Assembly (NCBI RefSeq): GCF_030503435.1
Contig: NZ_JAUKPO010000003.1
Span: 372,001-436,000, forward strand
DNA length: 64,000 bases
Reading direction: 5' to 3'
From: Rhodocytophaga aerolata
Lineage (GTDB): Bacteria > Bacteroidota > Bacteroidia > Cytophagales > 172606-1
The notes under the pieces were generated by a model that saw nothing but the letters and a program-made list of their open reading frames with translations, did no database searches and was not told where the DNA came from. Below, piece after piece: positions 1 through 64,000 of this stretch. A program made the position numbers and the translations under genes. How positions within the stretch are numbered: the first letter of the stretch is position 1; each line of letters opens with the position of its first letter.

Positions 1-2648
1 TTCATAGAGCTTACTTCACGGGTTACAAAAGATTCTATTTGGAAAACCCGCTTGGCTAATGAATACAGGCTGTCTTCAATAATTTTAGCGTCATCTTTTA
101 ATTTCAGTTGTTCTTGAGACAGATTAACAAAGCGGGGGTCTGACAAATTTACGTTTCTGAAATCTTTCATTAACTTTTCCTGATCGAAAGAAAGCGTAAT
201 AAGATTTTCAAGAATGTCTCTCAGATGATCTAGGTTCTCCTGCGCTTGTTCCATCTCCATCTCATTTTGCATTTCAGAAAGCTTAGAAGCCATGTCTTTC
301 ATCTGTTGAGCAGCATTTTTCTGAGATTGAGAAGCTTTCTTGTTTTGATTATTTTGAAGCTGCTCCATGCTTTTTTGCTGTTCCTCTGAAATGTTTTTTT
401 CTTCTTCGGAGGTATTCTGCATCTCACTGGGTTGCTCCAAAGATTTATTCATCTCCTTTAGTTCTTCTATGGATTCTTTTGTTTCATCAAACTTCTGTTT
501 CAATTCATCTTGTTTTTGCTTCAATTCATCCTGCTTCTGTTGCTTTTGCTCATCAGATAGTTTGTTGTTTTTATCTTTATTTTCATCTCCTTCTTTTGTT
601 TCTTCGCTCAGCTTATTTTGCTCTTCAGCTAATTTGTTTAAGTCATTAATCTCCTTTTCTAACTTTTGATCAAACTGAATTTGCTTAAACATCTCTAAAG
701 CACGGGCAATCTCTTTCTCTAGATTAGATTCTTTTTTATTAATTTTTTCTAATATATCCTGCGAATTATTGCGGTTAGACTCGAGAAGTTTTTGAAGTTC
801 TTCGTAAAGTTTTTTGGTTTCCTCATCGAGCAATTCATCCATAAGCTTTTGTAATTGCTGCATTTTTTCAGAAAGCTGATTGCTGTTTTCAGAAAAGCGG
901 TCCCGTTTTTCATTCATGACGCCCATCTGTTTCTGCATTTCCTCAATCTTCTTTGTGAGTTCTTCTTTCTTTTTCAGGATATCTTCAATAAGTTTCTTAT
1001 CCTGAAAATCTAGATTCTTTTTTGACTTTAGCCGGTTTTCTAAACTACTAATATCTTTTTTCAGCTTATCAACCTGACTCAACGTACTGTTCATCGTGCC
1101 CTTAGCCTGCTCAGCTTCTTTTTCCAAGTTTTTCTCCAGTTCATTAATAGAAGGTAGTTGAAATGTAAAGTTTGAAGAGCGTGTGCTTTTACTACCATTC
1201 ACTCCATCATTATCCCAGACCTGAGCGAAATAGTCAAGCTTATCGCCGGGAGATAGTTTTAAGCTATCTAATACCCATTGATAATAAAAATTCTGTATAG
1301 CCTGTTTGGATTGGATGCCAATTGGAAAAGATTGATAAGGCTTATTATCTGGAGATGAACCTGCTTTAGTTATTTTATAAAACAAAGTCAATTTATTTAA
1401 GCCATAATCGTCCGAAATGTTGCCTCCTAGAATAATATAATTAAACAAAGTAGTGTCCTTGAAATAGTCAACTGATATTTTTGGATACTGATCAGGTATC
1501 ACTTCCAGGAAATAATTAATATCCTCTTTGTTAGAACCAAAATTGTTTTTCAGTTTTATGCGGTAAGGTTCAGAAACAGAAGCTTGTTTATTAAAACCAA
1601 AACTATTCCTAGCCTTCTTTTGGGCTGGTACATAAGCACTATCCGATTCAAAATACACAAGCAAGCTATCGGCTTCAGAAGAAGAAAATTCCCAGTCTAT
1701 TTGAGAACCTTCTGGCACAACCAAGTTTCCAACATTGTTTAGCTTATCGTCTACCCTGTTTAAATAATCCGGATAGGAAATATGTGCATTAAACTGGGTT
1801 AAACTTGGCCGGGTAATTAAATTTAGTGAGTAAGTAGTTGAAGTAAAACCGGCAGCATCAAATGAAAAATCTATAGCCTTCTGAATTTTTGAGAAGGTAT
1901 ACGAAAAGCTGTGGTTTCCCAGACTATTCATTTTATAGTTTCTGCCGTTGTAGGTAATGTAAACTGCTTCGGGAATAGCCTTTCCTTCTAAGTTAAGATA
2001 AATAGTAAAATCTTCATTCTTGAAGACGTCTAAGGAAGAATTTTGAAGCGTAAACGAAAAGGGAGCTGCAGGAACATAGGCTTTGTTAAAATTAACAATC
2101 CGTGCAGAGCTTTCGGTTAGGAACTGAGGAGCGAATATGAGTATAATAATGATAAGTAAAGTAGGAATAGCAGCATATTTGAGATACCGCTTATTCTCAT
2201 CATATTTTACAGCGTCCGAAAATCGAATCAAGCTAAGTTGCTGTGTCCGTTGAGCAATACTAGCCTGCAATAATTCATTTTGTGAACTGCTTAATGAATG
2301 CAGCTGTACTGTATTCAGCAGTTTATCACTTATCTCAGGGAAATATTTTCCGATTTGTACCGCTGCCTCTTCATCACTTATCGGCTTATTAATGTTGTAT
2401 AATTTTAACAATGGATTGATAATCCAATAAACCACACAGAACAACAGAACAGTAATAAAAGAAAAGAATAAGATGGCACGGGATACCGGATTAAACTGCC
2501 CAAAGTATTCCAGCGTATTCACAAATAGATAAGCCGAAAGTAGTAATGCAAGGGAAACAATACATCCCCGGACCAATAAGTTACTGTAGTATTTTTTTTT
2601 ATACTCGGTTAACCTATCTAATAAGTTTTGGTAAGATAAATCGGACAT
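1..2648 (-). CDS. DUF4175-family membrane/coiled-coil protein, partial (C-terminus off window)
   Basis: The frame opens with ATG at 2648 and stays open for 882 codons to the window edge, so the C-terminus is missing. The N-terminus (MSDLSYQNLLDRLTEYKKK) is followed by two hydrophobic segments at about residues 25-85 and a third at about 165-185. A beta-rich region comes next. From about residue 500 onward there is a very long Gln/Glu/Lys/Leu-rich coiled coil. This order (N-terminal membrane helices, then a giant Q/E-rich coil, total usually about 1,100 residues) matches the DUF4175 proteins of Bacteroidota, whose function is unknown. The short plus-strand reading frame at 367-669 is the complement of the coil and is not a gene. 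The family call is confident; no role can be given. Confidence 0.8.
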   Translation of the reverse strand, partial: MSDLSYQNLLDRLTEYKKKYYSNLLVRGCIVSLALLLSAYLFVNTLEYFGQFNPVSRAILFFSFITVLLFCVVYWIINPLLKLYNINKPISDEEAAVQIGKYFPEISDKLLNTVQLHSLSSSQNELLQASIAQRTQQLSLIRFSDAVKYDENKRYLKYAAIPTLLIIIILIFAPQFLTESSARIVNFNKAYVPAAPFSFTLQNSSLDVFKNEDFTIYLNLEGKAIPEAVYITYNGRNYKMNSLGNHSFSYTFSKIQKAIDFSFDAAGFTSTTYSLNLITRPSLTQFNAHISYPDYLNRVDDKLNNVGNLVVPEGSQIDWEFSSSEADSLLVYFESDSAYVPAQKKARNSFGFNKQASVSEPYRIKLKNNFGSNKEDINYFLEVIPDQYPKISVDYFKDTTLFNYIILGGNISDDYGLNKLTLFYKITKAGSSPDNKPYQSFPIGIQSKQAIQNFYYQWVLDSLKLSPGDKLDYFAQVWDNDGVNGSKSTRSSNFTFQLPSINELEKNLEKEAEQAKGTMNSTLSQVDKLKKDISSLENRLKSKKNLDFQDKKLIEDILKKKEELTKKIEEMQKQMGVMNEKRDRFSENSNQLSEKMQQLQKLMDELLDEETKKLYEELQKLLESNRNNSQDILEKINKKESNLEKEIARALEMFKQIQFDQKLEKEINDLNKLAEEQNKLSEETKEGDENKDKNNKLSDEQKQQKQDELKQKQDELKQKFDETKESIEELKEMNKSLEQPSEMQNTSEEEKNISEEQQKSMEQLQNNQNKKASQSQKNAAQQMKDMASKLSEMQNEMEMEQAQENLDHLRDILENLITLSFDQEKLMKDFRNVNLSDPRFVNLSQEQLKLKDDAKIIEDSLYSLAKRVFQIESFVTREVSSM

Positions 2649-2876
2649 ATAAAATAGAATAGGTAGTTTACGAAATAATGTAGATTAAATAATCGTCGGG
2701 TAAAGCAATATTCTATCTAAAGCTATTAAATTGATAAATTGTTCAACAACGGGAAAGCGATCTGCCCGTCATTGAACAATAAAGATTGAACTGCTAAATT
2801 TATCCGGATTACAATCTATAATTTACTAAATTATATTGATCGGTAAAACACTTATACAGGAAAACATAACAGCTTG

Positions 2877-4643
2877 TTATATTTCTTGTTTAGAATCTTT
2901 TGCCCTCTCTAAATAAACTTCTGAGAAGTCCCTATATTGCATAGGATTATTAGGAAAATTTTTGATGTACGACTGAATTAACCTGTATCCTTCATCATAC
3001 CACAACACAATTATAGGGGCATCATTCATTATTATCTGTTCAGCCTGTAAAAACAACCGATTGGCTTCTTCAATACTTTTTGCATTTAATGCCTGTGTAT
3101 AGAACTTGTCAAAGGTATTGTTTCTATAACGCATTATATTGGGAAATGATCCAGATTTTGGAGAGTTTGGCACATCTTTTCCATTGAATATCCATAAAAA
3201 GTTTTCGGCACTAGGATAATCTGCCTGCCAGGCCATACGATTAAAATTATAATTGCCTGAAATACTATTATCAACCAACTGTGCCATTGGAACAAGATTC
3301 AAATTAACAGTGACGTTTAGATTATCTTTTAACTGCTTCTGTATTTCAACCGCTACGTTGGTATTTCTATCGCCTTCTGAATTCAACTGCAAAGTAACCA
3401 CCGGAAAGCCTTTCCCATTGGCGTAACCAGCTTTTGCTAGATAATATTTAGCTGAATCTACATCTAAAGTATATCCTTTAATTTGATTGATGTCATAATT
3501 TTTGAAGGAGGGAGGAGTAATACCATGCGTACCGGCAGCAAAACCTTCTCCATTTAATACCTGTTCTAAAATCTTATCCCGGTCAATAGCAAAAGAGAAA
3601 GCCTTACGAACATTAACATCTGCAAATATCTTGTCTTGCGTATTGAAAGCCAGAAACTGTGTAAGCATCTCCGGAGCCCGCTGCAAATCGTATTGGGCAT
3701 ATTCTGTACCAGCAGCATTACTTCCGGTTTCCTCTAAGATTTCTATAATAAATTCAGTGGGTAACCGGTAAAGCATATCCAAATTGCCTTTCTTAAACTC
3801 GAACAACTCTGTTTTTTTATCCTTGATAAATTGAATACTGATTGCTTCCAGAAAAGGCAGTTTATTGCCAAACTCATCTACTCCATGATATTTATCATGA
3901 CGTTTGAACACCATAGAGATATTTTCATCAACATCAGAGAGTCTAAACGGTCCGGTACCTACAGGTTTAATACGCATGTCAATGCCATATTTGTCAAAAG
4001 CCTCTTTAGGATATATAAAGGTTGCAGGCCCGGCAAGATTATAAAGCAGTACGGATGAGGGTTTTTCAAGTGTTAATTGCAAGGTATAATCATCAATAAC
4101 TTTGATTCCTTCTACCTCGAAAGAAGGTTTTTTTCCTCCTGCACTTGCTTCAAAATATTGAGTTGCACCTTTAAGGATATCCTTGAAAATAGGGAAATTT
4201 TGGTTTGTTGGACTCTGCGTACAAAGCTGCGTAAAACAAAACTTTACATCACTAGCAACCATTTCTCTCCCTATACCATTCTCAAAACAAGCATCGTCCT
4301 GAAAAAATATACCTTTTTTTAACTTAATCGTGTATATAGTACCAGAAGCATCTACCTGATGATTTTCGGCCAAGCAATTAATTACTTCCAGATTTTCTTT
4401 ATTGAATTTAAAAAGCCCTTCATATGTCTGTGCCGCTACCCGGTACGAAAAAGCATCAGTAATATTGGGTGGATAAAGGCTTTTGATGTACTCTGCTTCG
4501 CTTAGTCTGAACACACCTCCATAGCTTCTATTTCCTTTGGCTTCAGCTGGCAAATTGCTTTTTATAGTAGAACGCTTCGGTGTATTGTCGCACGACCAGA
4601 ACACTACTGAAAAGAGAATAATATATAAATAAGATACCTTCAT
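2877..4643 (-). CDS. OppA/DppA-like ABC transporter substrate-binding lipoprotein
   Basis: 588 residues. The N-terminus MKVSYLYIILFSVVFWSC ends in a lipobox-like FWSC, so the mature protein is probably a lipid-anchored periplasmic protein. The body has the hallmarks of family-5 extracellular solute-binding proteins (SBP_bac_5): an N-terminal EAEYIKSLYPPNITDAFSYR segment, a TYEGLFKF strand, and NVRKAFSFAIDRDKIL at about 345-360, the characteristic central signature. These proteins bind oligopeptides or other solutes for ABC importers. No permease or ATPase gene lies beside it, so it is an orphan binding protein here and its ligand cannot be read from the sequence. About 230 bases separate it from the DUF4175 gene on the same strand. 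Confidence 0.85.
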   Translation of the reverse strand: MKVSYLYIILFSVVFWSCDNTPKRSTIKSNLPAEAKGNRSYGGVFRLSEAEYIKSLYPPNITDAFSYRVAAQTYEGLFKFNKENLEVINCLAENHQVDASGTIYTIKLKKGIFFQDDACFENGIGREMVASDVKFCFTQLCTQSPTNQNFPIFKDILKGATQYFEASAGGKKPSFEVEGIKVIDDYTLQLTLEKPSSVLLYNLAGPATFIYPKEAFDKYGIDMRIKPVGTGPFRLSDVDENISMVFKRHDKYHGVDEFGNKLPFLEAISIQFIKDKKTELFEFKKGNLDMLYRLPTEFIIEILEETGSNAAGTEYAQYDLQRAPEMLTQFLAFNTQDKIFADVNVRKAFSFAIDRDKILEQVLNGEGFAAGTHGITPPSFKNYDINQIKGYTLDVDSAKYYLAKAGYANGKGFPVVTLQLNSEGDRNTNVAVEIQKQLKDNLNVTVNLNLVPMAQLVDNSISGNYNFNRMAWQADYPSAENFLWIFNGKDVPNSPKSGSFPNIMRYRNNTFDKFYTQALNAKSIEEANRLFLQAEQIIMNDAPIIVLWYDEGYRLIQSYIKNFPNNPMQYRDFSEVYLERAKDSKQEI

Positions 4644-5298
4644 TGAAATAATTAATTATTAGGATCTAAGAAATAGCAAATGATTCGATGTAAATTAGAA
4701 GGATAGGTTCAAATAAGTTAGACAATGCACAAAAAATCTAACATCAGAAATATAAAGGCATAAAATAAAAAATTATATACATTGCTAATACCTTCAAAAA
4801 TCAGGTTAAAGTAGTTCTCAATAAATGAATCGAGAAAGTATTAGAGTATGTATACTAAACATTCATTTGTTATCCGTCCTCTATCCGTTTCACGCCTTCC
4901 ATAAATAAAGATTACTGAACTCTATAAATTTACAAGCTTTTGGCAAAAGTTGAGTGATAAGGGTGTACTATAAGGCAGATTATCGCTTTAAAAAACCTTC
5001 TAAGATGTAAGGATTCGGAAAAAAGTAGCAAAAGAGACCTATTAATCTTTTTCCAACTTTAAGTATTACATGGCCCTAAGAACATTGAATACATGAGAAA
5101 TGAATAGTTGTAGTACTATATTTCTCAATGTTTTACTATTAAAAAAAATCAACGGGTCAAGAAAGACTTAAATAAAAGAGTTGAGAGGGATTGAAATAGA
5201 ATAGATAGCAAGCCAAAATGCTTCTTAAAAAGGCAAGTTTGCAGGTAAAAATTTAAATTAAGATGTGTTTAAATAGCAGTAAACAAGTAATTCAGCTT
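4644..5298. other. Intergenic region, no gene seen
   Basis: About 650 bases of AT-rich sequence between the OppA-like gene and the small gene ending at 5299. Both flanking genes are on the minus strand. I see no reading frame of convincing composition, no clear hairpin terminator and no RNA-gene signature. Confidence 0.5.
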
Positions 5299-5649
5299 TT
5301 ACACCTCTTTTTCAAAATAGTCAATAGCCAAAGATTTTAATAATTTTTCTTGATCCAGTAAATCTAAAAAAGGCAAATTTTTAACAAGCTTCCAGTGTGG
5401 CCAACCTTGTTCGTCGGTACCTACAAACTCATAGATGCCAGAATAACTCAAAAGCTTACATATAGCAATATGCATCAAATCTTGTTTCTGCTCCTTTGAA
5501 AATTGTTTGATGCCCTGACCAAGCTCCTGTACACCTATTAAAAACAATACAGCATTTAAATCAGCCGGACGTTTACCTACTGCTTCTTGGAGTTTATCCA
5601 GAAGTACATTCCATTTCAAATTGAGTTCGTTATCTTCAGCCTGCATCAT
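5299..5649 (-). CDS. Conserved-looking hypothetical protein, 116 aa
   Basis: I do not recognise a family. The protein is soluble and mostly helical by composition (LNLKWNVLLDKLQEAVGKRPADLNAVLFLIGVQELG), with a C-terminal aromatic stretch (GWPHWKLVKNLPFLDL). Its start overlaps the stop of the upstream AhpD-like gene by four bases (ATGA), so the two are almost certainly translationally coupled. That suggests a related role, but the function is unknown. A second ATG lies one codon downstream. Confidence 0.75.
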   Translation of the reverse strand: MMQAEDNELNLKWNVLLDKLQEAVGKRPADLNAVLFLIGVQELGQGIKQFSKEQKQDLMHIAICKLLSYSGIYEFVGTDEQGWPHWKLVKNLPFLDLLDQEKLLKSLAIDYFEKEV

Positions 5650-5990
5650 TGTTTGGCATTTAATGCTTCCCAGAATTCAACAGCACGTCGCAAATGAGGA
5701 ATTACAATAGTTCCTCCAATTAAATTGGCAATAGCAAATACTTCAAACATTTGGTCATTTGAAACGCCTAGCTCTTTACACTTACCTAAATGGTATTTTA
5801 CACAATCGTCGCATCGCAATACCATCGAACAAGCTAGTCCAATCATTTCCTTGGTAACTACATCAACTGAACCCGGCGCATAACAATTGGTATCCAGATT
5901 AAAAATTCGTTTTAAAATAATATTATCAGCTCCCATGATTTTGTCGTTCATGCGGCTTCTATAGTCATTGAAACTTTCAACTAAATCCAT
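5646..5990 (-). CDS. Carboxymuconolactone decarboxylase/AhpD-like protein
   Basis: 114 residues, the usual size for single-domain CMD/AhpD-like proteins. The diagnostic redox motif is present: C60-D-D-C63-x3-H67, in RCDDCVKYHLGKC. In AhpD this CxxC pair is the thiol-disulfide centre, working with a proton-relay His and supporting peroxide reduction. Homologues with this motif are usually called alkylhydroperoxidase-like. The C-terminal helix (IANLIGGTIVIPHLRRAVEFW) fits the all-alpha fold. It is the first gene of a two-gene minus-strand operon with the 116-aa protein. The family is clear; the physiological substrate is not. Confidence 0.85.
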   Translation of the reverse strand: MDLVESFNDYRSRMNDKIMGADNIILKRIFNLDTNCYAPGSVDVVTKEMIGLACSMVLRCDDCVKYHLGKCKELGVSNDQMFEVFAIANLIGGTIVIPHLRRAVEFWEALNAKQ

Positions 5991-6099
5991 TGTATTAATT
6001 ACATTATATACCTTATGCGAAGCTACAAAATATAAGCGAGACCCAGGAAAATAAGTAAATTAAAGTTGGATCAATCTCCTTTATTTGATTTAGTATCTT

Positions 6100-6786
6100 A
6101 TGCACCGTATGTTCACAGACTTCGTTTCGATGCTTTTTCCGGAATATTGCCTAATGTGTTCAGGACCTTTAGAAAGAGGCGAAGAATCAATATGCATCCA
6201 TTGTAAATACAATTTGCCAGTTACAAATCATCACCTGAGTAGTAGTGCAGAAGTGCTTCAAAAATTTTGGGGCAAAGTGCCACTAAGGTATGCCTGGGCT
6301 TATTTGAAGTTTACAAAACAAGGCAACGTGCAGAAGGTATTACATAAATTAAAATATAATGGGCACCAGCAAATAGGTATTACACTCGGACACTGGTATG
6401 GGCATGAACTTAGTGCTGCAAGTTTGAATAAAGAGTTTGACTTCATCCTGCCTGTACCTTTACATCCAGATAAATTAAAAAAGCGTGGGTACAACCAAAG
6501 TGATACATTTGCTAAAGGGTTATCAGACTCTATGGGGTTGCCCTGGTACCAGAATGTGTTACAAAAAGGCACTTTTAATGAAACGCAAACTAACAAACGG
6601 CGATTAGAAAGATGGCAGAATGTAAAAGATGTATATTGTGTAAAAGATGCTACAGTAATAGCTAACCAACGTATTCTGTTAGTAGATGATGTAGTAACTA
6701 CCGGATCTACCTTAGAGGCATGTGCACTAACATTAGTAGAGGCAGCTTGTAAGGAAGTAAGTATTGCTACTATTGCAACAGCTTAA
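6100..6786 (+). CDS. comF: ComF-family phosphoribosyltransferase-like protein
   Basis: 228 residues. The N-terminus carries a zinc-ribbon-like double Cys pair (C17-x2-C20 ... C32-x2-C35: CLMC ... CIHC), as in ComF/GntX proteins. The C-terminus has a PRPP-binding loop, ILLVDDVVTTGSTLEA (about residues 192-207), typical of type I phosphoribosyltransferases. The central VPLHPDKLKKRGYNQS segment is another ComF hallmark. ComF is needed for DNA uptake in several bacteria, but its reaction is not settled. ATG at 6100 places the Cys pairs at the usual distance from the start; a second Met lies three codons later. Confidence 0.92.
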   Translation: MHRMFTDFVSMLFPEYCLMCSGPLERGEESICIHCKYNLPVTNHHLSSSAEVLQKFWGKVPLRYAWAYLKFTKQGNVQKVLHKLKYNGHQQIGITLGHWYGHELSAASLNKEFDFILPVPLHPDKLKKRGYNQSDTFAKGLSDSMGLPWYQNVLQKGTFNETQTNKRRLERWQNVKDVYCVKDATVIANQRILLVDDVVTTGSTLEACALTLVEAACKEVSIATIATA

Positions 6787-6790
6787 AAGC

Positions 6791-6817
6791 AAAAAGCCTG
6801 CTATCAGCAGGCTTTTT
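6791..6817. terminator. Bidirectional intrinsic terminator between comF and gldJ
   Basis: Perfect inverted repeat AAAAAGCCTGCT / AGCAGGCTTTTT with a three-base loop and A/T tracts on both outer sides. It is placed exactly between two convergent genes. Confidence 0.85.
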
Positions 6818-6844
6818 GTTACATATTAGTTTTGTTGATTGCTA

Positions 6845-8047
6845 TTATCTGTTGGTTCCAGCATTGATCATTGCGCATCTGAAACCGATAAACGAAGTAG
6901 CTGAATCTTGCTCTAAGTATCTTCTTGTACCAGGTGCCATCCAATAAGCTACGTCTTTCCAAGAACCGCCTTTATATACCCGTACAGAGTCATCTATTAA
7001 TGAGCCAAAGTTAGCTTTATCGTAACTAGAGGATTTATCCAAAAATCCATTTCTTCTGATTGGGTTAAGATCATCGAAATCCTGGAAAGAAAGCGGACGG
7101 TACACATCATATACCCACTCACTTACGTTACCTGCCATGTTATATAAACCAAAATCGTTTGGTGGATACGCATAAATTTGTTCAGTAATTAAAGCAGCAT
7201 CGTTTAATTTACCAGCTATACCTGCATAATCGCCTCGTCCACGTTTGAAGTTAGCTAAAAAAGTACCCATTTGTTTGCCATATGGATTACGTAAAGCATG
7301 TCCATCCCATGGATATAAACGTCCGTTTGTTTGATTCTCGTCTAAATACTGTGTACCAATTAATGCTTTAGCAGCGTATTCCCACTCAGCTTCAGAAGGT
7401 AAACGATATTCTGGTAACACAACACCTGTTTCCAACGGAATGCGTCCACCATCGGCAGGGGGTTCAACACCGGCATCCTGGGCCAATTTATAGTTAACAA
7501 CATTAGTTCTCCAAGTACTGTAATCCACTGCCTGTTCCCAGGAGACACCAACTACCGGAAAATACCTGAAACCAGGATATCTCAGATAATGATCCACATA
7601 CGAATCGTTGAAAGCAAGCTCACTGGCCCAAACAGTAGTATCAGGTAGAGCAGACTGATAAAATTCACCATCAACCCCACCCGAATCACGCTCTATATAA
7701 AATAGATACTCTAGCCAGTGAATATTAGCGATTTCAGTTTCATCCATAAAAAAGGATTGAATACTGATAGTTCTCTCAAGATTGTCTCTTGTATTTAAAA
7801 TATCCTCCTCAGCAGAACCCATTGTAAAACGGCCTCCTTCAATAAAAACTAGGTTAGGTCCGGCAGGTTGGCCTGCAAAATCTGGAACCTGAAAGCCATC
7901 ATCTTCATTGTAAACTAGGCCAGTAGCCGTACTTTTATTGCCAGGATTGGCGGCCGTAGGATGCTTCCCTTTTTTACAAGCGCTAGCAAATACCGTTATT
8001 ATAATGGCAAGCATAACGGTTTTAAGTATGCTAAAATTTTTATTCAT
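6845..8047 (-). CDS. gldJ: Gliding motility/type IX secretion lipoprotein GldJ
   Basis: 400 residues. A signal peptide ends in a lipobox (FASAC, Cys24), so it is a lipoprotein. From about residue 66 to the end it has the formylglycine-generating-enzyme-like (SUMF1) fold: GPNLVFIEGGRFTMGS, SFFMDETEIANIHWLEYL, YFPVVGVSWEQAVDYS, LPSEAEWEYAA, NMAGNVSEWVYDVYRP and a C-terminal GGSWKDVAYW...IGFRCAM. The PDTTVWASELAFNDSY and HYLRYPGFRYFPVVGV segments resemble GldJ rather than GldK. GldJ is required for gliding and stability of the type IX secretion system. It stands alone here, without gldK/L/M/N. GldJ versus a GldK-like paralogue rests on motif memory. Confidence 0.82.
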   Translation of the reverse strand: MNKNFSILKTVMLAIIITVFASACKKGKHPTAANPGNKSTATGLVYNEDDGFQVPDFAGQPAGPNLVFIEGGRFTMGSAEEDILNTRDNLERTISIQSFFMDETEIANIHWLEYLFYIERDSGGVDGEFYQSALPDTTVWASELAFNDSYVDHYLRYPGFRYFPVVGVSWEQAVDYSTWRTNVVNYKLAQDAGVEPPADGGRIPLETGVVLPEYRLPSEAEWEYAAKALIGTQYLDENQTNGRLYPWDGHALRNPYGKQMGTFLANFKRGRGDYAGIAGKLNDAALITEQIYAYPPNDFGLYNMAGNVSEWVYDVYRPLSFQDFDDLNPIRRNGFLDKSSSYDKANFGSLIDDSVRVYKGGSWKDVAYWMAPGTRRYLEQDSATSFIGFRCAMINAGTNR

Positions 8048-8387
8048 AACCTGTTTTCTTATTTTTCTTTAAGAGGAGTGCTAATATACTATAGATTTTA
8101 TTCAAAATAAATTTTGTTGTTCTATAAATCTTACTATCTAACGCTAAATTGCAGGAAACAATTGTAATAATATTAAAAAAGAACGCTAAAAAGGCATTAT
8201 GTAATAAATAGAATCAATTTGCTACCTATCACTCAAACTTGAAGAACAAAAGTAAAGGAAAAATGCAAAAATAATTTGCTTATTCTAACAGATTCAATTG
8301 GGTGTACCATAGACTTGCAAAAAGAACATTTACGATACATAGTATTCGGACATACGTTTTAATCATTAATCTAACTAAGTCAATTAT
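8048..8387. promoter_or_regulatory. Divergent intergenic region gldJ/metB-like
   Basis: About 340 bases separating divergently transcribed genes, so promoters for both must lie here. The sequence is very AT-rich. I found no exact TAnnTTTG box, no SAM-riboswitch-like structure and no small gene I trust. Confidence 0.4.
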
Positions 8388-9527
8388 ATGAAATTCGGAA
8401 CAAAAGCCATACATGCCGGTGTACATCCTGATCCAACTACTGGAGCTATCATGACACCCATTTATCAAACATCTACCTATGTGCAGGCATCGCCGGGAAA
8501 GCATAAAGGGTATGAATATTCACGGACACAAAATCCAACCCGTGATGCTTTACAGAACAATCTGGCGGCGCTGGAAAATGGAAAATATGGATTATGTTTC
8601 TCATCTGGCATGGGAGCTATTGATGCCATTTTGAAATTATTTAAGCCCGGAGATGAAATTATTTCAACCAATGATCTGTATGGAGGTTCGTACAGAATTT
8701 TCACAAAGATCTATCAGAACTTTGGCATAAAGTTTCATTTTATTAATATGGATGATATACAATCTATTGAAACCTATATCAATTCTCAAACTAAGTTAAT
8801 CTGGTTGGAAACCCCTACCAATCCGCTATTAAATATAATAGATATAGCTGGCGCTGCAAAAATTGCTAAAAATCATCAGGTACTGGTAGCTGTTGACAAT
8901 ACCTTTGCTTCACCCTATCTTCAAAATCCATTGGATTTGGGAGCTGATATTGTCATGCATTCAGTTACAAAATACCTGGCTGGTCATTCGGATGTAGTAA
9001 TGGGAGCGCTTATTGTAAATGATGACGACTTACATAGCCGGCTTGCTTTTATTCAAAATGCGAGTGGCGCAGTAAGTGGTCCTCAGGATGCATTTTTGGT
9101 TTTACGCGGCATAAAAACGCTGCACCTTCGCATGCAAAGACATTGTGAAAACGGCCGGGCAATTGCTGAGTTTTTAGTATCACATCCTAAAGTAAGTAAG
9201 GTATACTGGCCAGGTCTGGAAAGCCATAATAATTATGCTATTGCCAAGAGTCAAATGCGAGATTTTGGCGGCATGCTTTCATTTACATTAAAAGGAGACA
9301 ATATGGAAGATGCTACACGGGTGATGGAAAGTTTTAAAGTATTCTCTCTGGCTGAGTCTCTGGGTGGCGTAGAATCTTTATGTACGCATCCGGCTACCAT
9401 GACGCATGCGAGTATTCCAAAAGAAGTACGTGAGAAAGCAGGCTTGAAAGATACACTTATTCGATTAAGTATTGGCGTAGAAGATGCCGAAGATTTAATT
9501 GATGATCTAAAACAAGCTATTGGCTAA
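8388..9527 (+). CDS. Cystathionine gamma-synthase/gamma-lyase family PLP enzyme
   Basis: 379 residues, full length for the Cys/Met-metabolism PLP family. Visible signatures: the N-terminal KFGTKAIHAGVHPDPTTGA, YEYSRTQNPTR, the cofactor-stacking FSSGMGAIDA (about 71-80), D170 in VAVDNTF (contacts the pyridine nitrogen), and the Schiff-base lysine K195 in HSVTKYLAGHSD. The C-terminal SLAESLGGVESLCTHPA and RLSIGVED are standard. The family covers cystathionine gamma-synthase (MetB), gamma-lyase and O-acetylhomoserine sulfhydrylase. The length and SLGGVESL type favour the first two, which cannot be separated by eye. Monocistronic, with its own terminator. Confidence 0.88.
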   Translation: MKFGTKAIHAGVHPDPTTGAIMTPIYQTSTYVQASPGKHKGYEYSRTQNPTRDALQNNLAALENGKYGLCFSSGMGAIDAILKLFKPGDEIISTNDLYGGSYRIFTKIYQNFGIKFHFINMDDIQSIETYINSQTKLIWLETPTNPLLNIIDIAGAAKIAKNHQVLVAVDNTFASPYLQNPLDLGADIVMHSVTKYLAGHSDVVMGALIVNDDDLHSRLAFIQNASGAVSGPQDAFLVLRGIKTLHLRMQRHCENGRAIAEFLVSHPKVSKVYWPGLESHNNYAIAKSQMRDFGGMLSFTLKGDNMEDATRVMESFKVFSLAESLGGVESLCTHPATMTHASIPKEVREKAGLKDTLIRLSIGVEDAEDLIDDLKQAIG

Positions 9528-9551
9528 GTAGTTACAGATAATAAGAAATAA

Positions 9552-9581
9552 AGCCTGTATGATTCATATTTCATACAGGCT
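9552..9581 (+). terminator. Intrinsic terminator after the metB-like gene
   Basis: Perfect 11-bp stem AGCCTGTATGA / TCATACAGGCT, eight-base loop, followed by TTTTATTTG. It begins 25 bases after the stop codon. Confidence 0.85.
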
Positions 9582-9641
9582 TTTTATTTGTACAAAGGCT
9601 CAAAGAGCTAGTGAATTATTGATAAGCTGAACAAGAAAAGT

Positions 9642-9755
9642 TTATAGAACTAAAATAAGAACGAGTACAGTAGCCAAACAGCCACTAATAAACCCAATTC
9701 CAATTCCTACCAGGAGTGGAGAGGGCTCAATTACAGGAGTATATTTTGTATTCAT
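9642..9755 (-). CDS. Possible 37-aa single-pass membrane peptide
   Basis: ATG at 9755 to TAA at 9642 encodes 37 residues: a polar start (MNTKYTPVIEPSPLLVGIG) followed by an uninterrupted hydrophobic segment from about residue 14 to the end (LLVGIGIGFISGCLATVLVL continuing to the C-terminus). This is the composition of a real one-helix membrane peptide. It lies in an otherwise gene-free 460-base gap and is antisense to its neighbours. No family is recognised, and an open frame of this length can arise by chance, so the call is tentative. Confidence 0.35.
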   Translation of the reverse strand: MNTKYTPVIEPSPLLVGIGIGFISGCLATVLVLILVL

Positions 9756-9990
9756 AGGCAAGGGCTATTTTGTATCTGAGAATATACGGTAAAAACTAAA
9801 CACTATTTGTATTGTTTCGATAATTGATTATATATTTTCGATATATAGCCTGTTTTTAGCTATCATCTCTACAGAAGATAATTCGTGTTTCCTCCAAAAC
9901 TTTTGATTGTTTATTCCATACGTATTGCCATAAATTACGTATATGCCTGAAATTTATTGGAAGATTAGCTTTATAAATAATTTAAGAAAC

Positions 9991-11667
9991 ATGTTTAAGA
10001 AAAATATTTTTTTTCTACTATGTATATTAGTAGGAGTGGCGTGTAATAGGAGTGAAGAAGATAACACAAAAGAACTTGAAAAAGAAATGAAGCAGCAAAT
10101 GGCTTCATTCAAAGCGGCAGAATATTTTAAAGATAAAAGCATTAGGCAGTATGTAAAAAAAGATTTTGATAATTTTTACAAGAATAGAAAGTACCAACTG
10201 GCATGGCTAACAAGCAGTGAGTTGCAACCCCAGGCAGATTCGTTAATAAAGGCAATTACTCAAGCATATGAGGAGGGCCTTGAGCCGTCCAACTATAAAC
10301 TGGAAGAAATAAGTCAGTTAAAAAATCAGTTGTTTGTTGAAAATGCTGATAAAACCGTAAAAAACGATAGTACACTATACAAACAACTTGTACAATTGGA
10401 CTTTATGATGACTGCTTCCTATATGACTTATGGAGCCCATTTGCTTTCTGGCAGAATAGATCCTTACCAACTAGATACTTTATGGCTTGTTCATCCCCGG
10501 AAAAAGGATCTGGCTATTCATCTGGAAGAAGCTCTTACTAATAAACGTATCAGGCAATCATTGAATGAATTATCACCAGCTATTGCTCAATACAATCAGC
10601 TAAAAAGCCAGCTGGCTAGGCATAGAGAAGTAATAAAATTAGGAGGATGGCCTCTGTTAACAAATGAAAGAAGCGCTGAGAAAACTATGTCTGACGAAAC
10701 AGCTACGATCGTTAGAAAAAGGTTGGCGATGTCAGGCGAACTAGATTCAACCAAGGTAGAGAATTCGGCAAAAAATAATCAATTAGAGGAAGCTATCCGC
10801 TCTTTTCAAGAACGTCATGGCATACAGCCAGATGGAAAACTTACCAGGGAAACAATAAAATGGCTAAACAAGCCGGTAAATGAGGTTGTTCAAATGATTG
10901 AGCTTAATATGGAGCGAATCCGTTGGTTGCCAGACAGCATTGGCGATACATATATTCTGGTAAATACACCTGAATACCGGCTTAAGGCAATTGACAAAGG
11001 GAAGAAAGAGTTAGTGATGAATGTAATTGTAGGCCAGGAATATACGTCTACCCCAGTATTTACCGATACGTTGGAATACATTGTATTTGCTCCGGACTGG
11101 ACAGTGCCACCTACCATTGCAAAAAAAGAAATGTTGCCTATCCTACAAAAAAATCCAGATTATCTGATGGAGCACAATATGTCTGTTTATGAAACCTGGG
11201 ATGTGAAAGATACCACTGCTCTGGACCCTCATGAAGTGGATTGGGTGCAGTTTACTCCGGAAACTTTTAACTACCGTATTGTACAAAATCCAGGACCTGA
11301 GAATTCCTTAGGCTCTGTTAAATTTATGATGCCTAATGATTTGTTTATCTATTTACATGATACCCCTGCCGACCACTTGTTTAAGAAAAAGAAAAGAAAT
11401 TTAAGTCATGGATGTATCCGGCTGGAGAAACCCGCTGAACTGGCTAAATATTTACTCAAGTGGGATGAGGAAAAAGTGGAAGAATATATGAAAAAGGAAA
11501 AGCCAGAAAATGTGAAACTGCCTAAAAAAATGCCGGTACAAATTGTATACCGTACCGCTTGGGTGGACGAAGAAGGAATACTTAACTTCAGAGAGGATAT
11601 TTATGGGCACGATAAAGTACAACTGAGAGCCATTACCAGGAAAGAAAATCAATTGAGTAAATTATAA
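9991..11667 (+). CDS. L,D-transpeptidase (YcbB-like) lipoprotein
   Basis: 558 residues from the preferred ATG at 9991, which gives a clean lipoprotein signal (MFKKNIFFLLCILVGVAC). An in-frame ATG at 9943 would add 16 residues ahead of the signal and is less likely. Domains in order: an N-terminal YcbB-like scaffold, a peptidoglycan-binding domain (IRSFQERHGIQPDGKLTRET), and a YkuD catalytic domain whose active site SHGCIRL has the nucleophilic Cys near residue 475 and the HDTP motif upstream. These enzymes make 3-3 crosslinks or attach proteins to peptidoglycan in the periplasm. It is followed 15 bases later by an NlpC/P60 lipoprotein, so the pair is probably a cell-wall operon. Confidence 0.9.
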   Translation: MFKKNIFFLLCILVGVACNRSEEDNTKELEKEMKQQMASFKAAEYFKDKSIRQYVKKDFDNFYKNRKYQLAWLTSSELQPQADSLIKAITQAYEEGLEPSNYKLEEISQLKNQLFVENADKTVKNDSTLYKQLVQLDFMMTASYMTYGAHLLSGRIDPYQLDTLWLVHPRKKDLAIHLEEALTNKRIRQSLNELSPAIAQYNQLKSQLARHREVIKLGGWPLLTNERSAEKTMSDETATIVRKRLAMSGELDSTKVENSAKNNQLEEAIRSFQERHGIQPDGKLTRETIKWLNKPVNEVVQMIELNMERIRWLPDSIGDTYILVNTPEYRLKAIDKGKKELVMNVIVGQEYTSTPVFTDTLEYIVFAPDWTVPPTIAKKEMLPILQKNPDYLMEHNMSVYETWDVKDTTALDPHEVDWVQFTPETFNYRIVQNPGPENSLGSVKFMMPNDLFIYLHDTPADHLFKKKKRNLSHGCIRLEKPAELAKYLLKWDEEKVEEYMKKEKPENVKLPKKMPVQIVYRTAWVDEEGILNFREDIYGHDKVQLRAITRKENQLSKL

Positions 11668-11682
11668 GCGGTAGGAGATAGT

Positions 11683-12249
11683 ATGTTTCAGAAACTAAAA
11701 GGGTTCATAATCTTGCTGTTAGTTTATAATACGGGCTGCGATTCAGGGAACAATGTTACCTATGATACAGACAGTGAAACTCCAGATATAGAAATTACTT
11801 CTCCTACCTCCATAGATTCGATTGAACAACCTACTTCAAGGCTAAGTGAAAAAATAGTAAATTACGCTTCATCGTTAGCAGGTGTACCTTATAAAGTAGC
11901 TGGCAGAGATACCACCGGATTTGACTGTTCAGGGTTTATTTATTATGTTTTTAAAAAGTATGATGTAGAAGTGCCACACTCTTCTCGCCACTTAGCGGAA
12001 TTAGGTATGGAAGTAGATACAAGTATAGCCCAACCAGGCGATCTGGTCTTTTTCAGAGGAACAAGCCCCGATAATCCGGAAGTGGGCCATGTGGGTATTG
12101 TAGTATCTAAGCCAGGAGAACCACTAAAATTTGTTCATGCGTCTTCGGCAACCAGTTCGGCATATGTAAAATATGATTCGTTGGCTCGGCCAAACTATAA
12201 GCGGAGGTTTTTAAAAGTAAAAAGGGTACTACCTGAGAGTGAACAGTAA
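11683..12249 (+). CDS. NlpC/P60-family lipoprotein, putative peptidoglycan endopeptidase
   Basis: 188 residues. The short signal ends in NTGC, giving lipidated Cys19. The NlpC/P60 domain covers about residues 55-185, with the catalytic triad visible: Cys82 in FDCSGFIYYVF, His136 in VGHVGIVVS, and His152 in KFVHASS as the third polar residue. Such enzymes cut the gamma-D-Glu-diaminopimelate bond in stem peptides. The gene lies 15 bases behind the L,D-transpeptidase gene on the same strand, supporting a shared role in wall remodelling. Confidence 0.9.
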   Translation: MFQKLKGFIILLLVYNTGCDSGNNVTYDTDSETPDIEITSPTSIDSIEQPTSRLSEKIVNYASSLAGVPYKVAGRDTTGFDCSGFIYYVFKKYDVEVPHSSRHLAELGMEVDTSIAQPGDLVFFRGTSPDNPEVGHVGIVVSKPGEPLKFVHASSATSSAYVKYDSLARPNYKRRFLKVKRVLPESEQ

Positions 12250-12334
12250 ACAAAATCAAGCAGTAGCCTAATTAAAGCTGGCTCTGATAGGGTGTACAAA
12301 ATTAAATTTCCAAGGGCTCTTTTCAACTTTTGAG

Positions 12335-12342
12335 TAAATTTG
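12335..12342 (+). promoter_or_regulatory. Candidate -7 promoter box for the M16 peptidase gene
   Basis: TAAATTTG matches the Bacteroidota -7 consensus TAnnTTTG and lies 17 bases before the ATG. I see no TTG -33 element at the expected spacing, so this is suggestive only. Confidence 0.35.
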
Positions 12343-12359
12343 TATGTTGAGAGATAAAG

Positions 12360-13595
12360 ATGGAAGATTACAATATATTTACCTTACCCAATGGTATACG
12401 CATTCTTCATAAACAGGTAACGTATACCAAAATAGCTCATTGCGGTTTTATTTTAGATATTGGCAGCCGGGACGAAAAGCCTCATCAACAAGGTATAGCT
12501 CATTTCTGGGAGCATATGGCATTTAAAGGCACCAAAAAACGCAGGTCGTTTCATATTATCAATCGGTTAGAGTCACTAGGTGGAGAACTGAATGCGTATA
12601 CCACCAAAGAAAAAATATGCTTTCATGCCTCCGTATTGGATAGACATTTTGAAAAAGCAGTTGAACTGCTCACCGACATCACTTTTGACTCTGTATTCCC
12701 TGAACGGCAAATTGAAAAAGAACGCAGTGTAATTCTGGAAGAAATGGCCATGTATTACGACTCCCCGGAAGATGCCATTCAGGATGATTTCGATAATGTA
12801 ATTTTTGCAGACCACTCGTTAGGCAATAATATTTTAGGTACTACCGAAAGTGTCCGGTCTTTTCATAAGGAAGACTTCAAACAGTTTATTCTGGAAAATC
12901 TCAATACCGAGCGGATTATTTTTTCTTCAGTGAGTAATTTGCCTTTCTCCAAAGTAGTGAAAATGGCTGAAAAGTATCTGGCTCATATTCCTGTATTTTC
13001 TGCTAAACATGTCAGAGATCCTTTTACAAATTACAAACCCAAGCAGATAGAAAAAACACGTAGCGTTACACAAGCGCAATGTGCTATTGGCCGCACAGCC
13101 TACGCATTAAATGATAGTAAGCGGCTACCATTTTTTATGCTCATTAATATTCTAGGTGGCCCAGGTATGAATTCACGCCTAAACCTGGCACTTCGTGAAA
13201 AATACGGGTTTGTTTATTCAATAGAGGCTACTTATACACCTTATATAGATACAGGTTTTATGGCTGTATATTTCGGTACGGAAAAAAGACAGTTAAATAA
13301 AAGTATCGCTTTGGTTCAGAAGGAATTAAAATTGCTGAAAGAGAAGAAAATGGGTACTGTTCAGTTGCATGCAGCTAAGGAGCAACTGATGGGGCAACTA
13401 GCCATGGCTGAGGAAAGTAACTTAAATTTTATGCTGATGATGGGTAAAAGCATATTGGATTTAAATCGGATTGATACGCTTGCTGAAATTTTTGATAGTA
13501 TCCGAACCGTTACAGCAGCTGAATTACAAGATTTAGCAAATGAAATGTTTGCCCAAGATGAGCTAAGCCTTTTAACCTTTCTGCCTGAACAGTAG
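12360..13595 (+). CDS. M16-family (pitrilysin-like) zinc metallopeptidase
   Basis: 411 residues, the usual size for a two-domain M16B processing-peptidase-like protein. The inverted zinc motif HxxEH is present as H48-F-W-E51-H52 (GIAHFWEHMAFKGT), with the downstream Glu-rich helix (EKERSVILEEMAMYYD) providing the third ligand. The second half has the inactive, substrate-clamping domain (NILGGPGMNSRLNLALREKYG, with GFVYSIEATYTPY following). The specific substrate is unknown. In Bacteroidota these proteins are often annotated as insulinase-like. Single gene with its own promoter region. Confidence 0.92.
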   Translation: MEDYNIFTLPNGIRILHKQVTYTKIAHCGFILDIGSRDEKPHQQGIAHFWEHMAFKGTKKRRSFHIINRLESLGGELNAYTTKEKICFHASVLDRHFEKAVELLTDITFDSVFPERQIEKERSVILEEMAMYYDSPEDAIQDDFDNVIFADHSLGNNILGTTESVRSFHKEDFKQFILENLNTERIIFSSVSNLPFSKVVKMAEKYLAHIPVFSAKHVRDPFTNYKPKQIEKTRSVTQAQCAIGRTAYALNDSKRLPFFMLINILGGPGMNSRLNLALREKYGFVYSIEATYTPYIDTGFMAVYFGTEKRQLNKSIALVQKELKLLKEKKMGTVQLHAAKEQLMGQLAMAEESNLNFMLMMGKSILDLNRIDTLAEIFDSIRTVTAAELQDLANEMFAQDELSLLTFLPEQ

Positions 13596-13715
13596 AGATT
13601 AACTTTGCAAGGTTTATAAATTTATATTTAATGAGCTTACGTATGTTACTCAATCATACGTTGTTATTAATTGAATACCGATGCTACCATTTCACTACAT
13701 CATCATCCGAAATAA

Positions 13716-14357
13716 ATGATACTCGATGAATCGTTAACTGCCTATGTAGAAACTCACACAACAGCAGAAACAAAACTTCTTCAGAAAATAAACCGGCAAA
13801 CCCATGCCAATGTGTTGAAACCGCGAATGCTTTCTGGTCATTTACAAGGCAGGTTACTTGCTATGCTCTCTCACATGATCCAGCCAAAGGCTATCTTAGA
13901 AATAGGTACATTCACTGGATACTCGGCTATATGCCTGGCTGAAGGTTTGCAGAAAGATGGTAAATTATATACCATAGATATCAACGAAGAGCTGGAAGAG
14001 CAGGTTAGGTCTTATTTTGCAGAATCAGGAATAGAAAATAATGTGGAGTATTATATAGGAAATGCTTTAACAATAGTTCCTGAGCTTAAAGCAACATTTG
14101 ATCTCGTATTTATTGATGCAGATAAAATCAACTATGCTACTTACTACGATTTGGTATTCGATAAAGTAAGGCCAGGCGGATATATTATTGCCGATAATGT
14201 ATTGTGGAGTGGAAAAGTTGTTGAGCAAACGCATAAAAAAGTAGATGTAGATACCCAAGCCATATTGGATTACAATAAAAAAGTGCAGCAAGATTCACGG
14301 GTAGAAAACATTTTGCTCCCCATCCGCGATGGTTTGTTAGTTGCCCGCAAATTGTAG
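13716..14357 (+). CDS. Class I SAM-dependent O-methyltransferase (caffeoyl-CoA OMT-like)
   Basis: 213 residues, typical of the small catechol/caffeoyl-CoA O-methyltransferase family. Motif I is LEIGTFTGYSAICLA (about 61-75). The acidic loop DLVFIDADKINY (about 128-139) provides metal ligands, and GGYIIADNVLWSGKV (about 155-169) is the conserved NVLW segment. The family transfers methyl groups to catechol-like hydroxyls in a divalent-metal-dependent way. The substrate here is unknown. Confidence 0.9.
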   Translation: MILDESLTAYVETHTTAETKLLQKINRQTHANVLKPRMLSGHLQGRLLAMLSHMIQPKAILEIGTFTGYSAICLAEGLQKDGKLYTIDINEELEEQVRSYFAESGIENNVEYYIGNALTIVPELKATFDLVFIDADKINYATYYDLVFDKVRPGGYIIADNVLWSGKVVEQTHKKVDVDTQAILDYNKKVQQDSRVENILLPIRDGLLVARKL

Positions 14358-14474
14358 AGAATGCGACGTGTTGGTAAAAAGTTTGTTGAAGCAACCAGAA
14401 ATTAACATGATATTTGTGTAAGAACACAATAATCTGCTTTTACGTAGAGTTTCAAAACAAACCGACCACTACAT

Positions 14475-16478
14475 ATGTCTCAAAAACACCACCTATATCT
14501 TACAATACTATTTTGTTTCCTATGTATCTGTACTACATTCGCTAAAGAGGTTCCTCAATATATGGAATTTGCCGGCATGAAACTGCGCATTCATGAGTCG
14601 GCCCGCAGAAAGATTGCAGCCGATGTAGAAGCGTTAACCAGCAATTCCAAGTATTTTCAGCTGAAAGTAGACCGCATCAATATGTATTTTCCCCTAATTG
14701 AGCAGATACTGGCAGAAGAAGGCTTACCAGACGATTTTAAATACCTTGTTGTACAAGAAAGCTCACTGATCTCTGATGCCGTATCTACGTCGAATGCTGT
14801 AGGCTACTGGCAATTTAAAAAAGAATCGGCTCTGGAAGTAGGTATGGTGGTAGACCGTGATGTAGATGAACGTAAACATATTATAGCCGCTACCCGCGGT
14901 GCTGCCCGCTATTTAAAAAGAAATAATTTTTACCTGCAAAACTGGATTTATACACTCCAATCCTATAATAATGGGCTGGGAGGTACACAACGTAGTGTGA
15001 ACCAACGCCACATTGGGGCTGAGAAAATGGATATTGACAACAATACCCATTGGTATATACTTAAATTCCTGGCACACAAAATAGCCTTTGAAGATGCCAT
15101 AGATAAGTCGGCAGATCTCCCGGTAACCTTGTTGCAATATCCGGATTGTGAAGGAAAAACCCTGGAAGAAATAGCTCAAGAAACAGATGTCCCTCTGGCT
15201 GAACTGGAATTGTATAATAAATGGCTTAACCGGAGAAGAGTTCCGGAAGACCGTGATTACATTGTGATTCTCCCCACGCCTACGCAGCAGGCAGAAGTTC
15301 TCTTAGCAAAATTAAATGTACCACGGGCAAATTTGCCTGTAGAAAATGTATCCGAAGAAGAGGAAGAAGTGATTCCGGTTGCATATCAGGCTAAGCTAAC
15401 AGCGGCTTTTCCGGAATTAAAAGCTAAAAAGAACCGCATTAGAGGAAGCAATAAAGTTATATTATATGCCATTAATGGTAAGCCGGGCATACAAGCACAA
15501 CCCGGAGATAACAGCGCAAAACTTGCCCAGAAAGCAGACATAGACCGGGTAAAATTCTTGCAATACAATGATTTAAAAGGTAACGAGGCTCTTATTCCGG
15601 GCGAAGTATATTATCTGCGCAAAAAGAAAAGCAGAGCAAGGGTAGAGGAACACATTGTAACTGAGGGAGAGACTTTATGGAAAGTTTCACAAATGTATGG
15701 TATCACGATGAAAGCCCTCATGCGGAAGAACCGGATGAAAAGACCCGAAAAGCTAAAACATGGCAGAGTATTATGGCTACGTGATATCCGGCCTGCCAGT
15801 AAACCTGTTGAATTCAGAAACATACCTAAACCTGCCACTACAATAGCTTCTAAGCCAGTGGAGAAAGCACCTGTTAAATCAGAAAAAATAGTTTCTAGCA
15901 AGCCATCAACTGCTACAACTGTCGAAAAACAACCTGAAAAAACAACGTCTCCAAAAGCTGAACAACCATCTATAGCAACGTCTCCAGTATCGTCAACGCC
16001 TCCTTCATCAGAATCCACTTCGCCAATAGAGACTTTAACAGAAATAAAAGCTGACACGGTACCCATTCAACAGGCATCAACCTCGCCTGTACAGCAAGCT
16101 GTAGATTCATTGCCCGATGATAGAGAAACAACTGGTGAACAAACACAGGTACATACTGTAACAACCGGACAAACACTGTATGCAATAGCTAAATTATATG
16201 CTATTACTGTAGCTCAACTTAGACTATGGAATAACCTTCCCGAAACAGAGGGCATAAAAGTTGGCCAAGCTTTACAGGTGGCGCCTCCGTCTGAACCAGT
16301 ACAAACGAGCAATGATTCTGCGGACAAGTTTAAAGAATATACTGTTCAGAAAGGAGATTCCTTATACAAAATAGCTAAAGCACATGCAGTAACCGTGCAA
16401 GAATTACAGGAATGGAATAACAAAACAGATTATAATGTTGCGGTAGGGGAGACGTTAAAGATAAAACAAGCTAAATAA
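14475..16478 (+). CDS. Lytic transglycosylase with LysM repeats (MltD-like)
   Basis: 667 residues. Signal peptide at about 1-23 (ending TTFA). The SLT transglycosylase domain spans about 65-200, with the likely catalytic Glu95 in VVQESSLISDAVS and the following NAVGYWQF and QSYNNG motifs. The middle has a Ser/Thr/Pro/Ala-rich linker (about 440-555). Three LysM peptidoglycan-binding modules are visible: HIVTEGETLWKVSQMYGIT (about 393-437), HTVTTGQTLYAIAKLYAIT (about 560-605) and YTVQKGDSLYKIAKAHAVT at the C-terminus. The enzyme cleaves the glycan strand in the periplasm. A minus-strand reading frame at 15611-16066 is the complement of the linker. Confidence 0.92.
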   Translation: MSQKHHLYLTILFCFLCICTTFAKEVPQYMEFAGMKLRIHESARRKIAADVEALTSNSKYFQLKVDRINMYFPLIEQILAEEGLPDDFKYLVVQESSLISDAVSTSNAVGYWQFKKESALEVGMVVDRDVDERKHIIAATRGAARYLKRNNFYLQNWIYTLQSYNNGLGGTQRSVNQRHIGAEKMDIDNNTHWYILKFLAHKIAFEDAIDKSADLPVTLLQYPDCEGKTLEEIAQETDVPLAELELYNKWLNRRRVPEDRDYIVILPTPTQQAEVLLAKLNVPRANLPVENVSEEEEEVIPVAYQAKLTAAFPELKAKKNRIRGSNKVILYAINGKPGIQAQPGDNSAKLAQKADIDRVKFLQYNDLKGNEALIPGEVYYLRKKKSRARVEEHIVTEGETLWKVSQMYGITMKALMRKNRMKRPEKLKHGRVLWLRDIRPASKPVEFRNIPKPATTIASKPVEKAPVKSEKIVSSKPSTATTVEKQPEKTTSPKAEQPSIATSPVSSTPPSSESTSPIETLTEIKADTVPIQQASTSPVQQAVDSLPDDRETTGEQTQVHTVTTGQTLYAIAKLYAITVAQLRLWNNLPETEGIKVGQALQVAPPSEPVQTSNDSADKFKEYTVQKGDSLYKIAKAHAVTVQELQEWNNKTDYNVAVGETLKIKQAK

Positions 16479-16479
16479 A

Positions 16480-16962
16480 TTATTTCAGCTGATGTATAGA
16501 AAATTGCACAGGTAACATGTTGCTAATAGAGGGAGAGACATAAATTTTGTTATTCTCACTTTGCATTATCAACCGTATAGGAGCTTCTTGTTTTACTTCA
16601 TATTCCAGTAAGGCTTGCCTGCATGCCCCACATGGAGCAACAGATGTAAAACCTAAGGCATCTTTCTTACATGCAGCTACGGCAATAGCCATTATTTTCT
16701 GCTTCGGATAGTTGGCACTGGCAGCAAAAACAGCCGTTCTCTCCGCACAAAGCCCTGATGGATAAGCAGCGTTTTCCTGATTACTTCCCAAAACAATAGT
16801 TCCATCTGCAAGTAGTAAAGCCGCTCCTACATAAAAATTTGAATAGGGAGCATAGGCTGTTTGGCAAGTTTGTTTCGCTTTTTCTAGCAGGTTAATATCA
16901 AATTTATCCAATTCTTCTGCGTTATATTCATAAAGAAAAATATTTAAATCTAGTTTTTTCAT
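16480..16962 (-). CDS. cdd: Cytidine deaminase
   Basis: 160 residues. The homotetrameric-type zinc site is complete: C72-A-E74 in GLCAERTAVFAA and C111-G-A-C114 in APCGACRQALLEYE, where Glu74 is the proton shuttle. The N-terminal helix with AYAPYSNFYVGAALLL is standard for Cdd. It converts cytidine/deoxycytidine to uridine/deoxyuridine in pyrimidine salvage. The gene converges on the LysM transglycosylase gene with only one base between their ends. Confidence 0.93.
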   Translation of the reverse strand: MKKLDLNIFLYEYNAEELDKFDINLLEKAKQTCQTAYAPYSNFYVGAALLLADGTIVLGSNQENAAYPSGLCAERTAVFAASANYPKQKIMAIAVAACKKDALGFTSVAPCGACRQALLEYEVKQEAPIRLIMQSENNKIYVSPSISNMLPVQFSIHQLK

Positions 16963-17147
16963 AATTCATTAATCGTTTAATTTAGTGGGTAGACAAATTT
17001 TGTATCTACAGTAAGGTTAAATGTAATAGAATATACCTAGGATTAAAAATTATCTTGATATATTCCTATTATTCATTTTTTACTTAAGCATAGATATACA
17101 AATTTTAAACAAAAAATTATCCATTAGCACCTAAAGCCGTTATTCAT

Positions 17148-18539
17148 ATGTTTAATTCTTTCGATAATAAAGAATCTCAACTTAAAAAAATATTAATTCT
17201 AGGGGCTGGGAGGTCATCTACTTATTTGATTGAATATTTAGCTGAACAAGCTCCTACGCATGGCTGGCACCTGACGGTGGGAGATGCAGATTTGTCGCAG
17301 GCGCAGCGTAAAACAGCACCCTATGCACATGTAGATGCTATTTTATTTAATATTTTTGATCAGAAACAAAGAGAAAAACAAATTAGTCAGACAGATGTAG
17401 TAATTTCTATGCTGCCTGCTATTTATCATATTCATGTGGCACGTACTTGCATTCGGTTTGGAAAGCACTTGCTGACAGCTTCCTATATTTCTCCTGAAAT
17501 TAAAGAATTAAATAAAGAAGCTTTGCAAGAAGATGTTCTTATTCTGATGGAAATGGGATTAGACCCTGGAATTGACCATATGTCGGCTATGCAGGTAATT
17601 GACCAGATTAGATCTCAGGGAGGAAGTATTATTTCATATAAATCATATTGTGGTGGCTTAGTTTCTTCGGAATCTGATGATAATCCCTGGGGATACAAAT
17701 TTACCTGGAACCCCCGGAATGTAGTAGTAGCCGGCCAGAGCACAGTTAAGTATATGGAAGATGGCCAGTATAAATATATTCCGCCTCACCAGATATTCGA
17801 CCGGGCAGAACCTGTGCATGTAGACGATTTTGGGTTAATGGAAGCCTATGGTAACCGCGATTCTCTATCTTATAAAGATATATATGGCTTACAAAAGGCT
17901 ACAACTATTATGAGAGGAACATTGCGGAAAACAGGTTTTTGCAAAACATGGCAGATACTAGTTAGACTGGGCATAACTGATGACAGTTATACGCTGGAAA
18001 ATTCAGAAAATATGACTTACCTGGATTTTATTACTACTTTTTTATCAAACAGGTTTGATGTAGAAAAATCAGTCGAGCAACGTGTAGCAGCATATATGGG
18101 ACTGGCGGAAGACTCTGAAGAAATGCGGAAAATAAAATGGTTAGGTTTATTTGAAGATGAAAAAATAAATTTACCAAACGCTACACCAGCACAAATACTT
18201 CAGGAACTGCTAGAAAAAAAATGGATTCTCTCACCCGGCGATAAAGATATGGTCATTATGCAGCATCAATTCAAATATGAAATTGAGGGTGAGATAAGAA
18301 GTTTAGTTTCATCACTGATTATCAAAGGAGAAGATAATTTACATACAGCAATGGCAAAATCAGTAGGTTTACCATTGGCAGTAGCAGCAAAATTAGTATT
18401 ACAAGGAAAAATTGTTCCAAGAGGGGTACAGATTCCTGTTTGGCAAGAAATATATGCGCCGGTAATGGAAGAGTTAAAATCATTAGGTGTAGAATTTAAA
18501 GACGAAGAATCTAAAAAAAGTCAACATTTATCAGCTTAA
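17148..18539 (+). CDS. Saccharopine dehydrogenase-like oxidoreductase
   Basis: 463 residues. The N-terminal Rossmann motif is LILGAGRSS (about 17-24). A SSE-type substrate domain follows (ILMEMGLDPGIDHMSAMQVID, and CGGLVSSESDDNPWGYKFTW at about 165-185), which is characteristic of saccharopine dehydrogenase C-terminal-domain proteins. In other organisms this family catalyses reversible saccharopine/glutamate plus aminoadipate-semialdehyde interconversion, but bacterial members are diverse, so lysine metabolism is an inference. Single gene followed by a strong terminator. Confidence 0.85.
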   Translation: MFNSFDNKESQLKKILILGAGRSSTYLIEYLAEQAPTHGWHLTVGDADLSQAQRKTAPYAHVDAILFNIFDQKQREKQISQTDVVISMLPAIYHIHVARTCIRFGKHLLTASYISPEIKELNKEALQEDVLILMEMGLDPGIDHMSAMQVIDQIRSQGGSIISYKSYCGGLVSSESDDNPWGYKFTWNPRNVVVAGQSTVKYMEDGQYKYIPPHQIFDRAEPVHVDDFGLMEAYGNRDSLSYKDIYGLQKATTIMRGTLRKTGFCKTWQILVRLGITDDSYTLENSENMTYLDFITTFLSNRFDVEKSVEQRVAAYMGLAEDSEEMRKIKWLGLFEDEKINLPNATPAQILQELLEKKWILSPGDKDMVIMQHQFKYEIEGEIRSLVSSLIIKGEDNLHTAMAKSVGLPLAVAAKLVLQGKIVPRGVQIPVWQEIYAPVMEELKSLGVEFKDEESKKSQHLSA

Positions 18540-18556
18540 TATAACCACTTCTTTGC

Positions 18557-18584
18557 AAGCCTCAATAGCTCTCTATTGGGGCTT
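18557..18584 (+). terminator. Intrinsic terminator after the saccharopine dehydrogenase-like gene
   Basis: AAGCCTCAATAG / CTATTGGGGCTT stem with a four-base loop, followed by TTTTTCTT. It starts 18 bases after the stop. Confidence 0.85.
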
Positions 18585-18777
18585 TTTTCTTATATGATGT
18601 AACAGTTTCTTCAACAAAAGTTTTAATTAGAAACCAACATGTCAAATATAAAAGCATAGGTAGTTATAGGTAAATGTAATGCTAGTTATTATGCTCAATA
18701 TTTTAATTAAAATCTGTATTGAATAGGAATTTAACAAGGATTCCATTAAATTCATAGGTATACTAAAGCCTAAGCGT

Positions 18778-19392
18778 ATGAATAAGCAATATGTATCTAT
18801 TAAGGAAGCCATCGAGATTACGGGTATGAGCGATGCAAGCATTCGGAGATTATGTAGAAAAGGCTTAAAAGGAAGAGATTATAAATATGATGTTGAAGGT
18901 AAACTATATGTAAATGATTTGTTTCTGTATACTTCCTATCCACCACAAAATAAAGCTATGCAATTGCCTATAAGTGTTGATTATGAACGATTAAAATCCC
19001 TTGAACAAGAAGTAGTACAATTTAAAGAAGCAGTTAAGCAGCATCCCTTAGAGTTATTACATGAAAAAGACAAGCGCATAGAAGATTTAAAGGATGAAAT
19101 TGAATCTAAAAATGCCACTATAATGAACTTATCCTTAGCTATTGAAGGATTAAACAATAATATAGGTATGTTATCAGAACGTACCAGAGAGCAAAACATC
19201 ATTATCCAATCTCTTCAAGAAAAAGTATCTCATCAATTAAAACCATCATCCCAAGTTCAAGTCCAACCCACCAAAAAGGAAAAAGGTGTGTATTTTATAG
19301 ATAAGCTATTGATAGGCGTGGCCGTATTAGCTTCAATAGCAATCCTTTCTTTTATAGGCACGATGCTCTTTGCCTATTTCAGCAATTCATAA
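18778..19392 (+). CDS. HTH / coiled-coil / C-terminal membrane-anchor protein
   Basis: 204 residues, not assigned to a named family. The N-terminus (YVSIKEAIEITGMSDASIRR) reads as a MerR/excisionase-type helix-turn-helix, followed by a wing-like YKYDVEGKLYVNDLFLY. Residues about 75-150 are a coiled coil (LEQEVVQFKEAV, and RIEDLKDEIESKNATIMNL). The last 35 residues hold one hydrophobic helix (LLIGVAVLASIAILSFIGTM) with a very short tail. A DNA-binding head on a stalk anchored by a C-terminal tail is unusual and suggests membrane-tethered DNA binding. It lies outside the integrated element, about 900 bases from its left end. Confidence 0.75.
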   Translation: MNKQYVSIKEAIEITGMSDASIRRLCRKGLKGRDYKYDVEGKLYVNDLFLYTSYPPQNKAMQLPISVDYERLKSLEQEVVQFKEAVKQHPLELLHEKDKRIEDLKDEIESKNATIMNLSLAIEGLNNNIGMLSERTREQNIIIQSLQEKVSHQLKPSSQVQVQPTKKEKGVYFIDKLLIGVAVLASIAILSFIGTMLFAYFSNS

Positions 19393-19462
19393 TAAAAGAT
19401 TTTACTCATAAGGCCAACAAACCATTACAGAATTAGTTAATAGTATTCAAGATAACCTTCCT

Positions 19463-20221
19463 ATGATCCGTACAATCTTTTTATTCTGTTTTACTATACT
19501 AATAAGCTCTGCCATAGCCCAAAGATCTTCTGCCGATCAGATATCAACCAATAAAGGTACGCTGACTATACAACCCATTTTGCATGGGAGTGCGGTACTT
19601 ACCTGGGATAACAAAACGATTTATATAGACCCTTATGGTGGTGCAGAGGCTTATACAGGTATAGCTGCTCCGGATTTAATTCTGATCACTGATATACATG
19701 GAGACCATATGGATCTTAAAACTCTGGAGAGCATAGATATTTCTAAAGCCAAAATGGTAGTACCACAAGCGGTGGCAGAGCAACTTCCGGAGAAATATAA
19801 AAGCAATTTAGTAATTGTGGCCAATGGGAATAAAACAGAACAAGCAGGTATAAGCATTACTGCTATTCCAATGTATAATTTGCCAGAAACTGCAGATTCC
19901 AGGCATCCCAAGGGCCGTGGAAATGGGTATGTATTAACCATCGGAGGCAAGAATGTATACTTCTCTGGTGATACAGAAGATATTCCTGAAATGCGTTCCC
20001 TTAAAAATATTGATGTGGCTTTTGTGTGTATGAACTTGCCTTTCACAATGGATGTAAACCAGGCAGCAGAAGCCGTATTGGCTTTTAAACCTAAGCTTGT
20101 CTATCCATATCATTACCGCGGGCAAAATGGCTTAAGTGATACAGAAGCATTTAAAAAAGCTGTAACTACAGGCAATAGTAAAATAGAGGTGAAATTGAAA
20201 AATTGGTACCCTGGTACGTAG
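19463..20221 (+). CDS. Exported MBL-fold metallo-hydrolase
   Basis: 252 residues. A signal peptide ends around AIAQ (about residue 20). The metallo-beta-lactamase-fold core follows: HGSAVLTWDNKTIYIDPYGG, the metal motif T-D-I-H79-G-D81-H82 in LITDIHGDHMD, a FSGDTEDIPE segment with the bridging Asp, and a C-terminal VYPYHYRGQ with the last His. The first His of the classical HxHxDH is Asp here, a variant I associate with UlaG-like MBL proteins of Bacteroidota. Substrate unknown. It converges on the original 3' end of the ABC ATPase gene. Confidence 0.85.
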   Translation: MIRTIFLFCFTILISSAIAQRSSADQISTNKGTLTIQPILHGSAVLTWDNKTIYIDPYGGAEAYTGIAAPDLILITDIHGDHMDLKTLESIDISKAKMVVPQAVAEQLPEKYKSNLVIVANGNKTEQAGISITAIPMYNLPETADSRHPKGRGNGYVLTIGGKNVYFSGDTEDIPEMRSLKNIDVAFVCMNLPFTMDVNQAAEAVLAFKPKLVYPYHYRGQNGLSDTEAFKKAVTTGNSKIEVKLKNWYPGT

Positions 20222-20253
20222 CAGTAACCCTAGAGATATTTACAAAATGGTCT

Positions 20254-20285
20254 CATACAGAGATGACATTACTTATCTCTGTATG
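20254..20285. terminator. Inverted repeat at the end of the MBL gene and displaced ABC tail
   Basis: Perfect 11-bp inverted repeat CATACAGAGAT / ATCTCTGTATG with a ten-base loop. It lies between two originally convergent genes and overlaps the last codons of the displaced ABC tail. It lacks a T-tract, so it may be a weak bidirectional terminator. Confidence 0.5.
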
Positions 20286-20289
20286 CTCG

Positions 20290-20308
20290 TCCGTTACACT
20301 CTTAATAA
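20290..20308. repeat. Left attachment-site core (19-bp direct repeat)
   Basis: TCCGTTACACTCTTAATAA occurs here and again, identical and in the same orientation, at 38,083-38,101. Flanking bases differ on both sides. Both copies lie in frame within the coding end of the ABC ATPase gene (native fragment here, repaired gene there), as expected for an integrase core site. Confidence 0.9.
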
Positions 20309-20352
20309 GAGTATAACCTATTGCTGATTATCAATAAGTTAAGAGCTAATGA

Positions 20353-20360
20353 GTAACAAA
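20353..20360. promoter_or_regulatory. Candidate integrase arm site, left end
   Basis: GTAACAAA occurs 45 bases inside the left core. The same octamer occurs four times (two in each orientation) inside the right end, upstream of the integrase gene. An AGTATAACC word next to the left core (20,310-20,318) also recurs at 38,020-38,028. Confidence 0.4.
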
Positions 20361-20374
20361 ATAGAAACAGAAAG

Positions 20375-20794
20375 CTAAGAAATTGCTACTTTTTGCTGCT
20401 TAAAACCCTCCTCAACAGCCTTAGCTAAACAGCTTAGATCTCCTACAATATCTTCTATTTCCACACTTCTGCCTTCTTGAATAGTTGCATACTTCCATAG
20501 ATAAGTCTGAGCCTTGAGTAAAGATTCAAGTATTTGTCCGGGGTAATAGGAAAAGAGTACTTCTTTAATCGCAGTAATGTCAAACTTATTGCCGGTACTG
20601 GCATTCTGAAAACTGTTTTTGTCTGGCATCATTTCCTGCAATAGCCATAGTACCCAGTAATTATCATGGTTTGCATCTTCCCGTTGATCAGAAAGCAGTC
20701 TGAGTAAATTCTTTTGAAGGTTTACTATTTCCTCTTCAGGAGAGCCTGTTTTGATAGAGATTACAAGGCGGTCATTTTCTAATACTACTGACAT
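20375..20794 (-). CDS. Element hypothetical protein, 139 aa
   Basis: Unrecognised. Soluble and mostly helical, rich in Leu/Glu/Lys/Gln with an aromatic patch (DNYWVLWLLQEMMPDK), and no Cys motif. It is the last gene of a tight four-gene minus-strand operon (21,700 to 20,375) driven from the divergent regulatory region at 21.7 kb. It ends about 65 bases from the left att core. In satellites and prophages this position often holds accessory or anti-phage genes, but nothing in the sequence proves that here. Confidence 0.7.
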   Translation of the reverse strand: MSVVLENDRLVISIKTGSPEEEIVNLQKNLLRLLSDQREDANHDNYWVLWLLQEMMPDKNSFQNASTGNKFDITAIKEVLFSYYPGQILESLLKAQTYLWKYATIQEGRSVEIEDIVGDLSCLAKAVEEGFKQQKVAIS

Positions 20795-20797
20795 GTT

Positions 20798-21034
20798 TTA
20801 AAAAGTTAAGGGTGAATAAATAGTTATATTTTGATCTTCAAATACACAGCGGATAGGTGTATTACACGTTAGGCAGGCGAGCCTAGCAAATGCCCTTGTA
20901 TCTATAGCCTGCATTTGAAAGGGCTTAAATTCAGTATCTGCTTTGCATTTCTGGCAGAAGTCAATGTAGGTCTCATCCAGAGAAAAACTTTCAAGTCTTG
21001 CCTTTAATAATGGAAGTTGTGTTTGTGTGGACAT
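20798..21034 (-). CDS. Small protein with two CxxC pairs, 78 aa
   Basis: Unrecognised. Two Cys pairs, FCQKC (about residue 27-31) and ACLTC (about 53-57), are spaced like a zinc ribbon, with a beta-strand-like tail (PIRCVFEDQNITIYS). It could be a small nucleic-acid- or protein-binding zinc module. It lies three bases from the next gene, within the four-gene operon. Confidence 0.7.
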   Translation of the reverse strand: MSTQTQLPLLKARLESFSLDETYIDFCQKCKADTEFKPFQMQAIDTRAFARLACLTCNTPIRCVFEDQNITIYSPLTF

Positions 21035-21039
21035 AATAG

Positions 21040-21324
21040 CTAAAATGAAATTTGTTTTAATAGGTTATCAATTTTCTCCTGGTATTTCATCATAAAGTGC
21101 TGCTCATCTTTAGCAAACTCGCCTTTCTTAGTCTTAGCAAAGTATAGCTTCTGATAGTGCCGGAACTGCCTGGTATATTCTACGAGTTGCTTGAACTTAT
21201 CATCATCGGATGAGAATACATCCGTAACAGGAGCTGCCACCGGCTCTGGCTGCTCATCAATGCTTATCAGCTTCTGGCCGTATAGATAAGCCTCAAAGCT
21301 TTGACGTGGTTTAATATGTCGCAT
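21040..21324 (-). CDS. Element hypothetical protein, 94 aa
   Basis: Unrecognised small basic protein. The N-terminus (MRHIKPRQSFEAYLYGQKL) is followed by an acidic linker and a helical, Lys/Gln/Tyr-rich C-terminal half (YTRQFRHYQKLYFAKTKKGE). The start overlaps the end of the upstream gene by 14 bases, which supports co-translation. Confidence 0.7.
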   Translation of the reverse strand: MRHIKPRQSFEAYLYGQKLISIDEQPEPVAAPVTDVFSSDDDKFKQLVEYTRQFRHYQKLYFAKTKKGEFAKDEQHFMMKYQEKIDNLLKQISF

Positions 21325-21700
21325 GGCTAACAGGAATAAAGCTCATGGCATAACTCATCACGTAATCATATCTGGCGTTCATCCAGTGATACATTTCCAA
21401 GTAGTAGGAGGCATCTTGCTTGCTGTAGTCTTTCACCAGGTCATAGGCCAGTAATAGCTCATGAGTCGTTTCCAGCATTTCGTCGGTTTGTTCTTTGTAG
21501 TGATCCAGCTTAGCCTGGGCCGGGCGTACGAATCTAGCTTGATTCGTTTGTTGCGGAGGTAGTTGAAAGGTGTACATGCTAAAAGAAAAAACCTTGGAGC
21601 TCTCAGGTTTTGCACGGGGCCAATACTCCCCACCTTTGAGCTTCAAGGCTTCTAGAATGTCTTTTGATATATTGGGAACGGGTGCAAATCCGTATAACAA
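21311..21700 (-). CDS. Element hypothetical protein, 129 aa, uncertain start
   Basis: Unrecognised. The frame opens at a TTG (21,700); no in-frame ATG exists before the internal Met at 21,577 (MYTFQLPPQQ). The stretch between them (ISKDILEALKLKGGEYWPRA) looks protein-like, so a non-ATG start is plausible. However, the TTG is also the end of a TATATTTG promoter-like box, which would argue for a downstream start. The C-terminal half is helical and Tyr/Met-rich. It is the first gene of the divergent minus-strand operon. Confidence 0.6.
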   Translation of the reverse strand: MLYGFAPVPNISKDILEALKLKGGEYWPRAKPESSKVFSFSMYTFQLPPQQTNQARFVRPAQAKLDHYKEQTDEMLETTHELLLAYDLVKDYSKQDASYYLEMYHWMNARYDYVMSYAMSFIPVSHATY

Positions 21701-21797
21701 ATATAGTAAATGTATTACATTAATACAAATAAATGGGGTACGTTAATTATTAATTTATTCAACTTTTTATTAATGCAACACATTTATTTTATATTTG
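21698..21797. promoter_or_regulatory. Divergent promoter/operator region beside the RHH regulator
   Basis: Two exact TAnnTTTG boxes, both TATATTTG, point outward: 21,790-21,797 on the plus strand toward the RHH gene, and 21,698-21,705 on the minus strand toward the four-gene operon. Between them, 21,711-21,727 holds the near-palindrome TGTATTA-CAT-TAATACA, a good operator candidate for a dimeric RHH protein. No clear -33 TTG was seen, so promoter strength is uncertain. Confidence 0.5.
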
Positions 21798-21813
21798 AAT
21801 AAACCGTAATTGA

Positions 21814-21993
21814 ATGGCCAGACCAAAAGTTGATAACCCCAAAGTAAGCAGAAGCATACGCCTTACTGAGAAAGCTGTAGAGAAAGGAGAGGAGGTAGCC
21901 AGAGAAAAAGGCTTTAGTAATCTATCTGATTTTTTACGTTCCCTTTTAATGAGAGAAATTGATGAGTTTGAGAAGAGAAAAAATAGTCAATGA
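21814..21993 (+). CDS. Ribbon-helix-helix (CopG/Arc-type) regulator, 59 aa
   Basis: ATG at 21,814 to TGA at 21,993 gives 59 residues: a basic start (MARPKVDNPKVSRSIRLTEK), the beta-strand SRSIRLT, then helix-turn-helix VEKGEEVAREKGFSNLSDFL and RSLLMREIDEF. This is the ribbon-helix-helix pattern of small dimeric repressors. It is transcribed away from the minus-strand operon across a region with an inverted repeat, the usual arrangement for an autoregulated repressor. It could be the element's maintenance regulator or the antitoxin half of a toxin-antitoxin pair with a divergent gene. Confidence 0.8.
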   Translation: MARPKVDNPKVSRSIRLTEKAVEKGEEVAREKGFSNLSDFLRSLLMREIDEFEKRKNSQ

Positions 21994-22082
21994 TGAACCA
22001 TTATAAAGTATGAAATTATTCATTCAACGACAAAGTTCATCAAGTTACGGGTATAGCCAGTCAAAAAAGATTTTAATTTAAA

Positions 22083-22859
22083 TCAATGTATTTTTCTTCT
22101 TATCATGTAAGAATTAAGGTGATTCATTTTTATAAAGAAATTTGTTTTTAGCGTTACATTTTTAATGTAATCATTGTTCACGATAACTGTGCCTATTTCG
22201 CTATATTCATTATTTAGGAAATTTAGTAGTTCGGAAAACTCAGAATGATTAAATTTATCAAATAATAAATAGTCAAAACTAGCTTCTAAATATTCTTTTT
22301 CTTCATGATAAAATTGTAAAGTTTCTATCTTGTTTAAAATTTGCGAGGCTAAAAACAACAGAGAGTTGAATTCACTTCCATAATACTCTTGTCTTAAAAT
22401 TCTTTCAAACTGCTCTCTTTCTTTTTTATGTAAATCCTCTGCTGTTATACTGCCATATTTTACTAGCCCCATATCTTGGTTATAGCTTCCAATATTAGAA
22501 TACATACTTGCAATGATATTTGATTTAATAGCTTCAAAATCTGGAGCACTATTATGTTTTTTAAAATCTTCTAATAATCTTAGTGTTAATTCAAAGTTGC
22601 GTTCCTTATCAATTCTATCAAATTGGCTTTTATTAGCATTAAATTGCTGCTTAAATGATAAATAGACTAAAAGCAATCCAACAAAATTTAATATTGGGCC
22701 TGTAATACCGCCAATAGTATCCCCAATTGCGCCAGTATTATTAAATTGTAAAGCGGTATGGAAAGCAGGACGTGTAAAAAAGAATGGAGCTAGTAATGCG
22801 AAAAGCAGACCTGTAGCAATAATTAGAATAGGAATATTCTTTTCTGAAAATAATTTCAT
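22083..22859 (-). CDS. Two-helix membrane protein, possible phage abortive-infection (putAbiC-like) family
   Basis: 258 residues. Transmembrane helices at about 9-30 (IPILIIATGLLFALLAPFFF) and about 53-72 are separated by a loop containing NNTGAIGDTIGGITGPILNF. After the second helix comes KQQFNANKSQFDRID and a long helical cytoplasmic domain. A short GDxxGG loop before a second helix, then a QxxxN-rich coil, is the layout I recall for the putative phage abortive-infection family (putAbiC). That assignment is from memory. The gene is more AT-rich than its neighbours and sits in the accessory zone of the element, consistent with recently acquired defence cargo. Confidence 0.6.
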   Translation of the reverse strand: MKLFSEKNIPILIIATGLLFALLAPFFFTRPAFHTALQFNNTGAIGDTIGGITGPILNFVGLLLVYLSFKQQFNANKSQFDRIDKERNFELTLRLLEDFKKHNSAPDFEAIKSNIIASMYSNIGSYNQDMGLVKYGSITAEDLHKKEREQFERILRQEYYGSEFNSLLFLASQILNKIETLQFYHEEKEYLEASFDYLLFDKFNHSEFSELLNFLNNEYSEIGTVIVNNDYIKNVTLKTNFFIKMNHLNSYMIRRKIH

Positions 22860-22988
22860 AATTAGCTTTAAGGAGGTTAATCGGTAAACTTTAAGGAATA
22901 AAAGAAATATTTAAACTAAAATAAAGAAATTGATTCTTATAAAATTACTTTGTTTGTTACTTCTTCTTTCATTCCAGAATCTATCTGC

Positions 22989-23141
22989 ATGGAATGGCCG
23001 CTAGATCCCTCAGTATATCATCCAATTTTGCAGGTACTTATATTTGCCATTGCTATCACTGGCGGTCTATGGCTACACTCGCTCATTTATCCAACCAGGA
23101 AACAATGGCTAAAGAAGCAGAGAAAGAAATACGACTATTAG
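22989..23141 (+). CDS. Small membrane protein, 50 aa
   Basis: ATG at 22,989 gives 50 residues: MEWPLDPSVYHPILQVL leading into one hydrophobic helix (ILQVLIFAIAITGGLWLHSL), then a highly basic tail (RKQWLKKQRKKYDY), a sound inside-positive topology. An in-frame ATG at 22,950 would add 13 residues of less regular sequence. No family recognised. It lies between the possible Abi gene and the plus-strand cargo operon. Confidence 0.45.
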   Translation: MEWPLDPSVYHPILQVLIFAIAITGGLWLHSLIYPTRKQWLKKQRKKYDY

Positions 23142-23385
23142 GAATTATTCCCTCTGGCTTATATATTCAGACTTTATAAATAAGCCAATGACCAGCTCCC
23201 TGCTTTTCTCTAATCAATACCTAATCGATAACATTGCGGATGCCTGCCAGAATTTTGTGGAAACCGAATATTTGCGGATGAATTAGGCTAAAAATACCCA
23301 TTTCCAGGTATTGACAAGCTTTATTATTTTCTGTAAATCACCCTCAATACATTACAATTATTTTATAGTACTCTTTTATAAAAAT

Positions 23386-23400
23386 AAAGCTTCAAGCTTT
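23386..23400. promoter_or_regulatory. Palindrome upstream of the cargo operon
   Basis: Perfect 7-1-7 palindrome AAAGCTT-C-AAGCTTT ending 25 bases before the ATG of the first cargo gene. It is a candidate operator or 5' hairpin. The rest of the 23,142-23,425 gap shows no gene. Confidence 0.35.
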
Positions 23401-23425
23401 TAACCTTCTACTACTCTACTTCTAA

Positions 23426-23977
23426 ATGAAAATTTCACAAATTGAATCACTTAATATTGATTTATTAAGTAAAGGACTTCCTACGCTTACACCAAATATT
23501 GGATGCTATTTAGTTGAAGCAGCAAAATATCTGCTGATGAGCAGGAACCATAACAGTGGGGTTACATTTTCGATCAATGGCTTATGCAATAAAGATTATT
23601 CTTTGGAGTGGGAAACGCCACTTGACCAAAGAGCAAAATTTGGTTGGAGGGATCATCAAGAGGCTACTGAGTATGGAGCTACAGGTATAGCAATTTTGTT
23701 AGCTGTACGTCTAACTGAATATACAACAGTAGAAAGATCTTTTAAAGGGACAGGTTTTGATTATTATCTTCTTTCTAGAACTGACAATGATGTTTTACCT
23801 TTTCAGCATGCAGCCAGGCTTGAGATTTCTGGTATAGAACAGGGCAATAAAAAAACGGTGCTAAGAAGAGTTGAAGCAAAAAAGAAACAAACCGATCGCT
23901 CTGACAATACTAATCTTGATGCGTTTATTTCAGTAGTAGAGTTTAATAACCCAATGGGGCATTTTTGTAAAAAATGA
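23426..23977 (+). CDS. Cargo operon gene A: unrecognised 183-aa protein
   Basis: Soluble protein with no signal or membrane helix. The N-terminal half is helical (NIGCYLVEAAKYLLMSRNHN). The centre has WETPLDQRAKFGWRDHQEATEYGATGIA, then GTGFDYYLLSR and a strand ARLEISGIEQG followed by a basic RRVEAKKKQTDR. The D...RLEIS...K pattern is reminiscent of nuclease-like folds but does not match a motif I can defend. It overlaps the next gene by four bases (ATGA), so the two work together. It is on the strand opposite to most of the element, with its own upstream region, which marks it as an independent cargo module. Confidence 0.75.
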   Translation: MKISQIESLNIDLLSKGLPTLTPNIGCYLVEAAKYLLMSRNHNSGVTFSINGLCNKDYSLEWETPLDQRAKFGWRDHQEATEYGATGIAILLAVRLTEYTTVERSFKGTGFDYYLLSRTDNDVLPFQHAARLEISGIEQGNKKTVLRRVEAKKKQTDRSDNTNLDAFISVVEFNNPMGHFCKK

Positions 23978-25086
23978 GCGAAATTATTGTACAACATAAC
24001 AAAGCCATGGACTTGGCTGAGATTGCTTTTCTTGAAAAAAGAAACGGCAATTATGAAAAGGCTATAGACCTTTTTGCTGAAGCCTTTATTTACGAAAGAG
24101 ATGCAGCTTTGAGGACACAGATGTTATCAGGAAGCGAACCTTCACGGTCTATTCTGTTTAAAAGTGCAGCCTCGCTAGCTATGAAATCAGAAAATTTAAG
24201 AGAAGCGGAAAGAATGGTTGCTTTAGGCTTGGCAGGGGACCCCCCAGAACAAATAGCTGAGGAACTAAGAGATTTATTTGAGCAAATAAATTTTGAAAGG
24301 CACTTAGCATTAAAGGGTATTACACTTGATGAGAATGATATTCAATTATCCCTTTCAGGGAAAGATGTGGGTTATGGTGTGGCCAGGGTAGAGGAGTTTA
24401 CCAAAAGACTCTTAATTTTTGAAAAATTGGTATATCGAACAGCTGAGAGAATCAAAGGAACACCTTTTAGAGAAACCGGTGAGGTAAAGGATATTATAAA
24501 AAATGATTTTGAGCAATACATATCTGTGCCAAGAGCAGCCAGTTTTGCTGTAACTGTTAAACTTGGTAAACCAACTAAACAATTGTCGATAGTTGATTTA
24601 ACTAATGATGTTGTAAAAGAAATTTTCAGTGGAATATCTTTGATTAATTCGAATGAACATGAGTTGTTGAGTGAGAAAATTGCAAATGAAGATTATTACA
24701 AAAACTTTGTGGCTCTTACTAGACAGATGGCGCCAGATGGAGAAAGAGTTAAGTTGGTTGGACTAACAACTATGCACCAAGGTAATATTCAAAAAGTAGC
24801 ATTTACAAAGAAAAACTTTGATATCTCCCTTACTCCTTCAAATGATATAAAGAAAATAGAATTAATGAATCAGCCTGTTGAGATCACTGGCCGCCTTGGA
24901 TTTGCTTCTGTTGATAACAGTGAAATTAGATTAATAACTGATAAAAATGATAGATACAAAGTTATTGTTCCAAAAGGCTTAATGGCTGATGTGGTAAAAC
25001 CTTATTGGGAAGAAGTAGTTACTGTTGTTGGGTTTAAGCGATCTGCTAAAAAAATAGAAATGCTTGACATAAAGAAACCGGATTGA
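23974..25086 (+). CDS. Cargo operon gene B: TPR-like protein with beta-rich tail, 370 aa
   Basis: Residues about 8-100 are paired helices of tetratricopeptide type (NKAMDLAEIAFLEKRNGNYE; AIDLFAEAFIYERDAALRTQ; LREAERMVALGLAGDPPEQI). The middle is helical and charged. The last about 75 residues are strand-rich (VEITGRLGFASV; VIVPKGLMADVVKPYWEEVV), suggesting a small barrel such as an OB-like fold. Helical repeats plus a barrel suggest an adaptor or sensor rather than an enzyme. It is translationally coupled to gene A. Unrecognised; a two-gene anti-phage system is one hypothesis. Confidence 0.75.
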   Translation: MSEIIVQHNKAMDLAEIAFLEKRNGNYEKAIDLFAEAFIYERDAALRTQMLSGSEPSRSILFKSAASLAMKSENLREAERMVALGLAGDPPEQIAEELRDLFEQINFERHLALKGITLDENDIQLSLSGKDVGYGVARVEEFTKRLLIFEKLVYRTAERIKGTPFRETGEVKDIIKNDFEQYISVPRAASFAVTVKLGKPTKQLSIVDLTNDVVKEIFSGISLINSNEHELLSEKIANEDYYKNFVALTRQMAPDGERVKLVGLTTMHQGNIQKVAFTKKNFDISLTPSNDIKKIELMNQPVEITGRLGFASVDNSEIRLITDKNDRYKVIVPKGLMADVVKPYWEEVVTVVGFKRSAKKIEMLDIKKPD

Positions 25087-25130
25087 AAGCTAATGCTAAA
25101 TGTTTTAGGTAAAATCCAAAAAGATTAAAT

Positions 25131-25160
25131 AAAAAAGCCCCTCCAATGGAAAGGCTGTTT
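25131..25160. terminator. Imperfect hairpin between convergent element operons
   Basis: AAAAAAGCC...TCC-AAT-GGA...GGCTGTTTT: interrupted stem with A and T tracts on either side, between the plus-strand cargo operon and the minus-strand packaging operon. Plausible bidirectional terminator. Confidence 0.4.
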
Positions 25161-25216
25161 TACCCATAACTTTTTAGATTGTAATCTACTCTTGTAACGT
25201 ATTTATAGTCAATTAG

Positions 25217-25390
25217 TTAAAAACTTGTAATACCATCAGGCAGAAACCAGAAGCCAGTCCGCTCCTCTACAGGTACATCTGGTAAAGGACCAAAGTAAAA
25301 GCTGTAATCCTTCTCTTTCTTTCTCTGCTTTATCTTCTCTACGTTGCCGGATTTAATGGCAGATCGCAGGTTGCTTTTGGGGTTTCTCAT
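25217..25390 (-). CDS. Microgene A of a tandem trio, 57 aa
   Basis: ATG 25,390 to TAA 25,217. The N-terminus MRNPKSNLRSAIKSGNVEKI resembles those of the next two upstream genes (shared pattern LRxAIKxGDxxxIK). The remainder (DYSFYFGPLPDVPVEERTGF) is unrelated to theirs. It is separated by two bases from the upstream member. Function unknown. The N-terminal similarity across the trio is the best evidence that the gene is real. Confidence 0.65.
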   Translation of the reverse strand: MRNPKSNLRSAIKSGNVEKIKQRKKEKDYSFYFGPLPDVPVEERTGFWFLPDGITSF

Positions 25391-25392
25391 AG

Positions 25393-25602
25393 CTAATCTC
25401 TGTAGTTAACGGGTAATAATAATAATACTTGGGTGGTTTCAGGCTTTGCAATCTCTACTAACCTACTAGGATTATACAGCCTCTGGTAATACTTGCCTTG
25501 CTTGTCATACTCAACTACCAGGTCGCCTGTGGTAGCCCGTTTAATTTTGGAAAGGTCGCCGGATCGGACGGCCTGACGAAGTTTACTGTATTGTTTTTTC
25601 AT
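25393..25602 (-). CDS. Microgene B of a tandem trio, 69 aa
   Basis: N-terminus MKKQYSKLRQAVRSGDLSKI shares the (K/L)LRxAxxxGDxxxIK pattern with microgenes A and C; the tail (VVEYDKQGKYYQRLYNPSRL) differs. No known family. Part of the minus-strand run downstream of terS. Confidence 0.7.
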   Translation of the reverse strand: MKKQYSKLRQAVRSGDLSKIKRATTGDLVVEYDKQGKYYQRLYNPSRLVEIAKPETTQVLLLLPVNYRD

Positions 25603-25629
25603 GTTTCCAGGTGAGGTTTAGTGAGGTTG

Positions 25630-25884
25630 CTAAAGCTGTATTTCATCTTCAGAGGAGGCAAGTTTCATTAACGGAGAGGCTACCAGAATAACCGGCAGAT
25701 GGCTTCCATCTTTGGGATTTTCATATAGGGTATCGTCTGCATTGTATAAATTCTCACTGCCTGCCTTCCGATGCAAGAACACAATCTTAGGTGCCTGCTC
25801 AGTAGGGTTAGTTAAGTTTTGAACGGCCTGCCTGTCGCCTTGCTTGATAGCCTGTAGTAATTTGCGGTTAGTTGCTTTTTTCAT
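25630..25884 (-). CDS. Microgene C of a tandem trio, 84 aa
   Basis: N-terminus MKKATNRKLLQAIKQGDRQA matches the trio pattern. The tail (KIVFLHRKAGSENLYNADDT, and SHLPVILVASPLMKLASSED) is again its own. The start overlaps the 3' end of the terS gene by 17 bases, placing the trio in the same operon as terS. Confidence 0.7.
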   Translation of the reverse strand: MKKATNRKLLQAIKQGDRQAVQNLTNPTEQAPKIVFLHRKAGSENLYNADDTLYENPKDGSHLPVILVASPLMKLASSEDEIQL

Positions 25885-26398
25885 GGGGTGCTGCTCTGTT
25901 TACTAGCTTATCTGCCAGTTCATTAATTTGCTCTTCTGTCATGCGGTCAATAATATCATCTACCGATACATAGCCGCCTAAATGCTTCATAAGCTTATCA
26001 ATGGCATCCAGCTTGGAATGTAGCTTAAATTCTTTCGTAGTGGTTTGATAGTCTTTGCCTTTGGTAATGGTTGTTTTAATGGAAGAGATAGCGGCTGCTT
26101 TACTGACATCTATCTGAGTAAAGTCTTTGCATACATGATCCGAATCAATAAAGTCTCCAATGTTGGCAAAAGCAATCTTTGATAGTTCCTCTACTAGCTT
26201 TTCTATTGTTACAATCGTTTTCTCTGCCATAGCTTGATTAAATTTTTCAATTGCTGATTTTATTCCAACATTTTCCAACAATTCATGACTCCGGGCTTTA
26301 GCATAGGTTTCTGAATAGCCGGCTGCAAGGGCTGCCTGGTAAGCATTACCTGACCTAAGGTATTCATTTACAAAAACCGTTTGCCGTTGATTAAGCAT
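25868..26398 (-). CDS. Phage terminase small subunit (TerS)
   Basis: 176 residues. The N-terminus carries the classical small-terminase DNA-binding helix-turn-helix: LNQRQTVFVNEYLRSGNAYQ followed by AALAAGYSETYAKARSHELL (about residues 2-42). A helical oligomerisation region follows (KTIVTIEKLVEELSKIAFAN; KLHSKLDAIDKLMKHLGGYV), typical of the Terminase_2 family. TerS recognises packaging sites and recruits the large-subunit motor. No large subunit is encoded anywhere in the element. In PICI-type satellites exactly this solitary TerS redirects a helper phage's motor. It lies two bases from the tape-measure-like gene. Confidence 0.88.
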   Translation of the reverse strand: MLNQRQTVFVNEYLRSGNAYQAALAAGYSETYAKARSHELLENVGIKSAIEKFNQAMAEKTIVTIEKLVEELSKIAFANIGDFIDSDHVCKDFTQIDVSKAAAISSIKTTITKGKDYQTTTKEFKLHSKLDAIDKLMKHLGGYVSVDDIIDRMTEEQINELADKLVNRAAPHEKSN

Positions 26399-26400
26399 AC

Positions 26401-28914
26401 TTATTTAAGTTCTGCTGATCCTTTTGCATATTTTACACCTTCCTGCACTTTCTCAATATCAGATACTCTCACATAGATAGGCTGGGCTTTTACACCCGTC
26501 TGTACATGTTGAGATATATCCTTGTTAGAATCAATCCTTTGTTGCACTGGTGTAGATAATCCCTTTACCACTTCCACACCTCCATATTCAAAGAAAGGTC
26601 TGCCACCACGCCTTACGTTCTCTGCTGAGAGCATGGATAATCTTCTCGTATCGTTGCGTTTAACAATAGCAATGGTTTCTCCTGCCTGAGCCTCGAATGT
26701 CTGGCCACTATCGGGAGAGTAGAAGGTTGTGCCACCAGCCGAATGATCTTTACCACCTACCAGGAAGCCTCCCCCATATTCGAACTTTGGAGGTTCGGGT
26801 GTAGGCTCTGATAATAGCTTCTTAGCCTGAGCCACATTAGCAAGGATTCTGGCAAGGCCAGCTGTAAACTGTAATACACCTGCTGCACCACCTGTGAGTA
26901 AGTTTAAAGGATTTCCTTCAGATGCCTTTATCAGCTCTGAGATGGCAATAGCTGTGTTTGTAGCTATTTGTGCTACGGCAATACCCTTTCCAAAATCAGT
27001 TGCTTCAGCAGACTTACCGGTAAGTAGTTCTATGAGCGATCCAGCAGAGTCGGTTATAGCAGAAAGCGTTTGCAGTTTAGCCTGCTCTATAGCAGTCTCC
27101 CTATCTGCCTGGTTTTGCTTAATTTCTACCCGCTTATCTGCTATTTGCTGCTCAATATCAACGGTATACTCGCCATACTCCTGGGCTAAGGCCAGCTGGC
27201 GTTCTAAGCGTTCTAGCTCAATTTTATCCTGCTCTGCCTGAAACTCCTCATTTTCAATACCACCTCCTAACAGTTTGGTGGTAAGCTCTAATGTCTTTTT
27301 ATCAGATGTCTCATTGGTTGTACGTGTACGGATTTCCTTATCCGCATCAGCAGCGGCTTTGGCAAAATCCAGTGCCTCTTGTGCTTGCTGCCGGGATAGT
27401 TCGAGTAGCTCCAGGGCTTCTTTCTTTCGATTCTCTAGAAATTCTTTGCGAAGCTTTTCTATTTCTTTGATCGTGGTCTGCTCAATGAGTACTCGCTTTT
27501 CCTGGGTGGTGCCTTCATTTAGTAAGGTCAGGTCTCGTTCCGCTTTTAGCAGCTGCTCGCGAAGTTCCAGTTCTTTTTCTGATCCTGCTGCTACGGCTAG
27601 TAGTTCGGTTTCAATGGTGGCTTTCCGGTCTTCCAGCTTTGCCTGCAGGAATGCTTTGTTTTTCTCTTCTGCCTCCCTATTCAGGTTAAAGTTTTCAGTG
27701 ATGTACTCATTCTGCCGGCCTAAGGAATCTTCCAGCAAATCAGCAAGCTCCAGCCTGGCCTCTTCCCGTTCACGTAGTTTCTCATTACTGATGTTGGCCT
27801 CACCTAACAGCTTTATTTCTTTATCGAGGTTATCAAATTTGCGCTGGAATAAATCTGATTCAATTTTAAGCCGGTCCTGTTCCAATTTCCTGGCCGCTGT
27901 GTTAGCGGCTATGCGTTTCTCAATGGTGTTATACTCATCATCGCGAATATTTTTTAATCTCTCCTCTTCTGCCAGCATTTGCTTAGTTCGGGATAGCGAT
28001 AAGATTTCTTCCCTCTCTAATTGCTTACGCTCTAAGTTGAGCTTATTCAACGCATCTGCCTGGGAATAGATACCTTTAGCAAAATCACTAGCAGCGGAGG
28101 CCCCTCTGGAAAACTTACCGGTAATATCTGATACACCAGTACTTGCCTGCAGTAATCCGTTGGCCAGGGCTTTCAGATCCCGATCACCTATGGCTTTGAC
28201 TATCACACCAAAGGCTTTAAACCGGTTTTCTATGTTTTCTTTAATCAGGTTGCCAAAGTCAATAAGCAGTTGCTTTGGATCAGATAAGGCTTTAACAAAG
28301 TTCTCCCCAAACTTTACAATCTCATTTGATATAGCTTTGGTAATGGTGGAGAGTATGCCAAAGGTACGGGTGAAGAACTCCATAAACTGGGTGTTCTCCT
28401 GCAATAGGGTAACCAGGCTAATTAAGCTGGTGAGAAACAGGCCAATGGGGTTTGTTTTAAAGGCAGTGCCTACCCCGTCAATGGTTTTGCCAAAGTTGGT
28501 ATTCTCTTTAATGGCATCCGATATAGCGCCCCGGTAATCGCCCACAGAACGGGAAAATACACCTATGGCCTCTTCCTGGTCTTTAATCGTATCGCTAAGA
28601 TCTTTAATCCGCTTAATCTGCTCTTTTGTCGGATTGGCCAGATTATCGTATTCTTTGCGTAGCTTCTTTAACTCTTCCTTATTTGCAGCCAGGGAGCCTT
28701 GATTAAGCTTTTGTACAGTAGTAAGCCTTGCCACCTCATCTTTGAGCCTTGATACACGGTTAGCCGCCTGCTGAAAAGCTTCGCTACCAGCATCCGATTT
28801 CTCAAATTCTTTTTGAGCTTCCTTTAGCTTAGCTTTTACCTCCTCTAAATTCTTGAGCAATCCGCCTTTATCAATGGCAAGGTCAAATAAGATTTTCTTT
28901 CCAGTGGTTTCCAT
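26401..28914 (-). CDS. Tail tape-measure-like protein
   Basis: 837 residues. N-terminal coiled coil (LLKNLEEVKAKLKEAQKEFE) with NPTKEQIKRIKDLSDTIKDQ and VFSRSVGDYRGAISDAIKEN, a run I associate with tape-measure proteins of Bacteroidota phages. There is a hydrophobic segment at about 145-170 (PIGLFLTSLISLVTLLQENT), a very long Glu/Leu/Lys coil (about 290-590), a second hydrophobic helix region near 655-690, and the C-terminal GGFLVGGKDHSAGGTTFYSP with GQTFEAQAGETIAIVKRND, a common end motif of such proteins. Tape measures set siphovirus tail length. No other tail or head gene is nearby. Antisense Ser-rich frames at 26.9-28.5 kb are shadows of the coil. Confidence 0.75.
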   Translation of the reverse strand: METTGKKILFDLAIDKGGLLKNLEEVKAKLKEAQKEFEKSDAGSEAFQQAANRVSRLKDEVARLTTVQKLNQGSLAANKEELKKLRKEYDNLANPTKEQIKRIKDLSDTIKDQEEAIGVFSRSVGDYRGAISDAIKENTNFGKTIDGVGTAFKTNPIGLFLTSLISLVTLLQENTQFMEFFTRTFGILSTITKAISNEIVKFGENFVKALSDPKQLLIDFGNLIKENIENRFKAFGVIVKAIGDRDLKALANGLLQASTGVSDITGKFSRGASAASDFAKGIYSQADALNKLNLERKQLEREEILSLSRTKQMLAEEERLKNIRDDEYNTIEKRIAANTAARKLEQDRLKIESDLFQRKFDNLDKEIKLLGEANISNEKLREREEARLELADLLEDSLGRQNEYITENFNLNREAEEKNKAFLQAKLEDRKATIETELLAVAAGSEKELELREQLLKAERDLTLLNEGTTQEKRVLIEQTTIKEIEKLRKEFLENRKKEALELLELSRQQAQEALDFAKAAADADKEIRTRTTNETSDKKTLELTTKLLGGGIENEEFQAEQDKIELERLERQLALAQEYGEYTVDIEQQIADKRVEIKQNQADRETAIEQAKLQTLSAITDSAGSLIELLTGKSAEATDFGKGIAVAQIATNTAIAISELIKASEGNPLNLLTGGAAGVLQFTAGLARILANVAQAKKLLSEPTPEPPKFEYGGGFLVGGKDHSAGGTTFYSPDSGQTFEAQAGETIAIVKRNDTRRLSMLSAENVRRGGRPFFEYGGVEVVKGLSTPVQQRIDSNKDISQHVQTGVKAQPIYVRVSDIEKVQEGVKYAKGSAELK

Positions 28915-28928
28915 CTATGGGAAATAGT

Positions 28929-29282
28929 TTATTGATTGTCTGAATTCAACAGGTTAGATAAATCATCCGGGAACTCACCTAGCAGCTGCTCATTTAAGAT
29001 TTCTGCTTTATGCAGCCTTACTTTGCTATCCAGGGTTATTTCCCGAAGGTTAAGCACCTGATTTGATAAGTTGATCATCTGATCCAGGTAGGAACTGCAC
29101 CGGCCTTCCGCATTTTTCAGGGAGGCTTTCAGTTCTTTATTTTGCTGCTCTAATTCTTTGATTTGCTTTTTAGCCTGGTAGCACTTTTCCCGTTCTTTCT
29201 GGTAGTCAGTTTTTAGCTGCTCATTTTCCTGCTTTAAGAATTTGCGGGTATTTCTAGGATTTCTTTTGAATAGGGTAAACAT
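28929..29282 (-). CDS. Coiled-coil protein, 117 aa
   Basis: Basic start (MFTLFKRNPRNTRKFLKQEN), then a continuous coiled coil (EQLKTDYQKEREKCYQAKKQ; IKELEQQNKELKASLKNAEG) and an acidic tail (LLGEFPDDLSNLLNSDNQ). It lies 14 bases upstream of the tape-measure-like gene in the same direction. Its position and form would suit a tail-assembly accessory factor, but that is inference. No family recognised. Confidence 0.7.
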   Translation of the reverse strand: MFTLFKRNPRNTRKFLKQENEQLKTDYQKEREKCYQAKKQIKELEQQNKELKASLKNAEGRCSSYLDQMINLSNQVLNLREITLDSKVRLHKAEILNEQLLGEFPDDLSNLLNSDNQ

Positions 29283-29379
29283 AAGGTATCGGAGAGGAGG
29301 TTAGCAAGTGATGAATAAATTGTAAAACAGGCAATTAGCAGGGCTAAAGGCTTGTTTATTCGTGAATACAATAGAAAAA

Positions 29380-30039
29380 TTAAAAATGTGATAGCAGGCC
29401 TAACCGGTGTTTTAATACACTCGGATTAATCAGGCATTCTTTGCCATCAATAGTCCAGTCTCTGGCGTCAGTAAGCATTTCCAAAGAAACAAACCAGGCA
29501 GCCTTGTTTCTCAGAGCCATCTTTTCAAGTTCATTTTCCCGCTCTGGAATAATGGAGTTATACAGGGTTGTTAGCTTGTTATAAGTTTCCATGGCCAATC
29601 CTTCCAGTATAAGGGTGTTTTGATCGAGTGCCAGCTGAGTAGTTTCCAGGCATACCTTGCCGTTTTTATAGCGGAAATTTCCTTTTGGCTTAAAGTTTAC
29701 ACTCCCTTGAGAAAAACTAGGATTGCGGACCTCTTCCATCAAAGCAAGTTCTGCCGGTTGTAGTTTCACTTGCCCTGTTAGATCTACGCCAGCCGCTTCA
29801 AATGCCTGCCAGCCTGGTAGCTGCTTTACCCGTTCTTTGCGGAATAGCGGTTCCAGGTTAGCTAGTTCAAAATCTTCCGGTAAGGCTGCTTTTATTTCCG
29901 GAGCAAGGGCATCAATTAACTCCTGAAATTCTTTACAAGTGTCTGCAGCCAGTTGCTTGATGTGAAAAAAGTTTTTGTGGTAGAAGGTAAGACTTGCTTG
30001 TGTTGTGCTTTTGGGAGCTTGTTGTGTTGTAGTTGCCAT
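29380..30039 (-). CDS. Element hypothetical protein, 219 aa
   Basis: Unrecognised. Thr/Gln-rich start (MATTTQQAPKSTTQASLTFY), then mixed helices (AADTCKEFQELIDALAPEIK), and a C-terminal half with ELEKMALRNKAAWFVSLEML. The first 41 codons overlap, out of frame, the last 41 codons of the upstream gene, an unusually long 124-base overlap. The start is supported by protein-like composition on both sides of the overlap, but a later start is possible. Confidence 0.65.
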   Translation of the reverse strand: MATTTQQAPKSTTQASLTFYHKNFFHIKQLAADTCKEFQELIDALAPEIKAALPEDFELANLEPLFRKERVKQLPGWQAFEAAGVDLTGQVKLQPAELALMEEVRNPSFSQGSVNFKPKGNFRYKNGKVCLETTQLALDQNTLILEGLAMETYNKLTTLYNSIIPERENELEKMALRNKAAWFVSLEMLTDARDWTIDGKECLINPSVLKHRLGLLSHF

Positions 30040-30302
30040 ATGTTGATTGCTTTTTGTTGATTCACTAATTTTATTTTGTCTTTGATAATATTGAGTTGAA
30101 TGCGCTCTTGGGCTATTTCTCTTGGCGCTTTGCCGTGAATGGTTTGCAGCAAGAATTCTATGTTTTGATAGAGGCTACTTACTTCAGGTATAAAAGAACT
30201 ATCGGTTATCATTTCAACTACTTCTTTCGAGTCCAGACCTCTTTTCTCGATTAGTTCCAAATCATCGGCTAAAAGCCTTAGGCCGCTTATTAACTGTTTC
30301 AT
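29916..30302 (-). CDS. Element hypothetical protein, 128 aa, long overlap with next gene
   Basis: Unrecognised helical protein (MKQLISGLRLLADDLELIEK; SLYQNIEFLLQTIHGKAPRE). The last about 41 residues (NIWQLQHNKLPKAQHKQVLP and onward) lie over the first codons of the 219-aa gene in another frame and look less protein-like. The natural end may have been earlier, before a frameshift or stop-codon loss. Confidence 0.6.
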   Translation of the reverse strand: MKQLISGLRLLADDLELIEKRGLDSKEVVEMITDSSFIPEVSSLYQNIEFLLQTIHGKAPREIAQERIQLNIIKDKIKLVNQQKAINIWQLQHNKLPKAQHKQVLPSTTKTFFTSSNWLQTLVKNFRS

Positions 30303-30317
30303 AAGGCGTTGATATGT

Positions 30318-30947
30318 TTACTGGGCTTCGTATTGCAGGCAGAAGCGTTTGTTTTGAATGTAGTATCTGGAATGGTCGCCTTCATAGCTGCCTCCAAAGT
30401 GGAAAGAGAGCAGCCCCCAGGGTTGGTTGACATGTAGCCTGTGAAACTCATTGGCCAGCTTTTCCAGCTCCATGGCTAGTTTCAATAGTTCGGCCTGCTT
30501 ACCGGTAGCATAGGTTTTCACCTGTTCTTTGTAGGTACCAATATATTCTGTATTCAGGCGTATACCTTTCTTATCTATGGTGTAAAAAGCCCAGTCTACG
30601 CCTTTGCTTCGTACGGCTTCAATAGCTCTTTCCAGTGCCTCAACCGTTGCAGGCTTCTCGGCTATTTCATAGAGGAACTTTACTTTATTAATGGGCATAC
30701 CGTTGATATCAGCGGGTACGGCTTTCAGGCGTTCGGTTTCAATGAAGGATTCAGGAGCCCGTAGTAAGTCGGCCAGGGTTTCGGCATCACTAATTTTAGT
30801 TTCAAACTTGTTCGCCTGGTAGCTGGTAAGTACTTCTGATAGCAGAGGTAAAAGAGTTTCCGCGTACTTTACCGTATTCTCAAACTGCTCTGTATTTTCA
30901 CTGATTAGTATTCTTTCGGTTGGTTCTTTTTGTGCTTGTGGGCTCAT
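30318..30947 (-). CDS. Element hypothetical protein, 209 aa
   Basis: Unrecognised soluble protein. Helical N-terminal half (ENTVKYAETLLPLLSEVLTS), a GVDWAFYTIDKKGIRLNTEY segment at about 115-135, and a C-terminal helix followed by an aromatic end (WGLLSFHFGGSYEGDHSRYY). It is part of the tight minus-strand gene run between the replication region and the tape-measure-like gene, with one base to its upstream neighbour. Confidence 0.7.
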   Translation of the reverse strand: MSPQAQKEPTERILISENTEQFENTVKYAETLLPLLSEVLTSYQANKFETKISDAETLADLLRAPESFIETERLKAVPADINGMPINKVKFLYEIAEKPATVEALERAIEAVRSKGVDWAFYTIDKKGIRLNTEYIGTYKEQVKTYATGKQAELLKLAMELEKLANEFHRLHVNQPWGLLSFHFGGSYEGDHSRYYIQNKRFCLQYEAQ

Positions 30948-30948
30948 G

Positions 30949-31185
30949 TTATGGAATAGATTGAATATGTTGACGGATGGACTTTCTGGTTTTCCTGCTC
31001 ACACCGGCCTGGGCTTCTTTCAAGGCGCAAATCAAATGCAACCTATGCCGGATCGGTAAGGAAGAGGTATTGATTTGCTCAATGGTCTGCTCTACCTGCA
31101 TTCCCTCCACTAGCAGGCCGGTACTGATGATTTGCTGGCAAAGGCTCTTAGCCTGTTTTAGCAGGGTGTAATCAGGAGTTGACAT
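30949..31185 (-). CDS. Element hypothetical protein, 78 aa
   Basis: Unrecognised small basic helical protein (KQAKSLCQQIISTGLLVEGM; LPIRHRLHLICALKEAQAGV), ending in a Lys/Arg-rich stretch. It overlaps the HTH gene upstream by 14 bases. Confidence 0.65.
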   Translation of the reverse strand: MSTPDYTLLKQAKSLCQQIISTGLLVEGMQVEQTIEQINTSSLPIRHRLHLICALKEAQAGVSRKTRKSIRQHIQSIP

Positions 31186-31378
31186 AGCTTAACAGATTGG
31201 AATGTGTCGTATACCACCGTTTGCGTTTCTTCTTAGCCGGTATTTCACCACTGCGGAATTTTCTAAGCAGTGATTGCTTGCCACACTTTAGAATCCTTGC
31301 TGCATCTTCTGTTGTGTAGACTTCATCATTTGGTTGAGAGCTGGCTAAAGGCGTGGGTACTTGCTTGATTTGCGTCAT
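31172..31378 (-). CDS. Excisionase-like helix-turn-helix protein, 68 aa
   Basis: After a short linker, VYTTEDAARILKCGKQSLLR followed by KFRSGEIPAKKKRKRWYTTH is the compact winged HTH found in excisionases and small MerR-like proteins (HTH_17 type): recognition helix, basic wing, aromatic after the wing. It could act as excisionase or as transcriptional activator of the operon it heads. A second HTH of this type is encoded at 35,616-35,927, nearer the integrase. Confidence 0.75.
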   Translation of the reverse strand: MTQIKQVPTPLASSQPNDEVYTTEDAARILKCGKQSLLRKFRSGEIPAKKKRKRWYTTHSNLLSYVNS

Positions 31379-31541
31379 ATCTTACAGGTATTTATAGCTA
31401 CAATATAGGTATAATAGCATACCTTATGAACTCAGTATCAATTACCTGTGAGTTTGAATTGTAAGGATTTAGCCTTGTTTTCTTCTAGTAAAACTTTAGG
31501 CCAGTTATGAAAGTAAATCTTACATGAGGGCTTTAAAATAG

Positions 31542-31691
31542 CTAGGAAGGCCGTTTTTCTACAGCTATACCCAGCTCTTTGAGTAAGGCATCGGTTTTTA
31601 ACTTAGCAGCCAGCCGGTCATTACGCAGTACTTGTATAGCCAGGTTCGGCTCTACTTTGAGGAGTTTGGATATTAATTCAGTTCTGCTCAT
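31542..31691 (-). CDS. Possible 49-aa element protein
   Basis: ATG 31,691 to TAG 31,542 gives MSRTELISKLLKVEPNLAIQ followed by VLRNDRLAAKLKTDALLKEL and a short tail. Balanced amphipathic helical composition and correct strand argue for a real gene, lying between the HTH gene and the plus-strand 69-aa frame. No family recognised. The AT-rich spacer 31,379-31,541 shows nothing else. Confidence 0.45.
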   Translation of the reverse strand: MSRTELISKLLKVEPNLAIQVLRNDRLAAKLKTDALLKELGIAVEKRPS

Positions 31692-31784
31692 ATCTTTTCT
31701 CTTTATAATTCAGTATAAAACTATTCAACTTTTAACTCCTGGAATGACTGAATGAAATGTAGCTCCTTATAATCTGGAACAGCT

Positions 31785-31994
31785 ATGCCATATTATAAAA
31801 TAAAAGTAAAGTCATTTGATACAGCTCGTGAACTATGGATAGCTATACAGGCGGAGAACTTACCCATAGCCATATCCAAAGCCAATGAGTATTGCGCGTA
31901 TACTAGAAGCATCTATTATCCGCTAGAGCAGTCTTTACATGAGATTACAAAGGAGGAGTATGCTACTTATATGAGTAAAACTCATTTTCATTAA
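31785..31994 (+). CDS. Possible 69-aa element protein, plus strand
   Basis: MPYYKIKVKSFDTARELWIA followed by IQAENLPIAISKANEYCAYT reads as a small alpha/beta protein rather than random sequence. It ends six bases from the convergent 88-aa gene. No family recognised. It is one of few plus-strand genes in the element, so the call is cautious. Confidence 0.45.
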   Translation: MPYYKIKVKSFDTARELWIAIQAENLPIAISKANEYCAYTRSIYYPLEQSLHEITKEEYATYMSKTHFH

Positions 31995-31999
31995 TAGCT

Positions 32000-32266
32000 T
32001 CATACCTCCACTTTCATTGTTTTCTCAATCTCGTACAGCATCGCATTAACGGCACTAATAGCCTTCATAGTTTTCTCATCATCCGTATCTACGTTATAGG
32101 GCTGATCCGGGTGTATATCTTGTATACGCCTTCTGAGTTCTGCATTAGCCAGGTAAAGCTTTACTAGTACCGTACCAGCATGCACTACATCACAGCTGGC
32201 CGTAAACTCATTAATAATGGTATCCGCATCTTTAATTACGGGTTGTTTGGCTTTTGTGTTTTTCAT
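32000..32266 (-). CDS. Element hypothetical protein, 88 aa
   Basis: Unrecognised helical protein (IKDADTIINEFTASCDVVHA; LVKLYLANAELRRRIQDIHP). It lies just left of the iteron region, downstream in direction from the replication gene. Confidence 0.65.
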   Translation of the reverse strand: MKNTKAKQPVIKDADTIINEFTASCDVVHAGTVLVKLYLANAELRRRIQDIHPDQPYNVDTDDEKTMKAISAVNAMLYEIEKTMKVEV

Positions 32267-32340
32267 GGAAGTTTTGTCTAAATGTGTCTATTATAGATGA
32301 GTTAGAGGTAAGAAAATTAGTTTAGGAGGTTTGTTTTAAG

Positions 32341-32698
32341 TTTTGCCCTGATTACAACTTTTCGCCCTGTTTTTGCCCTACTTTTGCCCTGTGTACTTTG
32401 AAGGTAAATAGGCCTATTTTGCATAATTAAGGGCTTTTTTTTCTTCTTTTTCTGCTTTAGGGCAAAAGGGCAAAAAAACTGCTATATATATGCTGGGGTA
32501 TATACTATTATATAAGTACCTATTTTTTATATAGTCTTTTCTCTTTATTTAGACTCCCCCGTATTTCAGTCGGAAAACTTTTGCCCTTTTGCCCTAATCG
32601 TTGAATACTTGAAAATTAAGGGGATTTTGCAGGGCAAAACAGTAATTTTTTTTGCCCTTTTGGCTCTTACTTTTGCCCTGTTTCAGAACTTTTGCCCT
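32341..32698. repeat. TTTTGCCCT iteron array, candidate replication origin
   Basis: TTTTGCCCT or its complement AGGGCAAAA occurs at 32,341, 32,371, 32,382, 32,459, 32,467, 32,579, 32,587, 32,631, 32,650, 32,671 and 32,690, plus degenerate copies near 32,359 (TTTTCGCCCT) and 32,658. Two tandem pairs form a perfect 17-bp inverted repeat (32,459-32,475 and 32,579-32,595) that brackets about 100 bases of strongly AT-rich sequence (TATATATGCTGGGGTATATA and following), like a DNA-unwinding element. The last two copies lie inside the 3' coding end of the replication gene. Iterons, an AT-rich core and an adjacent primase/helicase gene are the usual parts of a satellite or plasmid origin. Confidence 0.75.
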
Positions 32699-35099
32699 GT
32701 TTTGCTTTGAATAATGCATACCGGATACCATTGCTTTTACTTTCGTCATAATCCCGATTAATAAAGCCTGCATAAGCCTTAAGCCATTTTGTAAAAGTGT
32801 TTGGCTTTAGTATGGCTTCGGTATATTCAGGAAATTCAGTTCTGAAAGCTGAAAGCAAATCAGATTTATTGTATCCGTCTTGATTAATTTTTGCATTCGG
32901 ATTGGTATAATCAAAGATGTGCTCTTTGGCAAAATCCATAAAGTCTTTGTTGTTGCCTGTTGTTTGAATCAGCTTTCGTTCATCTAAATGAATAACGCTA
33001 GGCTTTATCAAACCATTGGCTAAATAGGATCTGCAGCAATTGAATAAGAAATAATAAAACAGGTGCCAGTCTTTATGGTTCCAATCATCAAAAAACCAGG
33101 CATCAAATTCATCTTTAGGGCTGAAAGTATCTGAATAGTAATTAGCAAATTCAAATTCAATTACCCTGGCCTTAGCACTACCTCCGCTGATCTCTATAGC
33201 CCTATTTGAACTGATCAGGATTGTAGGCCGGATAATAAAGCTTGCCTGGTTCTTTTTTTCTACGGTTACACCTTCCGTAACAGCTGTAAACATCAGCTCA
33301 AAGTCAAACTTCTTTTTACCTCTGCCAGCATCGTTAATATGCATTATCTGCGTATCAATGGTAGCATTCTGGTATTTGAACCGGTCATCTGGATTGAAGT
33401 TTTTACCGTCAATCTCACAATAAGGCCGGAGCTCGCCCATGGCTCTGCCTATGATCGTTTTACCGGTTCTGCCTTCCGGATTATCTGCAATATCCGTATC
33501 GGTAAAGACAATAGCCTTACGCTCTCTTTTGGCACTATGAAGCAAATAGCCAAGGATAGATACAAATGATTCCAGCCGGTCTTTATCGAGTTGCCATTGC
33601 TCATTTTCTTTGATGGAACAAATGTTCTGCACAAATTGAACAAACATAAAATCTTTCAAAGATCCCTTTGCTGGCTGCACATAGTCCCGTTTTATAATTT
33701 GCGTATCCCAGATATACCCTGAAAGCTCACTATATGGCCTAAGTATCGTATTATCTTTTGTTACCTCTATAAAGCCATTCTGGAAGTAGAAGAACATCTG
33801 ATGAGGTGTATCAGTATGAAAAGTAGGAGAGATTGCTTTCAAGGATTCCAGCTTCTCTCTGCTAAAAAGACTGGAGAATAGAAGTAAAGTATTAATGATA
33901 TCATGCCTGGCTACTTCTGATAATACTTTCAGGCTTTCTACATATCCACAAGTAAAATCTTTAATATCCTTGGTTGCAACAATGGATACAACATTTTCTT
34001 TTACCCGTACATAGTAAAAATCATTCACATTCAACCGGTAAAGCATGTAGCCATTTTTGCCTAAGAACTCAAGAAAATTTTTAATATCAATGCGGTATAC
34101 TCCAGGCTCCGTTTCAAACCAGAATGAATCATAATTGCTTTTAGATACCTCTACTTTTTCGGTTTCCGGATTATAGGCATATAGCTTGCCTCGATAATTA
34201 AAATCATTTAAGCCTAATTTGCTTTCATGGATTTTGTAAAAGTTATTAAAATCATCCAGCCCAAACCAGCTATTTAGCTTGCTATTGCTATTATCCTTTA
34301 AGCTTAGAATAGTGAAATAACTCTCTGCTTTAGATAGCGCCTTAGCATCTGTAATGATTTCCTGGCTTTCCTCTGGCAGTTGAATAAATAAATCATCCAA
34401 ACCCTTTGCTTTATTTTCAGGCTTGATATAGCCTACATAGGCATCTACATTTACACCTAGGCAAGATTCTTTCAGGTTCTTAGCAGCAGAGGCAAAACCA
34501 TTACTCCGATATGCTAAATCTTTTGTAATAAGGTCTTCTGGCTGCAAGGTTTCATCATGGGAGGTCATACATTTAGCATCTGCATCAAACAGAAGTACTA
34601 AGTTTTTTACCTTGCACCTTTTGATTATTTCAAGTATGTACGGGTGCAGCTCCTTAGATCCCTTTGGCCTGAATTGAAATATGCCTAGTGTAGCAATACA
34701 ATCTAATCCTTTAACTGATGCAACAAAGGCCTTTTTAGGTCCTTCTGTAATATAAAGGGTAGTAATTGTAACACCGGTTTTAATTTTAGTGATGATTTCA
34801 GGAGGGAGAAATGGCGTAGCTTCTGCCTTGTATGGATTGATGTATTTACCCTTACTATCAGGTATTTTTTTTCTCCTGACTATATACGGCCTAGGATTAT
34901 TTTTGCCATCATAATAAATAGCCTCTTTGCCGTCAGGATCTAGAAACCGGATAAGCATATCATCATGAGCATCGCTATAAATTATCTGACCTTCTACCTC
35001 ATTTCCTTTCCAATTGCTATAAATCACTGTATTCTGCTCATGGGTAATACCCATCTGGGCTAATACTTTTTGTGCAAAAGATATGGTATCTGTATTCAT
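32667..35099 (-). CDS. Replication protein: TOPRIM primase-like plus SF3-like helicase
   Basis: 810 residues. The N-terminal TOPRIM motifs are clear: E119 in LYITEGPKKAFVAS and D172-x-D174 in LVLLFDADAKC (the arrangement of DUF3854/TOPRIM domains in element-encoded primases). The C-terminal half is a helicase: Walker A at about 544-550 (NPEGRTGKTIIGRAM), a Walker B-like IMHINDAGRGKK, and RPTILISSNRAIE, which resembles motif C of superfamily 3/D5-type helicases. Such fusion proteins melt the element origin and start replication. Its 3' end carries iterons, and its start overlaps the upstream gene's stop by one base (TAATG). Confidence 0.85.
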   Translation of the reverse strand: MNTDTISFAQKVLAQMGITHEQNTVIYSNWKGNEVEGQIIYSDAHDDMLIRFLDPDGKEAIYYDGKNNPRPYIVRRKKIPDSKGKYINPYKAEATPFLPPEIITKIKTGVTITTLYITEGPKKAFVASVKGLDCIATLGIFQFRPKGSKELHPYILEIIKRCKVKNLVLLFDADAKCMTSHDETLQPEDLITKDLAYRSNGFASAAKNLKESCLGVNVDAYVGYIKPENKAKGLDDLFIQLPEESQEIITDAKALSKAESYFTILSLKDNSNSKLNSWFGLDDFNNFYKIHESKLGLNDFNYRGKLYAYNPETEKVEVSKSNYDSFWFETEPGVYRIDIKNFLEFLGKNGYMLYRLNVNDFYYVRVKENVVSIVATKDIKDFTCGYVESLKVLSEVARHDIINTLLLFSSLFSREKLESLKAISPTFHTDTPHQMFFYFQNGFIEVTKDNTILRPYSELSGYIWDTQIIKRDYVQPAKGSLKDFMFVQFVQNICSIKENEQWQLDKDRLESFVSILGYLLHSAKRERKAIVFTDTDIADNPEGRTGKTIIGRAMGELRPYCEIDGKNFNPDDRFKYQNATIDTQIMHINDAGRGKKKFDFELMFTAVTEGVTVEKKNQASFIIRPTILISSNRAIEISGGSAKARVIEFEFANYYSDTFSPKDEFDAWFFDDWNHKDWHLFYYFLFNCCRSYLANGLIKPSVIHLDERKLIQTTGNNKDFMDFAKEHIFDYTNPNAKINQDGYNKSDLLSAFRTEFPEYTEAILKPNTFTKWLKAYAGFINRDYDESKSNGIRYALFKAKQGKSSETGQK

Positions 35100-35383
35100 T
35101 AGCCCTCCGTTTCTATAAATTCCATCATACTAAATGCTCTCTTTCTTTCTCGCAATACCGGCTTTTCCACTTCTTTAAAATCCATATAGGCCGTTTGCTT
35201 TGCTGATTCATTAATGATGATAGTTTCTTCCTGTTTGGTTTCCGATCCACATACTAAAGGCAAATGCTCATCTGGAGGAATAGCTATAGGCTCAAGCTTG
35301 TTATGCTTTCGCCAGAAGTTGGTAGCTGGCAAACATTGCCTTTGGTAAGGAGTGAGTTTATAATATTCTCTATAGTCACTCAT
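35099..35383 (-). CDS. Element hypothetical protein, 94 aa
   Basis: Unrecognised. N-terminus MSDYREYYKLTPYQRQCLPA, a proline-rich middle (KLEPIAIPPDEHLPLVCGSE) and a basic C-terminal helix. It overlaps the next upstream gene by four bases and the replication gene by one, so it is co-translated with the replication module. Confidence 0.7.
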   Translation of the reverse strand: MSDYREYYKLTPYQRQCLPATNFWRKHNKLEPIAIPPDEHLPLVCGSETKQEETIIINESAKQTAYMDFKEVEKPVLRERKRAFSMMEFIETEG

Positions 35384-35610
35384 TTGCTTTCTCCTTTCTG
35401 AAATCCATTGATTATCTGTTTTAGCTCATCAGCGGACATACCAAACCTGGCCGCATAATTTTTGAATGCAGTATCGGTTAATTCGTCGCTCTCAATTAAT
35501 TTGAACCAGGCGTATACTCTGGGGTTATTGGCTTTTAACTGCTCAAGTGTTAATTTTACTCGTCTCTCATGCTCCGGAAAGACATAGTTATTCCCTCCGC
35601 TATTTCCCAT
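35380..35610 (-). CDS. Element hypothetical protein, 76 aa
   Basis: Unrecognised. Charged helical protein (HERRVKLTLEQLKANNPRVY; FKNYAARFGMSADELKQIIN); the second stretch could be a small helical DNA-binding unit. It is five bases from the HTH gene upstream and four bases into the gene downstream. Confidence 0.7.
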   Translation of the reverse strand: MGNSGGNNYVFPEHERRVKLTLEQLKANNPRVYAWFKLIESDELTDTAFKNYAARFGMSADELKQIINGFQKGESK

Positions 35611-35615
35611 CTTGG

Positions 35616-35927
35616 TTAGCGGCCTCTTCTTTTACCTAATGTTACTAGGGTTGCAGCTTCCTGCTCAATCTGCTCAGTAGTCTTTACCGGATTACGCAGG
35701 CACCAGGCGGCCAGCTCCTCTACATCGAAGTACACCATCTTGCCTTCAGGTTTATAATGCGGTACCTGGCAAGCAGCGGTTTTTTTGTACATGTCGCTTC
35801 TGGAGCGCCCGGTATAGATACAAGCCTCTTCAAAGGTTAAAACCTTTTTTTTGCTTAACATGCCAGCTGCCAGCATGGCTTTAATATTGTTAAGCTCTTC
35901 TAATAAAATGTCGTTTGTTTCTGCCAT
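35616..35927 (-). CDS. Excisionase-like helix-turn-helix protein, 103 aa
   Basis: After an N-terminal helix, LTFEEACIYTGRSRSDMYKK and VPHYKPEGKMVYFDVEELAA form the small winged HTH of the Bacteroidota excisionase/HTH_17 type. The pattern is a recognition helix, then a PEGKxVYF wing and a helix with WC. It is the first gene of the replication operon, about 70 bases after the RteC-like gene. Such proteins act as directionality factors for the integrase or switch on replication genes. It is the better excisionase candidate of the two HTH proteins because of its proximity to the integrase. Confidence 0.78.
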   Translation of the reverse strand: MAETNDILLEELNNIKAMLAAGMLSKKKVLTFEEACIYTGRSRSDMYKKTAACQVPHYKPEGKMVYFDVEELAAWCLRNPVKTTEQIEQEAATLVTLGKRRGR

Positions 35928-35994
35928 TGTTGATGTGTGTTAATATCAACAAATGTGGCAATCAACTGAAAATAAGTAGGTTAGTGTAAATTAA

Positions 35995-36831
35995 TTAAAA
36001 GTTAGTACTAACTTTTTTTATTTCTTTTGTTAGACTTGGAATTACTTTGAGATTATCAAATTCATAGGTAGTTTTAGAACAAACAACACTCAATTGTTTG
36101 GCATTAAAAGGTTTTCCTCTTTTATTATAGAAGTGTGAACAGATTAATTCATTAACATGGTCATCTTGTATTAGGCCTTCATCTTCTAAGAACTTAAATA
36201 ATGATTTAAGTTGAGGTTCTGTGCCTAGCCATTTTATCTGCTCTAACTTTTCTTGGTTATCAATAAAATGCCTCTCGAATTCTTTATAAGTGACATTAAA
36301 GCACTTAGGAGTTAAAGAAGAATGAATTAGTTTTATAATCGTCTTTTGCTGTTCAATCTTATGTATATTAAGTGCTATTAACTTCGGTTCAGGTGAAGTT
36401 GATAGCCTACTAATTTTAATTTTTTCCTTCTCTTGAATCCATTCGCTTACAATTACATCAATTGCACCAGCCTGTGCTATTCTAAATTCTCTCATTCCTA
36501 GTATATCATCCTCAGGATTGCGAAACCAATCTAAACTAGCTTTAACTAAGATTTTTGTATGCTTAAGAAATGCTTTTTTATCTCCTGAGTATTTATGATA
36601 GTGATAATCTAACATTTCTTCAATGGCAACAATATCGATATGGTGCCAAAAGAGTTTATGCCTAAACAAGTCATCAACAAGATGTCCTATACTCTTATAT
36701 GTAGGTCTTGTAGGATTAATAGGTACAATTTTTCCTTCATCATTTCTATGAAAACTACCAGCTTTTAATTGATGCTTACTTTCAGGTGTTTCTTCTGATA
36801 AATAGAATGAATAAAACGCATTATTCTCCAT
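35995..36831 (-). CDS. Hypothetical protein with RteC-like C-terminal region, 278 aa
   Basis: Its start overlaps the end of the integrase gene by 11 bases. The N-terminal half is helical and His/Tyr-rich (FRHKLFWHHIDIVAIEEMLD). The C-terminal part has IKWLGTEPQLKSLFKFLEDE, then a helix and NAKQLSVVCSKT. This resembles the W-T/L-G-x3-xL-xxL-xxL pattern I recall from RteC-type regulators that control excision of Bacteroides conjugative elements. The assignment is tentative. The gene is more AT-rich than the packaging genes. A role in excision control would fit its place between integrase and HTH. Confidence 0.6.
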   Translation of the reverse strand: MENNAFYSFYLSEETPESKHQLKAGSFHRNDEGKIVPINPTRPTYKSIGHLVDDLFRHKLFWHHIDIVAIEEMLDYHYHKYSGDKKAFLKHTKILVKASLDWFRNPEDDILGMREFRIAQAGAIDVIVSEWIQEKEKIKISRLSTSPEPKLIALNIHKIEQQKTIIKLIHSSLTPKCFNVTYKEFERHFIDNQEKLEQIKWLGTEPQLKSLFKFLEDEGLIQDDHVNELICSHFYNKRGKPFNAKQLSVVCSKTTYEFDNLKVIPSLTKEIKKVSTNF

Positions 36832-37927
36832 CCTTCACCTCCCCAAAATTGATTGTAGGCAGCATATTCACCGCATCCACTTTTTTCTTATCAATGATCT
36901 TTGCATAGATCTGAGTAGTTTCCACTTTCTTATGTCCTAGCAGCTTGGATACTGTATAGATATCCGCTCCACTGGTAAGCAGTAAGGTGGCATGGGTATG
37001 TCTGGCTGAATGGAAGGTAATAGGCTTCTGTATGCCTGCTCTTAGCAGCCAGTACTTTAACTTAATACCTATCCAGTTACGGCTTTCTAAGGCAAATACT
37101 TTACTTTCCGGCTCTTTAGTCTCTCCAATGATTTCTCTGGCCTGCTTAGATATAGGCAGCACTTCAGCACCATCTGTTTTCTTCTGGCTGTACTGAATGT
37201 AATAGCCTAACTCTTTAGAATGGTTTATATCTCGCCACTTTAAAAGCTCGATATCAGAAAGCCGTAAACCAGTCAAAGCAGAAAATAAAAAAGCTTTCTT
37301 TAAATCCGGTAAATCACATTCAGCTTGGGCCAGCCGGTGCAGCTCCTCCGCAGTGAGGTAATGCCGGTGGTTGCCTTTCTTCTTTAGCCTTTCAATGCCT
37401 ATTGCCGGATTATCCTGAATGATTTTATCTTTCACTGCTTTATTTAAGATCGTAACCATCTTTTCAAAGTAAGCTAGGGCCGTATTATGGGATAGGGTAG
37501 AGGCTAAGTGCTCTTTATAGCCTTGTACCCAATCTGGGGTAATCTCTGCAAAGGTTACCGGCTTATCTTCTGCATAAAGCTTTATATGCTTGATGGTAGA
37601 AAGCCAGGTATTAACTGTATTTTGCTTTTTATGCTTTGATGCAATGGATTCGACAAAAGGAATAAGCAAGGTCTGAGAACGGAAAGAGGCAATGTTTCCA
37701 TGTTTGTTACTCATCAGCTCCTCATAGCGTTTGGAGCGCAGACTTTCAGCCAGGTTGATAGTTTCCTTATTGGATGATTTATCAAATGGAGTAGGACCTT
37801 TGGTAAGGTATAATTTCAAAAATTCATACCAGCGTTCTCCATTATGGTAGATGTCCAGATAAAGGCTTTTCTTCCCTTTGGTTAGTGTCTTTTTTCGAAG
37901 GGTAACGGATGTTTTTTGTGTCTTCAT
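36821..37927 (-). CDS. int: Tyrosine recombinase (integrase)
   Basis: 368 residues. The N-terminal arm-binding-like domain (VTLRKKTLTKGKKSLYLDIY) is typical of Bacteroidota integrases, followed by a SAM-like core-binding domain (about 85-185). The catalytic residues are all visible: R222 in ALTGLRLSDIELLKW, Lys at about 250 in QKKTDGAEVLP, H306 and R309 in FHSARHTHATLL, H332 in LLGHKK, and nucleophile Y341 in TTQIYAKI. The enzyme should be active. It lies about 155 bases from the right att core, its natural target, and reads away from it. Confidence 0.93.
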   Translation of the reverse strand: MKTQKTSVTLRKKTLTKGKKSLYLDIYHNGERWYEFLKLYLTKGPTPFDKSSNKETINLAESLRSKRYEELMSNKHGNIASFRSQTLLIPFVESIASKHKKQNTVNTWLSTIKHIKLYAEDKPVTFAEITPDWVQGYKEHLASTLSHNTALAYFEKMVTILNKAVKDKIIQDNPAIGIERLKKKGNHRHYLTAEELHRLAQAECDLPDLKKAFLFSALTGLRLSDIELLKWRDINHSKELGYYIQYSQKKTDGAEVLPISKQAREIIGETKEPESKVFALESRNWIGIKLKYWLLRAGIQKPITFHSARHTHATLLLTSGADIYTVSKLLGHKKVETTQIYAKIIDKKKVDAVNMLPTINFGEVKDGE

Positions 37928-37991
37928 TTTTTGTTACTCGTTTACCAGTTTTTGTTACCGGAGGGTATGGAGTAACAAAGTAGTAACAAAA
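37927..37991. promoter_or_regulatory. Candidate integrase arm-type sites / integrase promoter region
   Basis: Four copies of TTTGTTAC: two forward (ending 37,937 and 37,958) and two inverted (GTAACAAA at 37,972 and 37,983), arranged as an inverted pair of pairs immediately upstream of the integrase start. One further copy lies at the left end. The spacings of 21 and 11 bases are about two and one helical turns. Confidence 0.5.
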
Positions 37992-38042
37992 CATGAGAAA
38001 GTAAAGGAAAACAACAGAAAGTATAACCGCCTAAAAACCTAT

Positions 38043-38981
38043 TTAAACAGCGATTTCTTTGCTGATGTTTTCCGTTGTTTCATCCGTTACACTCTTAATA
38101 AAAATATCATTCATGCTGGGGATGCTTTCTATAAATGAATGAATCTGAACCTGGTTAATCAGGAAAGCTAGCAAGTGGTTGGGTGTGGAGTTGGCAGGTA
38201 TCTTAATAGCAGCTCTAAAATGATTATCTGCAAGTTCTTTCAAGCTCAAAATCTCAAATTCAGGAGAAAGAGAATTTAGTTTTCCTTCTCCTTCAATAAT
38301 AAAGGTATTTGTCCGGTACCGGTTTTTAATTTCTTTAGTTGAGCCATCAAGTATTTTCTTCGATTTATTAATTAAAGCAATATAATCGCATAACTCCTCA
38401 ACAGATTCCATACGGTGAGTAGAAAAGATAATGGTGCTACCTTGTTCTTTTAGCTGGAGAATCTCATCTTTTATTAAATTAGCGTTAATAGGATCAAATC
38501 CGGAAAAAGGCTCGTCCAGAATAATTAATGTAGGGTTGTGAAGAACAGTAGCCACAAACTGCACTTTTTGCTGCATCCCCTTGGACAGATCTTCTATGTT
38601 TTTGCTCCACCAGGTTTGTATTTCAAATTTTTTGAACCATACTTTAAGTTTATCCATAGCTTCGGCTTTAGATAATCCTTTAAGTTGCGTTAAATATAAC
38701 AATTGCTCTCCTACTTTCATTTTTTTGTATAACCCACGTTCTTCGGGCAAATAGCCTATTTGAGCAATATGTTTGGATGAAAGGGGCTCTCCGTTGAAAA
38801 AGATACGTCCGCTGTCAGGAGCGGTAATTTGAGTAATGATGCGGATGAGAGAAGTTTTACCAGCACCATTAGGCCCCAATAAACCGAATATACTACCTCT
38901 CGGAATACTAATACTTACATCTGCAAGTGCGGTATGATTTGAATATCGCTTAGTAATATGCTGAGCCTCGAGTATATTCAC
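38043..38981 (-). CDS. ABC transporter ATP-binding protein with element-supplied C-terminus
   Basis: 312 residues. Walker [15 protein letters not shown] (about 33-46), signature LSKGMQQKVQFVA (about 133-145), Walker B TLIILDEPFSGFDP, and the H-loop STHRME. The C-terminal about 85 residues are a DUF4162-like accessory domain found in NatA/CcmA-type exporters. No permease gene is adjacent. The last 13 codons and the stop (38,043-38,082) belong to the integrated element: upstream of the att core the gene is chromosomal, beyond it the tail TDETTENISKEIAV replaces the native TDEHTEISNVISV still found at 20.25 kb. Confidence 0.9.
   Translation of the reverse strand: MNILEAQHITKRYSNHTALADVSISIPRGSIFGLLGPNGAGKTSLIRIITQITAPDSGRIFFNGEPLSSKHIAQIGYLPEERGLYKKMKVGEQLLYLTQLKGLSKAEAMDKLKVWFKKFEIQTWWSKNIEDLSKGMQQKVQFVATVLHNPTLIILDEPFSGFDPINANLIKDEILQLKEQGSTIIFSTHRMESVEELCDYIALINKSKKILDGSTKEIKNRYRTNTFIIEGEGKLNSLSPEFEILSLKELADNHFRAAIKIPANSTPNHLLAFLINQVQIHSFIESIPSMNDIFIKSVTDETTENISKEIAV
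38083..38101. repeat. Right attachment-site core (19-bp direct repeat)
   Basis: Second copy of TCCGTTACACTCTTAATAA, inside the ABC ATPase coding sequence (codons for FIKSVTD on the minus strand), 155 bases from the integrase start. Confidence 0.9.
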
Positions 38982-39108
38982 AGGATTACGTAAAATTTGA
39001 TGAATTAGAAAAACTTAAGAATTAAGCATTTATCCAAATCTAATAAAAAAACAGATGTTATTTAAACTAATGGCATAAATGGTAGGCAGTTTGAACAAGA
39101 TTCAAACA

Positions 39109-39142
39109 AGAAAGCCTTCTGTCTATTAACAGAAGGCTTTCT
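39109..39142 (-). terminator. Intrinsic terminator after dnaJ
   Basis: Perfect 14-bp inverted repeat AGAAAGCCTTCTGT / ACAGAAGGCTTTCT, six-base loop, with a T-rich run on the minus-strand 3' side. It lies 22 bases beyond the dnaJ stop. Confidence 0.8.
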
Positions 39143-39163
39143 AGATATACAGGGATTTATCAA

Positions 39164-40303
39164 TTACTGGAAAAATTCTTTCATTTTCTCAAAAAAGCCC
39201 TTGTCATTTTTTCCTGGATTAGGTGCAAAGTTGGGAGATTCCCGTAATCGCTCTAATAACATTGTCTCTTCACGTGAAAGCTGTTTAGGCGTCCAGATAT
39301 TTACATGAATCAACTGATCGCCCCGGTTATATCCATTAATATCTTTAATGCCTTTGCCTTTCAACCGGAGAATTTTACCACTCTGTGTTCCTGGATCTAC
39401 TTTTATTTTTACTTTTCCTTCAATAGTTGGAACTTCAACGGTTGTACCTAAAGCAGCATCTGCAAAATTGACATACAAATCGTAAATGATATTTTGCCCG
39501 TCACGTTTTAATGTTGGATCTTCTTCCTCTTCCACCACGATAAGCAAATCGCCAGCTACACCTCCGCGAGGCGGTACATTACCCTTGCCACTCATGGAAA
39601 GCTGCATTCCTTCACTTACTCCGGCTGGTATTTTTATAGGAATTACCTCTTCTTGTAATACTCTTCCTTCACCAGCACAAACGTCACAACGGTCAGTTAC
39701 TATTTTACCCTCTCCATTACATGTGCCGCAGGTAGTGGTAGAAACCATTTGCCCTAACATAGTATTGACTACTTTCCGTTGTTGGCCAGTTCCATTACAG
39801 GTAGTACAGTTTTTTAGAGAAGCTCCATTTTTAGATCCATTTCCACCACACGTATCGCAAGTAACATGGCGTTTTACTTTTATTTTCTTTTCTGCCCCGT
39901 TAGCAATCTCCTGCAGATCTAGCTTCAGTTTTATGCGGAGGTTAGAGCCTTTTCTAACTCTGCGGCCACCACCTGCTCCTCCACCAAAAAAGCTTTCAAA
40001 AGGGCTACCTGAACCACCAAAGATATCTCCGAATTGAGAGAATATATCTTCCATGTTCATGTTGCCATAGCCACCACCATTCACTCCCTGGTGGCCAAAT
40101 TGGTCGTACCGTTGTTTTTTATCAGGATTGCTTAATACTTCGTAAGCCTCTGCTGCTTCTTTGAATTTGTCTTCAGCTGACGGATCGTCAGGATTTTTGT
40201 CCGGATGGAATTTAATGGCAATTTTCCGGTAGGCCTTTTTAATCTCGTCTGGGTTAGCCGACTTGCTTACCCCTAACACCTCGTAATAGTCTCTTTTAGC
40301 CAT
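39164..40303 (-). CDS. dnaJ: Chaperone protein DnaJ
   Basis: 379 residues, standard length. J domain 1-70 with the HPD triad at 33-35 (IKFHPDKNPDDP), Gly/Phe-rich linker (about 72-118), four CxxCxGxG zinc repeats (CDTCGGNG, CTTCNGTG, CGTCNGEG, CDVCAGEG) and the C-terminal substrate-binding domain ending with a bacterial-type FxxLK-like tail. It stimulates DnaK ATPase and delivers unfolded substrates. It is cotranscribed with grpE, 52 bases upstream; dnaK is not in the window. Confidence 0.97.
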   Translation of the reverse strand: MAKRDYYEVLGVSKSANPDEIKKAYRKIAIKFHPDKNPDDPSAEDKFKEAAEAYEVLSNPDKKQRYDQFGHQGVNGGGYGNMNMEDIFSQFGDIFGGSGSPFESFFGGGAGGGRRVRKGSNLRIKLKLDLQEIANGAEKKIKVKRHVTCDTCGGNGSKNGASLKNCTTCNGTGQQRKVVNTMLGQMVSTTTCGTCNGEGKIVTDRCDVCAGEGRVLQEEVIPIKIPAGVSEGMQLSMSGKGNVPPRGGVAGDLLIVVEEEEDPTLKRDGQNIIYDLYVNFADAALGTTVEVPTIEGKVKIKVDPGTQSGKILRLKGKGIKDINGYNRGDQLIHVNIWTPKQLSREETMLLERLRESPNFAPNPGKNDKGFFEKMKEFFQ

Positions 40304-40355
40304 GATTTACTAAATTAAACCCATCCGAATCCGGATGATCGTATAAATATATTTG

Positions 40356-40907
40356 TTATGAACCAATAATTACTTTAGCAAATCTCAGGACCTTATCATT
40401 TAAAAAATATCCCTTTTCTACTTCATCTATTACTTTTCCTTTTAAATCCTCGGAAGGCGCCGGAATTTGCGTAATAGATTCATGCATATCAGGATCAAAG
40501 CTTTTACCTACAGATTCCATGGGTTTTAGCCCCTTCTGCTCCAGTGTCTTATATAATTTATTATAAATGAGCTGCATTCCTTCTTTTACTACGCTGGCAT
40601 CTTCTACATTCGCACTAGACTTTTGCGCCCGTTCGAAGTCATCAATAACAGGTAGTATTACTTTCATTACTTCCTCATTTGCCGATTTGATATAGTCAAG
40701 CTTCTCTTTGGCTGTACGCCGCCGCAGGTTTTCAAAATCGGCATATAACCTCAAATATTTTTCTTTAGATTCTGCTAATTCGGCAGTAAGTCTGTCTGTA
40801 GTACTGTCTTGGCTGTCTTTTGAATCAACTTCATTAGCATTCTGCTGATCATCAAAATCAGCATTTACTGTATTTTTGTCTTGCGTTCTGTCTTGTTCTT
40901 GTTCCAT
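40356..40907 (-). CDS. grpE: Nucleotide exchange factor GrpE
   Basis: 183 residues. Acidic, disordered N-terminus (about 1-35), a long coiled-coil helix (DRLTAELAESKEKYLRLYAD; FENLRRRTAKEKLDYIKSAN), and the C-terminal beta domain (DPDMHESITQIPAPSEDLKG; YFLNDKVLRFAKVIIGS). It releases ADP from DnaK. First gene of a grpE-dnaJ operon. Confidence 0.97.
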   Translation of the reverse strand: MEQEQDRTQDKNTVNADFDDQQNANEVDSKDSQDSTTDRLTAELAESKEKYLRLYADFENLRRRTAKEKLDYIKSANEEVMKVILPVIDDFERAQKSSANVEDASVVKEGMQLIYNKLYKTLEQKGLKPMESVGKSFDPDMHESITQIPAPSEDLKGKVIDEVEKGYFLNDKVLRFAKVIIGS

Positions 40908-41112
40908 TTTTGCCAGTTTTATTCTTCAGTATTTTCCGCCTAAATTCGGCAATATCTTTGCCAAACCCAAATTTCTGACAAGATGACACATAGTAGCATG
41001 GAAAGGTTCCTATGACAGTAGGTAAATAATAATACAAACTAATCAATTGCTACTGTTTCAGTTACCTTACAACTACCATATTTGCCGAAAGCTTACTAAT
41101 GATTGGTAACAT

Positions 41113-41120
41113 TAAATTTG
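41113..41120 (+). promoter_or_regulatory. Candidate -7 box for recJ
   Basis: TAAATTTG matches TAnnTTTG and lies 15 bases before the recJ ATG. No well-spaced -33 TTG was identified. Confidence 0.35.
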
Positions 41121-41135
41121 TTATTTTAGCATACT

Positions 41136-42839
41136 ATGAATAAGCGTTGGATTGTAAAACAAAAGCCTTCAGAAGAACAAATAGCCCATCTAATCGCAGA
41201 GATAAATGTGAGTGAGCCAGTGGCTTCCATGTTATTACAGCGGGGCGTTCACTCCTTTGAAGAGGCAAAAAACTATTTCAGGCCTTCATTAGAGTTGCTG
41301 CATGATCCGTTTCTGATGAAAGATATGGATAAAGCGGTGAACCGCTTGGTAGAAGCTATTTACAATCACGAAAAAATAGTTGTCTATGGAGATTATGACG
41401 TAGATGGCACTACATCGGTAGCTTTGTTTTATGGATTTTTACGCACTTTTTATAGCAACCTGTTATTTTATATTCCTGACAGATACAAAGAAGGCTATGG
41501 CATATCTCAAGCAGGCATAGAGTGGGCAAATGAGCAAGGCGCCACCCTGATGGTAAGCTTAGATTGTGGAATAAAATCCAAAGAACTAATTCAGTATGCC
41601 AAAGAGAAAGGAATAGATTTTATCATCTGTGACCACCACCGCCCGGATAATAATTTACCTGATGCGCTGGCAGTATTAGACCCAAAGCGCAGCGATTGTG
41701 AATATCCTTACAAAGAACTCTCAGGTTGCGGTGTCGGATTCAAGTTACTGCAAGGTTTCTGCATTCAGAATAGCATTCCTTTTGAAAAATTGTACCCTTT
41801 TATGGATTTGCTGGCTGTAAGTATAGCTGCAGATATTGTTCCGATTACTGGCGAAAACCGGATAATGGCTTATTTTGGCTTACAATTATTAAATACACAT
41901 CCACGGCCAGGTTTACAGGCTCTTATACAAATAGCCGGGTTTGAAAAGAAATTAAGCATCAGCAATGTAGTGTTCGGCCTTGGTCCAAGAATAAATGCTG
42001 CTGGTAGAATAGCCCATGCGCATGCGGCGGTGCATTTGTTGCTGGCACATTCTAAAGAAGAAGCAGAACAACATGCCAAAGAAATAAATTTAAACAACCG
42101 CGACAGACAAGGTTTTGATACGAATATTACCAGAGAAGCGTTGAATATGATAGAGATGGATGAATTGATGCGAGAGGCAAAAACTACAGTGTTGTATAAA
42201 AATGACTGGCATAAAGGCGTAATTGGTATAGTGGCCTCCCGTTGTATTGAAAAGTATCATAGACCAACTATTATACTCACTGAATCGCATAGCAAAGCAG
42301 CCGGTTCTGCCCGTTCGGTACCCGGCTTTGATGTATATGATGCTATCGAAGAATGCAAAGATTTGCTGGAGCAATTTGGTGGCCATATGTATGCTGCCGG
42401 ATTAACCCTAAAATTAGAGAATGTACAGGCTTTCCGGCAAAAATTTGAAGAAGTGGTTGCCCGTAAAATTACGGAAGACCAACTCATTCCATTAATAGAA
42501 GTTGACCTGGAATTAAAACTGAAACAGATCAATTTTAAATTTTATAATGTCATTAAGCAAATGGAGCCTTTTGGCCCGGAAAATATGCAGCCCATTTTTG
42601 TTTCCGAGCAAGTATGTGCCAGGGACAATGTAAAGGTGCTAAAAGACCAACATCTGAAGTTATATGTATATCAGGAAGACTCCCAGGTATTTGAGGCAAT
42701 CGGGTTTGGAATGGCGGCTTTTTACGGTAAGATAAAGCCTTTTCATCCATTCAGGTTGTGTTATCAGATTGTTGAGAATAATTTCAGGGATAATAGAAGT
42801 TTGCAGTTACTGATAAAAGATATTAAGTTTTACGAATAG
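41136..42839 (+). CDS. recJ: Single-stranded-DNA-specific exonuclease RecJ
   Basis: 567 residues. DHH-family metal motifs are complete: YGDYDVDGTTS (D86, D88, D90), an SLDCGI segment, CDHHRPDN (DHH motif, about 165-172), and the DHHA1 region with GGHMYAAGLTL. The C-terminal OB-type RecJ domain carries FGPENMQPIF. It degrades single-stranded DNA 5' to 3' in recombination and mismatch repair. Minus-strand frames beneath it are shadows. Confidence 0.96.
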   Translation: MNKRWIVKQKPSEEQIAHLIAEINVSEPVASMLLQRGVHSFEEAKNYFRPSLELLHDPFLMKDMDKAVNRLVEAIYNHEKIVVYGDYDVDGTTSVALFYGFLRTFYSNLLFYIPDRYKEGYGISQAGIEWANEQGATLMVSLDCGIKSKELIQYAKEKGIDFIICDHHRPDNNLPDALAVLDPKRSDCEYPYKELSGCGVGFKLLQGFCIQNSIPFEKLYPFMDLLAVSIAADIVPITGENRIMAYFGLQLLNTHPRPGLQALIQIAGFEKKLSISNVVFGLGPRINAAGRIAHAHAAVHLLLAHSKEEAEQHAKEINLNNRDRQGFDTNITREALNMIEMDELMREAKTTVLYKNDWHKGVIGIVASRCIEKYHRPTIILTESHSKAAGSARSVPGFDVYDAIEECKDLLEQFGGHMYAAGLTLKLENVQAFRQKFEEVVARKITEDQLIPLIEVDLELKLKQINFKFYNVIKQMEPFGPENMQPIFVSEQVCARDNVKVLKDQHLKLYVYQEDSQVFEAIGFGMAAFYGKIKPFHPFRLCYQIVENNFRDNRSLQLLIKDIKFYE

Positions 42840-42985
42840 TATCTTTTATAACTGTAGCAGTAAATGTTTATCCATTCGAATAAAAATTCATTTTCATAAG
42901 ACCTAGCCGCCTGATAAGCTGTTAGGTCTTGTGCATATATAGTACATTCGCATACAGAATAGAATTACTAGCCCATAAAATTCCA

Positions 42986-43717
42986 ATGCTGTTAAGGTCA
43001 GAGAATTTATTAAAAAAATATGGCAGCCGGATCGTCGCCAATAATGTATCAGTACAGGTAGAGCAGGGTGAAATTGTAGGCTTGCTGGGACCAAATGGTG
43101 CCGGTAAAACCACTACCTTTTATATGATCGTGGGCCTGATAAAACCTAATGCAGGTGATATTTTTCTCGACGATGAAAATATTACAAAGCTTCCTATGTA
43201 TAAACGTGCCCGGAAGGGACTTGGCTATTTGGCACAGGAAGCCTCTGTCTTTAGAAAACTTACTGTTGAAGAGAACATACTCTCTGTGCTGGAAATGACG
43301 AACAAACCCAAGCAATTTCAAAAAGAAAAAACAGAAATGTTATTGGAGGAATTCCGTTTAACGCATGTTCGGAAAAACTTGGGTATGGTGTTGTCGGGCG
43401 GTGAACGAAGGCGCACAGAAATAGCCAGAGCCTTAGCAGTAGATCCTAAATTTGTACTGTTAGATGAGCCTTTTGCCGGTGTAGACCCAATTGCTGTAGA
43501 AGAAATTCAGGGAATTGTAGCTAAATTAAAAGATAAAAACATTGGTATTTTAATTACCGACCATAATGTAGACGAAACCCTCTCTATTACGGATAGGGCG
43601 TACTTACTATATGAAGGCAAGACACTTATCTCAGGCTCACCAGAAGATCTGGCTTCTAATGAAGAAGTACGCCGTGTATATTTGGGTAAGCATTTTGAGT
43701 TAAAAAGAAAAATATAA
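42986..43717 (+). CDS. lptB: LPS export ABC transporter ATPase LptB
   Basis: 243 residues from the ATG at 42,986 ([13 protein letters not shown]), chosen because it fits the usual LptB start. An in-frame ATG at 42,929 would add 19 residues that overlap an upstream hairpin (42,898-42,930). Walker [19 protein letters not shown]-loop [16 protein letters not shown], signature [15 protein letters not shown], Walker [13 protein letters not shown], and H-loop [10 protein letters not shown] are all LptB-like. With LptF/G it powers lipopolysaccharide extraction from the inner membrane; those partners are not in this window. Confidence 0.95.
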
Positions 43718-43797
43718 ATATTGATTGATGACTAATAAATAATAAGTAAAATACGTATAGTCATTACTCAATATTCAATTGTTAGTATAACCGCCTA

Positions 43798-45327
43798 ATG
43801 GAGATTTTGAATTCCGTGTTGACATGGCTCATGAAGAAGCGCATGTCGCAGATAGAATTTTTTATAGAAAGCCCTCACCAAGTGCAAACCGACCAGTTTA
43901 ATAAACTCATTGGAACAGCACAACATACTGAGTGGGGCAGGAAATATGAATATAGTTCAATATATACGCACGCAACTTTTGCCGAACGGGTTCCTATATC
44001 TGCCTATGAAGATTTGTTTCCCTATATAGATCGATTAATGAAGGGTGAACAAAATTTGTTGTGGCCCTCTGAAATAAAATGGTTCGCCAAATCATCTGGT
44101 ACAACAAACGCCCGAAGCAAGTTTATTCCAGTTTCCTCCGAAGCTTTGGAAGATTGCCATTTCAAAGGGGGCAAAGACCTGATGTCTATTTTTGTAAACA
44201 ACAACCCAGATACGAAGGTATTTATGGGAAAAGGATTGTCTATTGGTGGAAGCTATCAGCCGGGTTCAGGAAAACAAGATTATTATTGTGGAGACGTATC
44301 GGCTGTGGTTATGAAGAACTTACCAATCTGGGCTCAGTTTATTCGTACCCCAAGTCTGGATATAGCATTGATGGATAAGTGGGAGGAAAAAATAGAACGG
44401 ATGGCTAGAGCAACGATGGAGGAAAATGTAACCAGTATTTTAGGTGTACCTACCTGGACTATTGTACTTATCCAACGCATACTTGAGATTACAGGCAAAA
44501 CTACTATCCTTGACGTATGGCCGAATCTGGAAGTGTTTGCTCATGGGGCTGTGGCCTTTACCCCTTACCGGGAGCTGTTTACCAAAACCCTTATCCCTTC
44601 TTCTTCCATGCAATACATGGAAATATATAATGCATCAGAAGGATTCTTCGGTATACAAGATGAGAAAGGGATAGGCGATATGCTGCTGATGCTAGACTAT
44701 GGGGTATTCTACGAATTTGTGCCCATGGAAGAATTAGATAAGGAGTTTCCTAAAGCCTTAACCTTAGACCAGGTAGAGTTAAACAAGAACTATGCTTTAA
44801 TTATTTCTACCAATGCGGGTTTGTGGCGGTACAAAATTGGCGATACTATTAAATTCACTTCTCTTTCTCCCTATCGTATACGAATTACAGGACGTACTAA
44901 GCATTTTATTAATGCTTTTGGCGAAGAAGTTGTTATCGAAAATGCTGAAACTGCTATAACGAAAGCCTGTGAAGCAACGGGCGCTATCATCCGGAATTTT
45001 ACTGCTGCACCCATTTATATGGAAGCGGCTGGCAAAGGAGGGCACGAATGGGCGGTAGAGTTTATTACACCTCCTGCTAATCTTAGGCATTTCAAAGAGA
45101 TATTAGACCGTACATTACGTGAAATAAACTCAGATTATGATGCGAAGCGGTACAAAGATTTAGCTTTGCAAATGCCAGTGGTGCATGCCCTACCGGAGGG
45201 AACCTTTCATAATTGGTTGAAAAAACACAATAAACTTGGTGGCCAGCATAAAGTACCCCGTCTTTCTAATTCCCGCGACTTATTAGAAGATATTCTGAGC
45301 AGTATTTCTTTGGAGAATCATCTCTAG
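43798..45327 (+). CDS. GH3 auxin-responsive promoter family protein (adenylating acyl-amido synthetase-like)
   Basis: 509 residues, normal for the bacterial GH3 family. Visible: KWFAKSSGTTNARSKFIPVS (ATP-binding P-loop-like motif I, about 96-115), YNASEGFFGIQ (motif II, Y/T-x-x-S-E), and TNAGLWRYKIGDTIKFT (motif III). Plant GH3 enzymes adenylate carboxylates such as auxin or jasmonate and couple them to amino acids. The bacterial role is unknown. Adjacent genes give no pathway clue. Confidence 0.88.
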   Translation: MEILNSVLTWLMKKRMSQIEFFIESPHQVQTDQFNKLIGTAQHTEWGRKYEYSSIYTHATFAERVPISAYEDLFPYIDRLMKGEQNLLWPSEIKWFAKSSGTTNARSKFIPVSSEALEDCHFKGGKDLMSIFVNNNPDTKVFMGKGLSIGGSYQPGSGKQDYYCGDVSAVVMKNLPIWAQFIRTPSLDIALMDKWEEKIERMARATMEENVTSILGVPTWTIVLIQRILEITGKTTILDVWPNLEVFAHGAVAFTPYRELFTKTLIPSSSMQYMEIYNASEGFFGIQDEKGIGDMLLMLDYGVFYEFVPMEELDKEFPKALTLDQVELNKNYALIISTNAGLWRYKIGDTIKFTSLSPYRIRITGRTKHFINAFGEEVVIENAETAITKACEATGAIIRNFTAAPIYMEAAGKGGHEWAVEFITPPANLRHFKEILDRTLREINSDYDAKRYKDLALQMPVVHALPEGTFHNWLKKHNKLGGQHKVPRLSNSRDLLEDILSSISLENHL

Positions 45328-45417
45328 ACTTTTGAATCTGGCATTCATTTTTTTCTTGACATATTATTCCGATATTCAACGGTAATATACCGTACTTAGG
45401 GAGTAGTAAGGACATTT

Positions 45418-46890
45418 ATGGAAAGACCAGAAACAGTTATTCAAAAGGCAAGTGAAGAAAAGCATAAGAGCGGACTAATAAAGACGATAGGTTTATTTAC
45501 TGCAGTAACAGTAGTACTAAGCTCAATGATCGGCTCAGGAGTATTTAAAAAGGTGGCTCCTATGTCCGAAAATCTTATGTCACCGGAATTAGTGCTGCTG
45601 TGCTGGTTACTGGCTGGATTTATTTCTCTATTAGGGTCATTAACGAATGCCGAAATTGCCGGTTTAATTGCTGAACCTGGCGGGCAATATGTCTATTTTA
45701 GAAGAATGTATGGAAAAGCCTTTGCCTTCTTTTATGGCTGGTCCTGCTTTGCTGTCATACAATCGGCTTCCCAAGCTTCTATTGCGTACGTATTTGCACA
45801 ATCCCTTAATTCATTAGCCCCTTTGCCTCGGTTAAGTCCTGAACTAGAAGAAATAAGTTTGTTTGGATTTTTGTACCCGCTTCGGAATTTAGGCGTCAAA
45901 TTATTAACCGTCTCCTTACTGGCCTTATTAGCATCTGTGAATTATAGAGGGGTCAAATATGGAAGTTCCGTTAGCCGGGTCTTTACTACGGCTATTGTGC
46001 TGTGTATTGTAGTAATTATTATTCTGGGATTATCCATAAGTGGAGGCAGTGTCAACAACATCTATACAGATGCATCCACGTATTTAACATCAGAGGTTAA
46101 TACCTCCAGATTAGGACTAATAGGAGCTATTTTTACCTCTATGGTAAGTGCTTTCTGGGCGTACGATGGCTGGAACAACTTAAGTTTCCTGGGTGGAGAA
46201 GTTAAGAATCCTAAACGTACAATTCCCTTAGCCTTAATAATTGGCGTAAGTACCGTAACATGTATCTATCTGCTTATTAATTTCACCTATCTGTTTGTAA
46301 TGCCTATAGATGAAATGATCGCTGTTTTTAATACGCCTAATACCATTGCAGCCATTGAAGTGGTGAGAAAGTTTTTAGGTCCGGTAGGAGCATTTAGTAT
46401 TTCGTTACTTATTCTGTTAGCTACCTTCGGTTGCGTAAACAGTAGTATATTATCTACCTCCAGAGTGTATTTTGCTATGGCTAGAGATGGACTGTTTTTC
46501 AGGAAAGCAGCTACGGTACATCCTATTTATAGTACGCCTTCTGTTGCTTTGGTAATGCAATTTGTATGGTCATCGGTACTTGTATTTTCGGGCAGTTTCG
46601 ACCAGCTAACAGATATGTTAATTTTTGCCGCTTTTATCTTCTATGGAGCCGGAGCCTTTGGTGTGTTTGTGTTACGTAAGAAAATGCCTGATGCGCCCAG
46701 GCCGTACAGAGCTTTAGGCTATCCGGTATTACCAGCGATTTTTGTGCTTTTTTGCATCCTGCTTGTAGCCATTTCGCTGATTGAACGTCCTCAGGAAAGT
46801 TTTACTGGATTATTTCTTATTTTCAGTGGTTTGCCGTTTTATTTTATTTGGAAGAAAAATAAAGCAAATGTGCTTGATTCCAGTGAATAA
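45418..46890 (+). CDS. APC-family amino-acid permease
   Basis: 490 residues, about 12 hydrophobic segments. The N-terminal LFTAVTVVLSSMIGSGVFKK holds the GSGVF substrate-site motif of the APC superfamily, and AEIAGLIAEPGGQYVYFRRM and FWAYDGWNNLSFLGGEVKNP are LAT/APA-type signatures. It transports amino acids across the inner membrane, possibly as an exchanger. The exact substrate is unknown. Confidence 0.9.
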   Translation: MERPETVIQKASEEKHKSGLIKTIGLFTAVTVVLSSMIGSGVFKKVAPMSENLMSPELVLLCWLLAGFISLLGSLTNAEIAGLIAEPGGQYVYFRRMYGKAFAFFYGWSCFAVIQSASQASIAYVFAQSLNSLAPLPRLSPELEEISLFGFLYPLRNLGVKLLTVSLLALLASVNYRGVKYGSSVSRVFTTAIVLCIVVIIILGLSISGGSVNNIYTDASTYLTSEVNTSRLGLIGAIFTSMVSAFWAYDGWNNLSFLGGEVKNPKRTIPLALIIGVSTVTCIYLLINFTYLFVMPIDEMIAVFNTPNTIAAIEVVRKFLGPVGAFSISLLILLATFGCVNSSILSTSRVYFAMARDGLFFRKAATVHPIYSTPSVALVMQFVWSSVLVFSGSFDQLTDMLIFAAFIFYGAGAFGVFVLRKKMPDAPRPYRALGYPVLPAIFVLFCILLVAISLIERPQESFTGLFLIFSGLPFYFIWKKNKANVLDSSE

Positions 46891-46932
46891 TGGCTAGAGT
46901 AAAGTAGGATTCTAATCGTAAAGGTATGAAAT

Positions 46933-46966
46933 GAAAAAGCCACTCAATGTGTTGAGTGGCTTTTTC
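46933..46966. terminator. Bidirectional terminator between the permease gene and infB
   Basis: Perfect stem GAAAAAGCCACTCAA / TTGAGTGGCTTTTTC with a four-base loop and A/T tracts on each side, between convergent genes. Confidence 0.85.
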
Positions 46967-46980
46967 ATTTAAGAGTGTTT

Positions 46981-49900
46981 TTACAACGTACGTTTAGTTT
47001 CTTTTTGTTCAAATGCTTCTATGTTGTCACCAACTTGTATATCGTTAAAGTTTTTGACACTCATCCCACATTCATACCCATATTTAACTTCACTTACATC
47101 GTCTTTGAAGCGTTTTAAGGCGTCTATTTCTCCGGTATGTACTACAATACCATCGCGTACCACCCGGATTTTAGAATTCCGTTTGATAACGCCTTCGGTT
47201 ACATAACATCCGGCTACAGTGCCAACCTTAGTAATCTTAAACACATCCCTTACTTCTACATTTCCGGTTATTATTTCTTCTACTTTTGGTGCTAACATGC
47301 CTTCCATGGCATCTTTTACATCGTTAATAGCATCATAAATAATAGAGTACAACCGTACTTCAATTTCCTCTTGTTCAGCCAATCGGCGGGCATTTACCGA
47401 AGGACGTACCTGGAAGCCTACAATTACAGCATCAGATGCAGAGGCAAGCAATACATCGGATTCAGAAATCTGGCCAACACCTTTGTGTATAATCCTTACC
47501 TGAACTTCGTTGGTAGATAAGTTTAATAATGAATCGGAAAGAGCTTCTACAGATCCATCTACGTCACCTTTCACAATCACATTCAATTCTTTGAAGCTTC
47601 CAATAGCCAGACGTCTGCCAATTTCATCCAACGTGATATGTTTCTTTGTACGGATGCTTTGTTCACGTTGAATTTGCTCTCGTTTGTTGGCAATTTCCCG
47701 GGCTTCTCTTTCTGTTTCCAGCACATTAAACTTATCGCCGGCTTGTGGAGCACCACTTAAACCAAGCACCTGTACTGGCGTGGAAGGGTTAGCTGTTTTT
47801 AAACGTTTGCCCCGGTGATCGGTCATGGCTTTTACACGGCCATAGTGAGCACCAGCAAGCAAAATATCTCCTATTCGTAAAGTGCCGCTTTGTACAAGCA
47901 CAGTAGTTACATACCCGCGTCCTTTATCCAGAGAAGCTTCAATTACTGTACCTACTGCTTTCTTGTTTGCATTTGCTTTTAAATCAAGTAACTCTGCCTC
48001 CAGAAGCACTTTTTCTAATAATTCAGGAACTCCTTTACCAGTTTTAGCAGATATTTCTTCGCTTTGATATTTACCACCCCAGTCTTCTACTAAAATGTTT
48101 TCTTTTGCTAATTCCTCTTTAATTTTTTCAGGGTTAGCATTCGGTTTGTCTACTTTATTAATGGCAATTACAATGGGCACACCTGCTACCTGCGCATGGT
48201 TAATGGCTTCTTTGGTTTGAGGCATTACATTATCGTCGGCAGCTACTACAATAATTACGATATCTGTTACTTTTGCTCCCCTTGCACGCATAGCTGTAAA
48301 TGCTTCGTGACCAGGTGTATCTAAGAAAGCAATTCGTTTACCGGTATCAGTAGTAACGTCATAGGCGCCAATGTGCTGTGTGATACCACCCGATTCGCCT
48401 GCGGCAACTTTAGAACGACGTATGTAATCAAGTAAAGAAGTTTTACCATGATCTACGTGGCCCATAATAGTCACAATAGGTGCTCTTGGTTCCAGATCTT
48501 CTTCTTTATCTTCTTCCTCTGTCAATATATCTGTTTCTTCTTCTGTGGAAGCAAACTCTACATCATAGCCAAATTCATCGGAAATTACAGTAATAGCTTC
48601 TGCATCCAGACGCTGGTTTATGGATACGAACATACCTAAGTTCATACACACAGAAATAACTTCGTTCACTGATACGCCCATTAAGGAAGCCAGATCATTA
48701 GCCGAAATAAATTCAGTTACCTTCAGTACTTTAGATTCTTCCTGTTCCTGCAACAAACGCTCTTCGCGGGCAGCCGCAACAGCGGACCTTTTTTGCCCCC
48801 GGTATTTGGCCCGGTTTGACTGATTGGATGTGTTTTTATTGCCACTTAATTTGGCTAACGTAGCTTTTATCTGATCTTGTATTTGCTTATCGGATACTTC
48901 TTCTTTCTCAAGTGGCTTGCCTATTGGCCGATTATTTTGTCCGGGCCGATTCTGACCGGGTCTGTTTCCAAAGCCAGGTCTGTTCTGATTCGGTCTGTTA
49001 TCTCCTGTACCCGTAGTGCTTTTGCCTGCAAAAGAAGATCGGTCATTGTTGGCATATGGCGGACGCTGGCCAGGCGTACTTTGCTCACCCGGCTTTTGGC
49101 CAATTGGTGGTCTTCTGTCCCCAGTAGCATTCTGATCTGCCGGTTGATCTCCTCCTATACGAACACGTTTCCGTTTCCGCTTATTTTTCTTTTTATCGTC
49201 AGCCGAAGCATTGGATGTAGGAGTAGTAGTAGGTTTCTTCTTGTTTTTGTCCCGTTCAGTCGGAAGTTCTATCTTTCCTAATACTGTTAAGCCTTTTAAC
49301 TGATCAGCTTTCGCTGTTACTAGCTCCCATGCCTGTTCTTCTTTTTGAATCGGAATTTGTGGAACTACTTTTGGTTTTTCTTCAACCACCGGTGTAGGAA
49401 TATTTTTTGCTTTTGAAATTCGCTCTTGGGTTTCTTTAGCTGGTTCTACTGGTGCTGTTTCTGTAGTAGAGGTAACAGGTTGAGGAGCTTTTATTTCCTC
49501 TTTTTCAACTGTTGGGGTTTCCTTAACAGGAGGAGTAACCACTGCCACTGGCGCAGGTTTTTCTTCCTGTACAGGCTTTTGTTCTTGAGCTACCGGTTCA
49601 GCAACTTTCTCTTCTTTTTTAGGGACCTCTACCGGCGCTGATTGTGTTTTTACCTCAACAACCGGTGCTTTTTCTACCGGTTTAACTGGTTCTTGCAGGG
49701 GTGCTTCTTTGGACTGAGTAGGTGTTGCTGCTGGCGGCGTTACACTGGTAGTAACTGCCGGACGCACAACATTTCCCCTATTGTCTAAATCTATTTTACC
49801 CAGCACTTTAAAGCCAGGTAACTTTGCCCTTTCAGCATCCTCTTTCTTAGCATTTATGGTGGTGCTAGTATCTGCAACTACAGCCGATTCTTTTGATTCC

Positions 49901-50208
49901 TTCTCTATAACTGGAGCTGGTTTTACAAATAAATCGTCTTCTTTTTTCTCTTTTTCAGGCTGCGAGTTGTTAATTACAACATTATCTGTGTGTTTTTTAC
50001 CAATATTTAATCCTGAAGCTTCTCTTTTTTCCAATGCTGACGACTTAAACTCTTTAGCCAGCATTTCAAATTGCCCTTGACTTATTTTAGAATTCGGATT
50101 ATTTTCAACTACAAAACCCTTGGCAGCAAGATGCTCTGCGATCGTGGATATGCCCACGTTCAGCTGTCTTGCCACCTGGCTAAGCCTCATCATTTTTTCT
50201 TCTGCCAT
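46981..50208 (-). CDS. infB: Translation initiation factor IF-2
   Basis: 1,075 residues. An N-terminal IF2_N-like helix domain (about 1-52) is followed by a very long Pro/Glu/Lys/Val-rich linker (about 60-500) that includes an RPGQNRPG-type low-complexity patch. The GTPase core has G1 [12 protein letters not shown] (about 583-594), G3 DTPGHEAF and G4 NKVDKP. The beta-barrel and C-terminal tRNA-binding domains follow. Bacteroidota IF-2 proteins are typically this long. Last gene of rimP-nusA-infB. Confidence 0.97.
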
Positions 50209-50334
50209 ATTGTTCTGTTCAGCGTATATAGTTATTGTTATCAGGTGTAGTGTTTTATTTTTACTTTTATTGCCAATTAAGTTATTATGTTACAGATCAA
50301 TCACACTTTTTGTTCACCTAATAACGCATAACTT

Positions 50335-51579
50335 CTATTGCTCAAATTCTTGTTTTAGAATCTGTAAAACTTCTTCTATTGTTTCTTCTTCTAATTCTGT
50401 ACGGCGCAGTAGTTCTTCTTTAGATACGGCTAGTACACTTTTGGCCGTATCCAAACCTACACGGCGTAATTCTTCTATTACCCACTCTTCTATTTCGTCA
50501 TCAAATTCTGACAGGTCTATATCTTCGTCTTCAAACTCCTCTGATTCACGGAATACGTCTATTTCCATGCCTACCAGCCTGCCTGCCAGCTTAATATTTT
50601 GTCCTCCTTTACCGATGGCTAAAGACACCTGGTCGGGTTTCAGGTACACCGATACCCGCTTGTCTTCTTCATCTACTTTAATGCTACTGATTTTTGCAGG
50701 ACTTAACGCTCTGCTGATATAAAGGTCCAGGTTGTCTGTATAGTTAATTACATCTATATTTTCATTTTCTAACTCACGGACAATGCTGTGAATTCTGGAA
50801 CCTTTCATCCCTACGCAAGCACCTACCGGATCTATACGGTCGTCATACGATTCTACGGCTACTTTTGCTCTTTCGCCGGGCTCTCTCACCACTTTTTTTA
50901 TAATGATCAGGCCGTCGTATACTTCTGGTACTTCATTTTCAAAAAGTCTCTCAAGAAAAGCTGGTGAAGTACGGGACAAAATAATGCGAGGCGTACCATT
51001 CACCATTTCTACCCGGTGAACAATCGCCTTTACTGAATCGCCTTTACGGAACCTGTCTTTTGGAATTTGCTCGGATTTGGGCAATATTAATTCGTTATTT
51101 TCCTGATCAATGAGCAGTATTTCTTTTCCTAAGATCTGGTATACTTCTGCAACAATGATTTCGCCAACAAGTTCCTTATATTTCTGAAAAAGCAAATCTT
51201 TTTCTAAATCTTTTACTTTTTGAATCAATGTCTGACGGGCTGTTTGTACTACCCGGCGGCCGAAGTCTTCCAGCACAATTGGTTCAGCTACTTCTTCGCC
51301 TTCTTCAAAGTCAGCCTCTATTTTTTGGGCTTCGGATAAAGGTATTTTGTCTACATCCCAGATATCTTCTGAATCGTCGGAAACTATTTCCCGGAACCGG
51401 ATAATTTCAAGGTCGCCGTTGTCTACATTGATAATTACATCAAAGTTTTCGTCGGTTCCGTATTTTTTTCTGATCATGGTTCTGAATACATCTTCTAGAA
51501 TCCTGATCATAGTTGGTCTGTCAATGTTTTTGAGTCTTGCAAATTCGGCAAATGACTCAATCAGCTCTCTGCTATTCAT
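50335..51579 (-). CDS. nusA: Transcription termination/antitermination factor NusA
   Basis: 414 residues. N-terminal polymerase-binding domain (SRELIESFAEFARLKNIDRP), S1 domain (about 135-200), KH1 with VGACVGMKGSRIHSIVRELE and KH2 with LAIGKGGQNIKLAGRLVGME, then an acidic linker (EDEDIDLSEFDDEIEEWVIE) and a helical C-terminus. It lies two bases from rimP in the conserved operon. Confidence 0.97.
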   Translation of the reverse strand: MNSRELIESFAEFARLKNIDRPTMIRILEDVFRTMIRKKYGTDENFDVIINVDNGDLEIIRFREIVSDDSEDIWDVDKIPLSEAQKIEADFEEGEEVAEPIVLEDFGRRVVQTARQTLIQKVKDLEKDLLFQKYKELVGEIIVAEVYQILGKEILLIDQENNELILPKSEQIPKDRFRKGDSVKAIVHRVEMVNGTPRIILSRTSPAFLERLFENEVPEVYDGLIIIKKVVREPGERAKVAVESYDDRIDPVGACVGMKGSRIHSIVRELENENIDVINYTDNLDLYISRALSPAKISSIKVDEEDKRVSVYLKPDQVSLAIGKGGQNIKLAGRLVGMEIDVFRESEEFEDEDIDLSEFDDEIEEWVIEELRRVGLDTAKSVLAVSKEELLRRTELEEETIEEVLQILKQEFEQ

Positions 51580-51581
51580 CC

Positions 51582-52052
51582 TTACAAGTTAAATGATATC
51601 AAAACAAATGCTTTTTCTATATCTGTAGTAGCTATTTCTAGTAATGGGTTGTTTTCTTTTTTCTTGCCTTTTGCTGTTTCGGCTATTGTAACACTGGTTT
51701 CTTTTACCTCTTCCAGCTTTCCGGTTTTAGTGCTGCCGTCTTTTAACGTTACACGCAAGTTGCGCCCTAAATGCTGCTTATACTGGCGGAATAATTTCAG
51801 CGGCTGGTCTATACCGGGGGAAGAAACTTCCAAGGTATAATTAGTTTCAATCAGGTTTTCGTCTTCTATGCGTTTGCCCAGCCATCGGCTTACTTCTGCA
51901 CATTTATCTATGGACACGCCAGCATCTCCGTCCAGCCATATAATAAGTTTAGGAACGGATTTGCCTCCGGCAATTAATACATTTACCAGAAAGTATTCCG
52001 AACCCTGTAAATAGCCTTCTACTAAGGCTTCTATCCGCTCTTTTAAATCCAT
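51582..52052 (-). CDS. rimP: Ribosome maturation factor RimP
   Basis: 156 residues. LIIWLDGDAGVSIDKCAEVS and YTLEVSSPGIDQPLK are the conserved RimP signatures; the C-terminal SH3-like domain follows. It assists 30S subunit maturation. First gene of rimP-nusA-infB, preceded by a structured leader. Confidence 0.95.
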   Translation of the reverse strand: MDLKERIEALVEGYLQGSEYFLVNVLIAGGKSVPKLIIWLDGDAGVSIDKCAEVSRWLGKRIEDENLIETNYTLEVSSPGIDQPLKLFRQYKQHLGRNLRVTLKDGSTKTGKLEEVKETSVTIAETAKGKKKENNPLLEIATTDIEKAFVLISFNL

Positions 52053-52090
52053 CTTTTCAGTGAATGAAAAGAGGGGACAAGGTCCCCTCT
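52053..52090 (-). promoter_or_regulatory. Two adjacent hairpins in the rimP-nusA-infB leader
   Basis: Reading the minus strand: hairpin AGAGGGGAC / GTCCCCTCT (9-bp stem, 3-base loop, followed by TTTT), then a second hairpin CTTTTCA / TGAAAAG abutting the rimP ATG. The first looks like an intrinsic terminator ahead of the operon, i.e. a possible attenuator. It could also be the end of an upstream transcript. Confidence 0.5.
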
Positions 52091-52289
52091 ACATCAATAA
52101 TCTTCGAATATGTGCAAAAATAACACAAAAATAAATCTTAACCAAATATTTATCAACATCTTAATATTTCCCTTGCAGTTGCTCCGTTATTCATTTTAAA
52201 TTTGCAAATTACCTGCTTTATATTATCCTATTTTTTAACACATATCTTTTCTGTATGGCAGAACGTATATTCTTTAAGATAAGCAGTAC

Positions 52290-53429
52290 ATGACAACAGT
52301 TAATTCCATTCAGAAAAAATCTTTACCCGCTTTTTCGAAACTGTTGTTCTTGCTGCATATTCTGCTGAGCATTTACACATTACTAGCCTATTTGTGTGTA
52401 TACATACCACCTGCCCGGTTCTGGCCGGCCGGGTTTATCTCTCTTTCTATACCGATTGTGCTGCTAGGGCATTTCTTCCTGTTTATTTATTGGCTGCTGC
52501 AAGCTCCCAGCAAAGCATTGTTGCCGCTTGTGGTAGTAGTATTAGGCTTTCCGTTACATAAACGTACGCTATCGCTGCATTTCAACAATCCCGAGCCCAT
52601 TCCAGAACAATCTTTTAAAGTGCTCAGCTATAATGCCCGGATGTTTAACTTGTATGAAGAAAAAAAGAAATTCCGGTCTAATGAAATAATTTCCTGGGTT
52701 ACCGAGAATGATGCGGATATTAAATGTATACAGGAGTTTTATAACAGAGACAATTCTAAAATTTTCAATACTATTACCAAAATTTCGGCTAAAAGTGAAT
52801 ACCGGTATTATATGACTCCCTTATTCGAAGGGTTAAGTAATAAACGCGGCTTTCTGGGTGTAGCCATATTCTCCAAATATCCCATTGTAGGGTATGGAGA
52901 CATTGATTTTGGTAAAAGGAACTTAAATAAGGGGGTATACGCTGATATAAAAATTAAGAAAGATACCGTACGTATATTCAATGTACACCTGCATTCCATG
53001 AGCATCCGCACAGACAGCCTGTTTACGATAGATGATTATGCAAACTTTAAAGAAAATTACCTGGATGCCGTGAGAAGATTAAAAAGAGGTTTTGTTACCA
53101 GAGATCATCAAATAAGCATGTTAGCAGATCATATAAAAGCAAGTCCCCATCCGGTGATTGTCTGTGGAGATTTTAACGATGTTCCTTATAGCTATACTTA
53201 CCAGAAAATGAGAAATATGCTGAATAATGCCTTTGAAGAGGCAGGCAGAGGGTTTGGATTTACGTACAATGGCAAAATATTTTTTTTGAGAATAGATAAT
53301 CAGTTTGTGGACGAACAACTAAAAGTGATAGATTTTAGAACTCATAGAAATGTGCCCTTCTCTGATCATTTTCCTATTTCGGCTACGTATTCGCTAGCGA
53401 AAGATACTAGCCGGGTAGAGCCACTATAA
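52290..53429 (+). CDS. Membrane-anchored endonuclease/exonuclease/phosphatase-family protein
   Basis: 379 residues. Three hydrophobic N-terminal segments (about 15-95) precede an EEP domain: KVLSYNARMFNLYE (start strand with Asn), IKCIQEFYNRDN (metal-binding Glu), VHLHSM, VIVCGDFNDVPYSYTY (catalytic Asp/Asn) and FSDHFPISATY (final Asp-His). The family hydrolyses phosphodiesters in nucleic acids, lipids or inositols; the substrate is unknown and the active site faces the periplasm or cytoplasm depending on topology. Confidence 0.88.
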   Translation: MTTVNSIQKKSLPAFSKLLFLLHILLSIYTLLAYLCVYIPPARFWPAGFISLSIPIVLLGHFFLFIYWLLQAPSKALLPLVVVVLGFPLHKRTLSLHFNNPEPIPEQSFKVLSYNARMFNLYEEKKKFRSNEIISWVTENDADIKCIQEFYNRDNSKIFNTITKISAKSEYRYYMTPLFEGLSNKRGFLGVAIFSKYPIVGYGDIDFGKRNLNKGVYADIKIKKDTVRIFNVHLHSMSIRTDSLFTIDDYANFKENYLDAVRRLKRGFVTRDHQISMLADHIKASPHPVIVCGDFNDVPYSYTYQKMRNMLNNAFEEAGRGFGFTYNGKIFFLRIDNQFVDEQLKVIDFRTHRNVPFSDHFPISATYSLAKDTSRVEPL

Positions 53430-53628
53430 CTGGAGAAGTAAAGTTTAGCTATTTACTTATGTAGTTTTCAGTGTAGGTCTTAGTAAGAGGGAAGTATTAT
53501 TTCTCCGGGTACTATTATCTATAAACAACAACCCATTCGATATTTAATGAATTAATGCCAGCTAAAGCCACATCTGAATAAAAACCATCATATTTGTACT
53601 TTCAATTATTTTATAAAATACTCCTTTC

Positions 53629-55119
53629 ATGCAATCGTCATTAAAAGTATACAATACACTAACCCGGAAAAAAGAACTCTTTACCCCGCTTAATCCTCCA
53701 TTTGTCGGAATGTATGTGTGTGGGCCTACCGTTTATGGAGATGCACATCTGGGGCATGCCCGTTCTGCGGTTACATTCGATACTGTTCACCGGTATTTAA
53801 AGTTTGTAAGCTACAAAGTACGGTATGTCCGTAATATTACGGATGTGGGCCATCTGGAACGGGATGCAGATGAAGGGGAGGATAAGATATCTAAGAAAGC
53901 TAAGCTGGAGCAGTTGGAACCCATGGAAGTAGTGCAGCGATACACCGATAATTATCATCGCGATATGGATGCATTAAACATTTTGCATCCAAGCATTGAG
54001 CCAAGAGCTTCCGGTCATATTCCTGAGCAAATAGAGATGATTGAGGAGATTATTAAAAACGGCCTTGCATATGAAATAAACGGGTCGGTGTATTTTGACA
54101 TACGGAAGTATAATGAAGGAAATAACAACTATGGAAAATTATCAGGCAGAATTGTAGAGGATATGCTCTCTGGCTCCCGGGAATTAGAAGGACAACAAGA
54201 AAAAAGGTATCCCTTAGATTTTGCTCTTTGGAAAAAAGCGTCTGCTGAACATATCATGCGTTGGAACTCGCCTTGGGGGGAAGGTTTCCCTGGCTGGCAT
54301 CTGGAGTGTTCTGCGATGAGTGCCAAATATCTGGGTAAACAATTTGACATTCATGGAGGGGGAATGGATTTGCTGTTTCCACATCATGAATGTGAAATAG
54401 CCCAATCGCAAGCAAGTAATCATACAGATCCTGTCAGGTACTGGTTGCATAATAATCTGATTACTATCAATAGCCAGAAGATGGGTCGCTCCCTAAACAA
54501 TGTTATTAATCTGCAAGATTTATTTAGTGGCAATCATGACTTATTAGCGCAGGCTTATTCACCTATGACCGTGCGTTTTTTTATTCTGCAAGCTCATTAC
54601 CGTAGCACACTTGATTTCTCTAATGAAGCTTTAGTTGCGGCCCGTAAAGGGTATAAACGCATAATAAACGGCCTCAAAATAGCTAAGCAACTAGCCTATG
54701 TATCTGGTGAGGCAGAAATAGACATAAAATCTGTTGATGAAATAAATAAAGCAATTACTGCTTGCCAGGCCGGAATGGATGATGATTTGAACACAGCTGT
54801 AGTTATTGCAAACCTTTTCACATTGCTTAAGCATATTCATAAGCTACACATGAATACTACATATAGTGCTGCATTGGGTGAAGATGTATTCCATAGACTT
54901 ATAGAGAATTATATTGCCTATACTGAAGAGGTATTAGGTTTGAAAGAGGAGCAACCAGAAGCATTGAACAATCTTTTGGGAACCTTGCTGGAGTTTTATG
55001 CTGAAGCTAAAGCCAATAAAGCCTATGATAAGGTGGATAGCATACGGGCTAAATTAAAGCAAATAGGTATTACCGTAAAAGACATGAAAGCAGGAATAGA
55101 CTGGGCCTATGAAGAGTAA
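53629..55119 (+). CDS. cysS: Cysteinyl-tRNA synthetase
   Basis: 496 residues. Class I signatures: HIGH-type [15 protein letters not shown] after CGPTVYG (with zinc-ligand Cys), the zinc ligands in WHLECSAMS and [10 protein letters not shown], and a KMSKS-type loop QKMGRSLNN. The C-terminal anticodon-binding helical domain is present. It charges tRNA-Cys. The KMSKS variant KMGRS is a tolerated substitution. Confidence 0.96.
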
Positions 55120-55204
55120 TACTTGCAAGCCTTTATACAAACATATTGTCTACTAGATTTCATATTTGCAGGCACTTAAGCCTGCAAATAATGTTTTATT
55201 TAAT

Positions 55205-56236
55205 ATGATCACAAAAAATATAATATCTGCTTTTTCAATAAGCTTTTTTATTTTAACTGCTTGCCAGGAGAAAAAGCAAGCCAGCGTACAAGCAGAAGAA
55301 AATACTCTCATTATTACAGTAAAGGCACCTGATTTTAATGCAGATTCAGCGTATACATTTGTTGAGAAGCAAGTTAGTTATGGCCCAAGAGTTCCTAATA
55401 CCCTTGCGCATCGTCAAGCTGGCGAATATTTAATAAACCAATTAAAAAGCTATGGGGCAGAGGTAACTGTACAGGATTTTGTGGCCGAAGCATACACCGG
55501 AACTAAGTTGCAATCCAGAAATATAATAGCCGCTTTCTATCCTCAACATACCAAACGCATTTTGTTAGGTGCTCACTGGGACAGCCGCCACTTAGCCGAT
55601 AAAGATTCTATTAACCCTACTTTGCCAATTGATGGTGCCAATGATGGAGGGAGTGGAGTGGGGGTGTTACTAGAGATTGCCCGGATTCTCAAGCAAGATT
55701 CCATTGGGCCTGGGGTTGGGGTGGATATTATTCTGTTTGATAGTGAAGATTATGGGGAACCGGAAAATCTGAAACAAGGAGATTATCCGAACAGAAAACC
55801 TAATCAAATATACTGGTGTTTAGGATCTCAATACTGGGCAAAAAATAAACATAAGCCTAATTACTCTGCATACTTCGGTATATTACTGGACATGGTGGGG
55901 GCAAAAAATGCTAGGTTTGCCAGAGAGGGCCATTCAGTTGAGTATGCAGCCAGTGTAGTGCAACGTGTATGGAATATTGGGCAGGCTTTAGGCTATGGAA
56001 ATTACTTTATTGACCAGAATACAGGTGGCATTACAGATGACCATTATTTCGTGAACCGGGATGCCCGCATACCTATGATAGATATTATTGAGTATGAACC
56101 AGCCGGAAGAGATGAATTCGGCCATTATCACCACACTCACCGCGACAATATGGATATTATTGACAAAGCTACTCTGAAAGCCGTAGGACAAACCGTGTTA
56201 CAAGCTGTCTATGAGGAAGGTAAACCGGCGGTGTAG
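55205..56236 (+). CDS. M28-family aminopeptidase / glutaminyl cyclase-like lipoprotein
   Basis: 343 residues from ATG 55,205, which gives a lipoprotein signal (MITKNIISAFSISFFILTAC). An earlier ATG at 55,166 would bury the signal. The M28 zinc site is visible: LGAHWDSRHLADKD, DGANDGGSGVGVLLE, LFDSEDYGEP and the late DHYFVNRDAR and THRDNMD. The fold covers aminopeptidases and glutaminyl-peptide cyclotransferases; the sequence resembles the latter group annotated in Bacteroidota. Confidence 0.88.
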   Translation: MITKNIISAFSISFFILTACQEKKQASVQAEENTLIITVKAPDFNADSAYTFVEKQVSYGPRVPNTLAHRQAGEYLINQLKSYGAEVTVQDFVAEAYTGTKLQSRNIIAAFYPQHTKRILLGAHWDSRHLADKDSINPTLPIDGANDGGSGVGVLLEIARILKQDSIGPGVGVDIILFDSEDYGEPENLKQGDYPNRKPNQIYWCLGSQYWAKNKHKPNYSAYFGILLDMVGAKNARFAREGHSVEYAASVVQRVWNIGQALGYGNYFIDQNTGGITDDHYFVNRDARIPMIDIIEYEPAGRDEFGHYHHTHRDNMDIIDKATLKAVGQTVLQAVYEEGKPAV

Positions 56237-56390
56237 ATTACAAAACTAGGAGCTGTGAAAAGCTGCTTGGTGATGTTAATGAAAAGTAGACGATTAATCA
56301 GTATCCAATTCGAAGCGTACAGCAGTTTTGCAAGCCACTTCTTTAAGAATTCTTGAAGGTAGAACCAATTTACTTACTTTACCTTAAGCT

Positions 56391-57200
56391 CTAGGTCCTT
56401 TGCCGGATTACTTCATATACTACCACACCAGTGGCTACCGACACATTAAGAGACGCTATGTTGCCGATCATAGGAATTTTAGCCAGTTGATCTGCCTTCC
56501 GGATAAGATCTTGCGAAATACCGTCTTCTTCGGAACCCATGATGATAGCTGTAGGTCCAGCCAGGTCTACCTCATAAATAGATTTATCCGCTTTTTCCGT
56601 ACAGGCTACTACCTGTAAACCGCTTTGTTGCAAATATTGGAGAGTATCACGCAAGTTTTCTTCCCGGCATACCGGCAAAAAATTTAAGGCACCAGACGAA
56701 GTCTTAATCGCATCGGCATTAATCTGAGCAGCGCCCTTAGAAGGAATAATCAAGGCATGTACTCCTGCACATTCGGCTGTACGGGCAATGGCACCAAAGT
56801 TACGTACATCCGTAATGCGGTCTAAGAGCAACAGTAGGGGAGTTTGCCCTTTTTCAAAAACTTCGCTAAGAATATTATGCAGCGAAACATAGCGGATAGC
56901 CGAAATAAAGCAGATAGCTCCCTGATGGTTTTTTCGGGTAATTCTATCTAGTTTCTCCAAAGGAACTTTAGAAACCGGTACATTGTGTGCATGGGCTACC
57001 TGCACGAGTTCGGCCATTAGAGGCGAACTACCCAGTTCCCGCTGCATCAGCAGTTTGTCTATTTCCTGTCCGGCTTTAATAGTTTCTATAACGGCCCGTA
57101 TTCCAAACACCATCTCTTTGTTGTCTGGTTTAGGCGTGGTGAAGTGTTTTTTTGAAAACCCTTCTCCTCTGTTTATCTTTCTACGATCCCTGTTCTCCAT
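56391..57200 (-). CDS. rlmB: 23S rRNA (guanosine-2'-O)-methyltransferase RlmB-like (SpoU family)
   Basis: About 269 residues from ATG 57,200. A GTP-like start at MVFGIRAVIETI (ATG 57,113) is also possible, since longer frames overlap the GWxTD gene by 28-49 bases. The substrate-binding domain is followed by the SPOUT knot motifs: VRNFGAIARTAECAG (motif 1), IIMGSEEDGIS (motif 2) and LNVSVATGVVVYEV (motif 3). RlmB methylates G2251 of 23S rRNA in E. coli. The exact target here is inferred from the family. Confidence 0.9.
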   Translation of the reverse strand: MENRDRRKINRGEGFSKKHFTTPKPDNKEMVFGIRAVIETIKAGQEIDKLLMQRELGSSPLMAELVQVAHAHNVPVSKVPLEKLDRITRKNHQGAICFISAIRYVSLHNILSEVFEKGQTPLLLLLDRITDVRNFGAIARTAECAGVHALIIPSKGAAQINADAIKTSSGALNFLPVCREENLRDTLQYLQQSGLQVVACTEKADKSIYEVDLAGPTAIIMGSEEDGISQDLIRKADQLAKIPMIGNIASLNVSVATGVVVYEVIRQRT

Positions 57201-58414
57201 TCTTCTACTGTCGGATACCAAATTGGTTCATATTCTACATACCGCATCAATTCATAATGATTTTCTACAAACTGATTTGGCCTCCGGACAAAAGTAAAGT
57301 TAATTTCTGAGAAATTGGAGTTTTGTGTATATGTCCATACTTCTTTATCTTTAGAACGGGCTACCTGATCGGGGCGGCCAAACACGATATACACCATTCC
57401 CATATCTGTTTTCCAGCCTTCTTTATAGGTAGTAAACAATTCATTTGCTTGCGTTACCCTGCGGTAATAAGCCCGTATGGTGCGTCTGGCTTTAGATTCG
57501 TTGTTATTAGTCAGGCGTAGCCAATAGGTGTCTAAGGTCCTCTTAGGCGCTGTGGTAGAGGCTATTTCTTTAATTTCGTTATTGGTGCTGATATAAATAA
57601 GCGGCTCCACCAGATCTTCCGGCCGCGTCATTCTTGGAAAACGTTTGTCCACTATTAACAAACCAACCCCTGCATTGGCACTGGTATCATCCTGAAAAAA
57701 ATACAGGCCTGGCTGTCCCAATACGAAAGTCTGGTTAGTAGGTAACATAAAAGTTGTGTCAATTTCCAGGGTTTTTGCTACATTCTTGCCTGCCGTAGCC
57801 ATGGGTGAAAGGGCGGGATCGAAATCATGGTTATACCGGGTAACTATCATTTGCTTTTCAGTACTGCGCAGATCTTTTATCTGTAGCGTATCAGTGGCGT
57901 AGAAGTAGTGTTTAACATAGGGCAAATCTCCTGCCTCATTAAATACAGCAAATTCATCTGAAAATTTATTTGTATTAAAACGTAGCACTACATCGTTCCT
58001 GATCTTCTGGCTTGTTTTGGTATCAGTAATTTGTAGCCATAAAACGGCACTGGGAATAGATAATTTATATACATCAAAAAAGAGAGTAAATGTGCCAGGT
58101 GCTATTTTCTTAACAGTCTGGTCGCTAAATGTCAGATTTCTGCTGGCAAGCACCTCTTTGCTGGCATATTCCTGCACCACCGAATAAGAAAATGAATAAT
58201 CGCTGAGAAATTGACTTACCGAATAGCCTTCCGGAATCCGCTTCATTTCCACATTCATATATACCCGGATAGTAGAGTCATTATCGAGGGTTTTGTTTTT
58301 AAAAGTAAAAGGAATTTCGCCTGTAAAGCCTGCATCTTGCCGGTTGCTGGTACGGGGCGTACGGGAACAGTTCCAGAGAAGCAGTGTTAAGGCTACTACA
58401 ATAAGATATCTCAT
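57173..58414 (-). CDS. GWxTD-domain lipoprotein
   Basis: 413 residues from ATG 58,414 (MRYLIVVALTLLLWNCSR: lipobox WNC). An ATG at 58,447 adds 11 residues. The C-terminal part holds the naming motif GWKTDMGMVYIVFGRPDQVA (about residue 345-365). This domain is found in Bacteroidota exported proteins of unknown role. Its 3' end overlaps the rlmB start region, so the two are probably cotranscribed. Confidence 0.85.
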   Translation of the reverse strand: MRYLIVVALTLLLWNCSRTPRTSNRQDAGFTGEIPFTFKNKTLDNDSTIRVYMNVEMKRIPEGYSVSQFLSDYSFSYSVVQEYASKEVLASRNLTFSDQTVKKIAPGTFTLFFDVYKLSIPSAVLWLQITDTKTSQKIRNDVVLRFNTNKFSDEFAVFNEAGDLPYVKHYFYATDTLQIKDLRSTEKQMIVTRYNHDFDPALSPMATAGKNVAKTLEIDTTFMLPTNQTFVLGQPGLYFFQDDTSANAGVGLLIVDKRFPRMTRPEDLVEPLIYISTNNEIKEIASTTAPKRTLDTYWLRLTNNNESKARRTIRAYYRRVTQANELFTTYKEGWKTDMGMVYIVFGRPDQVARSKDKEVWTYTQNSNFSEINFTFVRRPNQFVENHYELMRYVEYEPIWYPTVEEWRTGIVER

Positions 58415-58906
58415 AGATAAGTAGGCATTTTGGCAATCAATACACAAATACGTATAAACAAAGGTACTAGTATTTCAATAGTTACTGTTTAAAATAGTAA
58501 ATAGCTATCAATCATATATACTAAGCTTGCACATATAAAGTTAATCTAGTAAAACAGATGGTATAGTTAAATAATAAACGCAAAAAGAATGGTTATTTAT
58601 CATAGAAAACAGAAATAAATTCCTAACATAGCCTAATTATAACAAGCCAACGTATAATGCTTCTGCGAACTTCTTCTTTTTCAGTAGGTAATCGCTTACT
58701 TTTGCACAGATTTACAGGGGAACGCCATCAGCAGATTACCAAGTTAGCTGTAAAAAAGGAGTTGAAGATTTTCGTTTAGTTGAAAGCATAGATTAATTGA
58801 AAAGGTTTGTCTGAGGCTTAGCAACAGCTTGAAAACCATTTTCCGGAAATTTTTGTAAACAAACATAGTAGCCCAGTAATTAGTAACTCATTCAATACAT
58901 ACCTAT
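58415..58906. other. Intergenic region, nothing firm
   Basis: About 490 AT-rich bases between divergent genes. A TACTTTTG box (58,697-58,704) and a 40-codon plus-strand frame (58,657-58,779) are present, but neither is convincing. No RNA gene was recognised. Confidence 0.4.
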
Positions 58907-59701
58907 ATGTTGACTACCATTAATCAGTCATATTTAGATCCTGAAAAGCTTAACAAGCTAACGGCTGAATTTGCCAGCGGACAACCCTATAAGCATCTTG
59001 TGATGGACAATTTTCTGAAAGAAGAAACAGCCGCACAACTTTACGATAACTTTCCTTCTATAGAAAAGCTCAGCAAGCATTACAAAGGCCTCAACGAAAA
59101 TAAATCGGAAGGTTCTAATTTTAGTGACTTCCATGCGGTGTTTACGCAAGTCCGTAATGATTTTATGTCGCCCGAGTTTGCCCAATGGATGTCGCAGGTG
59201 ACTGGTATTAAAGACGTATTTATTACAGATGATAAACTGGGCACCGGCCTGCATCAAGGGGGAGATGGTAGCTTTTTAGATATCCATGTAGATTTTAACA
59301 TCCATCATTTAAAAAATGTACATCGCCGCTTAAATATGCTGGTATATTTAAATAAAAACTGGAAACAGGAATATGGCGGGGCTATGGAAATGTGGAATGC
59401 AGACATGAGTAAAATGGTAAAAGCCGTACCTCCTCTATTTAACCGCTGTCTCATTTTTGAAACAAGTGATATATCTTACCATGGGTATTCCAAAATCACC
59501 CTTCCTCCTGGAGAAACACGGAAATCGTTTTATACTTACTTCTATACCAATTTGCCGGCTAATGCTAACCTGAAGTATCATGACACAGTATTTAAATCCA
59601 AGCCGGAAGATACTGCCTTTAAAAAAGTAGGCACAACCGTAAAAGAAAACCTGAAAAACACAGTAAAAGCCCAGCTTAAAAAACTAGGAATTAAATTTTA
59701 A
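58907..59701 (+). CDS. 2-oxoglutarate/Fe(II)-dependent oxygenase (prolyl hydroxylase-like)
   Basis: 264 residues. Double-stranded beta-helix motifs: iron ligands in the HVDFN part of GSFLDIHVDFNIHHLKN (HxD), a late His in DISYHGYSK, and the 2OG-binding Arg in PPGETRKSFYTYFYT. NMLVYLNKNWKQEYGGAMEM is the typical P4Hc strand. Substrate unknown; members act on proteins or on sugar/antibiotic precursors. It is followed by a methyltransferase 102 bases later. Confidence 0.88.
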   Translation: MLTTINQSYLDPEKLNKLTAEFASGQPYKHLVMDNFLKEETAAQLYDNFPSIEKLSKHYKGLNENKSEGSNFSDFHAVFTQVRNDFMSPEFAQWMSQVTGIKDVFITDDKLGTGLHQGGDGSFLDIHVDFNIHHLKNVHRRLNMLVYLNKNWKQEYGGAMEMWNADMSKMVKAVPPLFNRCLIFETSDISYHGYSKITLPPGETRKSFYTYFYTNLPANANLKYHDTVFKSKPEDTAFKKVGTTVKENLKNTVKAQLKKLGIKF

Positions 59702-59716
59702 TTTGAAAATGTGAGT

Positions 59717-59794
59717 ATGTGGAAATTTAAGAATGGATTAATGTATCTGCACAAAAAGCCATTTCCTGATTTCCACATTTCTTAATTTCCACAT
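59717..59794. repeat. Imperfect inverted repeat with duplicated TTCCACATTT
   Basis: ATGTGGAAATTTAAGAA (59,717-59,733) is the complement of TTCTTAATTTCCACAT (59,779-59,794) except for one base. The word TTCCACATTT also occurs twice in tandem (59,771 and 59,787). It forms a long hairpin between two plus-strand genes and could be a terminator-like or REP-type repeat. Confidence 0.5.
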
Positions 59795-59803
59795 TTATCC
59801 ATC

Positions 59804-60577
59804 ATGGCTTTTAGTACCACTGAAATTACTTCTTCACAAATAGTATCGGATAATCCGGTACATCAACGGCTATTTTTTGCATACCATGAAGCCGGCAAAA
59901 TAGTGCATGGAAATTTACTGGAAATTGGCTGTGGTGTTGGCCGTGGGTTAGATGTACTAGCCAGCAGTTGTGAACGGTATACCGGAATTGACAAAAATGA
60001 AGAATTGCTAAAGGTGCTCCAACGGGATTATCCGCAATTGAATTTCATTTACCAGCACATACCTCCCTTCACTGGCATTGCCGATAATACATTCGACTAT
60101 ATCGTAACTTTCCAAGTAATTGAGCACATAGAAAACGACGATCTTTTTATAAAAGAAATATACCGCGTTTTAAAACCTGGAGGGAAAGCCATTATTACTA
60201 CGCCCAATATTAAACTTTCGCTGACACGGAATCCGTGGCATATCCGGGAATATACGGCTGCTGGGTTACACACCCTAATACAGAAATATTTCAGAAAAGT
60301 AGATAAACAAGGTGTACATGGCAATGCTAAAGTGATGGAGTACTATAGTAAAAATAAGAAGGCAGTAGAAAAGATTACCCGGTTTGATATTTTCAATCTG
60401 CAATACCGGTTGCCCAGAGCTATTCTACAGGTACCTTATGATTTTTTGAACCGGCTGAACCGGAAATCATTAATGAATAGCAATGATAGTCTGGTAAATG
60501 AAATTAGCTATGAAGATTATTTTCTGAGCCGGGATGTAGATAATTGCCTGGACTTCTTTTACATAGCAGAGAAGTAA
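59804..60577 (+). CDS. Class I SAM-dependent methyltransferase
   Basis: 257 residues. Motif I LLEIGCGVGRGLDVLA (about 37-52), the acidic end of strand 2 in YTGIDKNEELL, and FDYIVTFQVIEHIENDDLFI plus REIYRVLKPGGKAIITTPN-type motif (here KEIYRVLKPGGKAIITTPNI) are the Methyltransf_11/UbiE pattern. Substrate unknown. It may act with the preceding oxygenase. Confidence 0.88.
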   Translation: MAFSTTEITSSQIVSDNPVHQRLFFAYHEAGKIVHGNLLEIGCGVGRGLDVLASSCERYTGIDKNEELLKVLQRDYPQLNFIYQHIPPFTGIADNTFDYIVTFQVIEHIENDDLFIKEIYRVLKPGGKAIITTPNIKLSLTRNPWHIREYTAAGLHTLIQKYFRKVDKQGVHGNAKVMEYYSKNKKAVEKITRFDIFNLQYRLPRAILQVPYDFLNRLNRKSLMNSNDSLVNEISYEDYFLSRDVDNCLDFFYIAEK

Positions 60578-60583
60578 ATACCA

Positions 60584-61633
60584 CTACTGCGCTTCCAGTA
60601 CCTTTTCTACCAGCTGAATATTTACAGCAAAATTGCAGCTTTCACATTGATCAAGCTTCGCGGTTGCAATACCAATTACTTCGCCTTGCATATTCATAAC
60701 CGGGCTGCCGCTGCTTCCGGGAGAAATCGCTGCATCTATTTGAATATAATCGTTTCGTTTATTTAAGCTTCTGTAGGCTGAAACCACCCCCCGCGTAACT
60801 GTGCTTTCTAAGCCTTTGGGGTTGCCCAGTACAAAAATATCTTCTCCCTTCTCTGGCAACTGTTCAGATAAATGCAGAAAAGGCGAGTCATTTATAGCTA
60901 CCTTAAATACAATATAATCTACTTCGGCATCAGAGTGAATAACTGTAGAAACCGGATATATTTTGCCTGATTTTAGTTTAATTTTCCAATTGTTAGACCC
61001 TTTAAATACATGGTGGTTGCTCACGGCCAGGCCTTGCTCATTAATAAAAAATCCGGTACCAGTGCCGGTAATGTTGTCTTCGGAATCCATAGCATAAATT
61101 AAAAACACACAGGGCTCCGCCATCCGGACCAGTTGCCGCAGGGGTTTAACTTCCAGGGTCTTTGCCTTATCGTTTTTCTTGGGTAACTCAATTTCAGCTT
61201 GTATAAGAGGGCGGTCTTTGCCTTTGGCAGCAGTGGAGGTAACATCGCCAGTTACATAGGATTGAAAAGCACTCAGGCTATCAGTCAGGTATTCTTTATT
61301 GAGGGAAGAGAGGCGTTGTTTTAAGAGTTCTCCATTGATAGATACGCCTTTAACGGTTTTTATATAGGCATATACATCCTGTACGGCACTTTTTATTTCA
61401 TACCGGTTGCTGCGGTCAGTAGTAAACCTGATTTTTTTGTTCAGTAACGTACTTGTCAGGTATTCGCGGGCTTCTGGCGTATCTTCTATTCCTATCAATT
61501 GCACCCGAAGGCCATTCTTTAGTTCTACCGTATTGCCATTAACAACAGCCACTACTGTATGACTCCGTTCTTCTACACTTTTACTACAAGCAAAAATCAG
61601 CATTAGCAGCCAGCAATAAATTAGTTTGTTCAT
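60584..61633 (-). CDS. Lipoprotein with degenerate SNase-like domain fused to a trypsin-like protease
   Basis: 349 residues from ATG 61,633 (MNKLIYCWLLMLIFACSKS: lipobox FAC). An ATG at 61,666 is also in frame. Residues about 25-125 resemble a staphylococcal-nuclease fold start (VVAVVNGNTVELKNGLRVQL, then IGIEDTPEAREYL), but the usual G-D-T and catalytic Arg/Glu set is altered. Residues about 170-345 are an S1-type protease with the triad His in SNHHVF, Asp in AEVDYIVF and Ser in SPGSSGSPVMN. A nuclease-like module joined to a periplasmic protease is an uncommon combination. Confidence 0.75.
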   Translation of the reverse strand: MNKLIYCWLLMLIFACSKSVEERSHTVVAVVNGNTVELKNGLRVQLIGIEDTPEAREYLTSTLLNKKIRFTTDRSNRYEIKSAVQDVYAYIKTVKGVSINGELLKQRLSSLNKEYLTDSLSAFQSYVTGDVTSTAAKGKDRPLIQAEIELPKKNDKAKTLEVKPLRQLVRMAEPCVFLIYAMDSEDNITGTGTGFFINEQGLAVSNHHVFKGSNNWKIKLKSGKIYPVSTVIHSDAEVDYIVFKVAINDSPFLHLSEQLPEKGEDIFVLGNPKGLESTVTRGVVSAYRSLNKRNDYIQIDAAISPGSSGSPVMNMQGEVIGIATAKLDQCESCNFAVNIQLVEKVLEAQ

Positions 61634-61810
61634 TCTTATATAGGTTGTAATTACTAAACGAAGCAAAGGCCATACCTGTATGCCTTTGCCTGTTGTGTCT
61701 GCTTGCTGAAGTCTTACTAAATGTAATAAAATAGAAATTACGTATCCGGAAAAACTGGCAAGTATTGTATCTAGTAATTTACTATTTTTTCGTGTGTATT
61801 AGAAACCCGC

Positions 61811-62326
61811 TTAAGGTTTTTCCATCACAGTGCCACATTTTTTGCAAGTGCGTAGTTCAATCGAATCGAAAAAGCGGTTCATAATGGGTGGTAGTTGCTT
61901 TACAATATCTGTAATTAGGGCATACTCTTCATATAGTTTATTTCCGCAGTTTTCGCAATACCATAAAAAACCATCTTGTTCGCCAGGCTGGCGGTAGCGT
62001 TCAAATACTAAGCCGATGGAACCTGCCGTACGGCGGGGAGAATGTGGCACTTTACCTGGCAACAGAAATATTTCACCAGCCTTTAGGGGGATATCCACCG
62101 GTTTGCCATCTTCTATCACTTTAAGTACAATTTCTCCTTCCAACTGATAATAAAATTCTTCCCCTTCATTATAGTGATAATCTTTGCGGGCATTTGGGCC
62201 GCCAACCACCATTACAATGAAATCTTCGTTACCCATGTATACTTGCTGATTTCCTACCGGAGGTTTTAACAAATGCCGGTGTTCATCTATCCATTTCTGA
62301 AAATTAAAAGGTCTTTGTAAAGCCAT
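61811..62326 (-). CDS. 3-hydroxyanthranilate 3,4-dioxygenase
   Basis: 171 residues from ATG 62,326 (MALQRPFNFQKWIDEH), the usual start. A longer frame to 62,431 is not protein-like. Cupin motifs: DYHYNEGEEFYYQLEG and VPHSPRRTAGSIG. A C-terminal rubredoxin-like site, CENCGN ... CKKCG, is typical of bacterial 3-HAO. It opens the ring in the kynurenine route to quinolinate and NAD; other route genes are not here. Confidence 0.88.
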   Translation of the reverse strand: MALQRPFNFQKWIDEHRHLLKPPVGNQQVYMGNEDFIVMVVGGPNARKDYHYNEGEEFYYQLEGEIVLKVIEDGKPVDIPLKAGEIFLLPGKVPHSPRRTAGSIGLVFERYRQPGEQDGFLWYCENCGNKLYEEYALITDIVKQLPPIMNRFFDSIELRTCKKCGTVMEKP

Positions 62327-62698
62327 GTTTTTATTAGTTAATAGTGAAATAGGAATGATACTAATTCTGTTTTTTGATTTTAGCGGAACAGCCTGGTTCT
62401 TCCATTGTTTACGCTTAGTGCAAAGGAACACTATAACTTCTTACCATTCAAAAATCACAAAATACTTCCTCGCTTGCAATTATACATAAACAGGCTACAA
62501 AAACGAATAATTCATTTTTATGGAACATAATGGGGCAAAAAGACCTTATGTAACAACCTATGGTTGTTTCTCTTTTGAGGAGTAGGATTAGTAGCTAAAT
62601 AAAAATTAATAAAACACCTTGTTTGTAAAAAAGCTAAACATTTTCCTGAATAAGCCGTTATTTTTTAAGTTAATAATTTCAATAAAGCAAACCACATT
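62327..62698. other. Intergenic region upstream of dps
   Basis: About 370 AT-rich bases between divergent genes. No clear promoter, hairpin or small gene was identified. Confidence 0.4.
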
Positions 62699-63226
62699 AT
62701 GGCACAAGTTCAAGAACAGAAATTAAATCATATAGGATTAGAAACAGAAAAAGTAGAAGGCATTGCTTCCATGCTAAATGATGTATTATCAGCATACCAG
62801 GTGCATTACCAGAATTTAAGAGGTTTCCACTGGAATGTAAAAGGCCATGTATTTTTTGAATTGCATGAAAAGTTTGAAGAGTTATATGAAGAAGCCAAAA
62901 ATGCAATTGACGAAATAGCTGAGCGTATTCTTACCCTAGGATATACACCTTTGCATACGATGACTGATTACATAGAAACTTCCAGTGTAAAAGAAGCCAA
63001 AAATGTAAACAATGATCATGATACGGTAAAGTTCACAATCCGGGATTTACAAGGGTTATTGATGAAAGAACGGGAAGCCTGGAGAAGAGCTAGCGATATA
63101 GATGATGTAGGTACTACCCACATGTTAGAAGACTACATTGGAAATCAGGAAAAAACTATTTGGATGTTGAATGCTTGGTTAAGCAAAAATACCATTAACA
63201 TTGGTACATCTGACAGTAACTCATAA
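62699..63226 (+). CDS. dps: DNA protection during starvation protein (Dps)
   Basis: 175 residues, four-helix ferritin-like fold. The intersubunit ferroxidase site is visible as HWNVKGHVFFELHEKFEELY (His and Asp/Glu ligands) and the following EAKNAIDEIAERI. It oxidises Fe(II) with hydrogen peroxide and shields DNA. Expected to be stress- or stationary-phase-induced, which the sequence does not show. Confidence 0.94.
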   Translation: MAQVQEQKLNHIGLETEKVEGIASMLNDVLSAYQVHYQNLRGFHWNVKGHVFFELHEKFEELYEEAKNAIDEIAERILTLGYTPLHTMTDYIETSSVKEAKNVNNDHDTVKFTIRDLQGLLMKEREAWRRASDIDDVGTTHMLEDYIGNQEKTIWMLNAWLSKNTINIGTSDSNS

Positions 63227-63245
63227 TCCTGATTAACCAATTTAA

Positions 63246-63290
63246 ATTTAAAACAAGAAAGAGGCCTTACGCCTCTTTCTTGTTTTAAAT
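63246..63290. terminator. Bidirectional terminator after dps
   Basis: Perfect 20-bp stem ATTTAAAACAAGAAAGAGGC / GCCTCTTTCTTGTTTTAAAT with a five-base loop, between dps and the convergent histone-like gene. Confidence 0.9.
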
Positions 63291-63328
63291 ACTACTAGGA
63301 AGATAATAACCTATGGTTTCAGTAGTGG

Positions 63329-63781
63329 CTATGCTTCTTTGTTTTCATCCTTATAAACCCCATTCGTAGATGTTTCTTTTACTGGCACTGAGGGTGCATC
63401 GGTTGTTTTGGGAGTTATCTTCTTTCTGGTTGATGGAGTCGTGGCTTTGGGTGCAGCAGGCTTAGCAGATGGTGCAGAGGCAGGAGTACTAGGTGTAGCT
63501 ACCTTCTTAGTACCTGCTTTAGCTGCTTGCACCGGCTGAGTCTTGCCCAGTTTCTTAGCTTTTTTTGCTTCTTTTTTCTTAGCTTTTGCTGCCGTAGCTT
63601 CTTGCTTTTTGGTGATCTTTTCGACAGTAGCCGTTATTTTTTTTGCTAACTTTTTAGCGGTACCTTCTGCAGAACGTTTGATTTTCTTAACTGCTTTGTT
63701 ATCAACTCCACTAAATGCTTCCTGAATTTTTTCAAGTATTTTAGCAGTCAATTCCTTTCTGGATTCTTTCTTGGTTTTCAT
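63329..63781 (-). CDS. Histone H1-like Lys/Ala/Pro-rich protein
   Basis: 150 residues. A short helical head (ELTAKILEKIQEAFSGVDNK) is followed by a long tail rich in Lys, Ala, Pro, Thr and Ser (ATAAKAKKKEAKKAKKLGKT, and KPAAPKATTPSTRKKITPKT). This is the composition of bacterial histone H1-like proteins thought to condense DNA. Convergent with dps across the terminator; DNA binding is inferred from composition only. Confidence 0.8.
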   Translation of the reverse strand: MKTKKESRKELTAKILEKIQEAFSGVDNKAVKKIKRSAEGTAKKLAKKITATVEKITKKQEATAAKAKKKEAKKAKKLGKTQPVQAAKAGTKKVATPSTPASAPSAKPAAPKATTPSTRKKITPKTTDAPSVPVKETSTNGVYKDENKEA

Positions 63782-63859
63782 AAGAGTAACAAGGTTATAC
63801 TACAAATATATCAGCTTGCCTATTGATTAACAAATTATTATCATGGGGTTACTTTACTG

Positions 63860-64000
63860 TTACGTAAGATAGTGCAATTTGGCCACATAGTCCCATACAA
63901 TGATGCCTATACTGACTGAAATATTCAGCGAATGTTTGGTGCCATACTGTGGAATCTCAAGACATATATCAGCAGCTGTTACTAGTTTTTCATCCACTCC
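63860..64000 (-). CDS. TrmH-family RNA methyltransferase, C-terminal fragment
   Basis: 46 residues plus stop are in the window; the N-terminus lies beyond the right edge. LEIPQYGTKHSLNISVSIGI matches motif 3 of SpoU/TrmH methyltransferases (IPxxGxxxSLNxSVxxxI). It is a second SPOUT family gene, distinct from rlmB. Confidence 0.85.
   Translation of the reverse strand, partial: GVDEKLVTAADICLEIPQYGTKHSLNISVSIGIIVWDYVAKLHYLT

Follow-up and report, generated by a model that had tools for sequence, protein, structure and literature searches.

Organization of the island

The window (the whole 64,000-nucleotide stretch analysed here) contains a Rhodocytophaga aerolata island of 17.8 kb, integrated at the 3′ terminus of a gene for an ABC ATPase. 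Of its 27 called genes, 20 were compared with both Pfam and PHROGs and seven with Pfam alone. The features are listed with their coordinates, strand, description and basis.

20290..20308, no strand: attachment repeat, integrase-distal copy, 19 bp (repeat search)
20375..21700, −: g04–g01, four-gene cluster at the integrase-distal end, without a confident family (Pfam, PHROGs)
22083..25086, both strands: accessory genes, a 258-aa membrane-type protein (−; phrog_8999, 8.5e-11) and a 183-aa + 370-aa pair (+)
25217..25884, −: g11, g10 and g09, three tandem small paralogues directly after TerS (iterative profile search)
25868..26398, −: terminase small subunit (TerS), 176 aa (Terminase_2, 1.5e-30; phrog_51, 4.7e-31)
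26401..28914, −: tail tape-measure protein (TMP) by homology, 837 aa, the largest gene of the island (tblastn to 150 phage records; phmmer; hhalign)
28929..29282, −: g14, 117 aa, coiled-coil-like, directly upstream of TMP (weak coiled-coil matches)
30318..30947, −: g17, 209 aa, with relatives in islands L110, L150 and L035 (iterative profile search)
31172..31378, −: g19, HTH_17 protein (HTH_17, 7e-10)
32341..32698, no strand: iteron region and putative origin, where TTTTGCCCT occurs 11 times, in either orientation (motif count)
32667..35099, −: replication protein, 810 aa, with a DUF3854 part and a VirE-like C-terminal part (DUF3854, 1.6e-5; phrog_28855, 3e-56)
35616..35927, −: g25, HTH_17-like (HTH_17, 2.5e-5, under the Pfam cut-off)
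35995..36831, −: g26, 278 aa, without a confident family, overlapping the integrase gene by 11 nt (Pfam, PHROGs)
36821..37927, −: tyrosine integrase, 368 aa (Phage_integrase, 3e-23; Phage_int_SAM_5, 4e-20; Arm-DNA-bind_5, 8e-14)
38083..38101, no strand: attachment repeat, integrase-proximal copy, in the 3′ end of the ABC-transporter ATPase gene (repeat search; ABC_tran)
38043..38981, −: ABC-transporter ATPase, the target gene (ABC_tran)

The 19 bp direct repeat, TCCGTTACACTCTTAATAA, is exact in its two copies, sits inside a longer imperfect match (repeat family D4) and was the sole match when repeats of 14 bp or more were searched for beside the integrase. Both ends of the island supply an in-frame C-terminus for the ABC-transporter ATPase. 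In genome G004 the ABC gene is intact, but the downstream gene differs from that expected for a matching empty site. The repeat search found no att repeats for the related islands L109, L111, L155 and L165. Six of the seven flanking genes scanned are recognizable as host genes (saccharopine dehydrogenase, metallo-hydrolase, ABC ATPase, DnaJ, GrpE and RecJ), the seventh is of unclear type and, as far as seen, there is no sign of the larger prophage of which, as the sequence-only reading had allowed, the island might be one end. Our phage seed set matches only the TMP in the window; this set is not exhaustive and misses even the TerS of the window.

g19 opens the operon that g09 closes, and g25 probably has an excisionase- or AlpA-like role. 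The iteron motif occurs only once in the window outside the 11-copy region, and 100 shuffles gave a mean of 1.36 and a maximum of 4 copies. The replication protein also matches a phage protein annotated as ‘vire al domain’ and has relatives in 27 of the 291 genomes of the order, its own included, at loci that were mostly not read closely. The TerS also matches a solved TerS (PDB code 3zqp, 6.5e-6). The TMP gene ends 2 nt before the TerS gene, such that the core operon ends in TMP, TerS and the three small paralogues; at G069:C42 the same small-protein family likewise follows TerS in three copies (iterative profile search). The idea of one such family after TerS in all islands was dropped, as it holds only for the window and L113: the small genes of L109, L155, L110, L111 and L150 fall outside the g11/g10/g09 family at E 0.01, and the look-alike proteins of L109 and L155 match each other (4e-16). 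PADLOC returned nothing convincing as defence among ten proteins, and the AlphaFold models of g17 and g15 (pLDDT 37 and 38, respectively) were too poor for use.

No family match to a large terminase subunit (TerL), portal, capsid, lysis or relaxase protein was obtained among the 27 genes (Pfam for 27, PHROGs for 20), and a TerL profile search found none in the whole window. The sequence-only reading had named the exact repeats, an intact tyrosine integrase inside one end, excisionase-like HTH genes, a replication protein beside iterons and a solitary TerS, all of which are borne out, the replication protein now being typed as DUF3854/VirE-like. It had also listed large terminase, portal, capsid, lysis and relaxase genes as missing, and the capsid, portal or TerL homologues that it thought might hide among the unassigned genes were searched for and not found. 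Its description of ‘satellite, not prophage, gene content’ stands as to the satellite and falls short as to completeness, the TMP gene having been overlooked. As the TerS operon contains a full TMP gene, the likely mechanism changes.

The tape-measure protein

The tape-measure protein determines the length of a phage tail. On its similarity to such proteins, the 837-aa ORF is a tail TMP: phmmer matches it to six of ten phage- or prophage-type TMPs (E from 6e-35 to 1e-18), while its reversed sequence and 50 block-shuffles match none of them. hhalign gives 100% with an E of 1.5e-56. The protein is 29% identical to the TMP of a Xanthocytophaga island, which itself matches phrog_20660 (1.8e-30); a 102-aa protein in that island occupies the position equivalent to g14. 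The TMPs retain both conserved ends. No Pfam or PHROG match names the window TMP as a tail protein at E 0.1, and when its profile was run against the PDB there were two weak matches (E 0.016 and 0.02), one of which is a coiled-coil construct.

Related islands

Related islands occur in other genomes. TerS occurs at 34 places in the 291 genomes of the order, of which 19 adjoin TerL, 11 are without TerL and four were set aside. Profiles grown from the 19 TerLs detect no TerL at any of the 11 loci, although each of the 19 is recovered when the remaining 18 are used. TMP is present at five of these (two at contig ends) and another virion gene at two; the remaining four have no recognized virion gene, and a TMP is not universal in such islands. 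Two further TMP islands lie outside this count: G040:C16, which carries a different TerS (phrog_83, 6e-7), and G024:C60, the 14.9 kb Xanthocytophaga island with the TMP closest to that of the window. The latter has no Terminase_2 TerS, other families having been sought in only a few of its proteins. Gene order varies: in the window, as in L113 and L115, TMP precedes TerS, and in L109, L155 and L180 it follows TerS. L113 and L115 are the two at contig ends and may represent truncated prophages; over 1427 positions, the L115 TMP shares 39% identity with a TMP in G073 that is ∼18 kb from a TerL.

A TMP search of the order matched 11 of the 291 genomes, its own included. The contexts in G012, G097, G151, G197 and G021 resemble prophage tail clusters, and G190 combines an integrase, a replication-protein relative, TerL and TMP, the seeds matching no head gene there; G229 and G235 were left out, and G122 is a 4.2 kb contig. 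In the class, the TMP search matched ten of 395 genomes (nine besides its own); eight of the nine contexts were fetched anew and four annotated (L116, L117, L119 and L121), L117 being prophage-like. The TerS search matched seven of the 395 at E 1e-10, with four new places. Three were examined (G360 was left out): G594 and G421 adjoin TerL, and G619 has TerS with neither TerL nor TMP in a 9.6 kb contig. To date, all TerS–TMP islands encountered are from Cytophagales. Searches of viral contigs with TMP alone, g17 or the replication protein returned no relative, and none of the viral-contig loci read as candidate sister islands (L095, matched by a search with the TMP pair, and three loci matched by TerS) proved to be one. 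A pattern scan of genome contigs with two poorly chosen peptide patterns returned only the Xanthocytophaga flavus locus.

Islands of two species have replication backbones that are 86–92% identical in DNA and tail cassettes that differ. L155 and L111 share 92.5% over 4.2 kb of backbone and have different cassettes; L180 and L109 share 86.5% over 3.9 kb, with TMPs that are 36% alike over 305 aa. L110 and L111, two islands in one genome, have a tail cassette that is 94.8% identical over 2.7 kb. The interchangeable cassettes of related islands hold a TMP that belongs to another family, a tail protein encoded next to TMP (L110 and L111), a chaperone-like gene (in L109, 136 aa, matching phrog_183 at only E 3e-4) or TerL. 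The dN/dS values are 0.06 for a 730-aa tail gene on two islands, 0.06–0.13 for backbone genes and 0.29 for TerS; these genes of related islands are under purifying selection. No island TMP pair compared was close enough for such a value. A division into three TMP lineages was dropped, L115 sharing a TMP_3 domain with L109 and L113. We claim, on sequence comparison, two TMP groups that are unlinked by BLASTP, one of them deep; they may be distant kin, because the TMPs of G024:C60 and L109 both match phrog_4704.

Comparison with known satellites

PICIs and SaPIs are islands of ∼10–18 kb delimited by att repeats and an integrase at one end, with HTH genes, their own replication protein and a nearby, iteron-bearing origin, a solitary TerS without TerL, and no structural genes except remodellers; a helper phage induces and packages them. 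The window island matches them in its 17.8 kb, its integrase beside att, its HTH genes, its replication protein with a putative iteron origin and its TerS, and has no TerL or structural set. It differs in bearing a TMP, which may or may not count as a remodeller, with no recognized capsid-size gene, in its DUF3854/phrog_28855-type replication protein and in its Bacteroidota host.

A satellite-borne TMP is also found in the Vibrio cholerae PLEs. According to Mathur et al. (2026; PMC12987554), the PLE11 TMP is present in PLE11 virions, the tails are ∼10 nm shorter and deletion of tmp lowers transduction by ∼99.9%. The chaperone-like and TMP-adjacent tail genes of related islands resemble, by description, the PLE TAC and BhuB. 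In the window island no tail chaperone or baseplate hub was recognized with Pfam and PHROGs, and several TMP-side genes have no family. The island differs from the PLEs in that TerS adjoins TMP and in the phylum of its host. cf-PICIs make their own capsid and steal only tails. They too carry phage morphogenesis genes on a satellite, whereas nothing in the window island matches a capsid, portal or TerL; a legend of Mathur et al. (2026; PMC12987554) credits a sampling of cf-PICIs with putative tmp genes. The TerL, portal and capsid genes that mark a prophage are not found in the window island.

Proposed mechanism and alternatives

The island is probably a PICI-like satellite of Bacteroidota in which TerS would redirect packaging and the island's own TMP would build chimeric tails. 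The combination of a packaging selector with a tail ruler suggests spread in hybrid phage particles. Infection by a helper tailed phage would lead to excision and replication of the island; TerS would recruit the helper TerL and portal to island DNA, with which helper heads would fill. The island TMP would displace that of the helper, and the helper tube, tip and fibres would assemble around it to give chimeric tails. The island might gain by evading defences that target the TMP, by having its own particles assembled preferentially or by changing how DNA enters the cell. A genome-wide TerL search with phrog_2 recovers only ten of the 19 survey TerLs and is thus weak proof against a helper prophage in the same genome.

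The TMP of such a satellite might instead be a decoy that poisons helper tail assembly and protects the population, and is not built into island particles. Satellites and prophages are known to have defences that act on tail assembly (Tai and Rta; PMC11364771 and PMC12987554), and the TMP shares an operon with TerS. We nevertheless think a decoy unlikely: in the single tested case (PMC12987554), the TMP of the satellite is incorporated into virions and transfer depends on it. Moreover, the TMPs keep both conserved ends, and a chaperone-like gene or TMP-adjacent tail protein in related islands fits assembly better.

Decay of a prophage, with head, portal, TerL and most tail genes lost and TerS and TMP left by chance, is very unlikely. 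In its favour, both TMP and TerS are genes of phages, G024:C33 contains broken TMP pieces and two of the five TMP–TerS cases are at contig ends. Against it, the recognized genes in the window island have intact reading frames, the scanned flanks hold no phage gene, near-identical replication backbones bear different tail cassettes and the related-island genes are constrained (dN/dS 0.06–0.29). The TMP-then-TerS order of the window is unlike that of phages BT19 and P2559Y, so it cannot be accounted for by a single deletion, an argument that does not extend to L109, L155 and L180. Least probable of all is an integrative mobilizable element that carries TerS and TMP as cargo and is spread through conjugation. 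Integrases and replication proteins of these types are also known from other kinds of Bacteroidota elements, which together with the breadth of the replication-protein relatives (27/291 genomes) speaks for it; against it, Pfam gives no relaxase match in the 27 genes, TerS and TMP lie within the core operon and their pairing recurs.

Implications

Packaging and capsid assembly have long been known as targets of satellites. Manipulation of the tail was first shown in 2026, in Vibrio PLEs, by the authors' account (Mathur et al., 2026; PMC12987554), and we found no paper in the open-licence PMC literature that describes TMP-bearing phage satellites in Bacteroidota. That a distant phylum has solitary TMPs next to TerS, in more than one TMP family and in exchangeable cassettes, raises the question of whether, and why, satellites generally remodel tails. 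The satellites of Cytophagales may form a separate modular class with a TerS and TMP core, independent of the Vibrio PLEs, with TMPs captured repeatedly from different phage lineages, a proposal that we judge evenly balanced between holding and failing. If it is true, control of tail assembly would be a second means, general among satellites, of parasitizing phages, swapped between islands like a cartridge.

Anatomy of the island and its insertion site

The island at 20290–38101 is bounded, as the sequence-only reading had it, by exact direct repeats, the same 19 bp being found at 20290 and 38083. The repeat sits within an ABC ATPase gene, at its 3′ end, and from both copies the frame continues to a short C-terminus. 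A congener (G004) has an island-free ABC ATPase gene but a different next gene, so it is not counted as demonstration of an empty site. The window has neither a tRNA gene nor an Rfam match that reaches the gathering score.

The island has 27 gene calls (an overlapping pair of small ORFs at 22950–23179 was excluded), all of which were scanned with Pfam and 20 with PHROGs. The integrase, HTH genes (two HTH_17), replication protein and terminase small subunit (TerS) claimed previously were recognised, the iterons are present as 11 copies at the replication gene's 3′ end, and these scans gave no match to a terminase large subunit (TerL), portal, capsid, lysis or relaxase gene. The satellite reading stands; the gene inventory was incomplete, as it overlooked the gene for an 837-residue tail tape-measure protein (TMP). 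The genes from g19 (HTH_17) to g09 lie on a single strand with intergenic gaps of ≤97 nt, and the gap between the TMP and TerS genes is 2 nt.

Features of the island around the TMP gene
25217–25884: g09–g11, three small tandem paralogues immediately 3′ of TerS, also found in a second genus (L113:2495–3260); candidate packaging or head partner
26401–28914: TMP, 837 residues
29380–30302: g16 and g15, upstream of the TMP gene, with a 124 nt overlap in different frames; candidate frameshifted tail chaperone

The window tape-measure protein

By tblastn the 837-residue protein matches 150 phage records, each at <60% identity; among the 20 listed, four carry the annotation 'tape measure'. It matches six of ten TMPs from phages, prophages and genome G190 at 6e-35 to 1e-18 (E values for the set of ten); none of the ten is matched by the same sequence reversed or by any of 50 heptad-block shuffles. 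The first 400 residues alone match five of these TMPs and the last 258 match three; as both ends match separately, coiled-coil likeness is not the explanation. A two-row profile aligned with five other TMPs in hhalign at 100% (E = 1.5e-56, with no control alongside). The protein itself matches no tail or tape-measure family in Pfam or PHROGs, which counts against the assignment; the Xanthocytophaga TMP, 29% identical to it, hits phrog_20660 at 1.8e-30, a family labelled 'tail length tape measure protein'. Taken together, the comparisons identify the product as a tape-measure protein.

TerS loci across the order

Of the named relatives met, Xanthocytophaga flavus YF14B1 (Rhodocytophagaceae, Cytophagales) is the closest, and the Xanthocytophaga genome G024 belongs to the same family as the window's own genome. 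Searching 291 genomes of the order with the Terminase_2 TerS (E threshold 1e-5) gave 34 places in 26 genomes, and the surroundings of all 34 were inspected (7.5–10 kb either side, shorter at contig ends). TerS adjoins TerL in 19 (L111, L114, L151, L152, L154, L157–L164, L166–L171) and is without TerL in 11 (the window, L109, L110, L112, L113, L115, L150, L153, L155, L156, L165); four were left out, three short matches in G027 and one stop-containing match in G059. With phmmer, any one of the 19 TerLs is recovered by the remaining 18, and profiles built on the 19 have no match in the 11 loci or in two further TMP islands, L180 and that on G024:C60. A weak phrog_2 match in L153 was rejected as TerL, being PhoH (2e-95).

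Virion genes in TerS loci without TerL, other than the window
L109: TMP, TMP_3 1.5e-23
L113: TMP, TMP_3 8e-11, at a contig start; also a prohead-protease gene, 4.6e-12
L115: TMP, phrog_9959 2e-168, at a contig end
L155: TMP, phrog_5062 3.5e-27, TMP_3 under the cut-off
L110: 730-residue protein of a family found near TMPs in prophages
L112: phrog_15220 'virion structural protein', 2e-80

A TMP is thus present in five of the 11 loci (two of the five at contig ends), which are not five independent events as the islands are partly related. Another virion gene is present in two (L110 and L112). None was recognised in the other four (L150, L153, L156 and L165), a group that may shrink because the Pfam and PHROGs scans took selected genes of the related islands. 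An integrase match lies within the fetched stretch of eight loci and is absent from those of L112, L115 and L153. The close survey covers one order; a class-wide search yielded few TerS altogether. Two of the TerS islands are possible minimal satellites: L150 (G236:C4; ∼7.0 kb, 20 bp repeats) and L156 (G105:C34; ∼7.6 kb, 46 bp repeats, tRNA-like by eye).

The island at G024:C60:211848–226733 (14.9 kb, with tentative ends from 15 bp repeats) carries an integrase, HTH, a PriCT_2/BT4734-like primase, a small gene and a TMP; Terminase_2 TerS was sought there and is absent. L180 (G040:C16) has an integrase, HTH, a relative of the DUF6371 protein of L109, a TerS that belongs to a different family (phrog_83, 6e-7), and a TMP (phrog_1533, 2.7e-15). 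A fragmented TMP at L091 (G024:C33:352108–353179) is perhaps the remnant of another such island. L041 (G190:C32) has an integrase, a protein related to the replication protein of the window, a TerL (Terminase_6C; 1e-124 to that of phage P2559Y) and a 1189-residue TMP, and the seeds match no head gene in the fetched stretch.

Cassette exchange and selection

BLASTP at 1e-3 divides the island TMPs into two unlinked groups, that of the window and G024:C60 versus a loosely linked L109, L113, L115, L155 and L180; a third lineage was withdrawn on checking. L155 (G040) and L111 (G024) share a 4.2 kb replication backbone at 92.5% and diverge from the end of a 284-residue gene, beyond which L155 has TerS and TMP and L111 has TerS, TerL and the 730-residue gene. 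L180 and L109 (G024) share 3.9 kb at 86.5%, their TMPs being 36% alike over 305 residues, and within G024 a 2.7 kb tail cassette is common to L110 and L111 at 94.8%. L111 itself (G024:C1:96000–115900), in which the seeds match no portal or capsid gene, is another mix of the same modules: an integrase, a VirE-type replication gene, both terminase subunits (TerS and TerL) and a single tail gene.

Nei–Gojobori-type dN/dS values, from a single pair per gene (two for the 284-residue gene), are 0.06 for the tail gene, 0.06–0.13 for the backbone, 0.16 for a 148-residue gene, 0.29 for TerS and 0.47 for a host gene; they exclude the TMP, for which no pair was close enough. Such cassette exchange under constraint is a better match for living satellites than for decaying prophages.

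Helper and precedent

As a satellite, the island would use a helper. Both phrog_2 matches in its own genome (9.07 Mb, 202 contigs) were rejected as TerL: one is PhoH (2e-97), the other a type I restriction R protein. Since the phrog_2 search recovers no more than 10 of the 19 TerLs in the survey, a helper prophage may still be resident there.

Mathur et al. (Nature 2026, PMC12987554) describe PLEs, Vibrio phage satellites, that encode a TMP and tail chaperone, PLE11 adding a baseplate hub. PLE11 virions contain its TMP and hub, their tails are ∼10 nm shorter, and tmp deletion in three PLEs lowered transduction by 96 to ∼99.9%. What the sequences show is the island's anatomy, its recurrence and the exchange of cassettes; by analogy, the window island would be packaged and its TMP incorporated into tails. 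We place it as combining a layout like that of PICIs (phage-inducible chromosomal islands) with a proposed PLE-like tail strategy in another phylum.
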